DNA from: Zygnema cylindricum
Taxonomy: Eukaryota > Streptophyta > Zygnematophyceae > Zygnematales > Zygnemataceae
Length of the DNA stretch: 62,000 nt
Assembly: GCA_037447655.1 (NCBI GenBank)
Contig: JBBHKE010000092.1
Location: forward strand, 1-62,000
Reading direction: 5' to 3'
The notes beneath the pieces were generated by a model. The model saw only the letters and a program-made list of their open reading frames with translations, was not told the origin of the DNA and did no database searches. The stretch's first letter is position 1. Each line of letters opens with the position of its first letter. Shown one piece after another: positions 1 to 62,000 of this stretch. The translations under genes and the position numbers were made by a program.

Positions 1-2329
1 TCTAATTAGGGTTTTATTTCAATTAGCGTTAATAATGGAAGTACACCTCAATGGAAATAGTGTGGCGTACGGAAAGGATATCTCTGTACAAAATGGTACT
101 TTCTGAATTACAAAGGCATAAAAAGACACTTAACATTATTGCGCACACATGTGAATGTGCACTGGAAGAAAGAGATGCAAACTCGTCGAAAAAAATCACG
201 TTCTCATATGTTCGTCCGTCGACTGTGTGAACAGCGCGACGGCGTACGAATTGTCAGATTTTGTACAATTACACATATTACTGTAGACATCGAAAGGGCG
301 GGTATTTATTATTCAGGACAACCCAAATTACAGTTAGGGATTAATTAGTATATATATTTTTTTTCAAAAAAAAAAAATTCCCGATTAGTGTTAATAACAC
401 AATTTTTTTTTTACGCTATTTATTCCTTTACTCTAATAGCGATTGACGGTGTACTGTACTGTAACGTATACTACACCGCTAATCGCTATTAGAGTATATA
501 ACGCTAATTCGGTGCCCCTAAAATTTGACCCCAAAACCTGAAATAGAATTAATAACGCTATTTAAGGACGTGGACCTTAATCTGCCACGTCTCAGGCACT
601 AAACTAGAATCAACAACGCTAATTGTTTTTTGACGCTATTTAATCCTTGACTCTAATAGCGATTGGCGGTGTACAGTACTTTAGTCGTATCGAAAATTCC
701 GATACGTACCATTTTCAATACGGGTAAAAATCAAAAGCCTACTCTCAGTACTTTGCCGTTTGGTTTACCATTGTTCAGTTCCTTGTCACGTACATGATTC
801 CAAATTATTGTTGATGTGCAAACGATTTACAATTTTCAGAAAGCAGGTTTAAGTTGTTAGGATATATTTTGAACCGGAGATCGAGTTGATTGACGCCATC
901 TCTAGTACGTACCTTTGTCGTTGTACATTGTGAAAACTTTCTTGTCCATCCACGTCATAGGCCTTGTTGAGACGATTCGATTGATACCACATGTGCATCA
1001 ATCTTTTTATCCTGATCTCGCCCAAAAACGCACACGTCATGTACTTTATGCGAACTAAACATTAGATTGAACGTACGTGCATTTTTTATCATAGGTCAAT
1101 GCCAATATTCATTTCACAACGTTTCTTCCAAAATTGAACCATTAACCTTCCAACTCGTATATTGTTTCTTATAACATTGAAACAATAAATAATTGTAAGA
1201 GTTGGTTTCACCTTCATTTTGTTTAAAATACCATAATAATATATGGGTAAGTGAGGTGTAATACTTGCAATAAATAAACATTTCAAAAACCTCATATGCA
1301 TTTTTTTGAGTAGACTATATAGACACGTTTTTATCCGATTCGAGTAACTTAGATTATGCTATACTTGGCAACAAGGTTGTTCAATCTACAAAATTCCACG
1401 ACAAATGACCTCTTAGTGTTTTGAACGTATTTAAACAAAGTTGAAGTATTTCAGCGTATAATATATTTAATAAGTTAGTGACAACAACATAGTGACATCC
1501 ACCATGATGAAATCCACGCTAGTTCAATAATAACATTTTTGAACGTAATAAAACAAGTTATACACAACTTAAACGAAAAAAAAAAACTTAGACAACATGT
1601 TAGTAGTGCTTGTGATAATTTGGCAAATGTATGTTGTTTCTTTACTTGTTTTCTCAAAAGTTTAAAATCTTCTATTTTTATGATGATGTGGTAAAATGGT
1701 GTTTTATATACACTTTTCATAATTTAACAGATATTCAGCAATAACGTTGGTATAATTCAAATGATTTTTACGATAGATTCGAATACATGTATGAATGATA
1801 TCGAGTAAATACGCGACTATATGAGTTAATTTATTCGGTTTGTAGTTTATTTTCGAATAAAATTGATTATCACGAGTTAGTGATTGGTCATGTAACCACA
1901 TGCTTTGAGGGTTTTGCTAGTTTAGTTTGTAGTTTTATTTTGGTTGTCAGTGATGCTTAGAGTTGATATTTGTTTACTCCATAAAAAATGCTTTTGTATC
2001 TTATAAATTTATACACAATTGCCTTTTTTAAAGACCTATTGGAAGTGTTAATGTATTTTGTTTGATAAAAACACACTTTTGTGGGTCACTTTAAAACGAC
2101 AGATTAACAATCATATTTTATCATCTTCCCTTAGTGAATTAATTTCATTTCATTTTTTTTAGTACACTCAAGCCTAATAGAGCCACTATATATTATCAAC
2201 ACCCGAAAGGAACAAATACTATCAATTTATATATGTTTATGAAAAAAAAATGTGTGAACAAATAGTCGAACCACCCGGATGTTAAACAAAAATCGTCCGT
2301 AATGTTTATGAATATAAAATAAATGTCTA
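1..2329. other. AT-rich flank, no gene recognised
   Basis: Reading both strands I see only short open frames (under about 85 codons) without recognisable motifs. The stretch is AT-rich with homopolymer runs. Apart from the hairpin at 429-496 and its direct copy at 633-685, nothing structured was seen. It is probably intergenic or old decayed repeat. Confidence 0.6.
429..496. repeat. 25-bp inverted repeat (hairpin)
   Basis: The arm at 429-453 (TACTCTAATAGCGATTGACG...) is the reverse complement of 472-496 except for two bases, with an 18-nt loop. About 50 bp containing the left arm recurs in direct orientation at 633-685 (TGACGCTATTTAATCC, then CTCTAATAGCGATTGGCGG). The arrangement suggests a small fold-back or MITE-like repeat; no transposon family is recognised. 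Confidence 0.6.
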
Positions 2330-3240
2330 AAAGTGGCGTGCCCATGTATTAAAGTACCGTGTTTATTTTTTGTCATTTTCATCCAAAATTCAGTTCCCAA
2401 CAATAATATTTTAACCTTATGAAACAATTGATTTTACTAAAGTTCAATGAACGTTGCTTTTATACTTAGAATATACTTTATTTTTAATGTCGTTTATACT
2501 CTTTTGGCATTTCAACCTTTTTCGACTAACAGGCACACGAATCGAGCTCCACAGAAAGCTAGAACGAAAATCACTGAGAGGTGATTTTAGGTAAGTATCA
2601 CTCGAACTACCAATGAAAAAAAATCCATGCATTCGCCACATTAATGAAAAAAATTAGCAAGAAGGAGAGCATACGTTATTTTCTTTCATGTCGGTCACGT
2701 GCATGTACGGATAAAATTTTGCAGGGGCCTCGGACATCCACTTTCATTTGTGGGATTTTTGCAAAAGTATACGACAGTGTCGCATCTTCTTCTCCCACGC
2801 ACACTACCATTTTTATCCAACACATTCTAGAATGAGGCACGACAATATTGGTATGAAACATTTTTTTTTATTATTACCTTTGGGCGTATTTTGATGGTCG
2901 GTCTAGTGAGAAAAGTCGAAAAAAAGAAATCGGGAAGCCATGGCGAAAAGGTATTGAAACTAGTTTTGTCGATGTTATCACAAATGAGCATGCCGACACA
3001 ATGTAAAAAAACTCGACAACATCTACAATGTCACAAAAAATAAAACGTCTACATCCGTCGCTATATTTGTAGACGTCACCAATTGTTGGAAGTTTTGTAG
3101 TTGTCTAAAACAGTCACGAGTTTTACCCACATCCAAAACCATCACATTTAAAAGTTATGATTTCATTTTCGCACTTCATAAAAGTATTACCGAGAATCCT
3201 CACTACAATGCAGAGAACCAATTAAAAGTACCCGTTACAT
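2330..3240 (+). repeat. Unclassified ~0.9-kb repeat, copy a
   Basis: First of three diverged copies. Shared landmarks in order are a GCCCATGT block, a short palindrome (AAAATCAC...GTGATTTT at 2567-2588), a GCATGTACGG block, TTTGGGCGTATTTTGATG, an AGAAGCCATGGCG block, CTACAATGTCACAAAAAA and a GATTTCATTTTCGCAC end. No coding potential is visible. It may be a non-autonomous DNA transposon or a decayed LTR; it is not related to the copia LTRs in this window. Confidence 0.6.
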
Positions 3241-3264
3241 GGGCACAACCCCTAAGTCTATGGG

Positions 3265-4180
3265 CACATACATTAAGGGAATGTGCCCATGTGCTAAAGT
3301 AACATGTTTTCTCTATTGTTTTCCTCCAAAACTTGATCCCCAACAAGAAGTTTTATGTAGTACCAAACAAAATCTTTTACTATAGTAAAACGAACCTCTT
3401 GATAATTTGAATGTACTACATGTTTTTCATCTCATATTCCTCTTCTCAAACCCGAGGCACGCAAACTCGATTCATAAAAAAACTTTCTCAAAAATCACCT
3501 TGCAGGTTAATTTTAGTTTTTGTATCACTCGAACAACAAAAGAAAAAACTTCCAAAAAAGCGCCAGACGAGTGCTATTTTTCTAGCACGAGGGAGATTAC
3601 TCACTATTTCTTTCTTTGCACGTCATGTTCATGCACGCAAAATAATTGGAAGGGTCTCGGACCTCCACTATCATTCGTGGGCCCTTCGCAAACGTTTACG
3701 CTGTCGTATCTCCCTCTCCCTCTCACTCTCACACTATCGGTTTTATCTCACACATTATGGGATAAAACATAGCAATATTTATATGAAATAAAAGATTTAA
3801 AAAAACTATTATATTTACTACTTTTGGGCGTATTTTGATGATAATTCAAGTAAGAAAAAAATGAAAATACAAAATCGAGAAGCCATGGCGTAAAGTTTTT
3901 GAAAAAGTGATATCAACGTTGTCGCAAGTGAGCATGATGTGACAATGTCACAAAACCTTGGACATCTACATTGTCACAAAAAACTAGACGTCCACAACCA
4001 TCATTGTTTTTGCTGACGTCACCAATTGTCGGACATTTAGTAATTGTCTTCAATTATCACATGTTGCACCATGTCAACAACCGTCACCTTTCGAAGTTTC
4101 GATTTTATTTTTGCACATTGGAACGTTTTGAAAGATAGTATAGAGAATTTTCACCAAAAGCGAAAGTATTTTCTTAAAGT
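3265..4180 (+). repeat. Unclassified ~0.9-kb repeat, copy b
   Basis: Direct second copy of the 2330-3240 repeat with the same landmarks: GTGCCCATGTGCTAAAG at its start, a palindrome-like AAAATCACC segment at 3491-3514, TTTTGGGCGTATTTTGATG near 3824 and GAGAAGCCATGGCG near 3878. The open frames inside it (about 120 codons at 3407-3791) are low-complexity and overlap in two frames, so I do not treat them as genes. Confidence 0.6.
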
Positions 4181-4264
4181 AGCGACAATATGGGCACATA
4201 CCCTAACGGGGTGTCCCCATGTAGTCGATACTTTGAATAAGTATTTTGAATTTTAGTGAAGATT

Positions 4265-4980
4265 ATCCCTACTACGTTGAAGAGCGTCCCAATGTGCGAA
4301 AATGAAATCAGAACTTTGAAATATGACATTTGTAGACATTTGGGTAAAACTTGTGACGATTGAATACGACTACGAAACTTTTGACGAATGGCGACGCAGG
4401 CAAAAACATCGACGATTGTAAACGTCTAGTTTTTTGTGACATTGTAGATTTGTAGGGTTTTGTGACATCCTGGTGTCTTACTCACTTGCGACAACGTCGA
4501 CGTCATTGATTAATAACTTTTCACAATGGTTTCACGATTTCGTTTTTTCAACTTTTCTCACTCGATTTTCCATTTAAATATACCTAGGGTAGTGAAACTA
4601 ATATGTTTTCAAAGATCTTTCATTTGATATAATATTGTTTTGTCTAATTCCAAAAAAATGAGATAAGAGCGAAATTGTAAGAGAGAGAGGGGAGAGGTGA
4701 CGACGCTATAAAATTTTGCAAAATGACCCATGAATGAAAGTTGAGGTCCAAGATCTATGCGAATGTCTTTTTTGTACATGCGCGTGACGGGAGAGGAGAA
4801 AAATAGTGAGTACTGTTTGTCATACTAAAATTTTCCCATTCATGTGGCGCGTGCGTGGATCGTTTGGCATTCGTTGTTTGGGTGATACTTTGACTTAAAT
4901 CACTTGGTGATGTGATTTTCGACAAACTTCTTTAATGAGTTAGATTCTCTTGCCTGGGGGCAAGAAAGAAGAAAACGCCA
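4265..4980 (-). repeat. Unclassified ~0.9-kb repeat, copy c (inverted)
   Basis: The reverse complement of this stretch aligns with copies a and b: GTGCGAAAATGAAATC near 4291 mirrors GATTTCATTTTCGCAC, the run TTTTTTGTGACATTGTAG near 4430 mirrors CTACAATGTCACAAAAAA, and the palindrome recurs at 4897-4919. Copies b and c therefore form a long inverted repeat with arms of about 0.7 kb around a spacer of about 100 bp. Confidence 0.55.
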
Positions 4981-6830
4981 AAATGAGTTCACAAGATAGA
5001 CATGGAGTACATTCAAATGATAGATTTGACGTTCACTGTAATGTGGTAAAAGCATTTTTTTCACAAGGACAAAATATTTTATTGTTGAAGACTAGATTTT
5101 AGGAGGAAACCACATAAAAGAGTCGATACTATAATACACGGGACACCCGCTAAATTGAGAACTGGATTTTTAATTTTGCTGCCAACAAACAGTAATCAAT
5201 ATGTTTTTGTATCGTCAATTGAAAGACATGCCACAAACAAAACAGAAGAACAAACATGAGACAAAATAATTAAATGAACGAAGATACCAAACCAGCGTAA
5301 CATATATGCGCAAAAATGTCTCACGAAAATATAAACAAATACTCTTTCTCACAACAAATTAAAATCATCGGCCAACAACACTAAATAGACCAATATTTCC
5401 CCCCACAAAAGTATTTTCACTCTCTTAGACTCTCCCCACTACTTGGTCTTTGTACCTAATTAGAAAACACGTACACGACGCACCATAAGCCCATCAACTA
5501 CATATTGTTTATCGAGCCCATTCCCATGAGGGCCCATATCGAAATAATCGCAAGTCAAATGAGTTCGCAAAGTTGTCGCTAACTAATTCCCCAGATGCTC
5601 ACAATGTGCTAGCAATGTTTTTGTGTGAAGACGTCATCATCCACAAACTTTCGCAAAAAAGGTTTGTCACAAAACCAAATATTTATTTATGACTTTTATA
5701 AATTAAAAATTATTTTGGAGCATCGCATTAAGTTTATGAGCGAGTCGTTTGGAGACTCTTAACTATGAAACTCTTATATAATGTTTGGAAAAGTGAATAA
5801 ATGTATTAGCTAAATCCGTGTAAGTCTGGCCCACCCCAGTTTAACAAATTTTTAATGCAAACATTACCGAGAGAAAATCCTCACTAAATTTAGAACTAGG
5901 GCGACATTATCTATGCCCCTACTCTCATTCTAATTCGAACCTTTAACTTTAAACAATGGTGGAAAAAAATGCCACTCGCATGCAAAAATCCCATAAAAGA
6001 TTCATTAGATGAGCCAGGTGACAATAGAGGGTGAAGCGTCCCATATATTGCCGGTTGAGCATTACATTACCTAAAGATATCAAATTTTGTCTACAATAAG
6101 TTTTCACTAGGTTGTAGTTCATGAAATCTAATGTCAACACAAATGATGTCAGCCCACTCACAAAGTGGCAGTTATGGACACAAATTAGATGGGATTGCGC
6201 AATAGTTTTTCCCTTGACGCCACACCCAACACTTTTTGTATAAATTGTGGCATTAGTATCGGAAAGTTAACCAATAATGTATTAGAAACTCAAATAATAA
6301 CCGAAGTATTTTATTGTCTTCATTTTTTAATGCATTCCCAAGACTAAATGCATGTCATTCTTGTCCATTAAGACATAGCATGGCTTGCTCTATAAGGACA
6401 CTCATTGTTAAAGAGGGATGGTTAAAAGGTCTTCCCTTATTAACTCTTTATTCTTGCGTACTGACCTTCTATTGATTCAACTTCTAGAAGGTGAAAGCGA
6501 GCTCGTGAGCTTGTACTATAGCCCTTTAAACGGATCAATTTTGTCAATCTGCATCGAAGACCTACGTTCAAAGTGACAAAGTTTTTCGATAACCTCGCTT
6601 ACACCTAGGCTGGTTTTTAGCGTTTTATGTTTGTCAGACACAGGAAGGATTTCCCTTCCCCCAATGTGATGATAAGGTGTTGTTTGTTACAAAGTAATCA
6701 GGTTATTATCAATATATAAGTACCTTTGATTGCTTCATCCGTGAAATAATAATAGTTTTTTAAACCGTCGTTATCCATAAAATTGTTGTCATTAAGGTTC
6801 TTTTGCTAATGCATTATAATCTAGGAGAAG
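4981..6830. other. AT-rich flank, no gene recognised
   Basis: No convincing frame, RNA gene or LTR was found. It ends at the ATTAT (6831-6835) that precedes element 0 and is the pre-insertion flank of the nest. Confidence 0.55.
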
Positions 6831-6835
6831 ATTAT

Positions 6836-7176
6836 TGTAACTCTGAGACCTCCATAGGTCCTCAGAGTAGGCAGCTCACATGAAGCCTCTAAGATAACTT
6901 TGACCCATTTATGTTTCAGCAAGAATAAATGCCACCCTGACAGAAAAAAACTCTAACCACCTTCCCCGTTGTGAAGGTAAGAAACCTCTGAGTCTATAGC
7001 AAAAAGAAACTCTGAATTTGCTCCCCTGAGCAGTTAGTTATGAAGGGTTAAAGTTGACCTTTTGTAAAGAAGCTCTTTGGGAGAGAGGGTCCAATCTATC
7101 AAATTTTTCTAAGTCTTATCTCTCTCTAAAACTCTATCTACTAAAGTATGGCACCAATCATAATATTGTATCGTAC
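6836..7176 (-). repeat. Element 0 3' LTR, outer part
   Basis: Begins TGTAACTCTGAGACC, the minus-strand U5 end. It contains the U5 hairpins, for example the TGCTC/GAGCA pair near 7020-7036. It is interrupted at CGTAC (7172-7176), which is the left TSD of element A, and resumes at 31885/31890. Confidence 0.85.
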
Positions 7177-8079
7177 TGTTGAAAAGAGGTAATTAATAGT
7201 TCACTTTTACATTTTAGTTGGAGTATAAAGAGAGAGAAAGAGAGAACCAAAGGCACGCCATGGCTGCCGCTTCATTTAGAAGGAGGCAGAATGGAATAGA
7301 AGGTATTTTACTATTTGTAGCAAAATATTGCCTCTGGCCGGATTTGAACCGGGGTCCACGGACTACTATCTAAACCTAAGCCTTATCCATTAAGGCACTA
7401 GCGAAACGATATACGTATTATGTTTCACGCATTTTCATCTATTTATTAAACGGACTAATTTGCAACAGACTAACGAAAACACGCATTAATCAATTCATGC
7501 ATGGAAGCGAATCGAAGCCGCATAAATACAAATGATCGAACGACCACAATTACAGTCGTCATCCGCAATAAACTTCCGGCGGAATTTGGGCATAGCGTCA
7601 CGCGACGCCACGTGACATTATACTATTGGATACCGGAGAAGATGGGAGGAGGAAACATGGCTCACGTTTTGAGAGGCGTCACTTTGAAAGCCATGTCGTA
7701 CAATAGCCGCACAATAAGTACATTGCCTAGTGTACCTTCTTGTACTATATAGTGTTTTTATTGGACTAGGGTTTAGTAGTAGGCAGTTGTAAGTAGGCAG
7801 ACCAGGACTTAGTGAATTTTAGGTACCTCTCTCAAAGAGAGCTTGTAACTATAAATGTCATCTTTGTCAACCCATAACATACTGCTCAGGGGAGCAAATT
7901 CTGTGATTCTTTTTGCTTTTCACTCAAGGGAGTCTTCTCCTCATAGAGGTGAGAGTTTTCAGAATATTTGTGTGCGTGGGTGGTGCTTATTCAACGGGAA
8001 AGTAGAAGGGGCAAATATTATCTTAAAGGCTTTACATAGGCTGCTCATTCTGTGGGTTAATGGAGACCACAAAATTGCA
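7177..8079 (+). repeat. Element A 5' LTR
   Basis: Starts TGTTGAAAAG and ends ATTGCA, immediately followed by the primer-binding site. U3 holds a minus-strand tRNA-like module (7322-7402), CACGTG (7609-7614), four GTAC cores at 7698-7745 and a TATA-like TACTATATAGTG near 7743. R/U5 holds hairpins TGCTC-AGGG-GAGCA (7883-7896), ACTC-AAGG-GAGT (7922-7933) and CTCAT-AGAG-GTGAG (7940-7953). The Gag ATG at 8060 lies inside the LTR. Confidence 0.9.
7322..7402 (-). promoter_or_regulatory. tRNA-like Pol III module, antisense, in A 5' LTR
   Basis: Minus strand: the A-box/D-arm region GCCTTAATGGATAAGGC (7396-7380) closely resembles the D-arm of eukaryotic tRNA-Arg as I remember it. The B box is GGTTCAAATCC (7350-7340) and a T4 run follows (7325-7322). 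The acceptor and anticodon stems are not convincing, so this is a tRNA-derived promoter-like module and not a functional tRNA gene. Confidence 0.65.
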
Positions 8080-8387
8080 GGTTATGGGCCCACCCTCTTG
8101 GGTGCCCATATTTGATGGATCGGACTATCTTTATTGGGAAATGATGATGGAGGGAGAACTATTTGAGAAAAACCTATGGGGCATAGTGTCCGGACAAGTT
8201 CGATGTCCACCTCCACTTAGGTTTGGAGGAACGCGTTTTTTTGGCACCTCTGCCTCTACTATAGGTAGAATAGCTGCCACCATCAGTGAGGATGAAGACG
8301 AGGAAGGAGAGGAGATTGTTATAGAAGGAGAAATGGGAGGAGTTGCAACTCAAGTGACACCATTGCCGAAGGCGATACTGGCAGCAG
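8060..8387 (+). pseudogene. gag: Element A gag, N-terminal part
   Basis: Copia Gag N-terminus. The ATG at 8060 lies 20 nt inside the 5' LTR and the frame crosses the primer-binding site, which is read as VMGPPS at residues 8-13. Then follow the conserved VPIFDGSDYLYWEMM segment and ...LWGIVSGQVRCPPP, shared with all other Gags in the window. The frame is cut at 8387 by insertion of element B and continues at 25709 after one copy of the AGCAG duplication. Gag would assemble the virus-like particle. The start is chosen because every element here has an ATG at the same offset. Confidence 0.8.
8080..8094 (+). promoter_or_regulatory. Primer-binding site, element A
   Basis: GGTTATGGGCCCACC directly follows the LTR CA end. 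It is complementary to the anticodon arm of initiator tRNA-Met, not its 3' end, as known for Drosophila copia, which is primed by a half-tRNA. It is inside the gag reading frame. Confidence 0.85.
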
Positions 8388-9075
8388 TATTGAAAAGTAA
8401 GCTTTAGTAAGTCTTAGAAATTTGAGTCTAGGACTTAGAATATTTTTGGAATACCAACTGTTCAACATTGACCAAATTTAGTGTGGAATTTTTGTAGTAT
8501 CTACACGAATAGTTATCTATAAGTAAATTAGTGTGTAGGGCTGCTAATGAATGTGGACGTGATAAGAATCACCCGGATTTTTAGAGTACAGATATTGTTA
8601 GTGGACAATTCTGGTCTAAATACTTGGATTTTTGTCAGTGGGTTGTCTGGTGAACCCTGTACATACGTTTTAGATGTTTTCTAGATCTTTTGAGTATTAA
8701 GTTCAATTAGGATTGATGAATTCGATACAAAATGTACATTCTACACAGAGTTTAAGGAAATGAGAGCACTAAGTGCAGTTTAAGGTGTTTTGTGCTCCAT
8801 TGCCTTTGATTTACTTCTAGTACATGTTTGTTTGGTTAAAAGACCTCTTTCATTTGTAGTTACATACCTTATAGTATTGATCTAGTCTGATAGGTATTCC
8901 TCTTTGGGTTTGCTTCCGCTAACATGTTTGATAATGGCTCAGCTCCTGCTGCAAGTGCTCCTATTAGCCCTAGTGCTCCACCTGCTCCTCCAGGGACGAA
9001 TATCCCAGCTAGTGCAAGTGTGACTCCTAGTGGGAGTGGATCACAGCCGAGTCTAAATGCCCATGACCTACAACA
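8388..9075 (+). repeat. Element B 5' LTR
   Basis: Matches 25016-25703 over its full length. The last 152 nt are translated in frame with gag (start at 8924), giving a Pro/Ala/Ser-rich leader. I could not recognise a tRNA-like module in this LTR, unlike the others. Confidence 0.9.
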
Positions 9076-9523
9076 GGTTATGGGCCCACCGCCCAAATTG
9101 CCTATCTTTGATGGATCGGACTACTTGTATTGGGAAGATATGTTGAGCTCATATTTTGAAGAGAAGGACTTGTCATCCATTGTGGATGGGACTGCTGATG
9201 AGACTGCACTGGATTGGAGAAAGAAGAATCTCCATTGCCTCAATGTCTTGCAGCAGTCTATGAGAAAGGATTTGGTAATGTCTTACCTTGATATGAAAAA
9301 AGCTTGTCAAATCTGGTTTAGTGTACATGCTATGTATGTTCAGCTTGATGTCACTGTTTAGACTAATATAGCAACACAAATCTGTGAATTTAGATATTCT
9401 GGAGGTATTATATCAGATCATTGCCATCTTATAAAAAGGTTGTTTGTTCAGAGTACAAGTGCAGGTGGGGACTTTTCACCACCTCAGCAAGCTATGCTAT
9501 TGATGAGAACTTTACCCAATGAG
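8924..9523 (+). pseudogene. gag: Element B gag, N-terminal part, start in the LTR
   Basis: The first ~50 residues are LTR-encoded and rich in Pro, Ala and Ser (MFDNGSAPAASAPISPSAPP...). The primer-binding site is then read as QVMGPPPKLP, followed by the family segment IFDGSDYLYWEDM. The open frame ends at a stop at 9361; homologous Gag sequence continues in the same strand to 9523, where element K is inserted (TSD TATAA), and resumes at 21345. An LTR-encoded Gag start is known for yeast Ty1. The long low-complexity leader distinguishes B from the 7-residue leader of the A/K type. Confidence 0.75.
9076..9090 (+). promoter_or_regulatory. Primer-binding site, element B
   Basis: GGTTATGGGCCCACC follows CAACA of the 5' LTR. 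It has the same initiator tRNA-Met anticodon-arm complementarity as the other elements, although the LTR sequence is unrelated. Confidence 0.85.
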
Positions 9524-9528
9524 TATAA

Positions 9529-10576
9529 TGAAACTCTGAGACCTCCATAAGTCCTCAGAGTGGACAGCTTCCAAGAAGCCTCTAGGATAATCCTGACCCC
9601 TTTGTGTTTAAGCAAAAATAACTGCCACCCTGGCAGACAAAAACTTTGACCACCTTCACCCCTGTGAAGGCAAGACTCCCCTGAGTCGATAGCAAAAAGA
9701 ATCTCTGAATTTGCTCCCCTGAGCAGTAAGTTATGGAGGGTCAAAGTTGACCTTTTGTACAGAAGCTCTCTGGGAGAGAGGGTCCTATCTTCTAATTTTT
9801 CTAAGTCCTATCTCTCTCACAGACTCTATCTACTGATTTACGGAACCAATCAGAATTGAGTTTCGTACGCAAAAGTACAGCTGCCGGTGTACTTTAGGTA
9901 CGGACATTGTACGACAAGGCTTAAATGTCGACACATGTCATATCCGGATTCGATGTCATAATCTCCGAGGATTCCACGATCTAACGAAATTTTGCCACGC
10001 GTCATCCGATGTGGCGATGGCCACAAACCGCCGAAAACTTCCTCCGCGATCTCGGCGCTAATTGCGGCCGTCCGATTAGAATCTAATTTAATCGTAGCCG
10101 TAATAAATACATGTGAGGTATTTGTTTCATTTACGAAACAAATGCGCGGTATTGATTTATAGTCCGTACCGTAATCCGTACTTTATATATTACCGGATCT
10201 TTGTATCTTGTAATCTAGTATAGTTAAATGAATAATCGTACGTATATATATTTAAATAACTATCAAACTATATACTACGTATCATGACTCCTAGACGTAA
10301 CGGCTAAGGCTACCGGCTATTCCTGTCTGCCGGCCGCCAGGTACAAGGATCAATTCCTGCCGCCGGCACATACCTTTTAAATAATAAAACCCGAACTAAT
10401 ATAAATTTCCCGTAAACCTCAGGATAGCCTAGGTAGCCATGGCTCTAGCTTCCTCTCCAATTTCTCAGTGACTGCGACAAGTTTGAGAGTTGGAGAGAGA
10501 AGTTAGAGGTAGACTGCCTCGGCTTCTTTATTTCTATTCAGACCTAGAAAATACTTAAAAACCATTAATTTCTACA
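9529..10576 (-). repeat. K LTR 1 (3' LTR)
   Basis: Minus-strand LTR from TGTAGAAATT (10576) to GAGTTTCA (9529). The sense U5 end is at the left. It differs from LTR 2 and LTR 3 at many sites, for example about ten changes between 9865 and 10000, where LTR 2 and LTR 3 agree with each other. Confidence 0.93.
10296..10378 (+). promoter_or_regulatory. tRNA-like Pol III module, antisense, in K LTR 1
   Basis: Plus strand, opposite to the element. A-box-like AACGGCTAAGGCTACC (10299-10314), B-box-like GGATCAATTCC (10347-10357), T4 run at 10375-10378. It lies about 200-280 nt from the LTR 5' end, the same place as in the other families. Confidence 0.5.
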
Positions 10577-10593
10577 CTCCCCTTATTTTCTAG
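10544..10593 (-). promoter_or_regulatory. PPT and bracketing stem-loop, K copy 1
   Basis: CTAGAAAATA (10544-10553) and TATTTTCTAG (10584-10593) are a perfect 10-bp inverted repeat around the polypurine tract (AGGGGAG on the minus strand, 10583-10577) and the first bases of the 3' LTR. The arm next to pol overlaps its stop codon. Confidence 0.75.
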
Positions 10594-11530
10594 TCAATTC
10601 TTAATTTCAGACCACACTTCTCCCTGCAAAAAATTAGCTTAGGGGAAGGCACAGGTTTGGTCATCATATCTGCTACCATCTCACTATCTGGTCGGTACTC
10701 TAAACTGATTATTTTATTTTCTACTTTCTCTCTAACAAAGCTGAGTCTAATGTCCATATGTTTTGCTTTAAAATGATGTTTAGGATTGGCAGAAATAGCA
10801 ATTGCTGCTTGATTATCACAAAATATTTTCTGCACACCACTCTTAAGATGACCAAGTTACCAAGTAAAGACTTGACCCACATCAATTCTGTTACAGCAGA
10901 GCAAGAGGCCATATACTCAGCCTCCATGGTGGACTGAGCAATGACCTTTTGCTGTTTGCTACTCCAACAGCAAGCCCCATCACCCACATATAATACATAT
11001 CCAGAAGTGCATCTCCTCATCGGAGCACCACCATAACTAGCATCACTCCAAGTAGTGATGTCAGTATTCTCCCCACCCAAATGCAACCATAGATCCCTAG
11101 TTCCTATCAAGTATCTAAGAACTCTCTTAGCTGCCTCCCAATCCTTCTTAGTGGGAGCATTTAGACTTCTACTCAGCACTCCTACAGCTGCAGCTAAATC
11201 CGGCCGGGTACAATTCATAAAATAGATTAGACTTCCCACTACTTGCCTGTAAGGAATAGTCTGCATGAACTTCTGTTCTTCAGGAGATAATTCCTCGTCT
11301 AAGACTATGACTCCTCCTTCCTCACTCCCCTCACTTCCCTTCTTCAACTCCATTGGAGTTGTACAACTATTAGCTTTATCCATTTGAAATTTTTCAAGCA
11401 TGTTCCCTATTGCTTCCTTTTGAGTCAATCTTATAATTTTTCTTTTTCGGTCTCTCTCTACTTGAATTCCCAAAATATATTTTGCTTCCCCCATATCCTT
11501 CATTTCAAATCTCCCCTTAAGATCGGTTTT
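10590..11530 (-). pseudogene. pol: K copy 1 RT C-terminus and RNase H
   Basis: Homologous to residues ~630-937 of the intact copy 2 frame. The open part 10721-11503 begins at MKDMGEAKYILGIQ and includes SDASYG and STMEAEY of RNase H. A frameshift near 10855 moves the end, including the CDNQAA motif, into another frame (10590-10835). A further frameshift at about 11545 separates it from the upstream RT. RNase H would remove the RNA template during cDNA synthesis. Confidence 0.85.
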
Positions 11531-11537
11531 TAGTTTA

Positions 11538-12863
11538 TTAATTTTTTTCCATTGATTTACTTAAAACAAGCAAATCATCAACATAAATTGCAATAAATAT
11601 AAAACCTTCCTCATCTTCGAAAACATAGATTGAGTGATCTGAGCTGATCCGAATATATCCTAGACCGGTAAGAAACTCATCAAGCTTCTTATTCCACTGT
11701 CGAGGCGCCTGTTTCAAACCATAAAGAGATTTAATCAGCCGGCATACCTTACTCTCCTCTCCTTCTTCCACAAACCCTTCGGGTTGTCGCATGAAGAACT
11801 CCTCTTCCAATTCTCCATGCAAAAAGGCTGTTTTGATGTCCATATGGTGCACTTCGATGTCTTCCGCTGCTGCCAGGCTGAGAAATATGCGGACGGAGGG
11901 AAATCTGACCACCGGGGCAAAGGTTTTCTCGTAGTCAATTCCCTCCTTTTGTGTAAATCCCTTTGCCACTAATCGGGCCTTGTAGCGCTCGATTGTGTTA
12001 TCTGGGTTCAGTTTTAATTTGAAAACCCACTTACAACCGATTGGTTTTCGGTTAGGTGGACAATCCACCAGCTCCCAAGTATCGGCTGCCATAATTGGGG
12101 CCATCTCTTCATTGATGGCTGTCTTCCACCGATTTCTTTCTGGACAAGTCATCGCCTCTCCATAAGTTTGAGGTTCATCTTGATGAGATAGTTTTGTTAC
12201 CTTGTTATTAACCTGTTTTTCTTGCAGTCTTTTACTACTTCTCCTTCCCCCTTCAAAATCTGAGGCCGGAATAGATGGTTCTCGTAGATTCTTTCGAACA
12301 AACTCGGTTTCTCCCCTATCCCTTGATTCCGAATCAATTTCCACCACGTCTTCCGCTTCGGGTAGAGTTGTCACTGGAGTTTCCACAGCCGAGTCCTTTT
12401 CGGTCTGATTTGTTCCCGCAAGAGTGTCATCTTCTCTAAAACCTGGATAGTTAGGAAGCTCAAAGTCATCGGAATTTTCTGACTCAAATCTGATTTTTAC
12501 TGACTTCGTATATTTGAAGGGATCCACAGACTTTCCTTCATCCATAACTACTAGATGCTTTACTAAGATTATATCTTCCCTTTTTAGATCATAAACTCTA
12601 TATCCTTTAACATCTTCATCATATCCTAATAAGTATCCCGGTTTTCCTTTAGGATCTAGCTTCCAATTGGACCGATCAGTATCTAGACTGAACACTTGAC
12701 TGCCGAAAACCTTTAAATGAGATAAGTCTGGTTTCCGGCCTGTCCATCTCTCATAAGGTGTTTGATCTTTTATAGCTGAAGTAAGAACTCTATTTTTGAG
12801 GTAATTAGCACAGTTCATTGCTTCTGCCCAAAACCTTTTTCCTATCTTCTTATCCGACAACAT
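11538..12863 (-). pseudogene. pol: K copy 1 integrase C-terminus, linker and RT
   Basis: A 441-codon open segment. It starts after the integrase Glu region (MLSDKKIGKRFWAEAM...), runs through the GKPGYLLGYDE segment and an acidic linker, and then RT with the palm Asp in HHMDIKTAF and YVDDLLV near the end. Relative to copy 2 the frame is broken on both sides by single-base indels: a lost base near 12910 and an extra T at about 11545. Sequence identity to copy 2 is very high. Confidence 0.88.
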
Positions 12864-12904
12864 ACTTCTAGCACTATCACTTAGTGTTCTATTTAACCTT
12901 TCAG

Positions 12905-14377
12905 CTACTCATTCTGTTCCGGATTTTCTGGAACTGTCTTTTGGTGTTGAACCCCATCTTCCCTCAAAAAATCCTCAAACTGGTTAGAAGTATACTCTCC
13001 ACCATTGTCACTCCTCACTCTCTTGATTGGAGTTTCATGGAGTTTTTCGCTCCATGCTTTATATTGTCTAAAACAGTCCTCAGCTTCTGACTTGTTTTTC
13101 AAAAAATACACCCGGGAATACCGAGACCAATCATCAGTTATAGTCATCATAAATCTCTTCCCCCCTGGTGAGGGCACTCTAGCCGGTCCCCAAATATTTG
13201 TGTGTACTAGATCTAGAAGTTTTTCTCCCTTATAGGTGGTTGTTTTAGGAAAGGGTAATCTGTGTGCTTTACCTTGAGCACACCCACTACAATCTCTTAT
13301 ATCATCACTCTCACTGAACTGAATCCCTTCCACCACTCCCATCTTTTTCATCTCTCTTAACTTATCTAGATTCACATGCCCAAGCCTCTTATGCCACATC
13401 ATAATATCATGAACACCAGCATAATAAAGTTTCTTCGTTTCATTACTTAAGATCAGCCTAAACATCCCATGGCTACCTTTCTCAGCAATGAAATAGACAT
13501 CCTCCTCAAAACTAGCAGTAAAGACTCCTTCCCTAGTGCTAGTAAAAAAACCCTTATCATCTAATACAGATGTAGAGATAAGGCTTTTGTTCAGTCCCGG
13601 GATAAACAATACATCGGAGAATGTTAATATGGATGTCTTTCCTTCTACTAACATTTTCAGATCTACCGATCCTACAAGAGTAGTGGTGACTATCCTCCCA
13701 TCCCCGTACTCTATCTCTACGGTGGGAATCTTTCTTATCTTAGTGAACAAGTGCCTATCCTTACACATGTGAATTGAGGCACCTGAATCTATAATCCAGC
13801 CTGCTTCACCTTTCAATCCACCGTAAGCACATTTCTGTCTTCGTGGAATTTCAACCTCAGTTTTCACCTCCAACTCCTCATCCAAAAGGAGCTCATCGTC
13901 CTCGTCCTCCTTTTTCTTTCCTCTCGGGGTACCACCGGTCTGCCCCTCCTTTAACCGAAGCTCGGTTAGCTTAGTGCACTCTGCCATATATTTCCCCGGT
14001 TTCTTACAAAAATGACATAAACCTTTGGGAGCCCTTGGTTCGAACTCGTCAACCTGTTTTTTCTGCTCCCTACCCCCATAGTTTCCGACTGGTTTCCGGG
14101 AATCCTTGTTCCTCCAATCGGTCGCTGTTGCCAAGGCTTGGCCACTCTTTCCTCCCCTTCGGATCTCAATTGTATTGCCTCGAACGAGAATCATCCCTAC
14201 CACTAAGTTCCATATCCAGCTTGAGTCCGGCAAGTCCTGCACACGGTTGACTATGTTCTCGAACATATCACGTAACTTCATTAGTAAATAGTTAACCTTT
14301 TCTTTTTCACTAAAAACTTTTCCCGCACTCTCTAGCTCCATGAAGAGTGTAGCAAGCTCATTGCAAAAATCCAACAT
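12905..14377 (-). pseudogene. gag-pol: K copy 1 Gag C-terminus, protease and integrase core
   Basis: A 490-codon open segment. The Gag C-terminal half contains a knuckle CHFCKKPGKYMAEC whose expected His is Lys. A deletion of about 35 bp relative to copy 2 removes part of the acidic spacer. Protease has WIIDSGAS. The integrase HHCC region (WHKRLGHVN...CSGC) is followed by a core reading HTNIWGP where the first catalytic Asp is expected, then SDNGGEY. The frame ends just before the Glu because of a one-base loss. Confidence 0.87.
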
Positions 14378-14913
14378 ATTTCCCCCCTGTATACATACTC
14401 CTTAACTTTCTGATCAGCCAACTGTTGTTGCTGAATCGTACCACTTCGGTACATCTCTATGAGAGCCATCCAAAGATCAGATGCCCTCTCTACCTGCAAA
14501 TGAGGATATAAAAGTCCTTGAGTGAAATGGTGTAGGATGAAGTGCTTTGCCGCCATATTGTTGAAGTCCCAGGTTTCAGTATCATTCTCCTCGTTCCTCG
14601 GAATAGGTGACATGAATGCTAAACCAGTTGCTATTGGTGTGGTCGCCTCCTTCTCCTTTCCTTTGTCTACCACCTCTCCTTGCTTTGTTTCCTCCGTTGA
14701 AGGTGAATCCTCTTTCTTGGTGAATCTGCTTCCTTTAAACCCTGGAGGAATTCGAAGACTTGATGGACGCCCCAATCGTCCACTCACTATCCCCCAAAAC
14801 CTTTTTTCGCATAGAGCTCCTATCATCATACTTTCCCAGTATATGAAGCCAGTTCCATTAAAGATTGGTACCCTTGAGGGTGGGCCCATAACTTGAAACT
14901 CTGAGACCTCCAT
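14332..14913 (-). pseudogene. gag: K copy 1 Gag N-terminus
   Basis: Starts at an ATG 20 nt inside LTR 2 (14913) and reads through the primer-binding site as QVMGPPSRVP. The conserved IFNGTGFIYWESMM, CEKRFWGIVSGR and the capsid-like HLTQGL/LQVERASDLWMAL region follow. A one-base loss near 14390 shifts the frame, so the product would end in a short foreign tail; the correct frame continues in 12905-14377. Confidence 0.88.
14879..14893 (-). promoter_or_regulatory. Primer-binding site, K copy 1
   Basis: Minus strand AGTTATGGGCCCACC next to the end of LTR 2. One base differs from the GGTT form of the other elements. Confidence 0.85.
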
Positions 14914-15940
14914 AAGTCCTCAGAGTGGACAGCTTCCAAGAAGCCTCTAGGATAATCTTGACCCCTTTGTGTTTAAGCAAAAATAACTGCCACCCTGGCA
15001 GACAAAAACTCTGACCACCTTCACCCCTGTGAAGACAAGACTCCCCTGAGTCGATAGCAAAAAGAATCTCTGAATTTGCTCCTCTGAGCAGTAAGTTATA
15101 GAGGGTCAAAGTTGACCTTTTGTACAGAAGCTCTCTGGAAGAGAGGGTCTTATCTCCTAATTTTTCTAAGTCCTATCTCACTCACAGACTCTATCTAGTG
15201 ATGTACGGAACCAATCAAAATTGAGTTCCGTACGTAAAAGTACAGCTGCCGGTGTACTTTAGGTACGAACATTGTACGACAAGGCCTAAATGTCGACACA
15301 TGTGATATCCGGATTCGATGCCATAATCTCCGGGGATTCCACGATCCAACGATATTTCGCCACGCGTCATCCGATGTGGCGATGGCCACAAACCGCCGAA
15401 AACTTCCTCCGCGATCTCGGCGCTAATTGCGGCCGTCCGATTAGAATCTAATTTAATCGTAGCCGTAATAAATACATGTGAGGTATTTGTTTCATTTACG
15501 AAACAAATGCGCGGTATTGATTTATAGTCCGTACCCTAATCCGTACTTTATATATTACCGGATCTATGTATCTTGTAATCTAGTATAGTTAAATGAATAA
15601 TCGTACGTATATATATTTAAATAACTATCAAACTATATACTACGTATCATGACTCCTAGACTTAACGGCTAAGGCTACCGGCTATTCCTGTCTGCCGGCC
15701 GCCAGGTACAAGGATCAATTCCTGCCGCCGGCACATACCTTTTAAATAATAAAACCCGAACTAATATAAATTTCCCGTAAACCTCAGGATAGCCTAGGTA
15801 GCCATGGCTCTAGCTTCCTCTCCAATTTCTCACTGACTGCGACAAGTTTGAGAGTTGGAGAGAGAAGTTAGAGGTAGACTGCCTCGGCTTCTTTCTTTCT
15901 ATTCAGACCTAGAAAATACTTAAAACCATTAATTTCTACA
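14894..15940 (-). repeat. K LTR 2 (shared middle LTR)
   Basis: Serves as the 5' LTR of copy 1 and the 3' LTR of copy 2. In the U5 and middle part it agrees with LTR 3 where LTR 1 differs. No TSD-like duplication separates it from either internal region, as expected for a recombination-born tandem. Confidence 0.93.
15660..15743 (+). promoter_or_regulatory. tRNA-like Pol III module, antisense, in K LTR 2
   Basis: A-box-like TTAACGGCTAAGGCTACC (15662-15679), B-box-like GGATCAATTCC (15712-15722), T4 at 15740-15743. Confidence 0.5.
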
Positions 15941-15957
15941 CTCCCCTTATTTTCTAG
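15909..15957 (-). promoter_or_regulatory. PPT and bracketing stem-loop, K copy 2
   Basis: CTAGAAAATA (15909-15918) pairs with TATTTTCTAG (15948-15957); the polypurine tract is at 15941-15947. Same arrangement as in K copy 1. Confidence 0.75.
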
Positions 15958-18767
15958 TCAATCTTTAATTTCAGACCACACTTCTCCCTGCAGAAAATTA
16001 GCTTAGGGGAAGGCACAGGTTTGGTCATCATATCTGCTACCATCTCACTATCTGGTCGGTACTCTAAACTGATTATTTTGTTTTCTACTTTCTCTCTAAC
16101 AAAGCTGAGTCTAATGTCCATGTGTTTGGCTTTAAAATGGTGTTTAGGATTGGCAGAAATAGCGATTGCTGCCTGATTATCACAAAATATTTTCTGCACA
16201 CCACTCTTAAGGTGACCAAGCTCACCAAGCAAAGACTTGACCCACATCAATTCTTTTACAGCAGAGCAAAAGGCCATATACTCAGCCTCCATGGTGGACT
16301 GAGCAATAACCTTTTGCTGTTTGCTACTCCAACAGCAAGCCCCATCACCCACATATAATACATATCCAGAAGTACATCTCCTCATCGGAGCATCACCATA
16401 ACTGGCATCACTCCAAGTAGTGATGTTAGTATTCTCCCCACCCAAATGCAACCATAGATCTCTAGTTCCTACCAAGTATCTAAGGACTCTCTTAGCTGCC
16501 TCCCAATCCTTCTTAGTGGGAGCATTTAGACTTCTACTCAGCACTCCTACAGCTGCAGCTAAATCCGGCCGGGTAGAATTCATAAAATAGATTAGACTTC
16601 CCACTACTTGCCTGTAAGGAATAGTCTGCATGAACTTCTGTTCTTCAGGAGATAATTCCTCGTCTAAGACTATGACTCCTCTTTCCTCACTCCCCTCACT
16701 TCCCTTCTTCAACTCCATTGGAGTTGTACAACTATTAGCTTTATCCATTTGAAATTTTTCAAGCATGTTCCGTATTGCTTCCTTTTGAGTCAATCTTATA
16801 ATTTTTCTTTTTCGGTCTCTCTCTACTTGAATTCCCAAAATATATTTTGCTTCCCCCATATCCTTCATTTCAAATCTCCCCTTAAGATCGGTTTTTAGTT
16901 TATTAATTTTTTCCATTGATTTACTTAAAACAAGCAAATCATCAACATAAATTGCAATAAATATAAAACCTTCCTCATCTTCGAAAACATAGATTGAGTG
17001 ATCTGAGCTGATCCGAATATATCCTAGACCGGTAAGAAACTCATCAAGCTTCTTATTCCACTGTCGAGGCGCCTGTTTCAAACCATAAAGAGATTTAATC
17101 AGCCGGCATACCTTACTCTCCTCTCCTTCTTCCACAAACCCTTCGGGTTGTCGCATGAAGATCTCCTCTTCCAATTCTCCATGCAAAAAGGCTGTTTTGA
17201 TGTCCATATGGTGCACTTCGATGTCTTCCGCTGCTGCCAGGCTGAGAAATATGCGGACGGAGGGAAATCTGACCACCGGGGCAAAGGTTTTCTCGTAGTC
17301 AATTCCCTCCTTTTGTGTAAATCCCTTTGCCACTAATCGGGCCTTGTAGCGCTCGATTGTGTTATCTGGGTTCAGTTTTAATTTGAAAACCCACTTACAA
17401 CCGATTGGTTTTCGGTTAGGTGGACAATCCACCAGCTCCCAAGTATCGGCTGCCATAATTGGGGCCATCTCTTCATTGATGGCTGTCTTCCACCGATTTC
17501 TTTCTGGACAAGTCATCGCCTCTCCATAAGTTTGAGGTTCATCTTGATGAGATAGTTTTGTTACCTTGTTATTAACCTGTTTTTCTTGCAGTCTTTTACT
17601 ACTTCTCCTTCCCCCTTCAAAATCTGAGGCCGGAATAGATGGTTCTCGTGGATTCTTTCGAACAAACTCGGTTTCTCCCGTATCCCTTGATTCCGAATCA
17701 ATTTCCACCACGTCTTCCGCTTCGGGTAGAGTTGTCACTGGAGTTTCCACAGCCGAGTCCTTTTCGGTCTGATTTGTTCCCGCAAGAGTGTCATCTTCTC
17801 TAAAACCTGGATAGTTAGGAAGCTCAAAGTCATCGGAATTTTCTGACTCAAATCTGATTTTTACTGACTTCGTATATGTGAAGGGATCCACAGACTTTCC
17901 TTCATCCATAACTACTAGATGCTTTACTAAGATTATATCTTCCCTTTTTAGATCATAAACTCTATATCCTTTAACATCTTCATCATATCCTAATAAGTAT
18001 CCCGGTTTTCCTTTAGGATCTAGCTTCCAATTGGACCGATCAGTATCTAGACTGAACACTTGACTGCCGAAAACCTTTAAATGAGATAAGTCTGGTTTCC
18101 GGCCTGTCCATCTCTCATAAGGTGTTTGATCTTTTATAGCTGAAGTAAGAACTCTATTTTTGAGGTAATTAGCACAGTTCATTGCTTCTGCCCAAAACCT
18201 TTTTCCTATCTTCTTATCCGACAACATACTTCTAGCACTATCACTTAGTGTTCTATTTAACCTTTCAGCTACCCCATTCTGTTCCGGATTTTCTGGAACT
18301 GTCTTTTGGTGTTGAACCCCATCTTCCCTCAAAAAATCCTCAAACTGGTTAGAAGTATACTCTCCACCATTGTCACTCCTTACTCTCTTGATTGGAGTTT
18401 CATGGAGTTGTTCGCTCCATGCTTTATATTGTCTAAAACAGTCCTCAGCTTCTGACTTGTTTTTCAAAAAATACACCCGGGAATACCGAGACCAATCATC
18501 AGTTATAGTCATCATAAATCTCTTCCCCCCTGGTGAGGGCACTCTAGCCGGTCCCCAACTATTTGTGTGTACTAGATCTAGAAGTTTTTCTCCCTTATAG
18601 GTGGTTGTTTTAGGAAAGGGTAATCTGTGTGCTTTACCTTGAGCACACCCACTACAATCTCTTATATCATCACTCTCACTGAACTGAATCCCTTCCACCA
18701 CTCCCATCTTTTTCATCTCTCTTAACTTATCTAGATTCACATGCCCAAGCCTCTTATGCCACATCAT
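15954..18767 (-). CDS. pol: K copy 2 integrase-RT-RNase H polyprotein segment
   Basis: An uninterrupted 937-codon frame, the best preserved in the window. The first Met is only the first after an upstream stop (18813); in an intact element the frame would continue from protease. Integrase: zinc ligands H4, H9, C38, C41; catalytic core with D132 and E168 separated by 35 residues, but the expected first Asp is N69 (HTNSWGP), which should abolish strand transfer. RT spans about residues 440-690, with D522 (HHMDIKTAF) and YVDD at 607-610. RNase H has D787 (WSDAS), E827 (TMEAEY) and D863 (CDNQ), ending at 937 next to the polypurine tract. RT and RNase H look catalytically complete. Confidence 0.93.
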   Translation of the reverse strand: MMWHKRLGHVNLDKLREMKKMGVVEGIQFSESDDIRDCSGCAQGKAHRLPFPKTTTYKGEKLLDLVHTNSWGPARVPSPGGKRFMMTITDDWSRYSRVYFLKNKSEAEDCFRQYKAWSEQLHETPIKRVRSDNGGEYTSNQFEDFLREDGVQHQKTVPENPEQNGVAERLNRTLSDSARSMLSDKKIGKRFWAEAMNCANYLKNRVLTSAIKDQTPYERWTGRKPDLSHLKVFGSQVFSLDTDRSNWKLDPKGKPGYLLGYDEDVKGYRVYDLKREDIILVKHLVVMDEGKSVDPFTYTKSVKIRFESENSDDFELPNYPGFREDDTLAGTNQTEKDSAVETPVTTLPEAEDVVEIDSESRDTGETEFVRKNPREPSIPASDFEGGRRSSKRLQEKQVNNKVTKLSHQDEPQTYGEAMTCPERNRWKTAINEEMAPIMAADTWELVDCPPNRKPIGCKWVFKLKLNPDNTIERYKARLVAKGFTQKEGIDYEKTFAPVVRFPSVRIFLSLAAAEDIEVHHMDIKTAFLHGELEEEIFMRQPEGFVEEGEESKVCRLIKSLYGLKQAPRQWNKKLDEFLTGLGYIRISSDHSIYVFEDEEGFIFIAIYVDDLLVLSKSMEKINKLKTDLKGRFEMKDMGEAKYILGIQVERDRKRKIIRLTQKEAIRNMLEKFQMDKANSCTTPMELKKGSEGSEERGVIVLDEELSPEEQKFMQTIPYRQVVGSLIYFMNSTRPDLAAAVGVLSRSLNAPTKKDWEAAKRVLRYLVGTRDLWLHLGGENTNITTWSDASYGDAPMRRCTSGYVLYVGDGACCWSSKQQKVIAQSTMEAEYMAFCSAVKELMWVKSLLGELGHLKSGVQKIFCDNQAAIAISANPKHHFKAKHMDIRLSFVREKVENKIISLEYRPDSEMVADMMTKPVPSPKLIFCREKCGLKLKID

Positions 18768-18812
18768 AATATCATGAACACCAGCATAATAAAGTTTCTT
18801 CGTTTCATTACT

Positions 18813-19508
18813 TTAGATCAGCGTAAACATCCCATGGCTACCTTTCTCAGCAATGAAATAGACATCCTCCTCAAAACTAGCAGTAAAGACTCCTTCCCTA
18901 GTGCTAGTAAAAAAACCCTTATCATCTAATACAGATGTAGAGATAAGGCTTTTGTTCAGTCCCGGGATAAACAATACATCGGAGAATGTTAATATGGATG
19001 TCTTTCCTTCTACTAACATTTTCAGATCTACCGATCCTACAAGAGTAGTGGTGACTATCCTCCCATCCCCGTACTCTATCTCTACGGTGGGAATCTTTCT
19101 TATCTTAGTGAACAAGTGCCTATCCTTACACATGTGAATTGAGGCACCTGAATCTATAATCCAGCCTGCTTCACCTTTCAATCCACCGTAAGCACATTTC
19201 TGCCTTCGTGGAATTTCAACCTCAGTTTTCACCTCCAACTCCTCATCCAAAAGGAGCTCATCGTCCTCGTCCTCGGATTCCGCCTCAAGTACCTGTGTGA
19301 CAAGGGCCTTTTTCTTTCCTCTCGGGGTACCACCGGTCTGCCCCTCCTTTAACCGAAGCTCGGTTAGCTTAGTGCACTATGCCATATATTTCCCCGGTTT
19401 CTTACAAAAATGACATAAACCTTTGGGAGCCCTTGGTTCGAACTCGTCAACCTGTTTTTTCTGCTCCCTACCCCCATAGTTTCCGACTGGTTTCCGGGAA
19501 TCCTTGTT
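18813..19508 (-). pseudogene. gag-pol: K copy 2 Gag C-terminus and protease
   Basis: Continues the gag-pol frame between two nonsense codons: a Trp-to-stop change just upstream (near 19513) and a Leu-to-stop change at 18813. A third stop replaces the Glu of the knuckle near 19379, where the motif reads CHFCKKPGKYMA then stop. The protease signature WIIDSGASIHMCKD is intact. Basic/acidic spacers surround it. The single-base differences from copy 1 are all substitutions in this stretch apart from the spacer that copy 1 lacks. Confidence 0.85.
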
Positions 19509-19511
19509 CCT

Positions 19512-20312
19512 CTAATCGGTCGCTGTTGCCAAGGCTTGGCCACTCTTTCCTCCCCTTCGGATCTCAATTGTATTCTCTCGAACGAGAATCATCCCTACCA
19601 CTGAGTTCCATATCCAGCTTGAGTCCGGCAAGTCCTGCACACGGTTGACTATGTTCTCGAACATATCAGGTAACTTCATTAGTAAACAGTTAACCTTTTC
19701 TTTTTCACTAAAAACTTTTCCCGCACTCTCTAGCTCCATGAAGAGTGTAGCAAGCTCATTGCAAAAATCCAACATATTTCCCCCTTTGTATACATACTCC
19801 TTAACTTTCTGATCAGCCAACTGTTCTTGCTGAATCGTACCACTTCGGTACATCTCTATGAGAGCCATCCAAAGATCGGATGCCCTCTCTACCTGCAAAT
19901 GAGGACATAAAAGTCCTTGAGTGAGATGGCGTAGGATGAAGTGCTTTGCCGCCATATTGTTGAAGTCCCAGGTTTCAGTATCATTCTCCTCGTTCCTCGG
20001 AATAGGTGACATGAATGCTAAATCAGTTGCTATTGGTGTGGTCGCCTCCTTCTCCTTTCCTTTGTCCACCACCTCTCCTTGCTTTGTTTCCTCCGTTGAA
20101 GGTGAATCCTCTTTCTTGGTGAATCTGCTTCCTTTAAACCCTGGAGGAATTCGAAGACTTGATGGACGCCCCAATCGTCCACTCACTATCCCCCAAAACC
20201 TTTTTTCGCATAGAGCTCCTATCATCATACTTTCCCAGTATACGAAGCCAGTTCCATTAAAGATTGGTACCCTTGAGGGTGGGCCCATAACCTGAAACTC
20301 TGAGACCTCCAT
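19512..20312 (-). pseudogene. gag: K copy 2 Gag N-terminal two thirds
   Basis: A 266-codon frame starting at an ATG 20 nt inside LTR 3 (20312). Residues 7-12 (QVMGPP) are encoded by the LTR/primer-binding-site junction. Conserved segments are IFNGTGFVYWESMM, the Thr/Glu-rich linker, FILRHLTQGL, LQVERASDLWMALIEMY and MLDFCNELATLFMELESAGK with KLPDMFENIVNRVQDL. It ends at a premature stop (Trp codon) after GQALATATD. Gag forms the particle shell. The cut removes the nucleic-acid-binding end. Confidence 0.9.
20278..20292 (-). promoter_or_regulatory. Primer-binding site, K copy 2
   Basis: Minus strand GGTTATGGGCCCACC directly after GAGTTTCA of LTR 3. It includes an ATG in the gag frame. Confidence 0.87.
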
Positions 20313-20518
20313 AAGTCCTCAGAGTGGACAGCTTCCAAGAAGCCTCTAGGATAATCCTGACCCCTTTGTGTTTAAGCAAAAATAACTGCCACCCTGGCAG
20401 ACAAAAACTCTAACCACCTTCACCCCTGTGAAGACAAGACTCCCCTGAGTCGATAGCAAAAAGAATCTCTGAATTTGCTCCCCTGAGCAGTAAGTTATGG
20501 AGGGTCAAAGTTGACCTT
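20298..20518 (-). ncRNA. R/U5 hairpin array (structured leader)
   Basis: Six successive inverted repeats in about 220 nt: GGTCAA/TTGACC (20501-20518), TGCTC-AGGG-GAGCA (20476-20489), GACTC-AGGG-GAGTC (20438-20451), CTTCAC-AGGG-GTGAAG (20418-20433), CTGCCA-GGG-TGGCAG (20386-20400), CTCTGAG/CTCAGAG (20298-20324). Sequences are given on the element strand. Other families keep the hairpins with compensatory changes. The role is unknown; packaging, dimerisation or translation control are possible. It is part of the element transcript and not a separate RNA gene. Confidence 0.65.
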
Positions 20519-21058
20519 TTGTACAGAAGCTCTCTGGAAGAGAGGGTCTTATCTCCTAATTTTTCTAAGTCCTATCTCACTCACAGACTCTATCTAGTGA
20601 TATACGGAACCAATCAAAATTGAGTTCCGTACGTAAAAGTACAGCTGCCGGTGTACTTTAGGTACGAACATTGTACGACAAGGCCTAAATGTCGACACAT
20701 GTGATATCCGGATTCGATGCCATAATCTCCGGGGATTCCACGATCCAACGATATTTCGCCACGCGTCATCCGATGTGGCGATGGCCACAAACCGCCGAAA
20801 ACTTCCTCCGCGATCTCGGCGCTAATTGCGGCCGTCCGATTAGAATCTAATTTAATCGTAGCCGTAATAAATACATGTGCGGTATTTGTTTCATTTACGA
20901 AACAAATGCGCGGTATTGATTTATAGTCCGTACCGTAATCCGTACTTTATATATTACCGGATCTATGTATCTCGTAATCTAGTATAGTTAAATGAATAAT
21001 CGTACGTATATATATTTAAATAACTATCAAACTATATACTACGTATCATGACTCCTAG

Positions 21059-21142
21059 ACTTAACGGCTAAAGCTACCGGCTATTCCTGTCTGCCGGCCG
21101 CCAGGTACAAGGATCAATTCCTGCCGCCGGCACATACCTTTT
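21059..21142 (+). promoter_or_regulatory. tRNA-like Pol III module, antisense, in K LTR 3
   Basis: A-box-like TTAACGGCTAAAGCTACC (21061-21078), B-box-like GGATCAATTCC (21111-21121), T4 at 21139-21142. Confidence 0.5.
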
Positions 21143-21344
21143 AAATTATAAAACCCGAACTAATATAAATTTCCCGTAAACCTCAGGATAGCCTAGGTAG
21201 CCATGGCTCTAGCTTCCTCTCCAATTTCTCAGTGACTGCGACAAGTTTGAGAGTTGGAGAGAGAAGTTAGAGGTAGACTGCCTCGGCTTCTTTCTTTCTA
21301 TTCAGACCTAGAAAATACTTAAAACCATTAATTTCTACATATAA

Positions 21345-21715
21345 GGGAGCCATGGATAGGCTTAGGGCTCTTCCACAGCGTCAATGGAACATAGCATTAG
21401 CAATTCAACTTATTTTGAGTGAAGAAGCTAACCACATTTCACAAAGAGGTGGTAGTAAGTCTGTTCAGGCACTAGCTAACCAGTTTTCAGATTCTTAGAT
21501 TGGTAGTGGCAGTGGTAGAGGTAGTGGTCCTAGAAGGTCACCTTTAACCTGCTATTATTGTGATGAAAAATGGCATGTGTTCAGAATGTGTAATGCATAT
21601 AAGAGAGCGAAAGCCAAAGGAATTTTTTGCTCTGGATGGGACGAAAGTCGGGTTCCTTCTCAATTAGGTGGTTGACCAACTGCTCTCTTCAACGAACTTA
21701 AGGAGGAGGACGTGA
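21345..21715 (+). pseudogene. gag: Element B gag, C-terminal part
   Basis: Resumes the B gag frame after element K. The knuckle CYYCDEKWHVFRMC has the full CX2CX4HX4C spacing. It is preceded by a Ser/Gly/Arg-rich stretch. In-frame stops occur at about 21496 and 21673. This segment would bind genomic RNA. Confidence 0.8.
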
Positions 21716-22195
21716 GTATCTTTCTCACGAACAGCGAAAAGAAATACTTTGCGATGGCACAAGCAACGGAAGGCGTGGAGGAGGACGAATGGATAATAGA
21801 CTCCGGTGCATCTGCACACATGTGCCGCAATCGCCATCTGTTTAAGATTATTTAATCTATTTCACCCATAAAAATTTATTTTAGTGATAATACCTTTGTT
21901 GAGTCGAAAGCAAAGAGGAGGGTGTCATTTATGTTGAACGTAAAGGGAAAACCTGTGAAAAGGGTCTCGGAAGATGTGTTGCATGTCTCAGCTTTTAAAA
22001 GAAACTTTTTCTCTACGTCAGTGGTAGATAAGAAAGGTTTTAAAACTATATATGAGAATGGAAAAAAAAACAGTAAGTAAGAATGGGAAAAAAAGTGTAG
22101 AGGGATTTGCAGGAGGAAACAATTTGTATCGGTTGAGTCTTGCAAATGATAATGGCAATGATATTATGTACTCAAGTGTAATCAGTGATTGTGAT
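21716..22195 (+). pseudogene. pol: Element B protease region
   Basis: WIIDSGASAHMCRNRHLF near 21790 is the aspartic protease active site (DSGA) in copia context. A stop follows near 21853, but homology continues (KIYFSDNTFVESKAKRRVSF..., FFSTSVVDKKGF). A second disruption lies near 22075. The protease would cleave Gag-Pol; this copy cannot make it. Confidence 0.78.
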
Positions 22196-22790
22196 TTATT
22201 GCATAAACGTTTAGGATATGTGAATTATGATAGATTAGAAAAGATGGTAAATCAAAAAATGGTGGAAGGTGTAAAAATTAGTTAAAAACCAGCATCAAAT
22301 GTATGTGATGGTTGTGTTATGGGAAAAATTCATAAGTTGCCTTTCCCTTCGCAAATTGATCATACAAGTAGCAGGGTGCTAGAACAATTTTATTCACATG
22401 TATGGGGGCCATCTAGGTATCCATCTGTGGGAGGTGCTAAGTTTATGCTTACTTTTAGTGATGACTATAGTAGATTTACTACAGTTTATTATTTGAAGAG
22501 TAAGGATGAAGTTTTTTCAAAATTTAAAGAGTATAAGGCTTGGGTTGAGAATCTACATGAGAGAAAGGTAGCTGGGATTCAGATCTGATAATGGAGGGGA
22601 ATACATTTCTAATGAGTTTGCAGAATTCCTAAAATTGCATGGAATCTCACGTCAGCTAACCGTTTCCTATTCTCTGGAACAAAATGGTGTTTTGGAAAGG
22701 ATGAATAAGACCATATCAGAGTGTGCTAGGACAATGATGGCTGATATGGACATAGATTTCAAATTTTGGGAGAGGCTATGCATTGTGCAG
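22196..22790 (+). pseudogene. pol: Element B integrase
   Basis: HHCC zinc region: HKRLGYVNYDRL, then CDGCVMGKIHKLPFP. The core reads YSHVWGPSRYP, with His where the first catalytic Asp is expected, then SDNGGEY near 22590 and an ERMNKT-like segment with the Glu near 22700. A stop at about 22283 and frameshifts near 22570 and 22760 break the frame. Confidence 0.8.
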
Positions 22791-23515
22791 CTTATGTGAG
22801 AAACACGCTAAAAACAAGGGCACTAAAAGATAAAACTCCCTACGAAATGTGGACAGGACACAAACCAGATGTAAATCACTTCAAAGTTTTTGGAAGTAAG
22901 GTATTTTTGCTAGATAATGATCCACAAAAATATAAATTAGAGCCAAAAGGCATACCAGGGATATTTTTAGGGTATGCTGCTCATGCCAAGGGTTATAAAA
23001 TATATAACATTAAGAGAAATAGAGTTGTGGTAGCCAGAAACATCATAGTGAAGGATGAGGGAAAATGAGTAGATGTATTTAGTTAGCGTAGCAATGAAAA
23101 GAAAAGTCGAAGTGTTGATTATATCTTTTTAGAGGAAAATCCCATATTTTTCAAGAAAAATATAGAAAATGCATTTACATTAGCTCAAAGTGACTTGCAA
23201 TCATCTTCTCCAACAAAAACAGGAAGTGTTATGCCCAAAAGAGTTGCATACTGTCCTCTACCTCAAGCTGAAACTGAATCACAAGAAGAATCACATGTAT
23301 CAAGGAGGAGGACCCAACCATCTATTCCAGCAACAAAATTTCCAGGTAGAGTTAGGCGAAGTGCACGACTCATAGGAGAAAGTGTAGCCTTTGCTCACTC
23401 AGCATACACAGAAAAGCCTCTAACGGTAACGGAAGCTTTTTCGAGTAATGAAAGGGAACAGTGGGTGGAAGCAGTCAATGAAGAAATGGAGTCCATCATG
23501 GAGGCCCAAACATAA
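22766..23515 (+). pseudogene. pol: Element B integrase C-terminus and linker
   Basis: GEAMHCAAYVRN, TPYEMWTGHKP and FKVFGSKVFLLD are the copia integrase C-terminal motifs, followed by PGIFLGYAAHAKGYKIYN (the GKGY-type segment). A stop at about 23066 and a frameshift precede the linker to RT, which resumes at 23195-23515 (PSIPATKFPGRVRRSARL). Confidence 0.8.
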
Positions 23516-23518
23516 GAT

Positions 23519-24360
23519 TTGGTGGAACTTTCTCCTGGAAGAAAGAGTATTGGAAGCAAATGGGTGTTTAAATTAAAATTGAACCCTGATAATACCATAG
23601 AAAGGTATAAGGCTTGCTTGGTTGCTAAGGGATATAATCAAAAAGAGGGGATAGATTATGAAGAAAAATTTTCACCGGTTGTAAGGTTTCCATCTGTCCG
23701 CATCTTACTTACATTAGCTACCATAAAGGATTTTGACATCCACCAAATGGATGTCAAAACTGCATTTTTGCATGGTGATTTATTTGAGGTCATTTATATG
23801 AAGCAGCCACAAGGTTATGAGGAAGCAGGAAAATAAAATCTTGTGTGCAAACTTTTAAAATCTTTGTATGGCCTAAAACATGCCCATAGGCAATAGAACC
23901 GAAAGATAGATGAGTTCTTCACAAGATTAGGATTTACTAGAATTAGTTCAGATCATTCACTATATGTGATGTGTGGTGATAATCCTGATGACGTGATATT
24001 CATTGCTGTGTATGTTGATGATTTGCCGCTAATTGGTAGGAACAAAGAAGGAATTGCTAGAGTAAAACACGCTCTTAATTCAAAATTTGAAATGAAGGAT
24101 TTGGGTGAGGCTAAATACATTCTTGGAATACAGGTTGAAAGAGATAGAGAAAAATAAATCATTAGGCTAACTCAAAACGAAGGGATAGGAAACATGTTGG
24201 AAAAATTTGGTTTGGTTGATGCCAAAGGTTGTGCAACTCCTATGGAGTATAAGCAAAAACTTGAAGGAATGGAGCATGAGTTTGGAGTCATAATAGATAA
24301 GAAACTCGGTGTAGAAGAGCAAAAATCTAGTCCCAAGTACCCCACAGACAAGTAGTAGGA
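23519..24360 (+). pseudogene. pol: Element B reverse transcriptase
   Basis: GSKWVFKLKLNPDNTIERYKA at the N-terminus, HQMDVKTAFLHGD with the first palm Asp, then a stop near 23834, SLYGLKHAHRQ, and the YVDDLPLIGR variant of YVDD near 24012. A stop near 24156 follows VERDREK. The RT domain is recognisable throughout but carries at least three disabling lesions. Confidence 0.85.
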
Positions 24361-24993
24361 AGTCTGATTTACTTTATGAATTGTACTAGGCCCGATATAG
24401 CTGCAGCTGTTGGTGTGTTTAGCAAAAGTCTGCAAAATCCACGACAGAGAGACTGGGAAGCAGCAAAAAGGGTCTTAAGTTATCTTGTTAGGACTAGAAA
24501 TCTTTGGCTTACTTTGGGAGGAGACAATGTTGGCATTACTACTTCGAGTAATGCTAGCTATGGTGATGTGCCTAGCAGGAAGTGTACAACTGGGTATGTC
24601 ATTCAGATTGGAAGTGGAACTTGTAGTTGGAGTAGTAAACTTCAAAATGTCACGGTACAATCGACTATGGAAGCCGAATACATGGCTGCGAGTGCAGCCT
24701 TGAAAGAGCTGCTATGGATTAAGGCATTTCTTTTAGAATTGGGTTTTACACAACACGAGACACAAATAATGTGGTGCGACAATCAAGCAACCTCTGTGGC
24801 TAAAAACCCAAGTCACCATTTTAAGAGTAAACGTATGGACATTCGGCTACATTTGGTACGAGAGAAAGTATTTGCAAAAGTGGTTAAACTTTGTTATTTG
24901 CCTGATGAGAAAATGGTTGCGGACATGTTGACAAAAGCCCCTCCCTCTCCTAAGTTGGAGTACTACAGAAAAGCATGTGGTCTAAGTGAGTAA
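24361..24993 (+). pseudogene. pol: Element B RNase H
   Basis: The open segment from MNCTRPDIAAAVGVF (24376) to the stop at 24993, 205 codons. RNase H landmarks: SNASYGDV, where the first catalytic Asp is Asn; STMEAEYMAAS with the Glu; WCDNQATS with an Asp; and MDIRLHLVREK. The end is normal, just before the polypurine tract. RNase H alone could be read but would lack one metal ligand. Confidence 0.85.
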
Positions 24994-24998
24994 GTCTT

Positions 24999-25035
24999 CT
25001 AAAGCTTAAGGGGAGTATTGAAAAGTAAGCTTTAG
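24999..25035 (+). promoter_or_regulatory. PPT and bracketing stem-loop, element B
   Basis: CTAAAGCTTA (24999-25008) and TAAGCTTTAG (25026-25035) form a perfect 10-bp inverted repeat around AGGGGAG and the LTR start TATTGAAAAG. The stem sequence differs from that of K, 0 and C, but the geometry is the same. Confidence 0.75.
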
Positions 25036-25703
25036 TAAGTCTTAGAAATTTGAGTCTAGGACTTAGAATATTTTTGGAATACTAACTGTTCAACATTGAC
25101 CAAATTTAGTGTGGAATTTTTGTAGTATCTACACGAATAGTTATCTATAAGTAAATTAATGTGTAGGGCTGCTAATGAATGTGGACGTGATAAGAATCAC
25201 CCGGATTTTTAGGGTACAGATATTGTTAGTGGACAATTCTGGTCTAAATACTTAGATTTTTGTCAGTAGGTTGTCTGGTGAACCCTGTACATACGTTTTA
25301 GATGTTTTCTAGATCTTTTGAGTATTAAGTTCAATTAGGATTGATGAATTCGATACAAAACGTACATTCTACACAGAGTTTAAGGAAATGAGAGCACTAA
25401 GGGCAGTTTAAGGTGTTTTATGCTCCATTGCCTTTGATTTACTTCTAGTACATGTTTGTTTGGTTAAAAGACCTCTTTCATTTGTAGTTACATACCTTAC
25501 AGTATTGATCTAGTCTGATAGGTATTCCTCTTTGGGTTTGCTTTCGCTAACATGTCTGATAATGGTCCAGCTCCTGCTGCAAGTGCTCCTATAAGCCCTA
25601 GTGCTCCACCTGCTCCTCCAGGGACGAATATCCTAGCTGGTGCAAGTGTGACTCCTAGTGGGAGTGGATCACAACCGAGTCTAAATGCCTATGACCTACA
25701 ACA
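25016..25703 (+). repeat. Element B 3' LTR
   Basis: 688 bp, same length as the 5' LTR. It carries a second copy of the Gag leader start (ATG at 25552), which runs in frame for ~50 codons and, after the LTR, fortuitously into A gag. It is followed by the TSD AGCAG. Confidence 0.92.
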
Positions 25704-25708
25704 AGCAG

Positions 25709-26460
25709 CACCACCAGCAACGGCGACAAGGGTTCAGATCGAAAGATCAGACTATGAAAATTTGAACTATAAAGACAAGGTTGCTAAGCTCTTAATTTTT
25801 AAAAGTGTAGCAAAGGGCATTGCCATTTCCCTTATGCATGTCAAATCTTCATCTCAGATTTGGATATCCCTAGTTAACAAATATAAGAGTGGATCATTGT
25901 AGCAGCAACAGTTGGCAGAAAGCAAGATTACAGCTTATACTTATAAGAGAGGAAGTATGAATAATTATTGTAATGATTTAGGAGCATTATTTGGAGAGCT
26001 AGAGAGTGCAGGTAACTCATGGTCTGAGAGACAAAGAGTGAACACATTAATGATGAAACTACCTAAAGAGTATGAAAATATCATTAATCGATTGTTGGAC
26101 ATACGAGATAGCAATGGAATTGGGATGACACAGTGGGAATGATTTTAGTGAAAGAAAGCACCATAGAGCTTAGGAGAGGGAGTCCAAGTGTTCAAGCATT
26201 GTCTGCAAGAGCTGATAGGCGGAAGCGTGATGAGGAGAGAGAGAAAGATCCCTATCGAAACTTTGGTGGAAGAGAACAAGGAGGTGGCAAATTTGATAGA
26301 CAGGGGAGAGGAACTTCTCAATGAGGATTATGTCACTTCTGCAAGAAACTGGGACACTATATGGCAGGTTGTGGCAAACTTGCAGATCTTCCACTAAAAG
26401 ATGGACAAGGTTCCTCAAAAGATGGAGGAAAGAAAAAGGCTTTCCTAACTCAAGTTCATG
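25709..26460 (+). pseudogene. gag: Element A gag, C-terminal part
   Basis: Continues the A gag frame after element B. Gag segments are AKLLIFKSVAKGIAISLM, QIWISLVNKYKSG, a stop at about 25902, QQQLAESKITAYTYKRGSMNNYCNDLGALFGELESAG and MMKLPKEYENIINRLLD, followed by a frameshift near 26135. The knuckle CHFCKKLGHYMAGC (CX2CX4HX4C) lies near 26327 behind another stop. Confidence 0.83.
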
Positions 26461-27660
26461 ATGAGCAAGAGAACGAAGAAAACCGATCACGAAGAGGAGC
26501 TTAAGGAGCTTCTTCTTATTCCGAAAAACAGTGAAAAGCATGTTGACATTCCGCGGAGACAAAAGTGTGCTTTCGGAGGTAAGAGGGATCCACCTGAAGG
26601 TGAGTGGATCATAAACTCAGGGGCCTCAATGCATATGTGCAAAGACAAAAGGTGGTTGACTAAATTGAGAAAGATCGCAATAGTTCAGATAGAGTACAGA
26701 GATGGTAGTGTAGAAACCACAAGTCTTGTTGGAACTGTTGACTTGAAGGTTCTAGTTGATGGAAAAGCCTCAATTGTAACACTCTCAGACGATCTTTACA
26801 TTCCACAGCTTAGTAAGAACTTGGTCTCAACAGTTGAGTTTGAAACACGAACTAGAAAAGGAATCTTCACAACAAGCTTTGATAATGAGGTTTATTTCAT
26901 AGCTGAGAAGGGCAGTCAGGGAATGTTCAGAATTGTTCTTTGCAATGAAAAGAGTGTTCTTTACTCGTGTGCAAGTGTGATGATGCTTTGGCACAAAAGG
27001 TTGGGGCATGTGCATCTAGATAGATTAAAGACAATGAAGAAAAAATGAATAGTGGAGGGTATTTCTTTTGAGGATGATGAGACCTTTGATGATTGTAGTG
27101 GATGTGCTCAAGGGAAGATTAATAGACTTCCATTTCCAAAGTCAACCACATTTAGGAGAGAGAAAGTATTGGATCTAATTCACACTGATGTTTGGGGACC
27201 TGCTAGATATGCTTCACATGGGGGGAAGAGGTGGATATTTAACTATCACAGATGATTAGTCTAGATACACGAAGGTATACTTTCTCAGACATAAGTCAGA
27301 GGTATTGAGATGTTTCAAAGAGTATAAAGTATAGAGTGAAAAACTAAACGAAACCTCAATTAAAGAGATAAGAAGTGATAATGGGAAAGAATACACCTTA
27401 AGGGAATTTGAAGAATATCTTAAAGAAGAAGGAATTCATCATGAGAAAAATATTCCCTAAAATCCGGAACAAAATGGAGTAGCAGAAAAAGTGAATAGAA
27501 CTTTAGGAGATATGTCCAGAAGTATGTTAACTGATAAGAGGATAGGGTTGCAGTTTTAGGTAGAAGCTATGAACTATGTGAATTTCATCAAAAATAGAGT
27601 TCTAACTTCAGCAACAAAGAGGAAACTCCGTATGAGAGGTGGACAGGAAGAAAACTTGAT
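26461..27660 (+). pseudogene. pol: Element A protease and integrase
   Basis: Protease motif WIINSGASMHMCKDK near 26606 has Asn in place of the catalytic Asp. The integrase zinc region is WHKRLGHVHLDRL (near 26988) with CSGCAQGK. The first core Asp is present (HTDVWGPARY, near 27183), then RSDNGKEY near 27372 and EQNGVAEKVNRT near 27470. Lesions: a stop at 27048, a frameshift near 27225, and stops near 27460 and 27558. This integrase keeps all three triad residues, in contrast to K. Confidence 0.85.
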
Positions 27661-29803
27661 TTGTCTATTTTGAGAGTGTTCGGAAATCAAGCTTACACTT
27701 TGGATTTTGAAAAGACTAAATGGAAGTTAGAGGGGAGAGGGAAGCCAAGATATCTTGTAGGATATGATGAGAGCACAAAAGGATACCGAGTGTATGACTT
27801 GAAAAAGAGAGATATAATTTTGGTAAAACACATAGTGGTGATGAATGAAGTGAAGTCCATTGATCCATTCAAATATAATAAGGAAGTCAAAATCAGATTT
27901 GAAACGGATCAGTTTTATGACTTTGACTTTGAAAATGAAGAGAAAGAAGAGGGAGAAAAAGAAAAATCTGCAGATCTACCAAAGGAGAAGGAAGAAAGGA
28001 CAACATCCGAGGCAACGCCACAATACGAAGTGGAAACCAATGAGGAACTTGATGAGACTCCGGAATTGGAAGATACGGGAGCTGAAAATCTCTCTAAACG
28101 AAACCCAATGATGCCTTCTATACCAGCGTTTGATTTTGAACGGGGAAGAAGAAGTAGTAAAAGACTTCAAGAAAGACAAGTAAATAACCAACTCACAAAG
28201 ATGTCTCACCCAGATGAACCTCAGACATACTTAGAGGCCATAAACACTCGAGAAAGTAGCCAGTGGATCACAACTATAAATGAAGAAATGGCCTCTATCA
28301 TGGAAGCCAATACATGGGAGTTGGTAGATTGTCCACCGGACCGAAAACCGATCGGATGTAAGTGGGTTTTTAAACTTAAATTAAACTTGGATAATACCAT
28401 TGAGAGGTACAAAGCTAGGTTAGTTGCAAAATGATATACTTAGAAACATGGGATAGACTACGAAGAAACCTTTGCACTTGTAGTCAGATTTCCTTTTGTT
28501 AGAATCCTTTTAAGTATAGCCGCAGCGGAGGATATGGAAATACACCAGATGGATATTAAAACGACCTTTTTGCACGGAGAGTTGGAAGGTGAAATTTACA
28601 TTTGGCAACCGGAAGGATTCGTGGAAAGTGGGGAAGAAATAAAAGTTTGTAAATTGATAAAATCACTCTATGGGCTTAAGCAAGCCCCGCGACAATGGAA
28701 TATAAAGCTCGACGAATTTTTGACCCGTTTGGGGTATATAAGAATTAGTTTAGATCACTCCATATATTTATTTGACGATGAGGATGGAGTGATATTTATT
28801 GCTATTTATGTGGATGATTTGTTGGTCTTAAGCAAGTCTTTATATAAAATTAACAAACTAAAACGGGATCTTAGAAGCCGTTTTGACATGAAAGATCTCG
28901 GCGAAGTAAAGTACATTTTGGGAATTGAAATGGAGAGAGATAGAGGGAATAGGATTATAAGACTCACTCAGAAAGAAACAATTGGTAATATGCTAGAAAA
29001 ATTTCAAATGGAGAAAGCAAATGGATGTACTACTCCCATAGATTTGAAGAAAGTGTGTGAGGGGAGCGAAGAGGGAAGAATATTGATCATTAAAGATGAG
29101 ATAGATGAGATAGAAAGAAGATTTATGGAAAATATCCCTTATCGACAGATTGTAGGCAGTTTAATATATTTAATGAATTGTACCCGGCCAGATATAACTA
29201 CAGTCGTAGGAGTCCTCAGCAAGAGTCTAAATGAACCAAGAAAGAGAGAATGGGAGGCTCCCACAAGGGTGATGAGGTATCTGGTGGGGACAAGGGAATT
29301 GTGGTTGGATTTGGGAGGGGAGCACACTGATATCACAACCAAGAGTGATGCCAGTTATAGAGATGTGCCTTTAAGGCGGTGAACGACTAGATATGTGTTG
29401 CAAATTGGATCTAGTGCATGCTGTAGGAGTAGAAATCAACAGAAAGTAGTTGCTCAGTCCACTATGGAGGCTGAATACATGGCTTTCTGTGTTGCCACCA
29501 AACAATTAATGTGGGTGAAATCTCTTCTTGAAGAACTTGGGTTCATGAAGATAGGAACTCATAATGTTTTTTGTGATAATCAAGCTGCTATCTCTATTGC
29601 AGCTAATTCGAAACATCACTTCAAAGCTAAACATATGGATATTAGACTAAGCTTTATCAGAGAGAAGGTTGAAAATAAAATCATTAAATTGGTTCATTAA
29701 ACTGATAAAGAAATGATTGTAGACATGGTGACAAAACCAGTACCTTCCTTTAAGGTGATTTATCGCAGAGAAAATTGTGGATTAAAATTGAAAAGTGACT
29801 AAG
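27661..29803 (+). pseudogene. pol: Element A linker, RT and RNase H
   Basis: Starts in the integrase C-terminal region (LRVFGNQAYTLDFEK), then YLVGYDESTKGYRVYD, an acidic linker, and RT from WELVDCPPDRKPIGCKWVF. A stop at 28432 precedes HQMDIKTTFLHGE and YVDDLLVL (near 28808). RNase H: KSDASYRDV, a stop at 29380, STMEAEYMA, FCDNQAAISI and KHMDIRLS. A stop at 29698 precedes the last ~35 residues. Long open blocks between few lesions suggest moderate age. Confidence 0.87.
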
Positions 29804-29838
29804 AATTAACGGGAGTGTTGAAAAGAGGTAATTAATAG
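29799..29838 (+). promoter_or_regulatory. PPT and weaker bracketing stem, element A
   Basis: CTAAGAATTAAC (29799-29810) can pair with GGTAATTAATAG (29827-29838) except for an internal loop and one mismatch, around the polypurine tract ending CGGGAG and LTR start TGTTGAAAAG. It agrees with the stem-loops of B, C, K and 0 but is imperfect. Confidence 0.45.
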
Positions 29839-29960
29839 TTCACTTCTATATTTTAGTTAGAATGTAAAGAGAGAGAAAGAGAGGACCAAAGGCACGCCAT
29901 GGCTGCCACGTCATTTAGAAGGAGGCAGAATGAAATAGAAGGTATTTTACTATTAGTAGC

Positions 29961-30041
29961 AAAATACTGCCTCTGACCCAATTTGAACCGGGGTCTACGG
30001 ACTACTATCTAAACCTAAGCCTTATCCATTAAGACACTAGC
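29961..30041 (-). promoter_or_regulatory. tRNA-like Pol III module, antisense, in A 3' LTR
   Basis: Minus strand: A-box region (30039-30019) as in the 5' LTR with one change, B box GGTTCAAATT (29989-29980), T4 at 29964-29961. Confidence 0.6.
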
Positions 30042-30768
30042 GAAACGATATACGTATTATGTTTCATGTATATTCATCTATTTATTAAACACACTAATTT
30101 GCAGCAGACTAAGAAAACACGCATTAATCAATTCATGCATGGAAGCGAATCGAAGCCGCATAATTACAAATGATCGGACGGCCACAATTGCAGTCGCCAT
30201 CCGCAATAAACTTTCGGGGGCCTTTGGGGATATCGTCACGCGACGCCACGTGGCACCATACTATTAGATATCGGAGAAGATGGGAGGAGGAACCATGGCT
30301 TCCGTTTTGACAAGCGTCACTTTGAAAGCCATGTAGTACAATGGCTGTACAATAAGTACATCGCCTAGTGTACCTTCTAATACTATATAGTGTTTTTATT
30401 GGACTAGGTTTTAGTAGTAGGCAGTCGTAAGTAGGCAGACTACGACTTAGTGAAATTAAGGTACCTCTATATAAGAGAGCTTGTAACTATTAAGGTCATC
30501 TTTGATCAGCCATAACTTACTGCTCAAGGGAGAAAATTTAGTGATTCTTTTTGTGTAGAAATTAATGGTATGTTTAAAGTATTTTCTAGATCTAAATAGA
30601 AATATAGAAAGAAGCTGAGGCAGTCTACCTCTAACTTCTCTTTTCAACTCTCAAACTTGTCGCAATCACTGAGAAGTTGGAGAGGAAGCTAGAGCCATGG
30701 CTACCTAGGCTATCCAGAGGTTTACAGGAAATATATATATTAGTTTATTTACCGTTGGGTTATTTACT

Positions 30769-30853
30769 AAAAGAGTATGTTTTTACCTTAGGATTTGATC
30801 TTGGTACCTGCCGGACGCTAATATGCCGGTAGCCGGTAGCCTTAACCGTTAAG
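30769..30853 (-). promoter_or_regulatory. tRNA-like Pol III module, antisense, in S
   Basis: Minus strand: A-box-like CTTAACGGTTAAGGCTACC (30853-30835), B-box-like GATCAAATCC (30800-30791), T4 at 30772-30769. Confidence 0.5.
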
Positions 30854-31374
30854 TATAGACATAGTGTTACGTATTATAGGGTTTGATAATTAGTTAAACA
30901 TTAATACGTAGGATAGTTCATTCAACTAAAACAGTTTTATGGGAGACATAGATCCAATAATGTAAAAGTACAGATTAAGGTATGGATAAGAAACGAATAC
31001 CGCGCATTTATTTCTTTAGCGAAACAAATACGGAGTATGTATTTATTACGACTACGATTTAATGTGAATTTAATCCGACGACCGGAATTCACGCCGAGAT
31101 CGCGGAAGAGAATTTTGGCGGTTTGTGGTCATCGCCACATCGGATGACACGTGGCGAAATTACATTGGATCGTGGTATCTCCGGAGATTACTGCACCGAA
31201 TCTGAATATCACATGTGTCGACATTTAGGCCATGTCATACAATGTCTGTACAGAAAGTACAATGGCAGCTGTACTTTTGTGTACGTAAGTGTACTCTGAT
31301 TGGCTCCGTACATCAGTAGATAGAGTCTGTGAGAGAAATAGGACTTATAAAAATTAGGAGAGGGGATTCTCTCT

Positions 31375-31562
31375 GCTAGAGAGCTTCTGTACAAAAGGTC
31401 AACTTTGACCCTCCATAACTTACTGCTCAGGGGAGAAAATTTAGAGATTCTTTTTTCTATCGACTCAGGCTAGAGAGCTTCTGTACAAAAGGTCAACTTT
31501 GACCCTCCATAACTTACTGCTCAGGGGAGAAAATTTAGAGATTCTTTTTTCTATCGACTCAA
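31375..31562 (+). repeat. 94-bp tandem duplication in S
   Basis: GCTAGAGAGCTTCTGTAC starts at 31375 and again at 31469. The two 94-bp units are essentially identical and each covers the first hairpins of the R/U5 array. Not seen in the K or J LTRs. Confidence 0.9.
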
Positions 31563-31889
31563 GGGAGTCTTGCCTTCACAAGGGTGAAGTTAGTCAGAGT
31601 TTTTTTTCTTTCAGGGTGGCAGTTGTTCTTGCTGAAACACAAAGGGGTCAGGGTTATCCTAGAGGCTTCGTGGAAGCTGTCCACTCTGAGGACTTATGGA
31701 GGTCTCAGAGTTTCATTTTGCATTTGACTCAAGGGAGTCTTGCCCTCACGGGGGTGAGAGTGGTTAGAATATTTGTGTGCCTTGGCGGCGCTTATTTAGC
31801 GGGAAAGTAGAAGGGGAAAATATTATCCTAGAGGCTTTACATAGGCTGCTCATTCTCTAAGTCAATGGAGAGCACAGAATTGCACGTAC

Positions 31890-32654
31890 ATAAAGGTACA
31901 GGTGTTGGTGTACTTTTTGTACGGCCATTGTACAACATGGCTAAGAACTCGACACATGTCACTTTTGAATTCGTTTCTGTAATCCTCGGATATGCCGTAA
32001 TACAATGTGATTGTGCCACGTGGCAATTGATGTGACGTCGACCGTAATACGCTGAAAACCTTTTTTGCGATCTCGGCATGCTTCGTGGTTGTCCGATTAA
32101 GCCTGATTAGAATCGTGGCCGTCATAAATAATAGCGCAATATTTGTTTCATCTTTGAAACAAGATGAGCGATATCCATTTCGGATGTGTCATACTTTGTA
32201 CATAACGAACTGTATTTATGTCTAAATATCCCGTTAAATGAAATAGCTTACGTGTTAACATTTAAATAACAACCAAACCTTATATCATCTAACCTTGATC
32301 TTAGACTCATGTTGAATGAAATAGCCTACGTGTTAACATTTAAATAACTATTAAACCCTCTATCATACATCTGCGGTTTAGACTAGATGGCTAAGGCTAC
32401 CGGCTACCTTGACGGACAACAGGTACCAGGTTTAAATCTTGGGTCCGCCAAAATCTATTTTGGTAAAATCTACGAACCTAATGTCTTTCCCTGTCGTGAT
32501 ACCATAGGCAACCATGGCTCTATCTCCCTCTCCAACTTTTAGTGACTGCAACAAGTGTAAGAGCTAGAGAGAGGAGTTAGAGGCACAATGCCTCTGCTTC
32601 TTTTTTGCATTTTACAAAACCTAGAAAATACTAAAATAACCTTTAATTTTGACA
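31890..32654 (-). repeat. Element 0 3' LTR, inner part
   Basis: Continuation of 6836-7176 after element A. It contains the GTAC cluster at 31886-31940, CACGTG near 32017 and the minus-strand LTR start TGTCAAAATT at 32654. Confidence 0.87.
32385..32461 (+). promoter_or_regulatory. tRNA-like Pol III module, antisense, in element 0 LTR
   Basis: A-box-like AGATGGCTAAGGCTACC (32385-32401), B-box-like GGTTTAAATCT (32429-32439), T4 at 32458-32461. Confidence 0.5.
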
Positions 32655-32671
32655 CTCCCCTTATTTTCTAG
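32621..32671 (-). promoter_or_regulatory. PPT and bracketing stem-loop, element 0
   Basis: CTAGAAAATA (32621-32630) and TATTTTCTAG (32662-32671), perfect 10-bp inverted repeat; polypurine tract at 32655-32661. Confidence 0.75.
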
Positions 32672-33000
32672 TCACTCTTTATTTTAAGACCACACTTCTC
32701 GCGGGAGAAAATTAGTCTAGGGGAAGGCTCAGGTTTGGTCATCATACCTGCTACCATTTCACTATCTGGTTTATACTCCAAACTGATTATCTTGTTTTCT
32801 ACTTTCTCCCTAACAAAGCTAAGTCTAATGTATATGTGTTTGGCTTTAAAGTGATGTTTAGGATTGGCACAAATGGCAATGGCAGCTTTATTATCACAAA
32901 ACACTTTTTGGACACCACTCTTAAGATGACTAAGCTCACCAAGCAAAGACTTGACCCACATTAATTCTTTTACACTAGAGCAAGAGGCCATGTACTCAGC
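32668..33000 (-). pseudogene. pol: Element 0 RNase H C-terminal part
   Basis: An open frame of 107 codons from MASCSSVKELMWVKSLL to the pol stop near the polypurine tract, with FCDNKAAIAI (catalytic Asp) and KHIYIRLS, where the usual MDIR is changed. Upstream, one codon of the STMEAEY region is a stop (near 33002), separating it from the RT frame. Confidence 0.85.
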
Positions 33001-34640
33001 CTACATGGTGGACTGAGTGATGACCTTTTGCTGCTTGCTGCCCCAGCAGCATGCCCCATCACCCATATACAATACATATCCAGATGTGCATCTCCTTATA
33101 GGAGCATCCCCACAACTGACATCACTCCAAGTGGTGATGTCAGTATTGTTCCCACCCAAAAGCAACCATAGATCCCTAGTCCCTTTGAGATAATTAATGA
33201 CTCTCTTAGCTTCCTCCCAATATTTCTTAGTGGGACCATTTAGACTCCTACTTAGTACTCCTACAAGTGCGGCTATGTCCGGACGGGTAGAATTCATAAA
33301 ATATAGTAGGCTGCCCATTACTTGTCTATAAGGGATGGTCTCCATAAATCTTTTCTCTTCCGGGCCTACCTCATCATCTAAGATTATAACTCCTTCCACA
33401 CTCCCCTCACTTCTCTTCTTTAATTCCATAAGAGTGGTACAACTATTGGCCTTGTCTATTTGGAAATTTTCTAACATGTTTCCAATGGCTTTTTTTTGAG
33501 TTAATCTTATTATCTTTCTATCTTTGTCTCTCTCTACCCGAATTCCTAAAATATACCTTGCTTCTCCCATATCCTTCATCTCAAATCTTCCTTTTGGATC
33601 ATTTTTCAACTTATTTATTTTAGCCATAGATTTACTTAAAACATGCAAATCATCAACATAAATTGCAATAAAAATAATTCCTTCCTCATCTTCAAACAAA
33701 TAAATTGAGTGATCTGAGCTAATCCGAATATATCCCAAACGTGTAAGAAACTCATCGAGCTTTTTGTTCCATTGTTGGGCGCCTGTTTCAGCCCATAGAA
33801 AGATTTGATCAATCGTCATACCTTGCTCTCCTCCCCTTACTCCACAAATCTTTCGGGTTGTGGCATAAAAAATTCCTTTTCCAATTCTCCATGTAGGAAC
33901 GCCGTCTTGATGTCCATCTGATGCACTTCCATGTTTTCAGCTGCCGCCATACTCAAAAGTATCTGAACCGAAAGAAACCTGACGACTAAAGCAAAAGTCT
34001 CTTCGTAGTCAATTCCTTCTTTTTGGGTAAATCCCTTCGCCACTAACCGAGCCTTGTAGCACTTAATGGTGTTATCCACGTTGAGTTTCAACTTAAATAC
34101 CCACTTACACCTAATTGGCTTCCAATCTGGAGGACAATCCACCAATTCCCATGTATCGGCCGCCATAATTGAGGCAATCTCCTCATTAATGGCTGTCTTC
34201 CACTGGTTTCTCTCAAGACAAGTGATTGCCTCATTATAAGTTTGAGGTTCATCGGGGTGAGACAGTTTGGTTACCTTATTGTTAACTTGCCTCTCTTGCA
34301 GTCTTTTGCTGCTTCTTCTTCCTCCCTCAAACTCGGTTGCTAGAATAGATGGCTCTCTTGGATTCTTGCGAACAACTTCTACTTCTCCCCTATCCCTTGA
34401 TTCCGGGTCGATTTCCACCTCGTCTTTCGCTTCGGTTGGAGTTAATACTAGGGGTTCCACATTAAAGTCTTTTTTGATCTGATCTGTACCTACAAGATCA
34501 TCATCTTCTTGAAATCTTGGATAGTTAGGAAGCTCAAAGTCAACATTTTTTTTTGACTCAAATCTGATTTTGACTTTCTTTGTATGCTTAAAAGGATCTA
34601 TAGATTTTCCTTCATCCATAACCACTAGATGCTTCACTAG
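33001..34640 (-). pseudogene. pol: Element 0 linker, RT and RNase H N-terminus
   Basis: Two open blocks. 33837-34637 carries the acidic linker, WELVDCPPDWKPIRCKWVF and HQMDIKTAFLHGE (palm Asp). 33001-33819 carries QQWNKKLDEFLTRLGYIR, YVDDLHVL (YVDD), LGIRVERDKDRK and the RNase H N-terminus with WSDVSCGDA. A frameshift between the blocks near 33785 and the stop at the end inactivate it. Confidence 0.86.
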
Positions 34641-35395
34641 GATAATATCCTCTCTTTTAGGATCATAGACTCTATATCCTTTTACATTTTCATCATATCC
34701 TAGTAGATTTCCTGGTTTTTCTTTTGGGTCTAACTTCTAGTTTGACCGATCTGTGTCTAAACTGAACACTTAACTTCCGAAAACCTTTAAGTGTGAAACA
34801 TTTGGTTTTTGGCTTGTACATCTGTTAGAAGATGTTTGGCCTTTTACTGCTGAAGTAAGAATTCTATTCTTCAGATAATTTGCACAGTTCATTGTTTTGG
34901 CCCAAAACTTTTTTCCTATCTTCTTATCTGACTGCATACTCGTAGCACTATCACTCAGTGTTCTATTTAATCTTTGAGCTACACCATTCTGCTCAAGATT
35001 TTCAGGAATTGTGTTTTCTTGTTGCACCCCATCTTCTCTCAGAAAAATCCTCAACCTCGTTAGAAGAATACTTTCCACCATAAATCACTCCTTACTCTCT
35101 TCATTGAGGTTTCATGGAGATTTTCACTCCATGCTTTATATTTTTTAAAACTTTCTTGAACCTTTGACTTATTTTTCAAAAAATACACCCTGGAATAGCG
35201 AGATCAATCATCAGTGATAGTCATCATAAATCTCTTTTCCACGGGTGATGGCACTATGGCCGACCCTCAAATATGTGTGTGTACTAAATCTATAATTTTT
35301 TCTCCCTTATAGGTGGCAGTTTTTGGGAACGGTAATCTGTGTGCTTTACCTTGAGCACATCGACTACAATCACTTAGATTCTCACTTTTACCGAA
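34641..35395 (-). pseudogene. pol: Element 0 integrase
   Basis: Strongly eroded. The open piece 34770-35081 has EDGVQQENTIPENLEQNGVAQRLNRT, where the catalytic Glu position reads Gln (VAQR). Further upstream, near 35265, the first-Asp motif reads HTHI followed by a stop. Several frameshifts occur. It is only homology-recognisable. Confidence 0.8.
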
Positions 35396-35893
35396 CTAAA
35401 TCCCTTCCACTACTCCCATCTTTTTCATCTCTCTTAATTTATCTAGATTCACATGCCCAAGCCTCTTATGCCACAACATTATATCATGAACACCAACATA
35501 ATTAAGTTTTTTCTTTTCATTGCTTAAAATCAGCCTAACCATCCATTGGCTACCTTTTTCAGCAGTAAAATGAACTTCCTCCTCGAAACTAGCAGTAAAG
35601 ACTCCTCTCCTATTGCTAGTATCAAAACCCTTATCATCTAATACAGACGTAGAGATGAGGTTTTTGTTCAGCTCTAGAATAAACAATACATTGGAGAATG
35701 TAACTATGGATGTCTTTCCTTCTACTAACACTTTTAGATCTACATATACTACAAGAGTAGTAGTGACTATCCTCCCATTCATGTACTCTATCTCTACGAT
35801 GGGAATCTTTATTTTCTTAGTGAACAGATGATTATCTTTACACATGTGCATGGATGCTGCTGAATCCACAGTCCAGCCTGTTTCATCTTTCAA
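35396..35893 (-). pseudogene. pol: Element 0 protease to integrase zinc region
   Basis: A 165-codon open block: GWTVDSAASMHMCKD at the protease active site (DSAA instead of DSGA), VLFILELNKNLISTSVLDDKG, and LWHKRLGHVNLDKLREM at the start of integrase. It ends at a stop after VVEGI. Confidence 0.85.
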
Positions 35894-36264
35894 TCCACCG
35901 AAAGCACATTTTTGCTTTCGTGGAATTCGACCTTGTTTTTCGCTTCCAACTCCTCATCGAATAGGAGTTCATCGTCCTCGTACTCGGATTCCGCCTCATG
36001 TTCCTGTGTCAGAAGGGCCTATTTTTTTCCTCTCGGGGGTCCACCAATATGCCCCTTTTTTAATCACAGCTCGGTTAACTTAGTGCATTGAACCATATAG
36101 TGCTCGGGTTTCTAACAAAATTGGGACAAACCCCTTGGGAGTCCTTGGTCCGAATTCCTCAGTCTAATTTTTCTTCCCCACCCCTCGATAATTTCCAACC
36201 TGTTTTTTAGGATCATTGTTTCTCCAATCGGTCCCAGCTGCCAACGCTTGCCCACTCTTTCGTC
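35894..36264 (-). pseudogene. gag: Element 0 Gag C-terminus (truncated)
   Basis: Frameshifted remains of the knuckle region and Glu/Asp-rich spacer. At 36250-36262 the sequence matches the K-type stretch coding for GKSGQALA and then stops matching; the N-terminal two thirds of gag are absent. Confidence 0.7.
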
Positions 36265-36462
36265 TGTAACTCTGAGACCTCCATAAGTCCTCAGAGTGGA
36301 CAGCTTCCAAGAAGCCTCTACGATAATCCTGACCCCCTTGTGTTTAAGCAAAAATAACTGCCACCCTGGCAGACAAAAACTCTGACCAACTTCACCCCTG
36401 TGAAGGCAAGACTCCCCTGAGTCGATAGCAAAAAGAATCTCTGAATTTGCTCCCCTGAGCAG
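36265..36462 (-). repeat. Inverted U5 end of a K/J-type LTR
   Basis: Begins TGTAACTCTGAGACC, as if it were the left end of a minus-strand LTR, and matches the last ~198 nt of the K LTR, but joins head to head with the J LTR at a TA microhomology. It forms a long hairpin with 37284-37481. Confidence 0.8.
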
Positions 36463-37481
36463 TATAGAAAGAAGCTGAGGCAGTCTACCTCTAACTTCTC
36501 TTTTCAACTCTCAAACTTGTCGCAATCACTGAGAAGTTGGAGAGGAAGCTAGAGCCATGGCTACCTAGGCTATCCAGAGGTTTACAGGAAATATATATAT
36601 TAGTTTATTTACCGTTGGGTTATTTACTAAAAGAGTATGTTTTTACCTTAGGATTTGATCTTGGTACCTGCCGGACGCTAATATGCCGGTAGCCGGTAGC
36701 CTTAACCGTTAAGTATAGACATAGTGTTACGTATTATAGGGTTTGATAATTAGTTAAACATTAATACGTAGGATAGTTCATTCAACTAAAACAGTTTTAT
36801 GGGAGACATAGATCCAATAATGTAAAAGTACAGATTAAGGTATGGATAAGAAACGAATACCGCGCATTTATTTCTTTAGCGAAACAAATACGGAGTATGT
36901 ATTTATTACGACAACGATTTAATGTGAATTTAATCCGACGACCGAAATTCACGCCGAGATCGCGGAAGAGAATTTCGGCGGTTTGTGGTCATCGCCACAT
37001 CGGATGACACGTGGCGAAATTACATTGGATTGTGGTATCTCCGGAGATTACTGCACCGAATCTGGATATGACATCTGTCCACATTTAGGCCATGTCGTAC
37101 AATGTCTATACAGAAAGTACAACGACAGCTGTACTTTTGTGTACGGAAGTGTACTTTGACTGGCTCCGTATATCAGTAGATAGAGTCTGTGAGAGAGATA
37201 GGACTTAGAAAAATTAGGAGATAGGACCCTCTCTCCCAATGAGCTTCTATACAAAAGGTCAACTTTGACCCTCCATAACTATTTGCTCAGGGGAGAAAAT
37301 TCATAGATTCTTTTTGCTATCGACTCACGGGAGTCTTGCCTTCACAAGGGTGGAGTTGGTCATAGTTTTTTTTTTGCCAGGGTGGCAGTTGTTCTTGCTG
37401 AAACACAAAGGGATCAGGGTTATTCTAGAGGCTTCTTGGAAGCTGGCCACTCTGAGGACTTATGGAGGTCTCAGAGTTTCA
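36463..37481 (+). repeat. Element J 5' LTR (5'-truncated)
   Basis: Nearly identical to S from 36463 to about 37020 (offset 5860), then more diverged; it lacks the 94-bp duplication of S. It ends CTCAGAGTTTCA. Confidence 0.88.
36629..36713 (-). promoter_or_regulatory. tRNA-like Pol III module, antisense, in J LTR
   Basis: Same sequence as in S at offset 5860: A-box-like (36713-36695), B-box-like GATCAAATCC (36660-36651), T4 at 36632-36629. Confidence 0.5.
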
Positions 37482-38445
37482 GGTTATGGGCCCACCCTCT
37501 AGGGTACGAATCTTTAATAGAACTAGCTTCATATAGTGGGAAAGTATGATGATAGCAGCTCTATGCGAAAAAAGGATTTGGGGGATGGTGAGTGGACGAT
37601 TGGGGCGTCTATCAAGTCTTGGAATTCCTCTAGGGTTTGAAGGAAGCAAATTCACAAAGAAAGGTGGTCCATCTTCAACGGAGGAGATAAAGGAAAGAGA
37701 GGTGGTGGACAAAAGAGCGGAGAAGGAGACGATCTCACCAATAGCAACCGGTTCAGCAATCATGTCACCTATTCCGAGGAACGAGGAGAATGATACTCAA
37801 ACTTGGGATTTCAACAATTTGGCGGCAAAGCACTTCATCCTACGCCATCTTACTCAAGGACTTACATGTCCTCATTTGCAGGTAGAAAGGGCATCCGATC
37901 TTTGGATGGCTCTCATAGAGATATACCGAAGTGGTACGATTCAGCAACAACAGTTGGCTGATCAGAAAGTTAACGAATATGTATACAAAAGGTGGAAAAT
38001 GTTGGATTTTTGCAATGAGCTTGCTCCACTCTTCATGGAGCTAGAGAGTGCGGGAAAAGATTTTAGTGAAAAAGAAATGGTTAACTGTTTACTGATGAAG
38101 TTACCGGATGAGATCAAGAACATAGTCAACCTTGTGCAAGACTTACCTGACTCAAGGTGGATATAGAACTCAGTGGTAAGGATTATTCTCGTTCGGGAGA
38201 ATAAGATTGAGATCCGAAAGGGAGGAAAGAGTGGCCAAGCCTTGGCAACTTCGACTGATTGGAGGAACAAGGATTCCCGGAAACCGGTCGGAAGCTATGG
38301 GGGAAGGGTGCAAAAAAATCAAGCCGACGAGTTTGGACCAAGGGCTCCCAAAGGTTTATGTCATTTTTGTAAGAAATCGGGGCACTATATGGCAGAGTGC
38401 ACTAAGCTAACCGAGCTTCTGTAAAAGGAGGGGCAAACCGGTGGT
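37462..38445 (+). pseudogene. gag: Element J gag
   Basis: The ATG at 37462 lies in the LTR and reads through the primer-binding site into MGPPSR-type sequence. An early frameshift near 37500 is followed by an open block from 37546 (MMIAALCEKRIWGMVSGR...FILRHLTQGL...SDLWMALIEIYRSG...FCNELAPLFMELESAGK). A stop at 38166 follows. The C-terminal block 38173-38424 has the intact knuckle CHFCKKSGHYMAEC, where K has Lys for His. J thus shows the ancestral state of that residue. Confidence 0.86.
37482..37496 (+). promoter_or_regulatory. Primer-binding site, element J
   Basis: GGTTATGGGCCCACC directly after TTTCA of the LTR. Confidence 0.86.
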
Positions 38446-39000
38446 ACCTCGAGAGGAAAGAAAAAGGCCCTTGTGACACAGATACATGAGGCGGAATCCG
38501 AGGACGAGGTTGATGAGCTCCTTTTGGATGAGGAGTTGGAGGCGAAAAACGAGATCGAAATTCCTTGAAGGCAGAAATGTGCTTACGGTGGATTGAAAGG
38601 TGAAGCAGGTTGGATTATAGATTTAGGTGCCTCCATGCACATGTGAAAGGATAGGCACCTGTTCACTAAGATAAGAAAGATTCCCACCATAGAGATAAAG
38701 TACGGGGATGGGAGGATAGTCATCACTACTCTCGTCTGATCGATAGATCTCAAAGTGTTACTAGAAGGAAAGACATCCATAGTAACATTCTCCGATGTAT
38801 TGTTTATTCCGGAGCTAAACAAAAACCTCATCTCTACATCTGTATTAGATGATAAGGGTTTTTTTACTAGCACTAGGGAAAGAGTCTTTAGAGCTTGTTT
38901 TGAGGAGGATGTCTATTTCATTGCTGAGAAAGGTAGCCATGGGATGTTTAGGCTGATTTTAAATAATGAAACGAAGAAACTTTATTAAGTTGGCGTTCAT
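38446..39000 (+). pseudogene. pol: Element J protease
   Basis: An acidic spacer, a stop near 38568 (IEIP then stop), then GWIIDLGASMHM with Leu for Ser in the DSGA motif and a stop at the following Cys codon (near 38645). The open block 38755-38988 (VLFIPELNKNLISTSVLDDKG...YFIAEKGSHGMFRL) leads to integrase; a stop follows at 38988. Confidence 0.84.
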
Positions 39001-39664
39001 GATATTATGATGTGGCATAAGAGGCTTGGGCATGTGAATCTAGATAAGTTAAGAGAGATGAAAAAGATGGGAGTGGTGGAAGGGATTCAGTTCAGTGAGA
39101 GTGATAATATAAGTTATTGTAGTGGATGTGCTCAAGGTAAAGCACACAGATTACCATTTCCTAAAACAACCACCTATAAGGGGGAAAAAATTATAGATCT
39201 AGTACACACAGATATTTGGGGACCGGCTAAAGTGCCCTCACCGGGGGGGGAAGAGATTTATGATGACTATAACTGATGATTGGTCTCGATATTCCCAGGT
39301 GTTTTTTTTGAAAAACATTTCAGAAGCTCAAGACTATTTTAGACAATATAAAGCTTGGAGTGAAAAACTCCATGAAACTCCAATCAAGAGAGTAAGGAGT
39401 GACAATGGTGGGGAGTATACTTCTAACCAGTTTGAGGATTTTTTGAGGGAAGATGGAGTCCAACACCAAAAGACAGTTCCAAAAAACTCGGAACAGAATG
39501 GGGTAGTTGAACGATTAAATATTACACTGAGTGATAGTGCTAGAAGTATGTTGTCGGATAAGAAGATAGGAAAAAGGTTTTGGGCAGAAGCAATGAACTG
39601 CGCTAATTACCTCAAAAATAGAGTTCTTACTTCAGCTATAAAAGATAAAATATTTGTGATAGAA
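39001..39664 (+). pseudogene. pol: Element J integrase, truncated
   Basis: MMWHKRLGHVNLDKL and CSGCAQGK zinc region; the first core Asp is present (HTDIWGPAKVP near 39209). A frameshift lies in a G run near 39247, then SDNGGEYTSNQFEDF and the Glu in EQNGVVERLN. It stops at AIKDKIF near 39650, where the homologous sequence is cut. J and K are close relatives, so the HTN of K is derived. Confidence 0.86.
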
Positions 39665-40017
39665 TGTTAGATGTACGGCTGGAATGCCTCCGTACAGCTT
39701 AGTGTAGTTTCGGTGTATAAAAGTAGGACTTAGTGAATTTGATTTTTAGGAACAAATGATATGAAAACTGTACACTCCGTTTTATGTAATTGCATTTCTA
39801 CATATCTCACATATTTGTGAGCGGAATTGATTGAAATTTATTGTGTGTGTTCTTTTGTATGTTATCTACAATGTGGCAAATTATCAGGACATTTAGAGCG
39901 TTTTTCTGAAAATTATAGTCTGTCAAAGTTGCTGTTCAGCCATCGGTATTTGTGGAAGCTTCCTCTATTGATTTGTTCTACGATGACTACTGCTGCAGCA
40001 GTTGTGTCAGAACAACA
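39665..40017 (+). repeat. Putative short LTR, F/B type
   Basis: Starts TGTTAGATGTACGG and ends GTCAGAACAACA, with an ATG at 39983 opening a short peptide (MTTAAAVVSEQQ) like the LTR-encoded Gag start of F. No GGTTATGGG primer site follows and no TSD is seen (TAGAA against GCTTC), so the identification is tentative. Confidence 0.45.
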
Positions 40018-40640
40018 GCTTCTGCGGACTATTTTAGACCAAAGAACAGCACTAAGCGTGGAAGATCCTCTACCTCCGATGGGAGGGGAGGAGGGTTGGC
40101 CGGTACCACTCTCGACACTTCCCATAAAAAAAACCGCCTAACTACAAGGTTGCGAAATTTGTGCAAAATTTTATTGAGTGCCTTTCTCAACTCCTTTAGT
40201 TCAGGGGTTTTACGAGCATTTCGGAGGACGGTGTATAGTTGAGGGTCCCATGGATGGTAATGTCGGAGTAATTCGGGTACATCGATGAAATAACCATAAC
40301 CTTCTCGCACAATCCACGTGAATTGATGCCCATCGGGTTGGAAATGCCGGATGTACCCAAAGTTTGACCCTTTTTCTTCTCCCGATATGAAAAGGCAAGA
40401 AGGATGAGTCGGTACGTTGGGAGGAATATCCAACATTTCCGGGAAATGGTTTATTGATGGATCAATTGAGCGTGGTTTTCCATACCTCTAATGCTCGGGC
40501 CATTCTTCCACAGGAATGTAATGGGCAACGCTTGGAGGAAACTCTCCATTTCCTCCTCTTCGATCAGAGGCAGAAAATACCAATCCGGCTCTTTTACACG
40601 GTATGGAGCTGATTGAATAGACTATACTTGTCCTGGAAGG
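40018..40640 (-). pseudogene. Broken coding fragment of unknown, non-copia origin
   Basis: Minus-strand 135-codon frame (40029-40436) with a protein-like composition: GHQFTWIVREGYGYFIDVPE and HYHPWDPQLYTVLRNARK, then a basic helix-like KELRKALNKILHKF. Upstream, in another frame, is WYFLPLIEEEEMESFLQALP (near 40575), suggesting one gene broken by a frameshift and a stop near 40455. I recognise no family. It could be a captured host exon or a piece of a different transposon. It sits between the LTR-like piece and element C. Confidence 0.35.
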
Positions 40641-40681
40641 GCGAAAATGATCGATCTTTCTCGGTTCTGAGAAAGAGGTTG

Positions 40682-41916
40682 TGTTGAGATTTATGTATTT
40701 TCTAGGTCTCTATTGGAAAAATAAATAGAGTAAGTTAGCAAAGACAACCTGCTTCTCGCTCAACTCTCTCCGGTCCCTATACTTGTTGCAGTCACTGAAG
40801 ACCAAAGAGAGAGCTAGAGCCACGGGTGTCTAAAGAGGATAGGCTAATTCGTAGTTTGTACCAAAATGGTTGTGACGGTTCCAAGATTTGATCCTGGTAC
40901 CTACATCCTATAATAGACGTTAGCTTTAGCCTATAGCTTAGAGTAAACCATGGCATATGTGGGGTACAATAGGTATATATAAATGTAGAAGTAGAGAGTT
41001 CTAACAAACTAACAAAAAACCAAAAACTTCTCTAGACGAGATTTGAACCATGGTATGAGGTTACATTTGTAGAGATAAGCCTTAACCAATAAGGCGTTAT
41101 AGAAACGATACACGTGACGGGTTTCATAAATTAATAAACATTAACAAAACACCTAATTAACAGCAGACTAACCAAAAGGAGCAATTCCTGCATGTACGCG
41201 AATCTGAATCGTGTAAAATATGTTTTGATCGGACGACTGACATTATAGCCGCCACACGAAGTGAGCTTTTGGCGGCATACGGAGATAGCGTCACGCGGTG
41301 CCACGTGGTGCCACATTATTCGATACTGGAGAAGATGGGAGGAGGAACCATGGCTTCCGATTTGACAGGTGTCACCTTGTAGACCTTGTCGTACAATGGT
41401 CGTACAATAAGTACATCGCCCATTTTACCTTCTTGTACTATATCGTGTTCCTATTGGACTAGGGTTCAGTAGTAGGTAGTCGTGAGTAGGCAGACTAAGA
41501 CTTAGTGATATTTAGGTACCTCTCTCTAAGAGAGCTTGTAACTATAAAGGTCATCTTTGACCAGCCATAACTTACTGCTCGGGTGAGCAAATCCAGTGAT
41601 ACTTTTTGCTGCAAACACAAGAGAGTCCAAGCTACACAAGGGTGTAGTCGGTCATAGTCTTTGCGTGCCAGGGTGGCACTTATTCTCTGGGAAAGTCACA
41701 GTGGGGAATATTGTGCAAAACACATATTCAAGCTTTGCATTCTGTGGTGAAACTGAGCACATAGAAGGTCTTCTCTTCACTGGGGTGAAGGGTATTGGGG
41801 TTCTAATTCTCAAGGGACCATTCATTTGGGTTTATATACACTTGGAGTCGGCACTTTCTAGATTAGCATCTTTTGGATATGCGAATTCTGTGGGCAATGG
41901 AGCCCATAGAAGTTCA
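40682..41916 (+). repeat. Element C 5' LTR
   Basis: TGTTGAGATT...GAAGTTCA. CACGTG at 41302-41307, GTAC cores at 41391-41438, TATA-like ACTATATCGTG near 41437. The hairpin array runs from 41549 to 41679 (GGTCA/TGACC, TGCTC-GGGT-GAGCA, CTACAC-AAGG-GTGTAG, GTGCCA-GGG-TGGCAC). Confidence 0.9.
41022..41104 (-). promoter_or_regulatory. tRNA-like Pol III module, antisense, in C 5' LTR
   Basis: Minus strand: A-box region AACGCCTTATTGGTTAAGGC (41098-41079), B box GGTTCAAATCT (41049-41039), T5 at 41026-41022. Confidence 0.62.
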
Positions 41917-41931
41917 AGTTCTGGGCCCACC
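41917..41931 (+). promoter_or_regulatory. Primer-binding site, element C
   Basis: AGTTCTGGGCCCACC; two changes from the family form, one of which removes the ATG (CTG). Confidence 0.75.
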
Positions 41932-41951
41932 ATCTAGGGTGCCTATGTTCG

Positions 41952-43166
41952 ATGGACATGAATTCCTTTATTAGGAGTTTATTATGGAAGTATGCTTTTC
42001 TAGAAGCACTTATGGGGAATTGTTCCGGACAAGTGAGATGTCCGCCACTTGGCTTTGAAGGAGGTTACTTTGGAGAATCATATGAGGCTGCACAGAATAT
42101 CAACCGGAGTTCAGATGAATCAAAAGGTGAAGGGAAAAACCTTTCCGTGGATGGGGAAATAGGGGAGAAGGATAAAGGGACACTTATGGTGAGGGGAGCT
42201 ATGCTCTCCGCCACATCTTCACTTAGAGGGGTTATAAGTAAAACTGAAGAAAATGATTGTAAAATTTGGGAGTATAAAAACACTATAGCAAAACATCTTA
42301 TACTTAGATATGTGTCTAAGTCCATAGCTATCACTCTTTTAAGTCTTACCAAGTCTTCAAAAATATGGGAAACACTAAGGCTGATTTATAAGAGTGAGAC
42401 TATTCAGAGGCAGCAGTTAGTAAAACAGGAAATAGAGGCTAATGTTTATAAAGGCGGTAACATGATAGAGTTTTGCAATGATATTGCTGCGTTATATGTT
42501 GAGCTTGCTAGTGCGGGGTATGTACAATCTGAGGAGAGAAAGATCAATACACTACTCGTGAAACTCCCTGATGAGTACGAAAACATCATTTATCGTATGC
42601 AGGCAATGGATGGCTCCTCATGGACTTGGAGCTTTACCATGGGGATAATTCTTGTGTGGGAAAGCACTTTGCAGCTTCGTAGGGGAAGTGAGAGGGTAAC
42701 TGCCTTTACAGTTGGTGGTGATTGGCGGAAGCGTGATGGGAGGAACGGTGGTGTTTGGCGGAATCGTGATGAGAGGATTGATGGTGACGAGCGGAAGCGT
42801 GATGAGAGGAAGAAAGACGAAGGTAAACCTTATCGGAAATTTGGTGGAAAGAGAGGGAGAGGAAAAGAAAGGGAAGCTTTGAAAAAGGGTATTTGCTACT
42901 TTTGTAGAGAACCGGGTCATTATATGGAGGAGTGTCCTTATTTGGAAGAACTTAGAAGTTGGAATGTGAAAGAGGAGGAAGAAGGGGAAGAGGATGAAGA
43001 GGATGAAGAAATATTGGAGCTTTTTCACATCGGTAGAATGGAGAAGAGAGAGAAAAACACACAAATTACACGAAAGCAACGATGTTCTTTTGGAGGTATG
43101 AAGGAAGTAAAAGGAAGGGAGGTACTTGTGGGAGTTAGAAATGATGAGGATGTAAAAGAGTGTTAA
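41952..43166 (+). CDS. gag: Element C Gag
   Basis: A 404-codon frame. The family start in the LTR is ATA here and the frame from it hits a stop near 41972, so the intact part begins later, most likely around 41952 in the listed frame. It contains CSGQVRCPPLGFEGGYFG, the capsid-like KHLILRYVSKSIAITLLSL, VKQEIEANVYKGGNMIEF, KLPDEYENIIYRMQAMDG, a long Arg/Asp/Gly-rich tract, a perfect knuckle CYFCREPGHYMEEC and an acidic run (EEGEEDEEDEE). It ends in the former protease region (RKQRCSFGGMKE, then unrelated residues). It could still bind RNA and assemble if translated. The strand is markedly purine-rich. Confidence 0.8.
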   Translation: MDMNSFIRSLLWKYAFLEALMGNCSGQVRCPPLGFEGGYFGESYEAAQNINRSSDESKGEGKNLSVDGEIGEKDKGTLMVRGAMLSATSSLRGVISKTEENDCKIWEYKNTIAKHLILRYVSKSIAITLLSLTKSSKIWETLRLIYKSETIQRQQLVKQEIEANVYKGGNMIEFCNDIAALYVELASAGYVQSEERKINTLLVKLPDEYENIIYRMQAMDGSSWTWSFTMGIILVWESTLQLRRGSERVTAFTVGGDWRKRDGRNGGVWRNRDERIDGDERKRDERKKDEGKPYRKFGGKRGRGKEREALKKGICYFCREPGHYMEECPYLEELRSWNVKEEEEGEEDEEDEEILELFHIGRMEKREKNTQITRKQRCSFGGMKEVKGREVLVGVRNDEDVKEC

Positions 43167-43181
43167 AAGTATGACTTTGAA

Positions 43182-43934
43182 ATGAGAAAGTCAAATCTAG
43201 GATACATAAATGATAAAGGGAAAAATAAAAATAATGAGGATAATATTATAAATATTTTGGAAACACAAAACTGGTTGGAAAGGGAGACTTCAACGGATTT
43301 GGAGGAAAGGGGAGAAGTAAAACTAGAGGGGGTTTTAAAGGATAGGGGAGAAAAGAAATATTTAATGAAAAGTTTAGGGGAGGAGAAATACTCTTTGGGA
43401 ATCATTATAGAAAGTGATAGTGGAAAGAATTCCATGGGAGAGAGTGAGGAAAGTTCAGAAAATGGGTTGAGTATCATGGATAAAAATATGAGCTCGGAAG
43501 ATGTAGATTTTATGAGGAACTTAGTGGGGACTCTTGATATAACGATAAATTTGGGGGGTAATGGTTTTGACATCACTAATGGGAGTGATGGCATTTATGG
43601 TGGTGTGCATGTAAAAGGGTTAGCATCTGGGTGTGTGTCGCAGATTGGGGATGGGGCTGGTTTTTTGAATTGCAAGAGGGAAATCGGAGTCTGTGTGGAT
43701 GGAAAAGAGATGAGTGGGATAAAATCTTTGCTTGGATTTGTGGAAAATTGTATGCTTAATAAAATATGTGATCAGCAAGATGGAATGTTTATTTCAGCTC
43801 ATCTAATGGACCTTTTAAAATACGAGAACATTCACTTAAAGCTTTATGAGGAGAAAAGAAAGAGGAAAAAGAAAAGAAGGAAAAAAAAAATATTGTATAT
43901 ATATTTTGTGGGAGTTGAAAAGAAAATAGACTAG
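43182..43934 (+). CDS. Element C mini-pol: compressed RT end and RNase H remnant
   Basis: A 250-codon open frame aligning in order, with many in-frame gaps, to pol: KSLGEEKYSLGIIIESDSGK (RT end KDLGEAKYILGIQVERD), MSSEDVDFMRNLVGT, INLGGNGFDITNGSDGIYGG (RNase H SDASYGG), GCVSQIGDGAGFLNCKREIG, then KICDQQDGMF (CDNQAA). Two RNase H metal-ligand Asp positions survive, but the Glu motif (MEAEY) reads VDGKEM. A Lys-rich tail precedes the polypurine tract. No enzyme activity is expected. The open frame despite repeated deletions is unusual; function is unknown. Confidence 0.7.
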   Translation: MRKSNLGYINDKGKNKNNEDNIINILETQNWLERETSTDLEERGEVKLEGVLKDRGEKKYLMKSLGEEKYSLGIIIESDSGKNSMGESEESSENGLSIMDKNMSSEDVDFMRNLVGTLDITINLGGNGFDITNGSDGIYGGVHVKGLASGCVSQIGDGAGFLNCKREIGVCVDGKEMSGIKSLLGFVENCMLNKICDQQDGMFISAHLMDLLKYENIHLKLYEEKRKRKKKRRKKKILYIYFVGVEKKID

Positions 43935-43971
43935 AAAATAAGGGGAGTGTTGAAATTTAGGTATTTTCTAG
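43931..43971 (+). promoter_or_regulatory. PPT and bracketing stem-loop, element C
   Basis: CTAGAAAATA (43931-43940) and TATTTTCTAG (43962-43971), perfect inverted repeat around AGGGGAG (43941-43947) and the LTR start TGTTGAAATT. Confidence 0.75.
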
Positions 43972-45184
43972 GTCTGTATTGAAAAAATAAATAGAGTAAG
44001 TCAGCAAAGGCAACCTGCTTCTCGCTCAACTCTCTCCGGTCCCCATACTTGTTGTAGTCACTGAAGACCAGAGAGAGAGCTAGAGCCATGGCTGTCTAAA
44101 GAGGATAGGCTAATTCGTAGTTTGTACCAAAATGGTTGTAACGGTTCCAGGATTTGATCTTGGTACCTACATCATATAATAGACGTTAGCTTTAGCCTAT
44201 AACTTAGAGTAAACCATGGCATATGTGGGGTACAATAGGTATTTATAAGTGTAGAAGTAGAGAGTTCTAACAAACTAACAAATAACCAAAAACTGCTCTA
44301 GACGAGATTTGAACCATGGTCTGTGGTTACATTTGTAGAGATAAGCCTTAACCAATAAGGCGTTATCGAAACGATACATGTGACGGGTTTCATAAATTAA
44401 TAAACATTAACAAAACACCTAATTAACAGCAGACTAACCAAAAGGAGCAATTCGTGCATGTACGCGAATCTGAATCGTGTAAAATATGTTTTGATCGGAC
44501 CGCCGACATTATAGCCGCCACACGAAGTGAACTTTTGGCGGCATACGGAGATAGCGTCACGTGGTGCCACGTGGCGCCACATTATTCGATACCGGAGAAG
44601 ATGGGAGGAGGAACCATGACTTCCGATTTGACAGGTGTCACCTTGTAGACCTTGTCGTACAATGGTCGTACAATAAGTACATCGCCCATTGTACCTTCTT
44701 GTACTATATAGTGTTCCTATTGGACTAGGGTTTAGTAGTAGGTAGTCGTGAGTAGGCAGACCGAGACTTAGTAATATTTAGGTACCTCTCTCTCTAAGAG
44801 AGCTTGTAACTATAAAGGTCATCTTTGACCAGCCATAACTTACTGCTCGGGTGAGCAAATTCAGTGATTCTTTTTGCTGCGCACTCAGGGGAGTCCAAGC
44901 TACACAAGAGTGTAGTCGGTCATAGTCTTTGCGTGCCAGGGTGGCACTTATTCTGTGGGAAAGTCACAGTGGGGAATATTGTCCAAAACACATAATCAAG
45001 CTTTGCATTCTGTGGTGGAACTGAGCACACAAAAGGTCTTCTCTTCCTTGGGGTGAAGGGTATTGGGGTTCTAATTGTCAAGGGACCATTCATTTGGGTT
45101 TATATCAACTTGGAGTCGGCACTATCTAGATTAGCTTCTTTTGAATCTGCGAATTCTGTGGGCAATGGAGCCCATAGAATTTCA
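43948..45184 (+). repeat. Element C 3' LTR
   Basis: Matches the 5' LTR throughout. Hairpin array at 44817-44947, including ACTC-AGGG-GAGT (44883-44894), which is damaged in the 5' LTR. It ends GAATTTCA. Confidence 0.9.
44288..44365 (-). promoter_or_regulatory. tRNA-like Pol III module, antisense, in C 3' LTR
   Basis: Minus strand: A-box region (44365-44345), B box GGTTCAAATCT (44315-44305), T5 at 44292-44288. Confidence 0.62.
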
Positions 45185-45576
45185 AAACTGAAGACTACTA
45201 CCGAAAAACCTTTAAGTGAGATAGATCTTGTTTTCAGTCGGTCCATCTCTCATATGGAGTTTGGCCTTTTACCGCCGAAGTAAGTACTATATTTTTCAAA
45301 TAATTAGCAGAATTCATAGCTTCGGCCCAAAATATTTTTCCTATCCTTTTATCTGACAACATACTCTGGGCACTATTATTCAGTGTCATATTCAATCTCT
45401 CGGCAACACCATTTTGTTCCGGGTTTTTTCGGAACTGTCTTTTGATGTTGCAAACCATCCTCTCTTAAGAACTCCTCAAACTGATTGGAGGTAAATTCCC
45501 CTCCATTGTCCCTTCTTAATCTCTTTATTGAGGTCTCGAAAATCTTCTCGGCCCATGCCTTATATTGTTTGAAATA
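45185..45576 (-). pseudogene. pol: Element D integrase C-terminal part
   Basis: NPEQNGVAERLNMTLNNSAQSML with the catalytic Glu, then KRIGKIFWAEAMNSANYLKN and TPYERWTD; frameshifts near 45255 and 45430. The last recognisable motif is LKVF next to element C. Confidence 0.82.
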
Positions 45577-46440
45577 CTATGGTGTTTCTGATTTGTTTTT
45601 CAAAAAATATACCCTGGAGTACCGAGACCAATCATCGGTAATGGTTAACATAAATCTTTTCCCTCCGGGTGATGGCACTCTTGCTAGTCCCCAAATGTTT
45701 GTGTGTACCAAATCAAGAACTTTTTCTCCTTTATAGGTTGCTTCCTTTGGAAATGATAATCTATGTGCTTTACACTGAGCACACCCACTACAATCACTTA
45801 AATTCTCATTTTCCCCAAAGCGTATCCCTTTAACCACTCCCATCTTTTTCATTTCTTTTAGCTTTTCTAGATTCACATGCCCAAGTCTCTTATGCCACAA
45901 CATAATGTCATTGACACCAACATAGTAAAGTTTGAGTTTTTTATTACTTAAAGCAAGCCTGAACATTCCTTGGCTACCTTTCTCAGCAGTGAAGTACACA
46001 TCTTCCTCAAAGCTAGCTGTAAAAACTCCTTTTCTGGTGCTAGTTTCAAAACCTTTCTCATCTAGTACAGATGTAGAGATAAGGTTTTTGTTTAACTTAG
46101 GAATAAACAATACATCAGAATATGTAACAATTGAGGTTTTCCCTTCCACTATGACTCTCAGATCTACCGATCCTACATAAGTAGTGGTAACTACCCTCCC
46201 ATCCCCATATTGAATCTCTATTGTAGGAATCTTTCTCAGCTTGGTGAACAGATGCTTATCTTTGCACATGTGTATGGAGGCACTTGAATCCACAATCCAG
46301 CCCGCTTCACCTTTCACTCCACCAAAAACACATTTCTGCTTCCGCGGAATTTTGACTTCAGTCTTTGCCTCCAACCCCTTTATCCAAAAGAAGTTCGTCG
46401 TCCTCCTCATCAGATTCCTCCTCAAGTACTTGTGTGACAA
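45577..46440 (-). pseudogene. pol: Element D protease and integrase N-terminal part
   Basis: A 287-codon open block. The protease site reads WIVDSSASIHMCKD (DSSA for DSGA). VLFIPKLNKNLISTSVLDEKG is followed by WHKRLGHVNLEKL and CSGCAQCK. The first core Asp is Asn: HTNIWGLARVP (AAC codon; K has AAT). The block ends by frameshift before the second Asp. Confidence 0.86.
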
Positions 46441-47456
46441 GTGCCTTTTTCTTCTTTCGTGGCTGACCCCCGGTCTACCCCTCCTTTATCCGAAGCTCGG
46501 TCAGTTTGGTACATTCTGCCATGTAATGCTCGGGTTTCTTGCAGAAAAGACAAAACCCCTTAGGTCCCCTTGTTCCGAACTCATCGGATTGAATTTTTTG
46601 GTCTTCCCCTCCATGACTTCCAATTGGTTTCCGTGAATCTTTGTTTGTCCAACTTGCTCCGGCCGCCAAGGCTTGTCCACTATTAACTCCTCTCCGTATT
46701 TCGATTGTATTCTCTCGGACGAATATCATACCAACTACCAAATTCCATATCCACCTGGAGTTCGGCCGATCCTATACCCGGTTCACATTGTTCTCATACT
46801 CATTGGGTAGTTTCATGAGTAAGCATTGAACCTTTACCTTCTCGTTTTCTGCCTTTCCGGCACACTCTAACTCCATGAAGAGTATAGCCAACTCATTGCA
46901 GAAAAATCGAGCATCTTCTCTCGTTTGTGAAAGTATCCATTGATCTTGTGCTCTGCCAGCTTCTATTCCTGAATCGTACCGCTCTGGTACATATGTTAAG
47001 CGCATCCCACAGATCGGATGCCCTTTCCACTTGCAAATGAGGACCTGCGAGTCCTTGTGCGAGATGACAGAGGATAAAGTGCTTGGCCGCCATGTTGTTG
47101 TAGTCCCAGGTATCGATGTCATTCTCTTCATTCCTCGGAATAGGAGACATGAAAACATAACCGGTTGCTATTGGTGTGGTTTTCTCTTTTTCTTTCCCAT
47201 TTTCTATCACGATGCTTTCTCCGTCTTCTGAGTCATCTAACGGCGGTGGATCTAGTTTCCTAGCAAATCTGCTTCCTCCAAACCCTGGAGGGATAGCAGG
47301 ACCGGATGGACGCTTTACTCGCCCACTCACTATTCCCCAAAATCTTTTCTCACATAGGGCTCTTATCATCATACTCTCCCAGAAGATGAACCCAGTCCCA
47401 TTAATTGTGGGCACCTTAGAGGGTGGGCCCATAACCTGCAACTCTAAGACCTCCAT
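46441..47456 (-). pseudogene. gag: Element D gag
   Basis: The ATG at 47456 lies in the LTR and the frame runs MEVLELQVMGPPSKVP through the primer-binding site. Conserved ...TGFIFWESMMIRALCEKRFWGIVSGR, IPPGFGGSRF, FILCHLAQGL. Frameshifts near 46990 and 46900, then MELECAGKAENEKVKVQCLLMKLP; a stop near 46775. The knuckle CLFCKKPEHYMAEC (CX2CX4HX4C) lies at 46510-46560, followed by a stop near 46475. Confidence 0.85.
47422..47436 (-). promoter_or_regulatory. Primer-binding site, element D
   Basis: Minus strand GGTTATGGGCCCACC next to the LTR end GAGTTGCA. Confidence 0.85.
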
Positions 47457-48181
47457 TGGTACTCAGAGTAGGCAATTTACCGGAAGCCTCTAAGATAGCC
47501 TGAATCCCTTAGTCTTTGCATGAGTATTACTGAGACCCTGACAGAATACAAACTAACCAGACTGCAATCCTTGGAAGCGCAGACTCCCCTGAGTCTACTA
47601 CAAAAAAAATCCTTGAATTTGCTCCATTGAGCAGTAAATTATCAATGGTCAAAGATTACCTTTTATACAGGAGCACTCTAAGAGAGAGGCGGCTACTTCT
47701 ATTTCTCCTAAGTCCTAAACCCCTCTCTGATCTCTCTTCTACTAAAATATGGAGACAATCTAATCACTGTACAGTACAGAAAGGTACTTGGCCCGGAGTA
47801 CTTTCTGTACGGCTATTGTACGACATGGCCAAAAAGACGATGCCTGCCATATCCTGGTTTGCCATGGTATGTCCCCAAGATGACGCTATTCAATGTCATG
47901 TTGCCACGTGTCACCTAGTGTGGTTGTGACCGCAAACCGCCAAATCGTCCATTTTGCGATGCGGACTTCTTCCTCTGCCGTCCGATTGATATCGACCTTA
48001 ATTTTGGGCCGTTAATAATACAAGTGGTACTTCAAATGTTGCTCTATCTAACTATCTCTATGTGATTGTGGTCCGTTTGTCAGCTAAATGAACTTCTGTA
48101 TTTCCATATTGTTAACTAGCTAATGTACCTTATATACTTCAACAAAAGTGCTAGGTTACATGGTAACGATACTGGGCTACT
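47437..48181 (-). repeat. Element D 5' LTR (U3 truncated)
   Basis: U5 end GAGTTGCA at 47437; GTAC cluster at 47770-47825; CACGTG near 47906. It is cut at 48181, just where the tRNA-like A box begins. Confidence 0.85.
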
Positions 48182-48583
48182 TGTAGAAATTAATGGTCCA
48201 TTTTAAGTATTTTCTAGGTCTTAATAGAAATATAGAAAGAAGCCGAGGCAGTCTTCAATATCAATTTACTTAAAAGGATGAACTATTGTAAAATAATTTA
48301 TAGTTTGGGGTATCATACATTGTAGGCTATTTCTGAATTGCCGATTCCGATGGCCGATAGCCGACAGACGGCCGGCCATCCATGTTCCTAGTTTAGGACG
48401 TCGACCGTGATGAGAAAAATCATTTGTTTGGGGATTGATTATATATTAGGGGCATTTGAAGACCTATCGGATCCATCGGTACCGAGATCGAGGGAGAGGT
48501 TAAAGAGTCACTGACGCTGTTCAAACTCTCAACCTCTCTCTTCAATCTCCATCTGACGGAGCCGAAGAAAGATATAAAGATAA
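48182..48583. repeat. LTR fragments next to the assembly gap
   Basis: 48182-48257 is the first ~76 nt of a K/J-type LTR in plus orientation (TGTAGAAATTAATGG...GCCGAGGCAGTC). The remainder looks like a rearranged, minus-oriented LTR U3, with tRNA-like GGCCGATAGCC and CTCTCAACCTCTCTC blocks. It runs into the gap, so its true context is unknown. Confidence 0.5.
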
Positions 48584-48593
48584 NNNNNNNNNN
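48584..48593. other. Assembly gap (10 N)
   Basis: Ten unresolved bases. A run of exactly ten is typical of a scaffold join of unknown size, so sequence may be missing here. Confidence 0.95.
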
Positions 48594-48892
48594 TCTTAGC
48601 CATCTAGACTTTCAGTATCACCTTCCCTTTTGGAACTATAAATGTTAGAGGCTACGTAACAAATAAGATCTCAATTTGTTTTTGGAATAGAGATGTAGCT
48701 ATAATCTACTATTTCCAAAACTTTGATCGTGGTCTTTTACTCAAAAATATCGATCGAAACTCCTTCTACACATAAAGTGACGACTCTTTCCATCGGTTCC
48801 TTACAAATCCAAACGAAATCCATTATTTTTTGAGTTTGAAATGATACAACCACAGTTACTATTATATAATACCGTATTCTCTGAACCCATAA
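48594..48892. other. Unassigned sequence right of the gap
   Basis: AT-rich, no recognised LTR, gene or motif; it joins directly to the truncated integrase of element E. Confidence 0.5.
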
Positions 48893-49772
48893 AGTTCTCA
48901 TTTTCCCCAAAACGTATCCCTTCAACAACTCCCATCTTTTTCATTTTTTTTAGCTTTTCTAGATTCACATACCCAAGTCTCTTATGCCATAATATATTAT
49001 CATTGACACCAACATAGTAAAGTTTGAGTTTTTTATTACCTAAAGCAAACCTAAACATTCCTTGGCTACCTTTCTCAGCAGTGAAATACACATCTTCCTC
49101 AAAGCTAGCTATAAAAACTCATTTTCTGGTGCTAGTTTCAAAACCTTTATCATCTAATATCGATGTAGAGATAAGGTTTTTGTTTAACTCTAGAATAAAC
49201 AATGCATCGGAGATTGTAAATATCAAGGTTTTCCCTTCCACTATGACTTTCAGATCTACCGATTCTACATAAGTAGTAGTAACTACCCTCCCATCCCCAT
49301 ATTCAATCTCTACTGTAGGAATCTTTCTCAGCTTAGTGAACAGATCCTTATCCTTGCACATGTGCATGGAGGCACCTGAATCCACAATCGAACCCCATTC
49401 ACCTTTTAGTCCATCGAAAGCACATTTCTGCTTCCGTGGAATTTGGACTTCAGTCTTTGCCTCCAACTCCTCATCCAAAAGAAGTTCGTCCTCCTCCTCA
49501 TCAGATTCCTCCTCAAATACCTGTGTGACAAGTGCCTTTTTTGTCCCTCGTGGTTGACCGCTGGTTTGCCCCTCCTTTATCCGAAGCTCGGTCAGTTTGG
49601 TACATTTCGCCATGTAATGCCCGGGTTTTTTTGCAGAAATGACAAAGCCCCTAAGGTTCCTTTGTTCCGGACTCATCGGATTGATTTGTCTTGTCTCCCC
49701 CTCCATGACTTCCAAGGTGTTTCCGTGAATCTTTGTTTCTCCAACTTGCTCCGGCCGCCAAGGCTTTTCCAC
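48893..49772 (-). pseudogene. pol: Element E Gag end, protease and integrase zinc region
   Basis: Protease block 49119-49772: acidic spacer (EEESDEEEDELLLDEELEAK) and intact site SIVDSGASMHMCKDK. Then a stop near 49118, YFTAEKGSQGMFRFAL, and LWHKRLGYVNLEKLKKM at the integrase start. The sequence leaves the copia pattern at about 48893. An extra T near 49628 shifts the knuckle frame. Confidence 0.84.
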
Positions 49773-50547
49773 TCTTAACTCCCCTTCGGATTTCGATAGT
49801 ACTTTTTCGGACGAGGATCATACCAGCTACCGAATTCCATATCCACCTGGATTCCGGCAGATCTTGTACCCAGTTCACAATGTTTTCATACACATCGGGT
49901 AGTTTCATGAGTAAGCAGTGAACCTTTGCCTTCTTGCTTTCTACTTTTTCGACACACTCTTACTCCATGAAGAGTATAGCCAGCTCATTGCAAAAATCGA
50001 GCATCTTCTCTCCTTTGTGAAAGTATCCATTGGTCTTTTTCTCTGCCAGCTTTTGTTCCTGAATAGTACCGCTCCGGTACATCTGTATAAGTGCATCCCA
50101 CAGATCAGATGACCTTTCAACTTGTAAATGAGGACATGCGAGTCCTTGTGTGAGATGACGGAGGATAAAGTGCATGGCCGCCATGTTGTTTTAGTCCCAG
50201 GTAGCAATGTCATTCTCCTCATTCCTTGGAATGGGAGAAATGAAAACAAAACCGGTTGCTATAGGTGAGGTTTTCTCTTTTTCTTTCCCCTTTTCCATCA
50301 TGATGCTTTCTCCATCTTCTGAGTCCTTTGATGACCGTGGATCTGGTTTCCTAGTAAATATGGTTCCTCCAAACCCTGGAGGGATAGCATGACCGGATGG
50401 ACGCTTTACTCGCCCACTCACTATTCCCCAAAATTTTTTCTCACATAGGGCTCACATCATCAAACTCTCCCAGTAGATGAACCCAATCCCGTTGAATGTG
50501 GGAACCTCAGAGGGTGGGCCCATAACCTGCAACTCTTTGACCTCCAT
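49651..50547 (-). pseudogene. gag: Element E gag
   Basis: Gag homology from the primer-binding site (QVMGPPS near 50520) through ...FNGIGFIYWESLMM, a block MSGRVKRPSGHAIPPGFGG (50191-50421), a stop at 50190, FILRHLTQGLACPHLQVERSSDLWDAL, a stop at 49960, then KLPDVYENIVNWVQDL (49651-49908). At least two nonsense changes plus the knuckle frameshift. Close to D gag. Confidence 0.84.
50513..50527 (-). promoter_or_regulatory. Primer-binding site, element E
   Basis: Minus strand GGTTATGGGCCCACC beside the LTR end GAGTTGCA. Confidence 0.85.
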
Positions 50548-51017
50548 TGGTACTCAGAGTATGCAGTTTACTAGAAGCCCCTATGATAGCCTCAATCTCT
50601 TAGTCTTTATATGACTATCATTGACACCTTCACAAAATACAGATTGACAAAACAGCAGCCATTGGAAGAGCAAACTCCCCTAAGTCTACTGCAAAAAGAA
50701 TCCTTGAATTTGCTCCCTTGAGCAATTAAATATCAATGGTCAAAGATGACCTTTTATACAGAGCTCTCTAAGAGAGAGGCGGCTACTTGTAATTCTCCTA
50801 AGTCCTAAGCCTCTCTCTAAACCCTCTATAACTGATGTACGGAACCAATCAAATCCCTGTATAGTACAAAAAAGTACTTTGCCCGGACTACTTTCTGTAC
50901 GGCCTTTGTACGACATGGCCCAAAAGACAACGCCTAACGCATCTGGGTTCGCCATGGTATGTCCCGGAGATGACGCTATCCAATGCCATGCTGCCACGTG
51001 TTACCTGGTGTGGCAGT

Positions 51018-51916
51018 TGTTGTTTTTGGAAAGCTTTAAGTCTCAGCAAATTTATAGGACGGCGGAAAAAATAGATCTATATGGACACGCGTCGTCACAA
51101 GAATCACAGTGCAGGTTTTTGAATGGTACCGACAACCCAGCTGCGACGCAGATGGAACAAGCGCAGCTACAGTTATTTTTGATATGGTTTGTACGGACAA
51201 ACGCAGCCTGCGACACAACGGGTCAAACGCAACTGCGGATATTTTGGTATATGACAACGCAGTTGCTACGCAACAGGACAAACGCAGTTGCGGCTAACTT
51301 TTGTATGTGATAACGCAGCTGCTACGAAGCTGCGGATATTTGAATAAAATCAGGAATTCAACTACGCTACTGCGGTTGATCTCAATCGAGTCAACTGACG
51401 AGATTCACTTAGCCAGGCAACAAGAATTTGATCAAATCACCTGTATAGGATTCTCAGTCATATTAAGTGTACAGTGATAGATTAGTTCTTAGCGTAAGTA
51501 GGAGCACTTAGACCTTAGTGGCAGTTTAGTTATTTTGGATATATCATTTTGGAACACTTGTATCGGCGGTACAACACTATGTAGTAGGACAACTGAGTGA
51601 AGAGTATAAGACTTAGGACGTAGAACATTTTAAGTATTTGACTTCTAGACTTTGTAAATTGTTTTTGGGAAACTTCTGAGTTGCATATCTTGGTGTATGT
51701 TGGATCAATTGAGTTGAAACTTTGGGAGTTGTCAGTCTTTGTGATATTCTATATTGCGGTATAGTTTGAAACAGTTTTGTTCATTGTACCAGATTTGGTG
51801 AAGCTGTAGAAAACAACTGTTTAATATGATTCTTGATTAGCTTTTGTAAGTGAGATCATGTCTACTTCCACTACTATTGCTGATGCTCCACCTGCTCCAA
51901 TGGTTGTAGAACAACA
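51018..51916 (+). mobile_element. Solo LTR F (B-like type)
   Basis: 899 bp, TGTTGTTTTTGG...GTAGAACAACA, flanked by GCAGT at 51013-51017 and 51917-51921, a perfect TSD. Near its end (ATG at 51858) it encodes MSTSTTIADAPPAPMVVEQQ, a Pro/Ala-rich Gag leader comparable to the LTR-encoded leader of B. U3 contains CGCAGCTGCG-type repeats at 51138-51380. No tRNA-like module recognised. Confidence 0.9.
51138..51380. repeat. CGCAGCTGCG-type palindrome cluster in F U3
   Basis: About eight variants of CGCAG(C/T)TGCG occur near 51138, 51162, 51202, 51228, 51258, 51283, 51314 and 51365, within imperfect ~57-65-bp repeats (ACAAACGCAG..., GGATATTTTG...). This could be a U3 enhancer array; the binding protein is unknown. 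Confidence 0.7.
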
Positions 51917-52151
51917 GCAGTGATCGCAATCCGGAAAAACATCCATTTCGCAATGTCGACTTCTTCCTCTGCCGTTATATTGATATCGACTTTAATTCAG
52001 AGTTGTTTAAAATAAAACTGGTATTTTCTTATGTAACTATATCTATCTATCTCTATGTGATTGTGGTTCGTTCGTGAGTTGAATAAACTTCTATATTTCC
52101 ATATCTTTAAGTAGCTATCTTAACCTATATACTTCAACATCGGTCCTAGTC

Positions 52152-52231
52152 TATAGGCCAAAGCTACCAGCTACAGGCAGATTGACAAACGGTAGGTACC
52201 AGGATCAAATCCTAGGTCCGTCAACCTTTTT
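52152..52231 (+). promoter_or_regulatory. tRNA-like Pol III module, antisense, in E LTR
   Basis: A-box-like TATAGGCCAAAGCTACC (52152-52168), B-box-like GGATCAAATCC (52202-52212), T5 at 52227-52231. Confidence 0.55.
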
Positions 52232-52439
52232 GATAAGTTTACCAAAAAGGACTGCCTTGTGACTCTAGGGGAAGCATAGGCTGCTATGGCTCTGGCTTCC
52301 TCTCTAGCCTTCAGTGACTACGCCAAGTATGGGGGCTAGAGAGAGAAGTTAGAAGTAGGCTACCTTTGCTTTTTCCTGCTCAAACTTAAACCAATTAAGT
52401 AACCTAGAAAATACCTAAGTAAACCTTTTAATTTCAACA

Positions 52440-53314
52440 ACGAAGGCCTTTTGGGGGCCTTCGTCCTCCAGGCTGATTTCTTTCCCCTTTGTACGTTTTC
52501 TTCGGGTCCTTCCCCCATCAGTCTCCTCCAGCAGCTAGAGCTTGAATGCTCTTTCCTCCTCTCCTAATCTCCATGGTGTTTTCATGTACAAGTATCATCC
52601 GGACCACTATATTCCACTTCCATGAACTATCAGTCATTTCTTGCACTGAGTACATTATGTTTTCGTACTCGTTTGGTAACTTCATGGTGAGAGTGTTAAC
52701 TTTAATCTTCATTGTACTTGTCCACCTGGCACTTTCCATCTCTTTATACAAACAAGAAAGATCATTACAATAATCTAACATCTTTCCTCCTTTGTAAGTG
52801 AAACTCGTTAGCTTTTGCTCACCCAACTAGAGCTCTTGAATAGTTCCTGCTCTATAGATCTCCACCAAACTCACCCATAACTCCTCGGCCTTGTAAATGT
52901 GAAGGTGAGGGGTGACCAAAGCTTGAGTGAGGTGCCTTAGAATGAAGTTATAGGCAGCCTTGTTAACGTCTTCCCACATTTGAGTATCGTTCTCCGCGGT
53001 CTTCACGGTCGCCGCTCCTGGTGTCGTGGTTATAAGAGTGAGGGGTGTCTCATTGCCTTTTCCCTTTTTGGACACACTAATTCTCCATCATCTGCCTCCT
53101 CCGCTGAAGCAGTCGCTGTTGCAGGAAACCTTACTCCTCCAAATCCTGGTGGAATTCTCGAAGGTGGACGTTTCACTTGTCCACTCTTGATACCCCAGTA
53201 TCGTTTTTCGCACAGAGCCTCCATCATCATGGCTTTCCAATAGATGAACCTATATCCATTGAAGGTGGGCACCTTAGAGGGTGGGCCCATAACCTGCAAT
53301 TCTGTGTCCTCCAT
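52440..53314 (-). pseudogene. gag: Element G gag
   Basis: Starts in the LTR at 53314 (MEDTELQVMGPPSKVPTFNG, the primer site read as QVMGPPS). FIYWKAMMMEALCEKRYWG and IPPGFGGVRF follow. Frameshift near 53060, then NFILRHLTQALVTPHLHIYKAEELWVSL, a stop near 52828, then KLTSFTYKGGKMLDYCNDL and KLPNEYENIMYSVQEM to ALAAGGD at 52518 and a stop. A GC-rich hairpin (CGAAGGCC...GGCCTTCG, 52441-52464) lies at the junction with E. More diverged from K than D or E are. Confidence 0.83.
53280..53294 (-). promoter_or_regulatory. Primer-binding site, element G
   Basis: Minus strand GGTTATGGGCCCACC beside LTR end GAATTGCA. Confidence 0.85.
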
Positions 53315-54300
53315 TAGACTATTGAATTTAGAAAGCCTCTAGATAGTTTTTATCTAACCCACTTCAAGCCACAACCACTGCTGCCCAAAAGAGCAAATTG
53401 ATAGTGTGACAACAACCCTGTGCAGCCTGGACTCCCCTGAGTCTATAGCAAAAAGAATCACTGAAAACGGCCAACCAGCCGATTTATTATGAGGTGGCAA
53501 AGATGCCAAGTTTATACAAACTCTCAAAGGGAGAGAGGTCACTACCTACCAAATTCTCTAAGTCCTAAACCCCTCTCAGAACCCCTATCTACCGACGTAC
53601 GAACGAATCAAATGACTGTAGGGTACAGAAAGGTACTATGGCCGATTTACTTTCTATACGGCTTGTGTATAGCAAGGCCATTGAGTGGACGCGTGTCCAC
53701 TTTTAGCTCGTCCTTATGTTCCTTGGAATTCCTGCGACTAAATGTTATCCCTCCACGTGGCGCCACGTCATGCCACGTCCATAAACGCCAAAGTGACCAT
53801 TCCACGATCTCGACAGTGATATACGCCGTCGGATTAAATCCAACATTAAATGTCTACCGTCGAAACAAATGTCTGATTCATTTGTTTCGTGCGAGATAAT
53901 GTTCGCACTATATAACACTTTTTACTATGTTCATTTGTTCGTCATTCGGTTAATCGAATTCATGGTCTTAACATAGTTTAAATTACTATCAAACCTATTG
54001 TATCCTAACCGACTTCTACGACAAACTGGTTAGAGCTAACGCTATGCCGCGTTGTGCCGGTCAGAGGTTCGAGTCTTGCCGGACTCAACCTTTTGTTGGG
54101 AGTGACATAAGTCACTCTTTAGTCCTACCTGCTTAGCTAGGACAGCCATGGCTCAACCACCCTCTCTATCCCTCGGTGACTACAACAAGAATGGTAAGTA
54201 GAAAGAGGAGGTGGAGGCAGGCTGTCCGCCTTTTTCTTTTCCTATTTGTACCGAGCTATTTAGACCTAGAAAATACCATATAAATCTAATAATTTCAACA
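53295..54300 (-). repeat. Element G 5' LTR
   Basis: From TGTTGAAATT (54300) to GAATTGCA (53295). The U3 has CACGTGG and CCACGTC boxes at 53753-53780 but only two GTAC cores near 53623-53635. Confidence 0.88.
54024..54094 (+). promoter_or_regulatory. tRNA-like Pol III module, antisense, in G LTR
   Basis: The best tRNA look-alike. A-box/D-arm AACTGGTTAGAGC (54024-54036), a possible anticodon stem AACGC/GCGTT (54038-54053), B box GGTTCGAGTC (54066-54075), T4 at 54091-54094. The stem of the T arm is only partly paired. Confidence 0.65.
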
Positions 54301-54720
54301 TTGCGTGGTATTTGTTTATGATGTTCCGTATGCCGTACAACACAAACTGTATCTATGTCCAAATATCCCGTTAATTGAAATAGCCTACGTGTTAATATTA
54401 ATATAATTATCAAACCCTATGCCGTTTAACCTTGATCTTAGACTAATTGGCTAAGGCTACCAGCTACCGGCGACTCTGACAGACGGCAGGTACCAAGTTC
54501 AAATCTTGGGTCCGTCAATTACTATTTTGGTAAATCTTCCAATCTAATGTTTGTCCCCGTCTCGATGGCATTGGCGGCCATGGCTCTATCTCCCTCTCCA
54601 ACTTTCACTGACTGCATTAAGTGTGGGGGCTCGAGAGAGGAGTTGGAGGCAAACTGCCTCTTCTTCTTTTCTACATTTTACAAAACCTAGAAAATACTAA
54701 GATAACCTTTAATTTCTACA
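54301..54720 (-). repeat. Element H 3' LTR, U3 part
   Basis: Matches the U3 side of 59037-60069 (for example TATCTATGTCCAAATATCCCG). It ends at TGTAGAAATT (54720) next to the polypurine tract (54721-54727). The bracketing stem is degenerate here (CTAGAAAATA at 54687 against TTTTTTCTTG). Confidence 0.87.
54446..54528 (+). promoter_or_regulatory. tRNA-like Pol III module, antisense, in H 3' LTR
   Basis: A-box-like ATTGGCTAAGGCTACC (54446-54461), B-box-like AGTTCAAATCT (54496-54506), T4 at 54525-54528. Confidence 0.55.
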
Positions 54721-54759
54721 CTCCCCTTTTTTTCTTGTCACTCTTTATTTTAAGACCAC

Positions 54760-55400
54760 ACTTATTTCTACAAAAAATTAGTTTAGGGGAAAGCACAGGT
54801 TTGGTCATCATATCTGCTACCATTTCACTATCTGATTTATACTCCAAACTGATTATCTTGTTTTCTACTCTCTACCTTACAAAGCTAAGTCTAATGTCCA
54901 TGTGTTTGGCTTTAAACTGATATTTAGGATTGGCAGAATTGGCAATTGCTGCCTGATTATCACATAACACTTTTTGGACACCACTCTTAAGATGACCAAG
55001 CTCACCAAGCAAAGACTTGACCCATATTAATTCTTTTACAACAGAGCAAGAAGCCATGTACTCAGCCTCCATGGTGGATTGAGCAATGACCTTTTGATGC
55101 TTGCTGCTCCAACAGCAAGCCCTATCATTCACATACAATATATATCCAGTCGTGCATCTGCTCATAAGAGCATCCCCTTAGCTGGCATCACTCCAAGTGG
55201 TGATAACAGTATTGTTCCCACCCAAATGCAACTATAGATCTCTATTCCGTATGAGATATCTAAGGACTCTCTTAGCTGCCTCCCAATCTTTCTTAGTGGG
55301 AGCATTCAGACTCCTACTTAGTACTCTTACAGCTGAGGCTATGTCCGAACGCGTACAATTTATGAAATATATTAAGCTGCCCACTACTTGTCTATAAAGG
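54760..55400 (-). pseudogene. pol: Element H RNase H
   Basis: An open piece 54872-55165 with STMEAEYMASCS, LCDNQAAIANSANP and KHMDIRLS. A stop near 55178 sits in the SDAS region. The C-terminal ~40 residues are out of frame. Confidence 0.82.
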
Positions 55401-56400
55401 ATGGTCTACATAAATCTTTTCTCTTTTGGGCCTACCTCATCATCTAAGTTTATAACTCCCTCTTCCACACTCCCCTCACTTCCCTTCTTTAATTCCATAG
55501 GAGTGGTACAACTATTAGCTTTGTCCATTTGGAATTTTTCTAGCATGTTTCCAATGGCATCTTTTTGAGTTAATCTTATGATTTTTCTATCGCTGTCTCT
55601 CTCTACCTGAATTCCCAAAATATACCTTGCTTCTCCCATGTCTTTCATCTCAAATCTTACTTTTAGATCATTTTTTAACTTATTTATTTTATCCATAGAT
55701 TTACTTAAAACAAGCAAGTCATCAACATAAATTGCAAAAATATAATTCCTTCTTCATCTTCAAACAAATAAATTGAGTGATCTAAGCTGATCCGAATATA
55801 TCCCAAACCTGTAAAAAACTCATCGAGCTTCATATTCCATTGTCGGGGCGCCTGTTGCAACCCATACAAAGATTTGATCAATCGGCATGCCTTGCTTTCC
55901 TCCCCTTGCTCCACAAATCCCTCAGGCTATCGTATAAAACCTCCTCTTCCAACTCTCTATGTAGGAAGGCCGTCTTGATGTCCATCTGATGCACTTCCAT
56001 ATCTTCTGCTGCCGCCATAATGAGAAGTAATCGAACCGAAGGAAACTTGAGAACCCAAGCAAAAGTCTCCTCGTAGTCAATTCCCTCTTTCTGGGTAAAT
56101 CCCTTTGCCATTAACCAAGCCTTGTAGCCCTGAATGGTGTTATCCGGGTTGAGTTTCAGCTTAAAAACCCACTAACACCCAATTGGCTTCCTGCTAAGAG
56201 GACAATCCACCAATTCCCATGTATCGGCCGCCAGAATTGAGGCCATCTACTCATTAATGGTTGTCTTCCACTAGTTTCTCTCAAGACAAGTCATTGCCTC
56301 ATTATAAGTTTGAGGTTCATCGGGACAAGACTGTTTAGTTACCTTATTGTTAACTTGTCTCTCTTGCAGTCTTTTGCTGCTTCTTCTTCCTCCCTAAAAC
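55401..56400 (-). pseudogene. pol: Element H reverse transcriptase
   Basis: Three frames: 55878-56111 has HQMDIKTAFLHRE (palm Asp), 55705-55914 has SLYGLQQAPRQWNMKLDEFF, and 55406-55717 has the sequence after YVDD (MLVLSKSMDKINKLK...LGIQVERDSDRK). A small deletion near 55735 removes the reading frame at YVDD. Upstream WELVD-type sequence (56150-56220) contains a stop. Confidence 0.83.
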
Positions 56401-57475
56401 TCGGTTTCCGAAATAGATGGCTCTCTTAGATTCTTCCAAACAGTTTCTACTTCTCCCCTATCCCTCGCCTCCGGGTCGATTTCCACCACGTCTTCTGCTC
56501 CGGTTGGAGTTTATACTTGGGGTTCCACATTTGGGTCCTTCTCGATCTGATCTGTTCCTGCAAGACCATCATCTTCTTGAAATCCTGGATAGTTAGGAAG
56601 CTCAATGTCATCAATTTTTTTTGACTCAAATGTGATTCTGACTGTCTTTGTATGCTTAAAAGAATCTATAGATTTCCCTTCGTCCATAAACACTAGATGA
56701 TTCATTAGGATAATATCCTCTCTTTTGAGGTCATTGACTCTATATCTTTTTACATCTTCATCATATCCTAGTAGATATCCTAGTTTTCTTTTTGGGTCTA
56801 ACTTCTAGTTTGCCCGATCTGTGTCTAAACTGAACACTTGACTACCGAAAACCTTTAAGTGTGAAACATATGGTTTTCTGTCTATCCATCCCTCATAAGG
56901 TGTTTAGCCATTTACTGTTGAAGTAAGAACTCTATTCTTGAGATAATTTGCACAGTTCATTGCTTCGGCCCAAAACTTCTTTCCTATCTTCTTATCTGAC
57001 ACCATACTCCTAGCACTATCACTCAGTGTTTCAGCTACTCCAATTATCTCAGGATTTTCAGGAACTGTCTTTTGGTGTTGCACTCCATCTTCTCTCAGAA
57101 AATCCTCAAACTCGTTAAAGGTATACTCTCAACCATTGTCACTCCTTACCCTCTTGATTGAGGTTTCATGGATTTTTTCACTCCATGTTTTATATTGTCT
57201 AAAATATTCTTGAGCCTTTGACTTAATTTTCAAAAAATACACCCTGGAATAGTGAGATCAATCATCTGTGATAGTCATCATAAATCTCTTCCCCCCGGGT
57301 TATGGCACTCTGGCCAGCCCCCAAATATCCCTGTGTACTAAATCTAGAATCTTTACTCCATTATAGGTGGCAGTTTATGGGAAGGGTAACCTATGTGCTT
57401 TACCTTGAGCACATCCACTACAATCACTTAGATTCTCACTTTCACCGACCACTACTCCCACCTTTTTCATCTCTT
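56401..57475 (-). pseudogene. pol: Element H integrase and linker
   Basis: Eroded. The linker (56511-56705: SFKHTKTVRITFESKK, FELPNYPGFQEDD-like) and integrase fragments are recognisable: first-Asp motif HRDIWG near 57325 (Asp kept), SDNG-type sequence near 57138, and a deletion next to the Glu region near 57030. Confidence 0.75.
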
Positions 57476-58000
57476 TTACTTAACTAGATTCACATGCCCA
57501 AGCCTTTTATGCCACATCATAATATCATGAACACCAGCATAATAAAGTTTCTTCGTTTCATTACTTAAGATCAGCCTAAACATCCCATGGCTACCTTTCT
57601 CAGCAATGAAATAGGCATCCTCCTCAAAACTAGCAGTAAAGACTCCTTCCCTAGTGCTAGTGAAAAAACCGTTATCATCTAATACAGATGTAGAGATAAG
57701 GTTTTTCTTCAGCTCCGGAATAAACAATACATCGGAGAATGTTAATATGGATGTCTTTCCTTCTACTAACACTTTCAGATGTACCCATCCTACAAGAGTA
57801 GTGGTGACTATCCTCCCATCCCCGTACTCTATCTCTACGGTGGGAATCTTTCTTATCTTAGTGAACTGTTTATCCTTCCACATTTGCATGGAGGCACCTG
57901 AATCTACAATCGAGCATGCTTCACCTTTCAATCCACCGAAAGCACATTTCTGCTTCTGTTGAATTTTGACCTCGTTTTTCGCTTCCAACTCCTCATCCAA
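57476..58000 (-). pseudogene. pol: Element H protease and integrase zinc region
   Basis: A 174-codon open block. CSIVDSGASMQMWKD has an intact DSGA but altered following residues. VLFIPELKKNLISTSVLDDNG, then MMWHKRLGHVNLVK at the integrase start, where a deletion near 57475 ends the block. Confidence 0.85.
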
Positions 58001-58109
58001 TGATCACCGTCCTCGTCCTCAAATTTTGCCTTATGTACCTGTGTCACAAGGGCCTTTTACTTTCCTCTCGGGGGTCCACCGGTCTGCCCCTCCTTTAGCC
58101 GCAGCTTGG

Positions 58110-59056
58110 TTAACTTAGTGCACTCAGCCATATAGTGCCTTGTTTCTTACAAAAATGGCACAAACCTTTGGGAGTCCTTGGTCCGAACTCCCTGCTCTGA
58201 TGTTTTTGCCCCTCCCCTCTATAATTTCTGACCGGTTTCTTGGAATCATTGTTCCTCCAATCGGTCCTAGTTGCCAAGGCTTGCCCAATCTGTCCTCCCC
58301 TTCGGATCTCAATCTTATTCTCCCGAACGAGAATCATCCCTACCACTAAACTCCAAATCCTCCTTGATTTCGACAAATCTTGCACACGGTTGACTATGTT
58401 CTCGAACTCATCTAGTAACTTCATGCGCAAACAGTTAACCTTCATCTTTTCAGTTTCAACTTGTTCAGCACTCTCTAGCTCCATAAAAAGTGTTGCAAGC
58501 TCATTACAAAAATCGAACATCTTCCCCCCTTTGTTTAAATATGCGTCAATTTTTTGACACCCAACTGCTGTTGTTGGATCGTACCACTTCGGTACATCTC
58601 TATGAGAGCCACCCAAAGATCGGATGCCCTCTCTACTTGCAAATGAGGAGATGCAAGCCCTTGAGTAAGATGACGGAGGATGAAGTGCTTAACCGCCACA
58701 TTGTTATAGTCCCATGTATCAATATCATACTCCTCGTTACTTAGAATTGGTGACATGAATGCCGAACCGGTTGCTATTTGTGTGACCGTCTCCTTCTCTT
58801 TTCCTTTGTCCACCACCTCCCCTTCGTTTGTCTTCTCTGTTGAAGATGGATCTGCATCTCTAGTGAATCTGCTTCCTGTAAACTCTGGAGGGATCCCTAG
58901 ACTTGATGGACGCCTCACCCGTCCACTTACTATTCTCCAAAATCGTTTCTCACATAGAGATCCTGTCATCATACTTTCCCAGTATATGAAGCCAGTTCCA
59001 TTGAAGATGGGCACCTTAGAGGGTGGGCCCATAACCTTCAACTCTGAGACCTCCAT
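58110..59056 (-). pseudogene. gag: Element H gag
   Basis: The ATG at 59056 is in the LTR; MEVSELKVMGPPSKVP crosses the primer-binding site. FNGTGFIYWESMMTGSLCEKRFW, then FILRHLTQGLASPHLQVERASDLWVALIEMYRSG up to a frameshift near 58565. The second block 58110-58616 contains MFDFCNELATLFMELES and NIVNRVQDLSKSRRIW, and half of the knuckle (CHFCKKQG), then a frameshift. Confidence 0.86.
59022..59036 (-). promoter_or_regulatory. Primer-binding site, element H
   Basis: Minus strand GGTTATGGGCCCACC. The LTR end reads GAGTTGAA, the usual CA being AA. Confidence 0.83.
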
Positions 59057-60069
59057 AAGTCTTCAGAGTACCCAGCTCACACGAAGCCTCTAGGATAACC
59101 CTGACCCCTTTGTGTTTCAGCAAGAATTAGTTCCACCTTGGCAAACTAAATCTCTGACTCCCTTCACCCCTGTGAAGGGAAGACTCCCATGAGTCTATAG
59201 CAAAAAATATATATAAATTTGCTCCCCTAAGTTGTAAGTTATGGAGGGTCAAAATTGACCTTTTGTACAGAATCTCTCAAGGAAAGAGGGTCCAATCTAT
59301 CAAATTTTTCTAAGTCCTATCTCTCTCTAAAACTCCATCTACTGAAGTGCGGCACCAATCATAATATTGCGTCGTCCATAAAGGTACAAGTGTCGGTGTA
59401 CTTTCGGTACGACCATTGTACGACATGGCCAACAAGTCGACACATGTCATTTTTGGATTTGTTCCTGTAATTTCCGGAGATGTCGTAATCCAATATGGTT
59501 GTGCCACGTGTCAATCGATGTGACGTCGACCCCAAACCGCCGAAAACAAATTCCGCGATCTCATCATGCTTTGCAACCGTCCGATTAAACCGGATTTCAA
59601 TAGTAGCCGTCATAAATCCTTGCGCGATATTTGTTTTGCCTTCGAAACAAAGTGCATGGTATTTGTTTCTGATGTTCCGTACGTCGACAAACACAAACTA
59701 TATCTATGTTCAAATATCCCGTCAAATGAAATAGTCTACGTGTCAATATTTATATAATTATCAAACCCTTTACGTTTAACCTTAATCTTAGACTATCTGG
59801 CTAAAGCTATGGGCTACCAGCGGCTCTAACACACAGCAAGTACCAGGTTCAAATCCCGAGTCCGTCAATTACTATTTTGGTAAATCTACCAATCTAATGT
59901 CTGTCCCTGTCCGGATAGCATTGGCGACCATGGCTCTATCTCCCTCTCCAACTTTCAGTGACTGCAACAAGTGTGGGAGCAAGAGAGAGGAGTTAGAGGC
60001 AGACTGCCTCTACTTCTTTTTTGCATTTTACAAACCTAGAAAATACTAAAATCACCTTTAATTTCTACA
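59037..60069 (-). repeat. Element H 5' LTR
   Basis: From TGTAGAAATT (60069) to 59037. GTAC cores at 59377-59425, TGCCACGTGT near 59501. Hairpin array is decayed (for example GGGGAGC without its partner near 59222). Confidence 0.88.
59796..59878 (+). promoter_or_regulatory. tRNA-like Pol III module, antisense, in H 5' LTR
   Basis: A-box-like TCTGGCTAAAGCT (59796-59808), B box GGTTCAAATCC (59846-59856, canonical), T4 at 59875-59878. Confidence 0.6.
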
Positions 60070-60075
60070 ACATTT

Positions 60076-60122
60076 ATGTATATATATATATATATATTAT
60101 TTATATATATACATAAAAAAAA

Positions 60123-60157
<35 letters not shown>

Positions 60158-60517
60158 ATACAAATATATATAATATATATAATATATAAAAAAAATATAT
60201 ATATTGAGATATATATTTTTGCTGACCGCCTGCTTGTAGATATATAGATATATATGTATGTACAGAGATAGATGTAGATATATATACCTCTATCTATATA
60301 TATATATCTATATATATATGCATCTATATCTATATATATATATAGATATATATATATATATAGATATATATTTATATATATATATATATATATATACATC
60401 TATATCTATATATATACACATATATATCTATACATATATATACATACTTTTATAGATATGTATAGATATAGATGTATATATATATAGATATAGATGTATA
60501 TATATATATATATATAC

Positions 60518-60556
<39 letters not shown>

Positions 60557-60600
60557 ATATATATAATATATAATATATATTATGTATAGATATATATTAT
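60076..60600. repeat. TA-rich microsatellite
   Basis: About 0.5 kb of (TA)n interspersed with GATA/CATA/TGTA variants. Frames of ~100 codons inside are Tyr/Ile repeats and not genes. It directly abuts element H, a common insertion context. Confidence 0.93.
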
Positions 60601-61727
60601 ATCCCAATTGTTTGTTTGCCTAGCATTATCATTTCACCCTAATACTAACAAAAACACTTTTTTTTAGTATAGACAGGTTCAAGTAAGAAAAAAAAATACG
60701 ATTATTGATGAGAGAGAGAGAGAGGGAGAGAGAGAGAGCCAACTACATACATAAACATATATATACATATCTCTATATAGCTATATATATCTATATAGGT
60801 ATATGTATACACACAGAAATTTACATGCAAAATTACACATGTTGTACAAGTAATGTTTTGAGCCCAGTAACGCCAAAAAGCTACTACAAAACAAATAAGT
60901 ATTAAAAATGACACACGTCATGAAAAAATTAGAAAACCCTCAATACCTTAAAAGCGAAAACGGACTTATAAAATTGCCTTGCTGACTTTAAAACCTTAAG
61001 CCCAAAAGCTTGAAACTCCTTAAAATAATTAAAACAACTTGAAAAGCGAACAACTAGCAATCGTAGAAATTGTGAATAAAAGTAGTTTTGTCAAAAAATT
61101 TAAACGCCAATGGCTGCCTTACCAGTACACAGGGGTTTATCTGTTTCCAAAACAATGACCTTGATTGATCGACGACGGTTGACATAGAGGCACGAAAACA
61201 GAAATAACACTTATAAATTAAAAAAAAAAATGCTCCTAAAGATTCACTAAATTGGAGATGACGTAATTGGAACTAAGTAAATTAAACACAAAGTTGGAAA
61301 AAAAAACATAACCCACAAAAATGAATAACATGACATATACTATTTATCATAAAAAACCCTAAAATACCTCATATTGTCGCACAGAAATACGGTTCCGTTC
61401 TGCGTCTTCCCCCTCGCCGACAAGTGCCCAATGTTTTTCTCACGCCGTACGTGTGAAATCGGGTGTGATTGCTAGAGAGGAATTACGGCAAAGAAAGTTG
61501 AGAAAGGGTATGACGGGGAAGGAAGGAGGTGTCTTGATGGAATTCTGTTTTTATGAAATGGTGTCTGTTGGTCGAGACCCCTCCACTGTCTGTGTACGGA
61601 AAAAGGTGCACCGAAAAAAGTACGTACAAGTTGTAAACGTGCAGTGGGTTTTTTTTTTTGAGGAAAAAACTGTCAAAAACCTCCAACGCGTGCGAAATCA
61701 TCTGCCTATTCGCTCACATCGTGGAAC

Positions 61728-61769
61728 TTTATTTAAAATCACCTCGCGAGGTGATTTTATATAAAGTTG
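61728..61769. repeat. Near-perfect 42-bp palindrome
   Basis: Centred on CGCG at 61747-61750; the core AAATCACCTCGCGAGGTGATTT is perfect and the arms continue outward to ACTTTAT/ATAAAGT with one mismatched pair. A related AAAATCAC...GTGATTTT occurs in the left-flank repeats at 2567-2588. Confidence 0.85.
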
Positions 61770-61809
61770 AATATGAGCTGAAAGGACGCGAAAGTGGGTC
61801 AAAACGTGC

Positions 61810-61869
61810 TAGACGACAAACTGCATCACGATAGACGACAAATTGCGGACGATAGACGACAAACTGCGG
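61810..61869. repeat. Three-copy 21/22-bp tandem repeat
   Basis: TAGACGACAAACTGC starts at 61810 and recurs with small changes at 61832 and 61853. Confidence 0.85.
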
Positions 61870-62000
61870 TACAGTTAAAGTTTTAAGGTATCTCAACTTG
61901 TACGCTGGTAATTTCAATTATTGGTACGGCTGCTGATTTTCTCGTTTTTTTCGAAGTTAGGGTACTTTCGCATGTGCTAAAGTTACAGTTATATTCTGTC

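Follow-up and report, generated by a model that had tools for sequence, protein, structure and literature searches.

Antisense tRNA-like A-box/B-box modules in the U3 of related coding copia LTRs from Zygnema cylindricum

The window analysed here is 62,000 nt of Zygnema cylindricum contig JBBHKE010000092.1 (GCA_037447655.1; positions 1-62,000, forward strand), and it contains a series of copia elements whose LTRs carry tRNA-like segments. The question it raises is whether these segments constitute a Pol III promoter directed against the elements, or whether contact with a primer tRNA, passive capture of a tRNA-like sequence, or TFIIIC binding without transcription accounts for them.

Modules in the U3 regions

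Sixteen modules consisting of an A-box-like segment, a B-box-like segment and a T-run are distributed across 14 of the 16 LTRs examined (Table 1); LTR fragments without a U3 were left out of the scoring. The initial annotation reported 13 instances, and while the order of the components within the LTRs holds, the count does not. Its statements that the modules always oppose the element and that their parts lie within about 70-90 nt are both confirmed, with all 16 modules antisense and a span from A box to T-run of 75-90 nt (A-box starts were partly counted by hand). Each E LTR has two modules, one of type 2 and one of type 1, each with its own terminator, and the two LTRs examined from the unrelated B family (690-bp LTR) have none.

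The arrangement is that of Pol III type 2 promoters, with an A box, a B box and a downstream T-run. The two box-like segments are ~50 nt apart, the T-run begins 23-29 nt past the B box start in all 16 modules, and in none of them is there a T4 between 60 nt upstream of the B box and the B box end. This spacing of the T-run after the B box is the geometry of tRNA genes, and in the nine modules tested the B-to-T-run geometry without an internal T4 was found in only 1.8-3.1% of shuffled LTRs. Within the first 480 nt of the A1 LTR, the antisense strand has no run of at least four Ts other than the T4 of the module. In the type 2 and C modules the B box begins between LTR positions 199 and 249 (213 in E; the value of 199 is S2 alone, whose LTR start is truncated there); it begins at position 174 in K and at position 368 in the second E module. 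The A box of the K1 module resembles that of tRNA-Arg, as we take its sequence to be.

Table 1. Coordinates of the antisense modules and adjoining hairpins in the window.
Feature	Position	Strand	LTR and element	Remarks
K1 module, type 1	7322..7397	-	LTR 7177-8079, + element	B box GGTTCAAATCC, T4
K2 module, type 1	29961..30036	-	LTR 29816-30553, + element	
A1 module, type 2	10292..10378	+	LTR 9529-10576, - element	
A2 module, type 2	15657..15743	+	LTR 14894-15940, - element	
A3 module, type 2	21056..21142	+	LTR 20293-21339, - element	
S1 module, type 2	30769..30855	-	solo LTR 30553-31715, +	
S2 module, type 2	36629..36715	-	LTR 36463-37481, +	LTR start truncated
H module, type 2	32379..32461	+	LTR 31885-32654, - element	
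E1 module, type 2	40863..40940	-	LTR 40682-41916, + element	
E1 second module, type 1	41022..41096	-	same E1 LTR	own T5
E2 module, type 2	44129..44206	-	LTR 43948-45184, + element	
E2 second module, type 1	44288..44362	-	same E2 LTR	own T5
Z module, type 2	52147..52231	+	LTR U3 starts 52439, - element	T5
C module, divergent	54017..54094	+	LTR 53295-54300, -	B box GGTTCGAGTCT, D-loop-like AACTGGTTAGAGC
G3 module, type 2	54439..54528	+	LTR fragment 54302-54720, -	
G5 module, type 2	59789..59878	+	LTR 59037-60069, -	full-consensus B box GGTTCAAATCC
A1 hairpin	10428..10530	+		homologues 15793-15895, 21192-21294 (+); no later T4 within LTR
S1 hairpin	30607..30709	-		S2 copy 36467-36569 (-); no later T4 within LTR
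H hairpin	32503..32608	+		T6 at 32601-32606, 7 nt past base
E1 hairpin	40720..40834	-		T5 at 40717-40721, 20 nt past base
E2 hairpin	43986-44100	-		T6 at 43982-43987, 20 nt past base
Z hairpin	52275..52380	+		T5 at 52370-52374, 4 nt past base
C hairpin	54137..54242	+		T5 at 54231-54235, 3 nt past base
G3 hairpin	54569..54674	+		T4 at 54667-54670, 7 nt past base
G5 hairpin	59919..60024	+		T6 at 60017-60022, 7 nt past base

Conservation of the boxes and loss of the tRNA fold

Taken alone the box scores are modest; taken jointly the boxes exceed chance. On the antisense strand the 14 module-bearing LTRs have best A+B+T scores of 14-17 of 18; on the sense strand A, E and K1 reach 12-14 and the others have no score, the E sense-strand score (14) being equal to the antisense score of S. 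The idea that these scores stand above those of shuffled LTRs is borne out in 12 LTRs, where the antisense score is attained by 0-6 of 300 shuffles, and is weak in S (37/300 for S1 and 32/300 for S2). Searched across the whole window, a profile built from the modules has 16 matches with E < 0.01, every one antisense and inside an LTR, and no additional copy better than E = 3. Profiles that leave out one lineage at a time recover the omitted lineage with E values of 9e-20 to 3e-3 except for C, which is still the top non-member (E = 0.84) of the profile built without it.

Between lineages the 3' half of the A box and the B box are 80-82% identical. Directly upstream of the B box the value falls to 62-65%, the T-run has 55%, and values of 30-51% apply to the spacer, the post-B stretch and the segment upstream, with the module spacers at 35-40%. 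The equivalents of tRNA positions G18, G19, A21, G53, T55, A58, T60 and C61, in a numbering that we assume for the modules, are kept in all nine representatives, and that of C56 in eight. Two observations count against a Pol III role: the entire A box is only 45-50% identical between lineages, and the T54 equivalent is kept in just five of nine representatives, with A in the other four. A third is that some other blocks of U3 match or exceed the boxes in conservation. In an alignment-free comparison both boxes score 50-51 of 60 (maximum in 15 shuffles, 48), and these blocks equal or beat them (GTATTTTCTAGG 56, LTR terminus 52, CTTGTTGCAGTC 51, GCCATGG 51). The stretch preceding the B box in type 2 modules, AGGTACCA, is also conserved, apparently more than TFIIIC contact should require, and is similar to iMet.

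The module-bearing LTRs are mutually homologous, with six lineage representatives sharing 42-68% identity over the first 500 nt of the LTR. The modules are therefore not independent origins and their regularity is partly descent; since the families are related copia lineages, the shared orientation and position are largely so. The proposal that the module is a conserved part of these LTRs is supported for six lineages, and the description of it as a property of many families overstates their independence.

A real tRNA gene was ruled out. ARAGORN found no tRNAs, Rfam at E<=10 returned no tRNA family in the window, and focused Rfam searches gave nothing for the C module and, for the K1 module, just two matches, to the T loop of tmRNA (4 bits) and to NEAT1 (10 bits). 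No conserved or covarying cloverleaf was found across the modules: 38.5% of acceptor-stem cells are paired compared to 39.0% in shuffles, and the D and T stems together reach 64.4% compared to 61.0% (12 of 500 shuffles as high), or 61.5% when slid by one column. With the cloverleaf not conserved the module is promoter-like rather than a tRNA, and if only a promoter has been kept a covarying cloverleaf is not expected. A tRNA-derived SINE elsewhere in the window was likewise rejected, the 16 profile copies in 62 kb all being inside LTRs.

A candidate antisense Pol III unit and its alternatives

The reading that we favour, at even odds, is that the U3 of this coding Ty1/copia clade holds an antisense Pol III type 2 unit of tRNA origin. 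The initial annotation had proposed a short antisense Pol III transcript or a TFIIIC site, and this is partly supported, being consistent with the conservation of the boxes, the tRNA-gene-like distance from B box to terminator and a lost tRNA fold. TFIIIC would contact the A-box-like and B-box-like segments, Pol III would start about 10-20 nt upstream of the A box, and an antisense RNA of about 90-100 nt would end at the first T-run, with some read-through entering the adjacent conserved hairpin. The promoter boxes would thus have been kept while the tRNA fold was lost. The gain to the element would most likely be local: either a unit, active or bound by TFIIIC, that sits at the LTR's outer edge and limits read-through or silencing, or a short antisense or hairpin RNA. 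The C and K modules keep their B boxes though their T arms pair best with assumed sequences of tRNAs other than iMet, an observation supporting Pol III.

The hairpin beside the module is about 90 nt long and covaries, and in 10 of 12 copies the antisense strand gives the more stable fold, with those of H and C folding slightly better in sense. On the module strand a T-run follows the hairpin base, at a distance of 3-7 nt in H, G3, G5, Z and C and of 20 nt in E. The K LTRs have no clear counterpart; K1 has a stable antisense folding window at 51-160 (z -4.2). In a per-sequence folding scan of the antisense strand, a window on the hairpin ranks first in A1, Z and E2, within the first three in S1, H and G5, and below third place in C. 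Further pair types are no more numerous than in shuffles (25 compared to 26.6), and the 25 pairs common to both strands' structures show no wobble bias (13 compared to 12). As these folding and pair-type results go against the hairpin, the case for it rests on covariation. The first T4 sits between the promoter boxes and the hairpin, and would stop Pol III before reaching it. An extended reading, which we consider doubtful, is that the whole forms an antisense Pol III cassette with a tRNA-derived A/B promoter, a leaky T4, the covarying 90-nt hairpin and a second T-run, yielding a structured small RNA of about 230 nt, possibly processed, against the element's own strand, and that modules from different tRNAs have been swapped between lineages.

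Its main competitor is a further site of contact between U3 and the primer tRNA, a reading absent from the initial annotation that owes its rank to the resemblance of most type 2 modules to the T arm of tRNA-iMet in its assumed sequence. We judge it unlikely. It supposes that in the sense genomic RNA the module is the U3 half of a bipartite PBS, the PBS pairing with the tRNA-iMet anticodon region and U3 with its variable loop and T arm, as in Ty3. The ten PBS-like sites (eight identical, two with 1-2 mismatches) correspond to what we take to be the 15-nt complement of tRNA-iMet; the tRNA sequences in all these comparisons are assumed, one of them alone being checked, by the PBS match. By local alignment iMet is the top of four tRNAs in six of eight type 2 rows, tying with Leu in G5 and falling below Arg in A1, and the E1 module matches it at 18 of 22 nt. 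The iMet sequence also gives the strongest T-half duplex in seven of eight type 2 LTRs, and the module is the best iMet T-half site in the first 480 nt in all eight. However, in many LTRs the module is also the best pairing site for control tRNA halves, which is expected of any T loop, the Ile T half slightly beats iMet in H, and K and C keep iMet-type PBSs yet form stronger duplexes with the T halves of Leu and Ile. At the A-box site, which is as conserved as the B box, the iMet D arm is never an LTR's best duplex (rank 3-92 in 11 LTRs), and the Arg or Ile D arm leads in 8 of the 11. Complementarity between U3 and the primer thus does not extend to every family, the T arm fitting most type 2 modules and not K or C, and the D arm being unmatched, a provisional assignment given the assumed tRNA sequences. 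A bipartite PBS also leaves the T-run at tRNA-gene distance unexplained, and if a 5' half-tRNA primes, the T arm lies outside the primer. Ty3 provides a precedent, its U3 contacting the T and D arms of iMet in the available text of PMC5371799, and a second contact here would extend the Ty3-type bipartite PBS to copia elements priming from the anticodon region.

A single capture of a tRNA or SINE-like sequence by an ancestral U3, followed by passive persistence, is rather improbable; the conservation would then reflect descent or overlapping Pol II regulatory sites. The homology of all module-bearing LTRs and the equal conservation of other U3 blocks are in keeping with such a capture, as is the SINE capture proposed for the origin of Helenus in the available text of PMC10886601; nonetheless, LTRs as divergent as these representatives keep boxes at about 81% identity with decayed spacers, the T-runs hold position, and there are no module copies outside LTRs in the window. 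Least probable, and very unlikely in our view, is that the boxes are extra-TFIIIC sites without transcription that serve as insulators or integration targets for other elements: the B box is better kept than the entire A box, and the C LTR interrupts the G3 U3 near LTR position 420, some 135 nt upstream of the module, but the A-box 3' half and T-run position are kept too, and just two of five nested insertions (placed by eye) are in LTRs, too few to suggest targeting.

Comparison with known systems

Scans of viral contigs and genome contigs for relatives, one of each, found no stretch encoding one, and the exact type 2 T-arm pattern had no matches in either; a hairpin-loop pattern in 28 viral contigs was judged to be chance. 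The closest protein, among the best 120 of 3672 listed, is a 68% relative, whose residues 1-420 have no other match at E <= 1e-30 among 7987 candidates scored. Among the literature matches listed (open-licence PMC), neither the antisense placement in coding copia elements nor the paired hairpin is described.

The Helenus TRIMs (TRIMp3; Kojima 2024) come close, with a tRNA-like sequence in the LTRs that conserves A and B boxes and is mostly not a functional tRNA, and with anticodon-loop PBSs and a copia link in most fungal families (PMC10886601, available text). They differ in being short and non-coding (311-1263 bp), whereas single A and E LTRs here are 1047-1237 nt and the elements hold gag-pol ORFs of up to 952 aa. 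The tRNA-like part of Helenus is taken to be its own promoter, and here the modules all oppose the element; the available text of that paper does not contain the word 'antisense', and anticipates that autonomous partners rely on Pol II promoters. Cassandra TRIMs similarly have a Pol III promoter within the LTR, although it is 5S-derived, sense-oriented and in a non-coding element (PMC10853983 and PMC10886601, available text of each). Were the Zygnema unit active, a coding LTR retrotransposon would have a different polymerase system on each strand of a single LTR, with a bearing on element resistance to read-through and silencing and on the origin of new Pol III promoters.

Ty3 resembles the type 2 modules in having U3 sequence complementary to the T arm of its iMet primer (PMC5371799, available text), but here the D arm is unmatched, K and C do not retain the T-arm match, and T-runs are present. 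The foamy viruses BFV and SFV carry Pol III pri-miRNA cassettes in U3, but these are animal retroviruses with proven transcripts and, in some, dumbbell double hairpins (PMC7693620, available text); the Zygnema modules, known from sequence, are antisense and tRNA-like and precede the hairpin. If the extended cassette reading is true, they would represent a parallel, outside animal retroviruses, to the foamy-virus U3 miRNA cassettes.

Copia elements of the window

Mutually related and nested Ty1/copia elements fill the window, with their LTRs in direct repeat and their longest gag-pol open reading frames extending to 952 aa. For a 951-residue translation, 3672 protein matches reach E <= 1e-50. 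Some of these are named as copia-type gag-pol, and among the best 120 of them listed the nearest relative of the translation is an unnamed protein (68%). Ten PBS-like sites carry GGTTATGGGCCCACC or variants with one or two changed positions, which we take to be an anticodon-region tRNA-iMet site of the Drosophila copia and Ty5 kind. Half-tRNA and anticodon-loop priming are mentioned for Drosophila copia and Ty5 in the accessible text of PMC5371799.

One element family forms a tandem whose repeats are 97-98% identical, and which probably arose by recombination between copies. The E LTRs look chimeric, the first ~300 nt resembling LTRs with the common (type 2) module and the remainder resembling K, such that two modules of unlike type lie in tandem. 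An AT-rich repeat has many inverted self-matches, and its miRNA-family matches are of low complexity and fall under the curators' cut-offs. The sole N run (10 N) is flanked by an assembly artefact, the sequence on either side of the gap being reversed but not complemented: read backwards, the left part matches an A-type LTR U3 at 86% over 319 nt and a segment of the right part matches gag-pol from other elements, and the right part is a mirror repeat of itself (94%).

Locations of features in the window and within LTRs (letters denote LTR families or copies)
Feature	Window position	LTR position	LTRs
LTR-internal-LTR-internal-LTR tandem	9529-21339		
Chimeric-looking LTRs	40682-41916, 43948-45184		E
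Artefact, left part	48254-48583		
N run	48584-48593		
Artefact, right part	48594-49266		
Reversed gag-pol match	48597-48891		
Hairpin	59919-60024 (example)	~50-150	A, S, H, G, Z, C, E
GTATTTTCTAGG		~14-37	A, G, Z, C, E
AT-rich repeat	60072-60603		

The antisense U3 module

A-box and B-box scores of single LTRs are modest, and the joint facts of box identity and T-run spacing are stronger. Identity between lineages is 80-82% in the boxes versus 30-51% in the upstream segment, the spacer and the post-B stretch. The T-run follows the B box start by 23-29 nt in all 16 modules, a spacing found in 1.8-3.1% of shuffles (nine modules tested). In real tRNA genes ~21 nt separate position 52 from position 73, after which the terminator follows, and the module thus has the B-to-T-run distance of a tRNA gene. 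Since the lineages are homologous (six representatives share 42-68% identity over the first 500 nt of the LTR), chance probabilities are not to be multiplied as independent. By alignment-free comparison both boxes outrank shuffles, but are on par with other conserved U3 blocks. The most conserved U3 12-mer is GTATTTTCTAGG, just inside the LTR start; it is identical in five of the six representatives, and K is without it.

Judged from its sequence, the module is most likely an antisense Pol III unit, a reading in which we place roughly even confidence. The rival most deserving of test, contact between the U3 module and the primer tRNA, is unlikely. Of four tRNAs compared, the assumed tRNA-iMet sequence has the T half that binds most strongly in seven of eight type 2 LTRs, and within the first 480 nt this T half pairs best at the module; but the contact fails in K and C, where the PBSs are still iMet-type, and at the D-arm box the assumed tRNA-iMet never forms the best duplex. 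One sequence could serve both as Pol III unit and as primer contact, because in a tRNA-gene piece one strand reads as promoter and the opposite strand is complementary to the tRNA. That the module is itself a tRNA is ruled out, as ARAGORN finds no tRNA genes in the window, the Rfam search lists no tRNA, RNAalifold gives three pairs on the modules, acceptor-stem pairing is no better than in shuffles, and 64.4% of D/T-stem cells pair compared to 61.5% when slid by one. Promoter letters are retained in the module and the fold is not.

A hairpin beside the module

On the LTR start side of the module, 12 LTR copies contain a ~90-nt hairpin with strong covariation and a conserved apical stretch near CAGTGACTGCAACAAGT (antisense strand). 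In alignment A3, 92.9% of hairpin cells pair, compared with no more than 52.8% in slid versions, and double-sided changes occur in 23 cells versus 10.1 in shuffles, a count reached by none of 500; further pair types show no excess (25 versus 26.6). Ten of 32 pairs show a double change. The alignment A2 consensus folds at -36.1 in antisense (z -10.0) versus -21.5 in sense (z -5.9), and the 11 distinct rows of A3 at -37.3 versus -23.3. The antisense fold is the lower in 10 of 12 copies, the H and C hairpins fold slightly better in sense, and the 25 pairs common to the two strands' folds carry no wobble bias.

Beyond the hairpin base, the antisense strand bears a T4-T6 run after 3-7 nt in H, G3, G5, Z and C, and a T-run after 20 nt in E; A and S have no T4-T6 run past the hairpin within the LTR. 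K has the module and no clear hairpin. The first T4 sits between module and hairpin, and a single joint transcript would therefore need read-through.

Comparison with known systems

Among the open-licence PMC matches listed, none describes a tRNA-like module lying antisense within the LTRs of coding copia elements. The accessible text of PMC5911963, on retrotransposon targeting to Pol III genes, mentions neither tRNA-like modules nor antisense ones. Pol III miRNA cassettes are reported in foamy-virus U3 (PMC7693620, accessible text), and the nearest known comparison is with the Helenus TRIM elements, described in the accessible text of PMC10886601 as having tRNA-like sequence in their LTRs.
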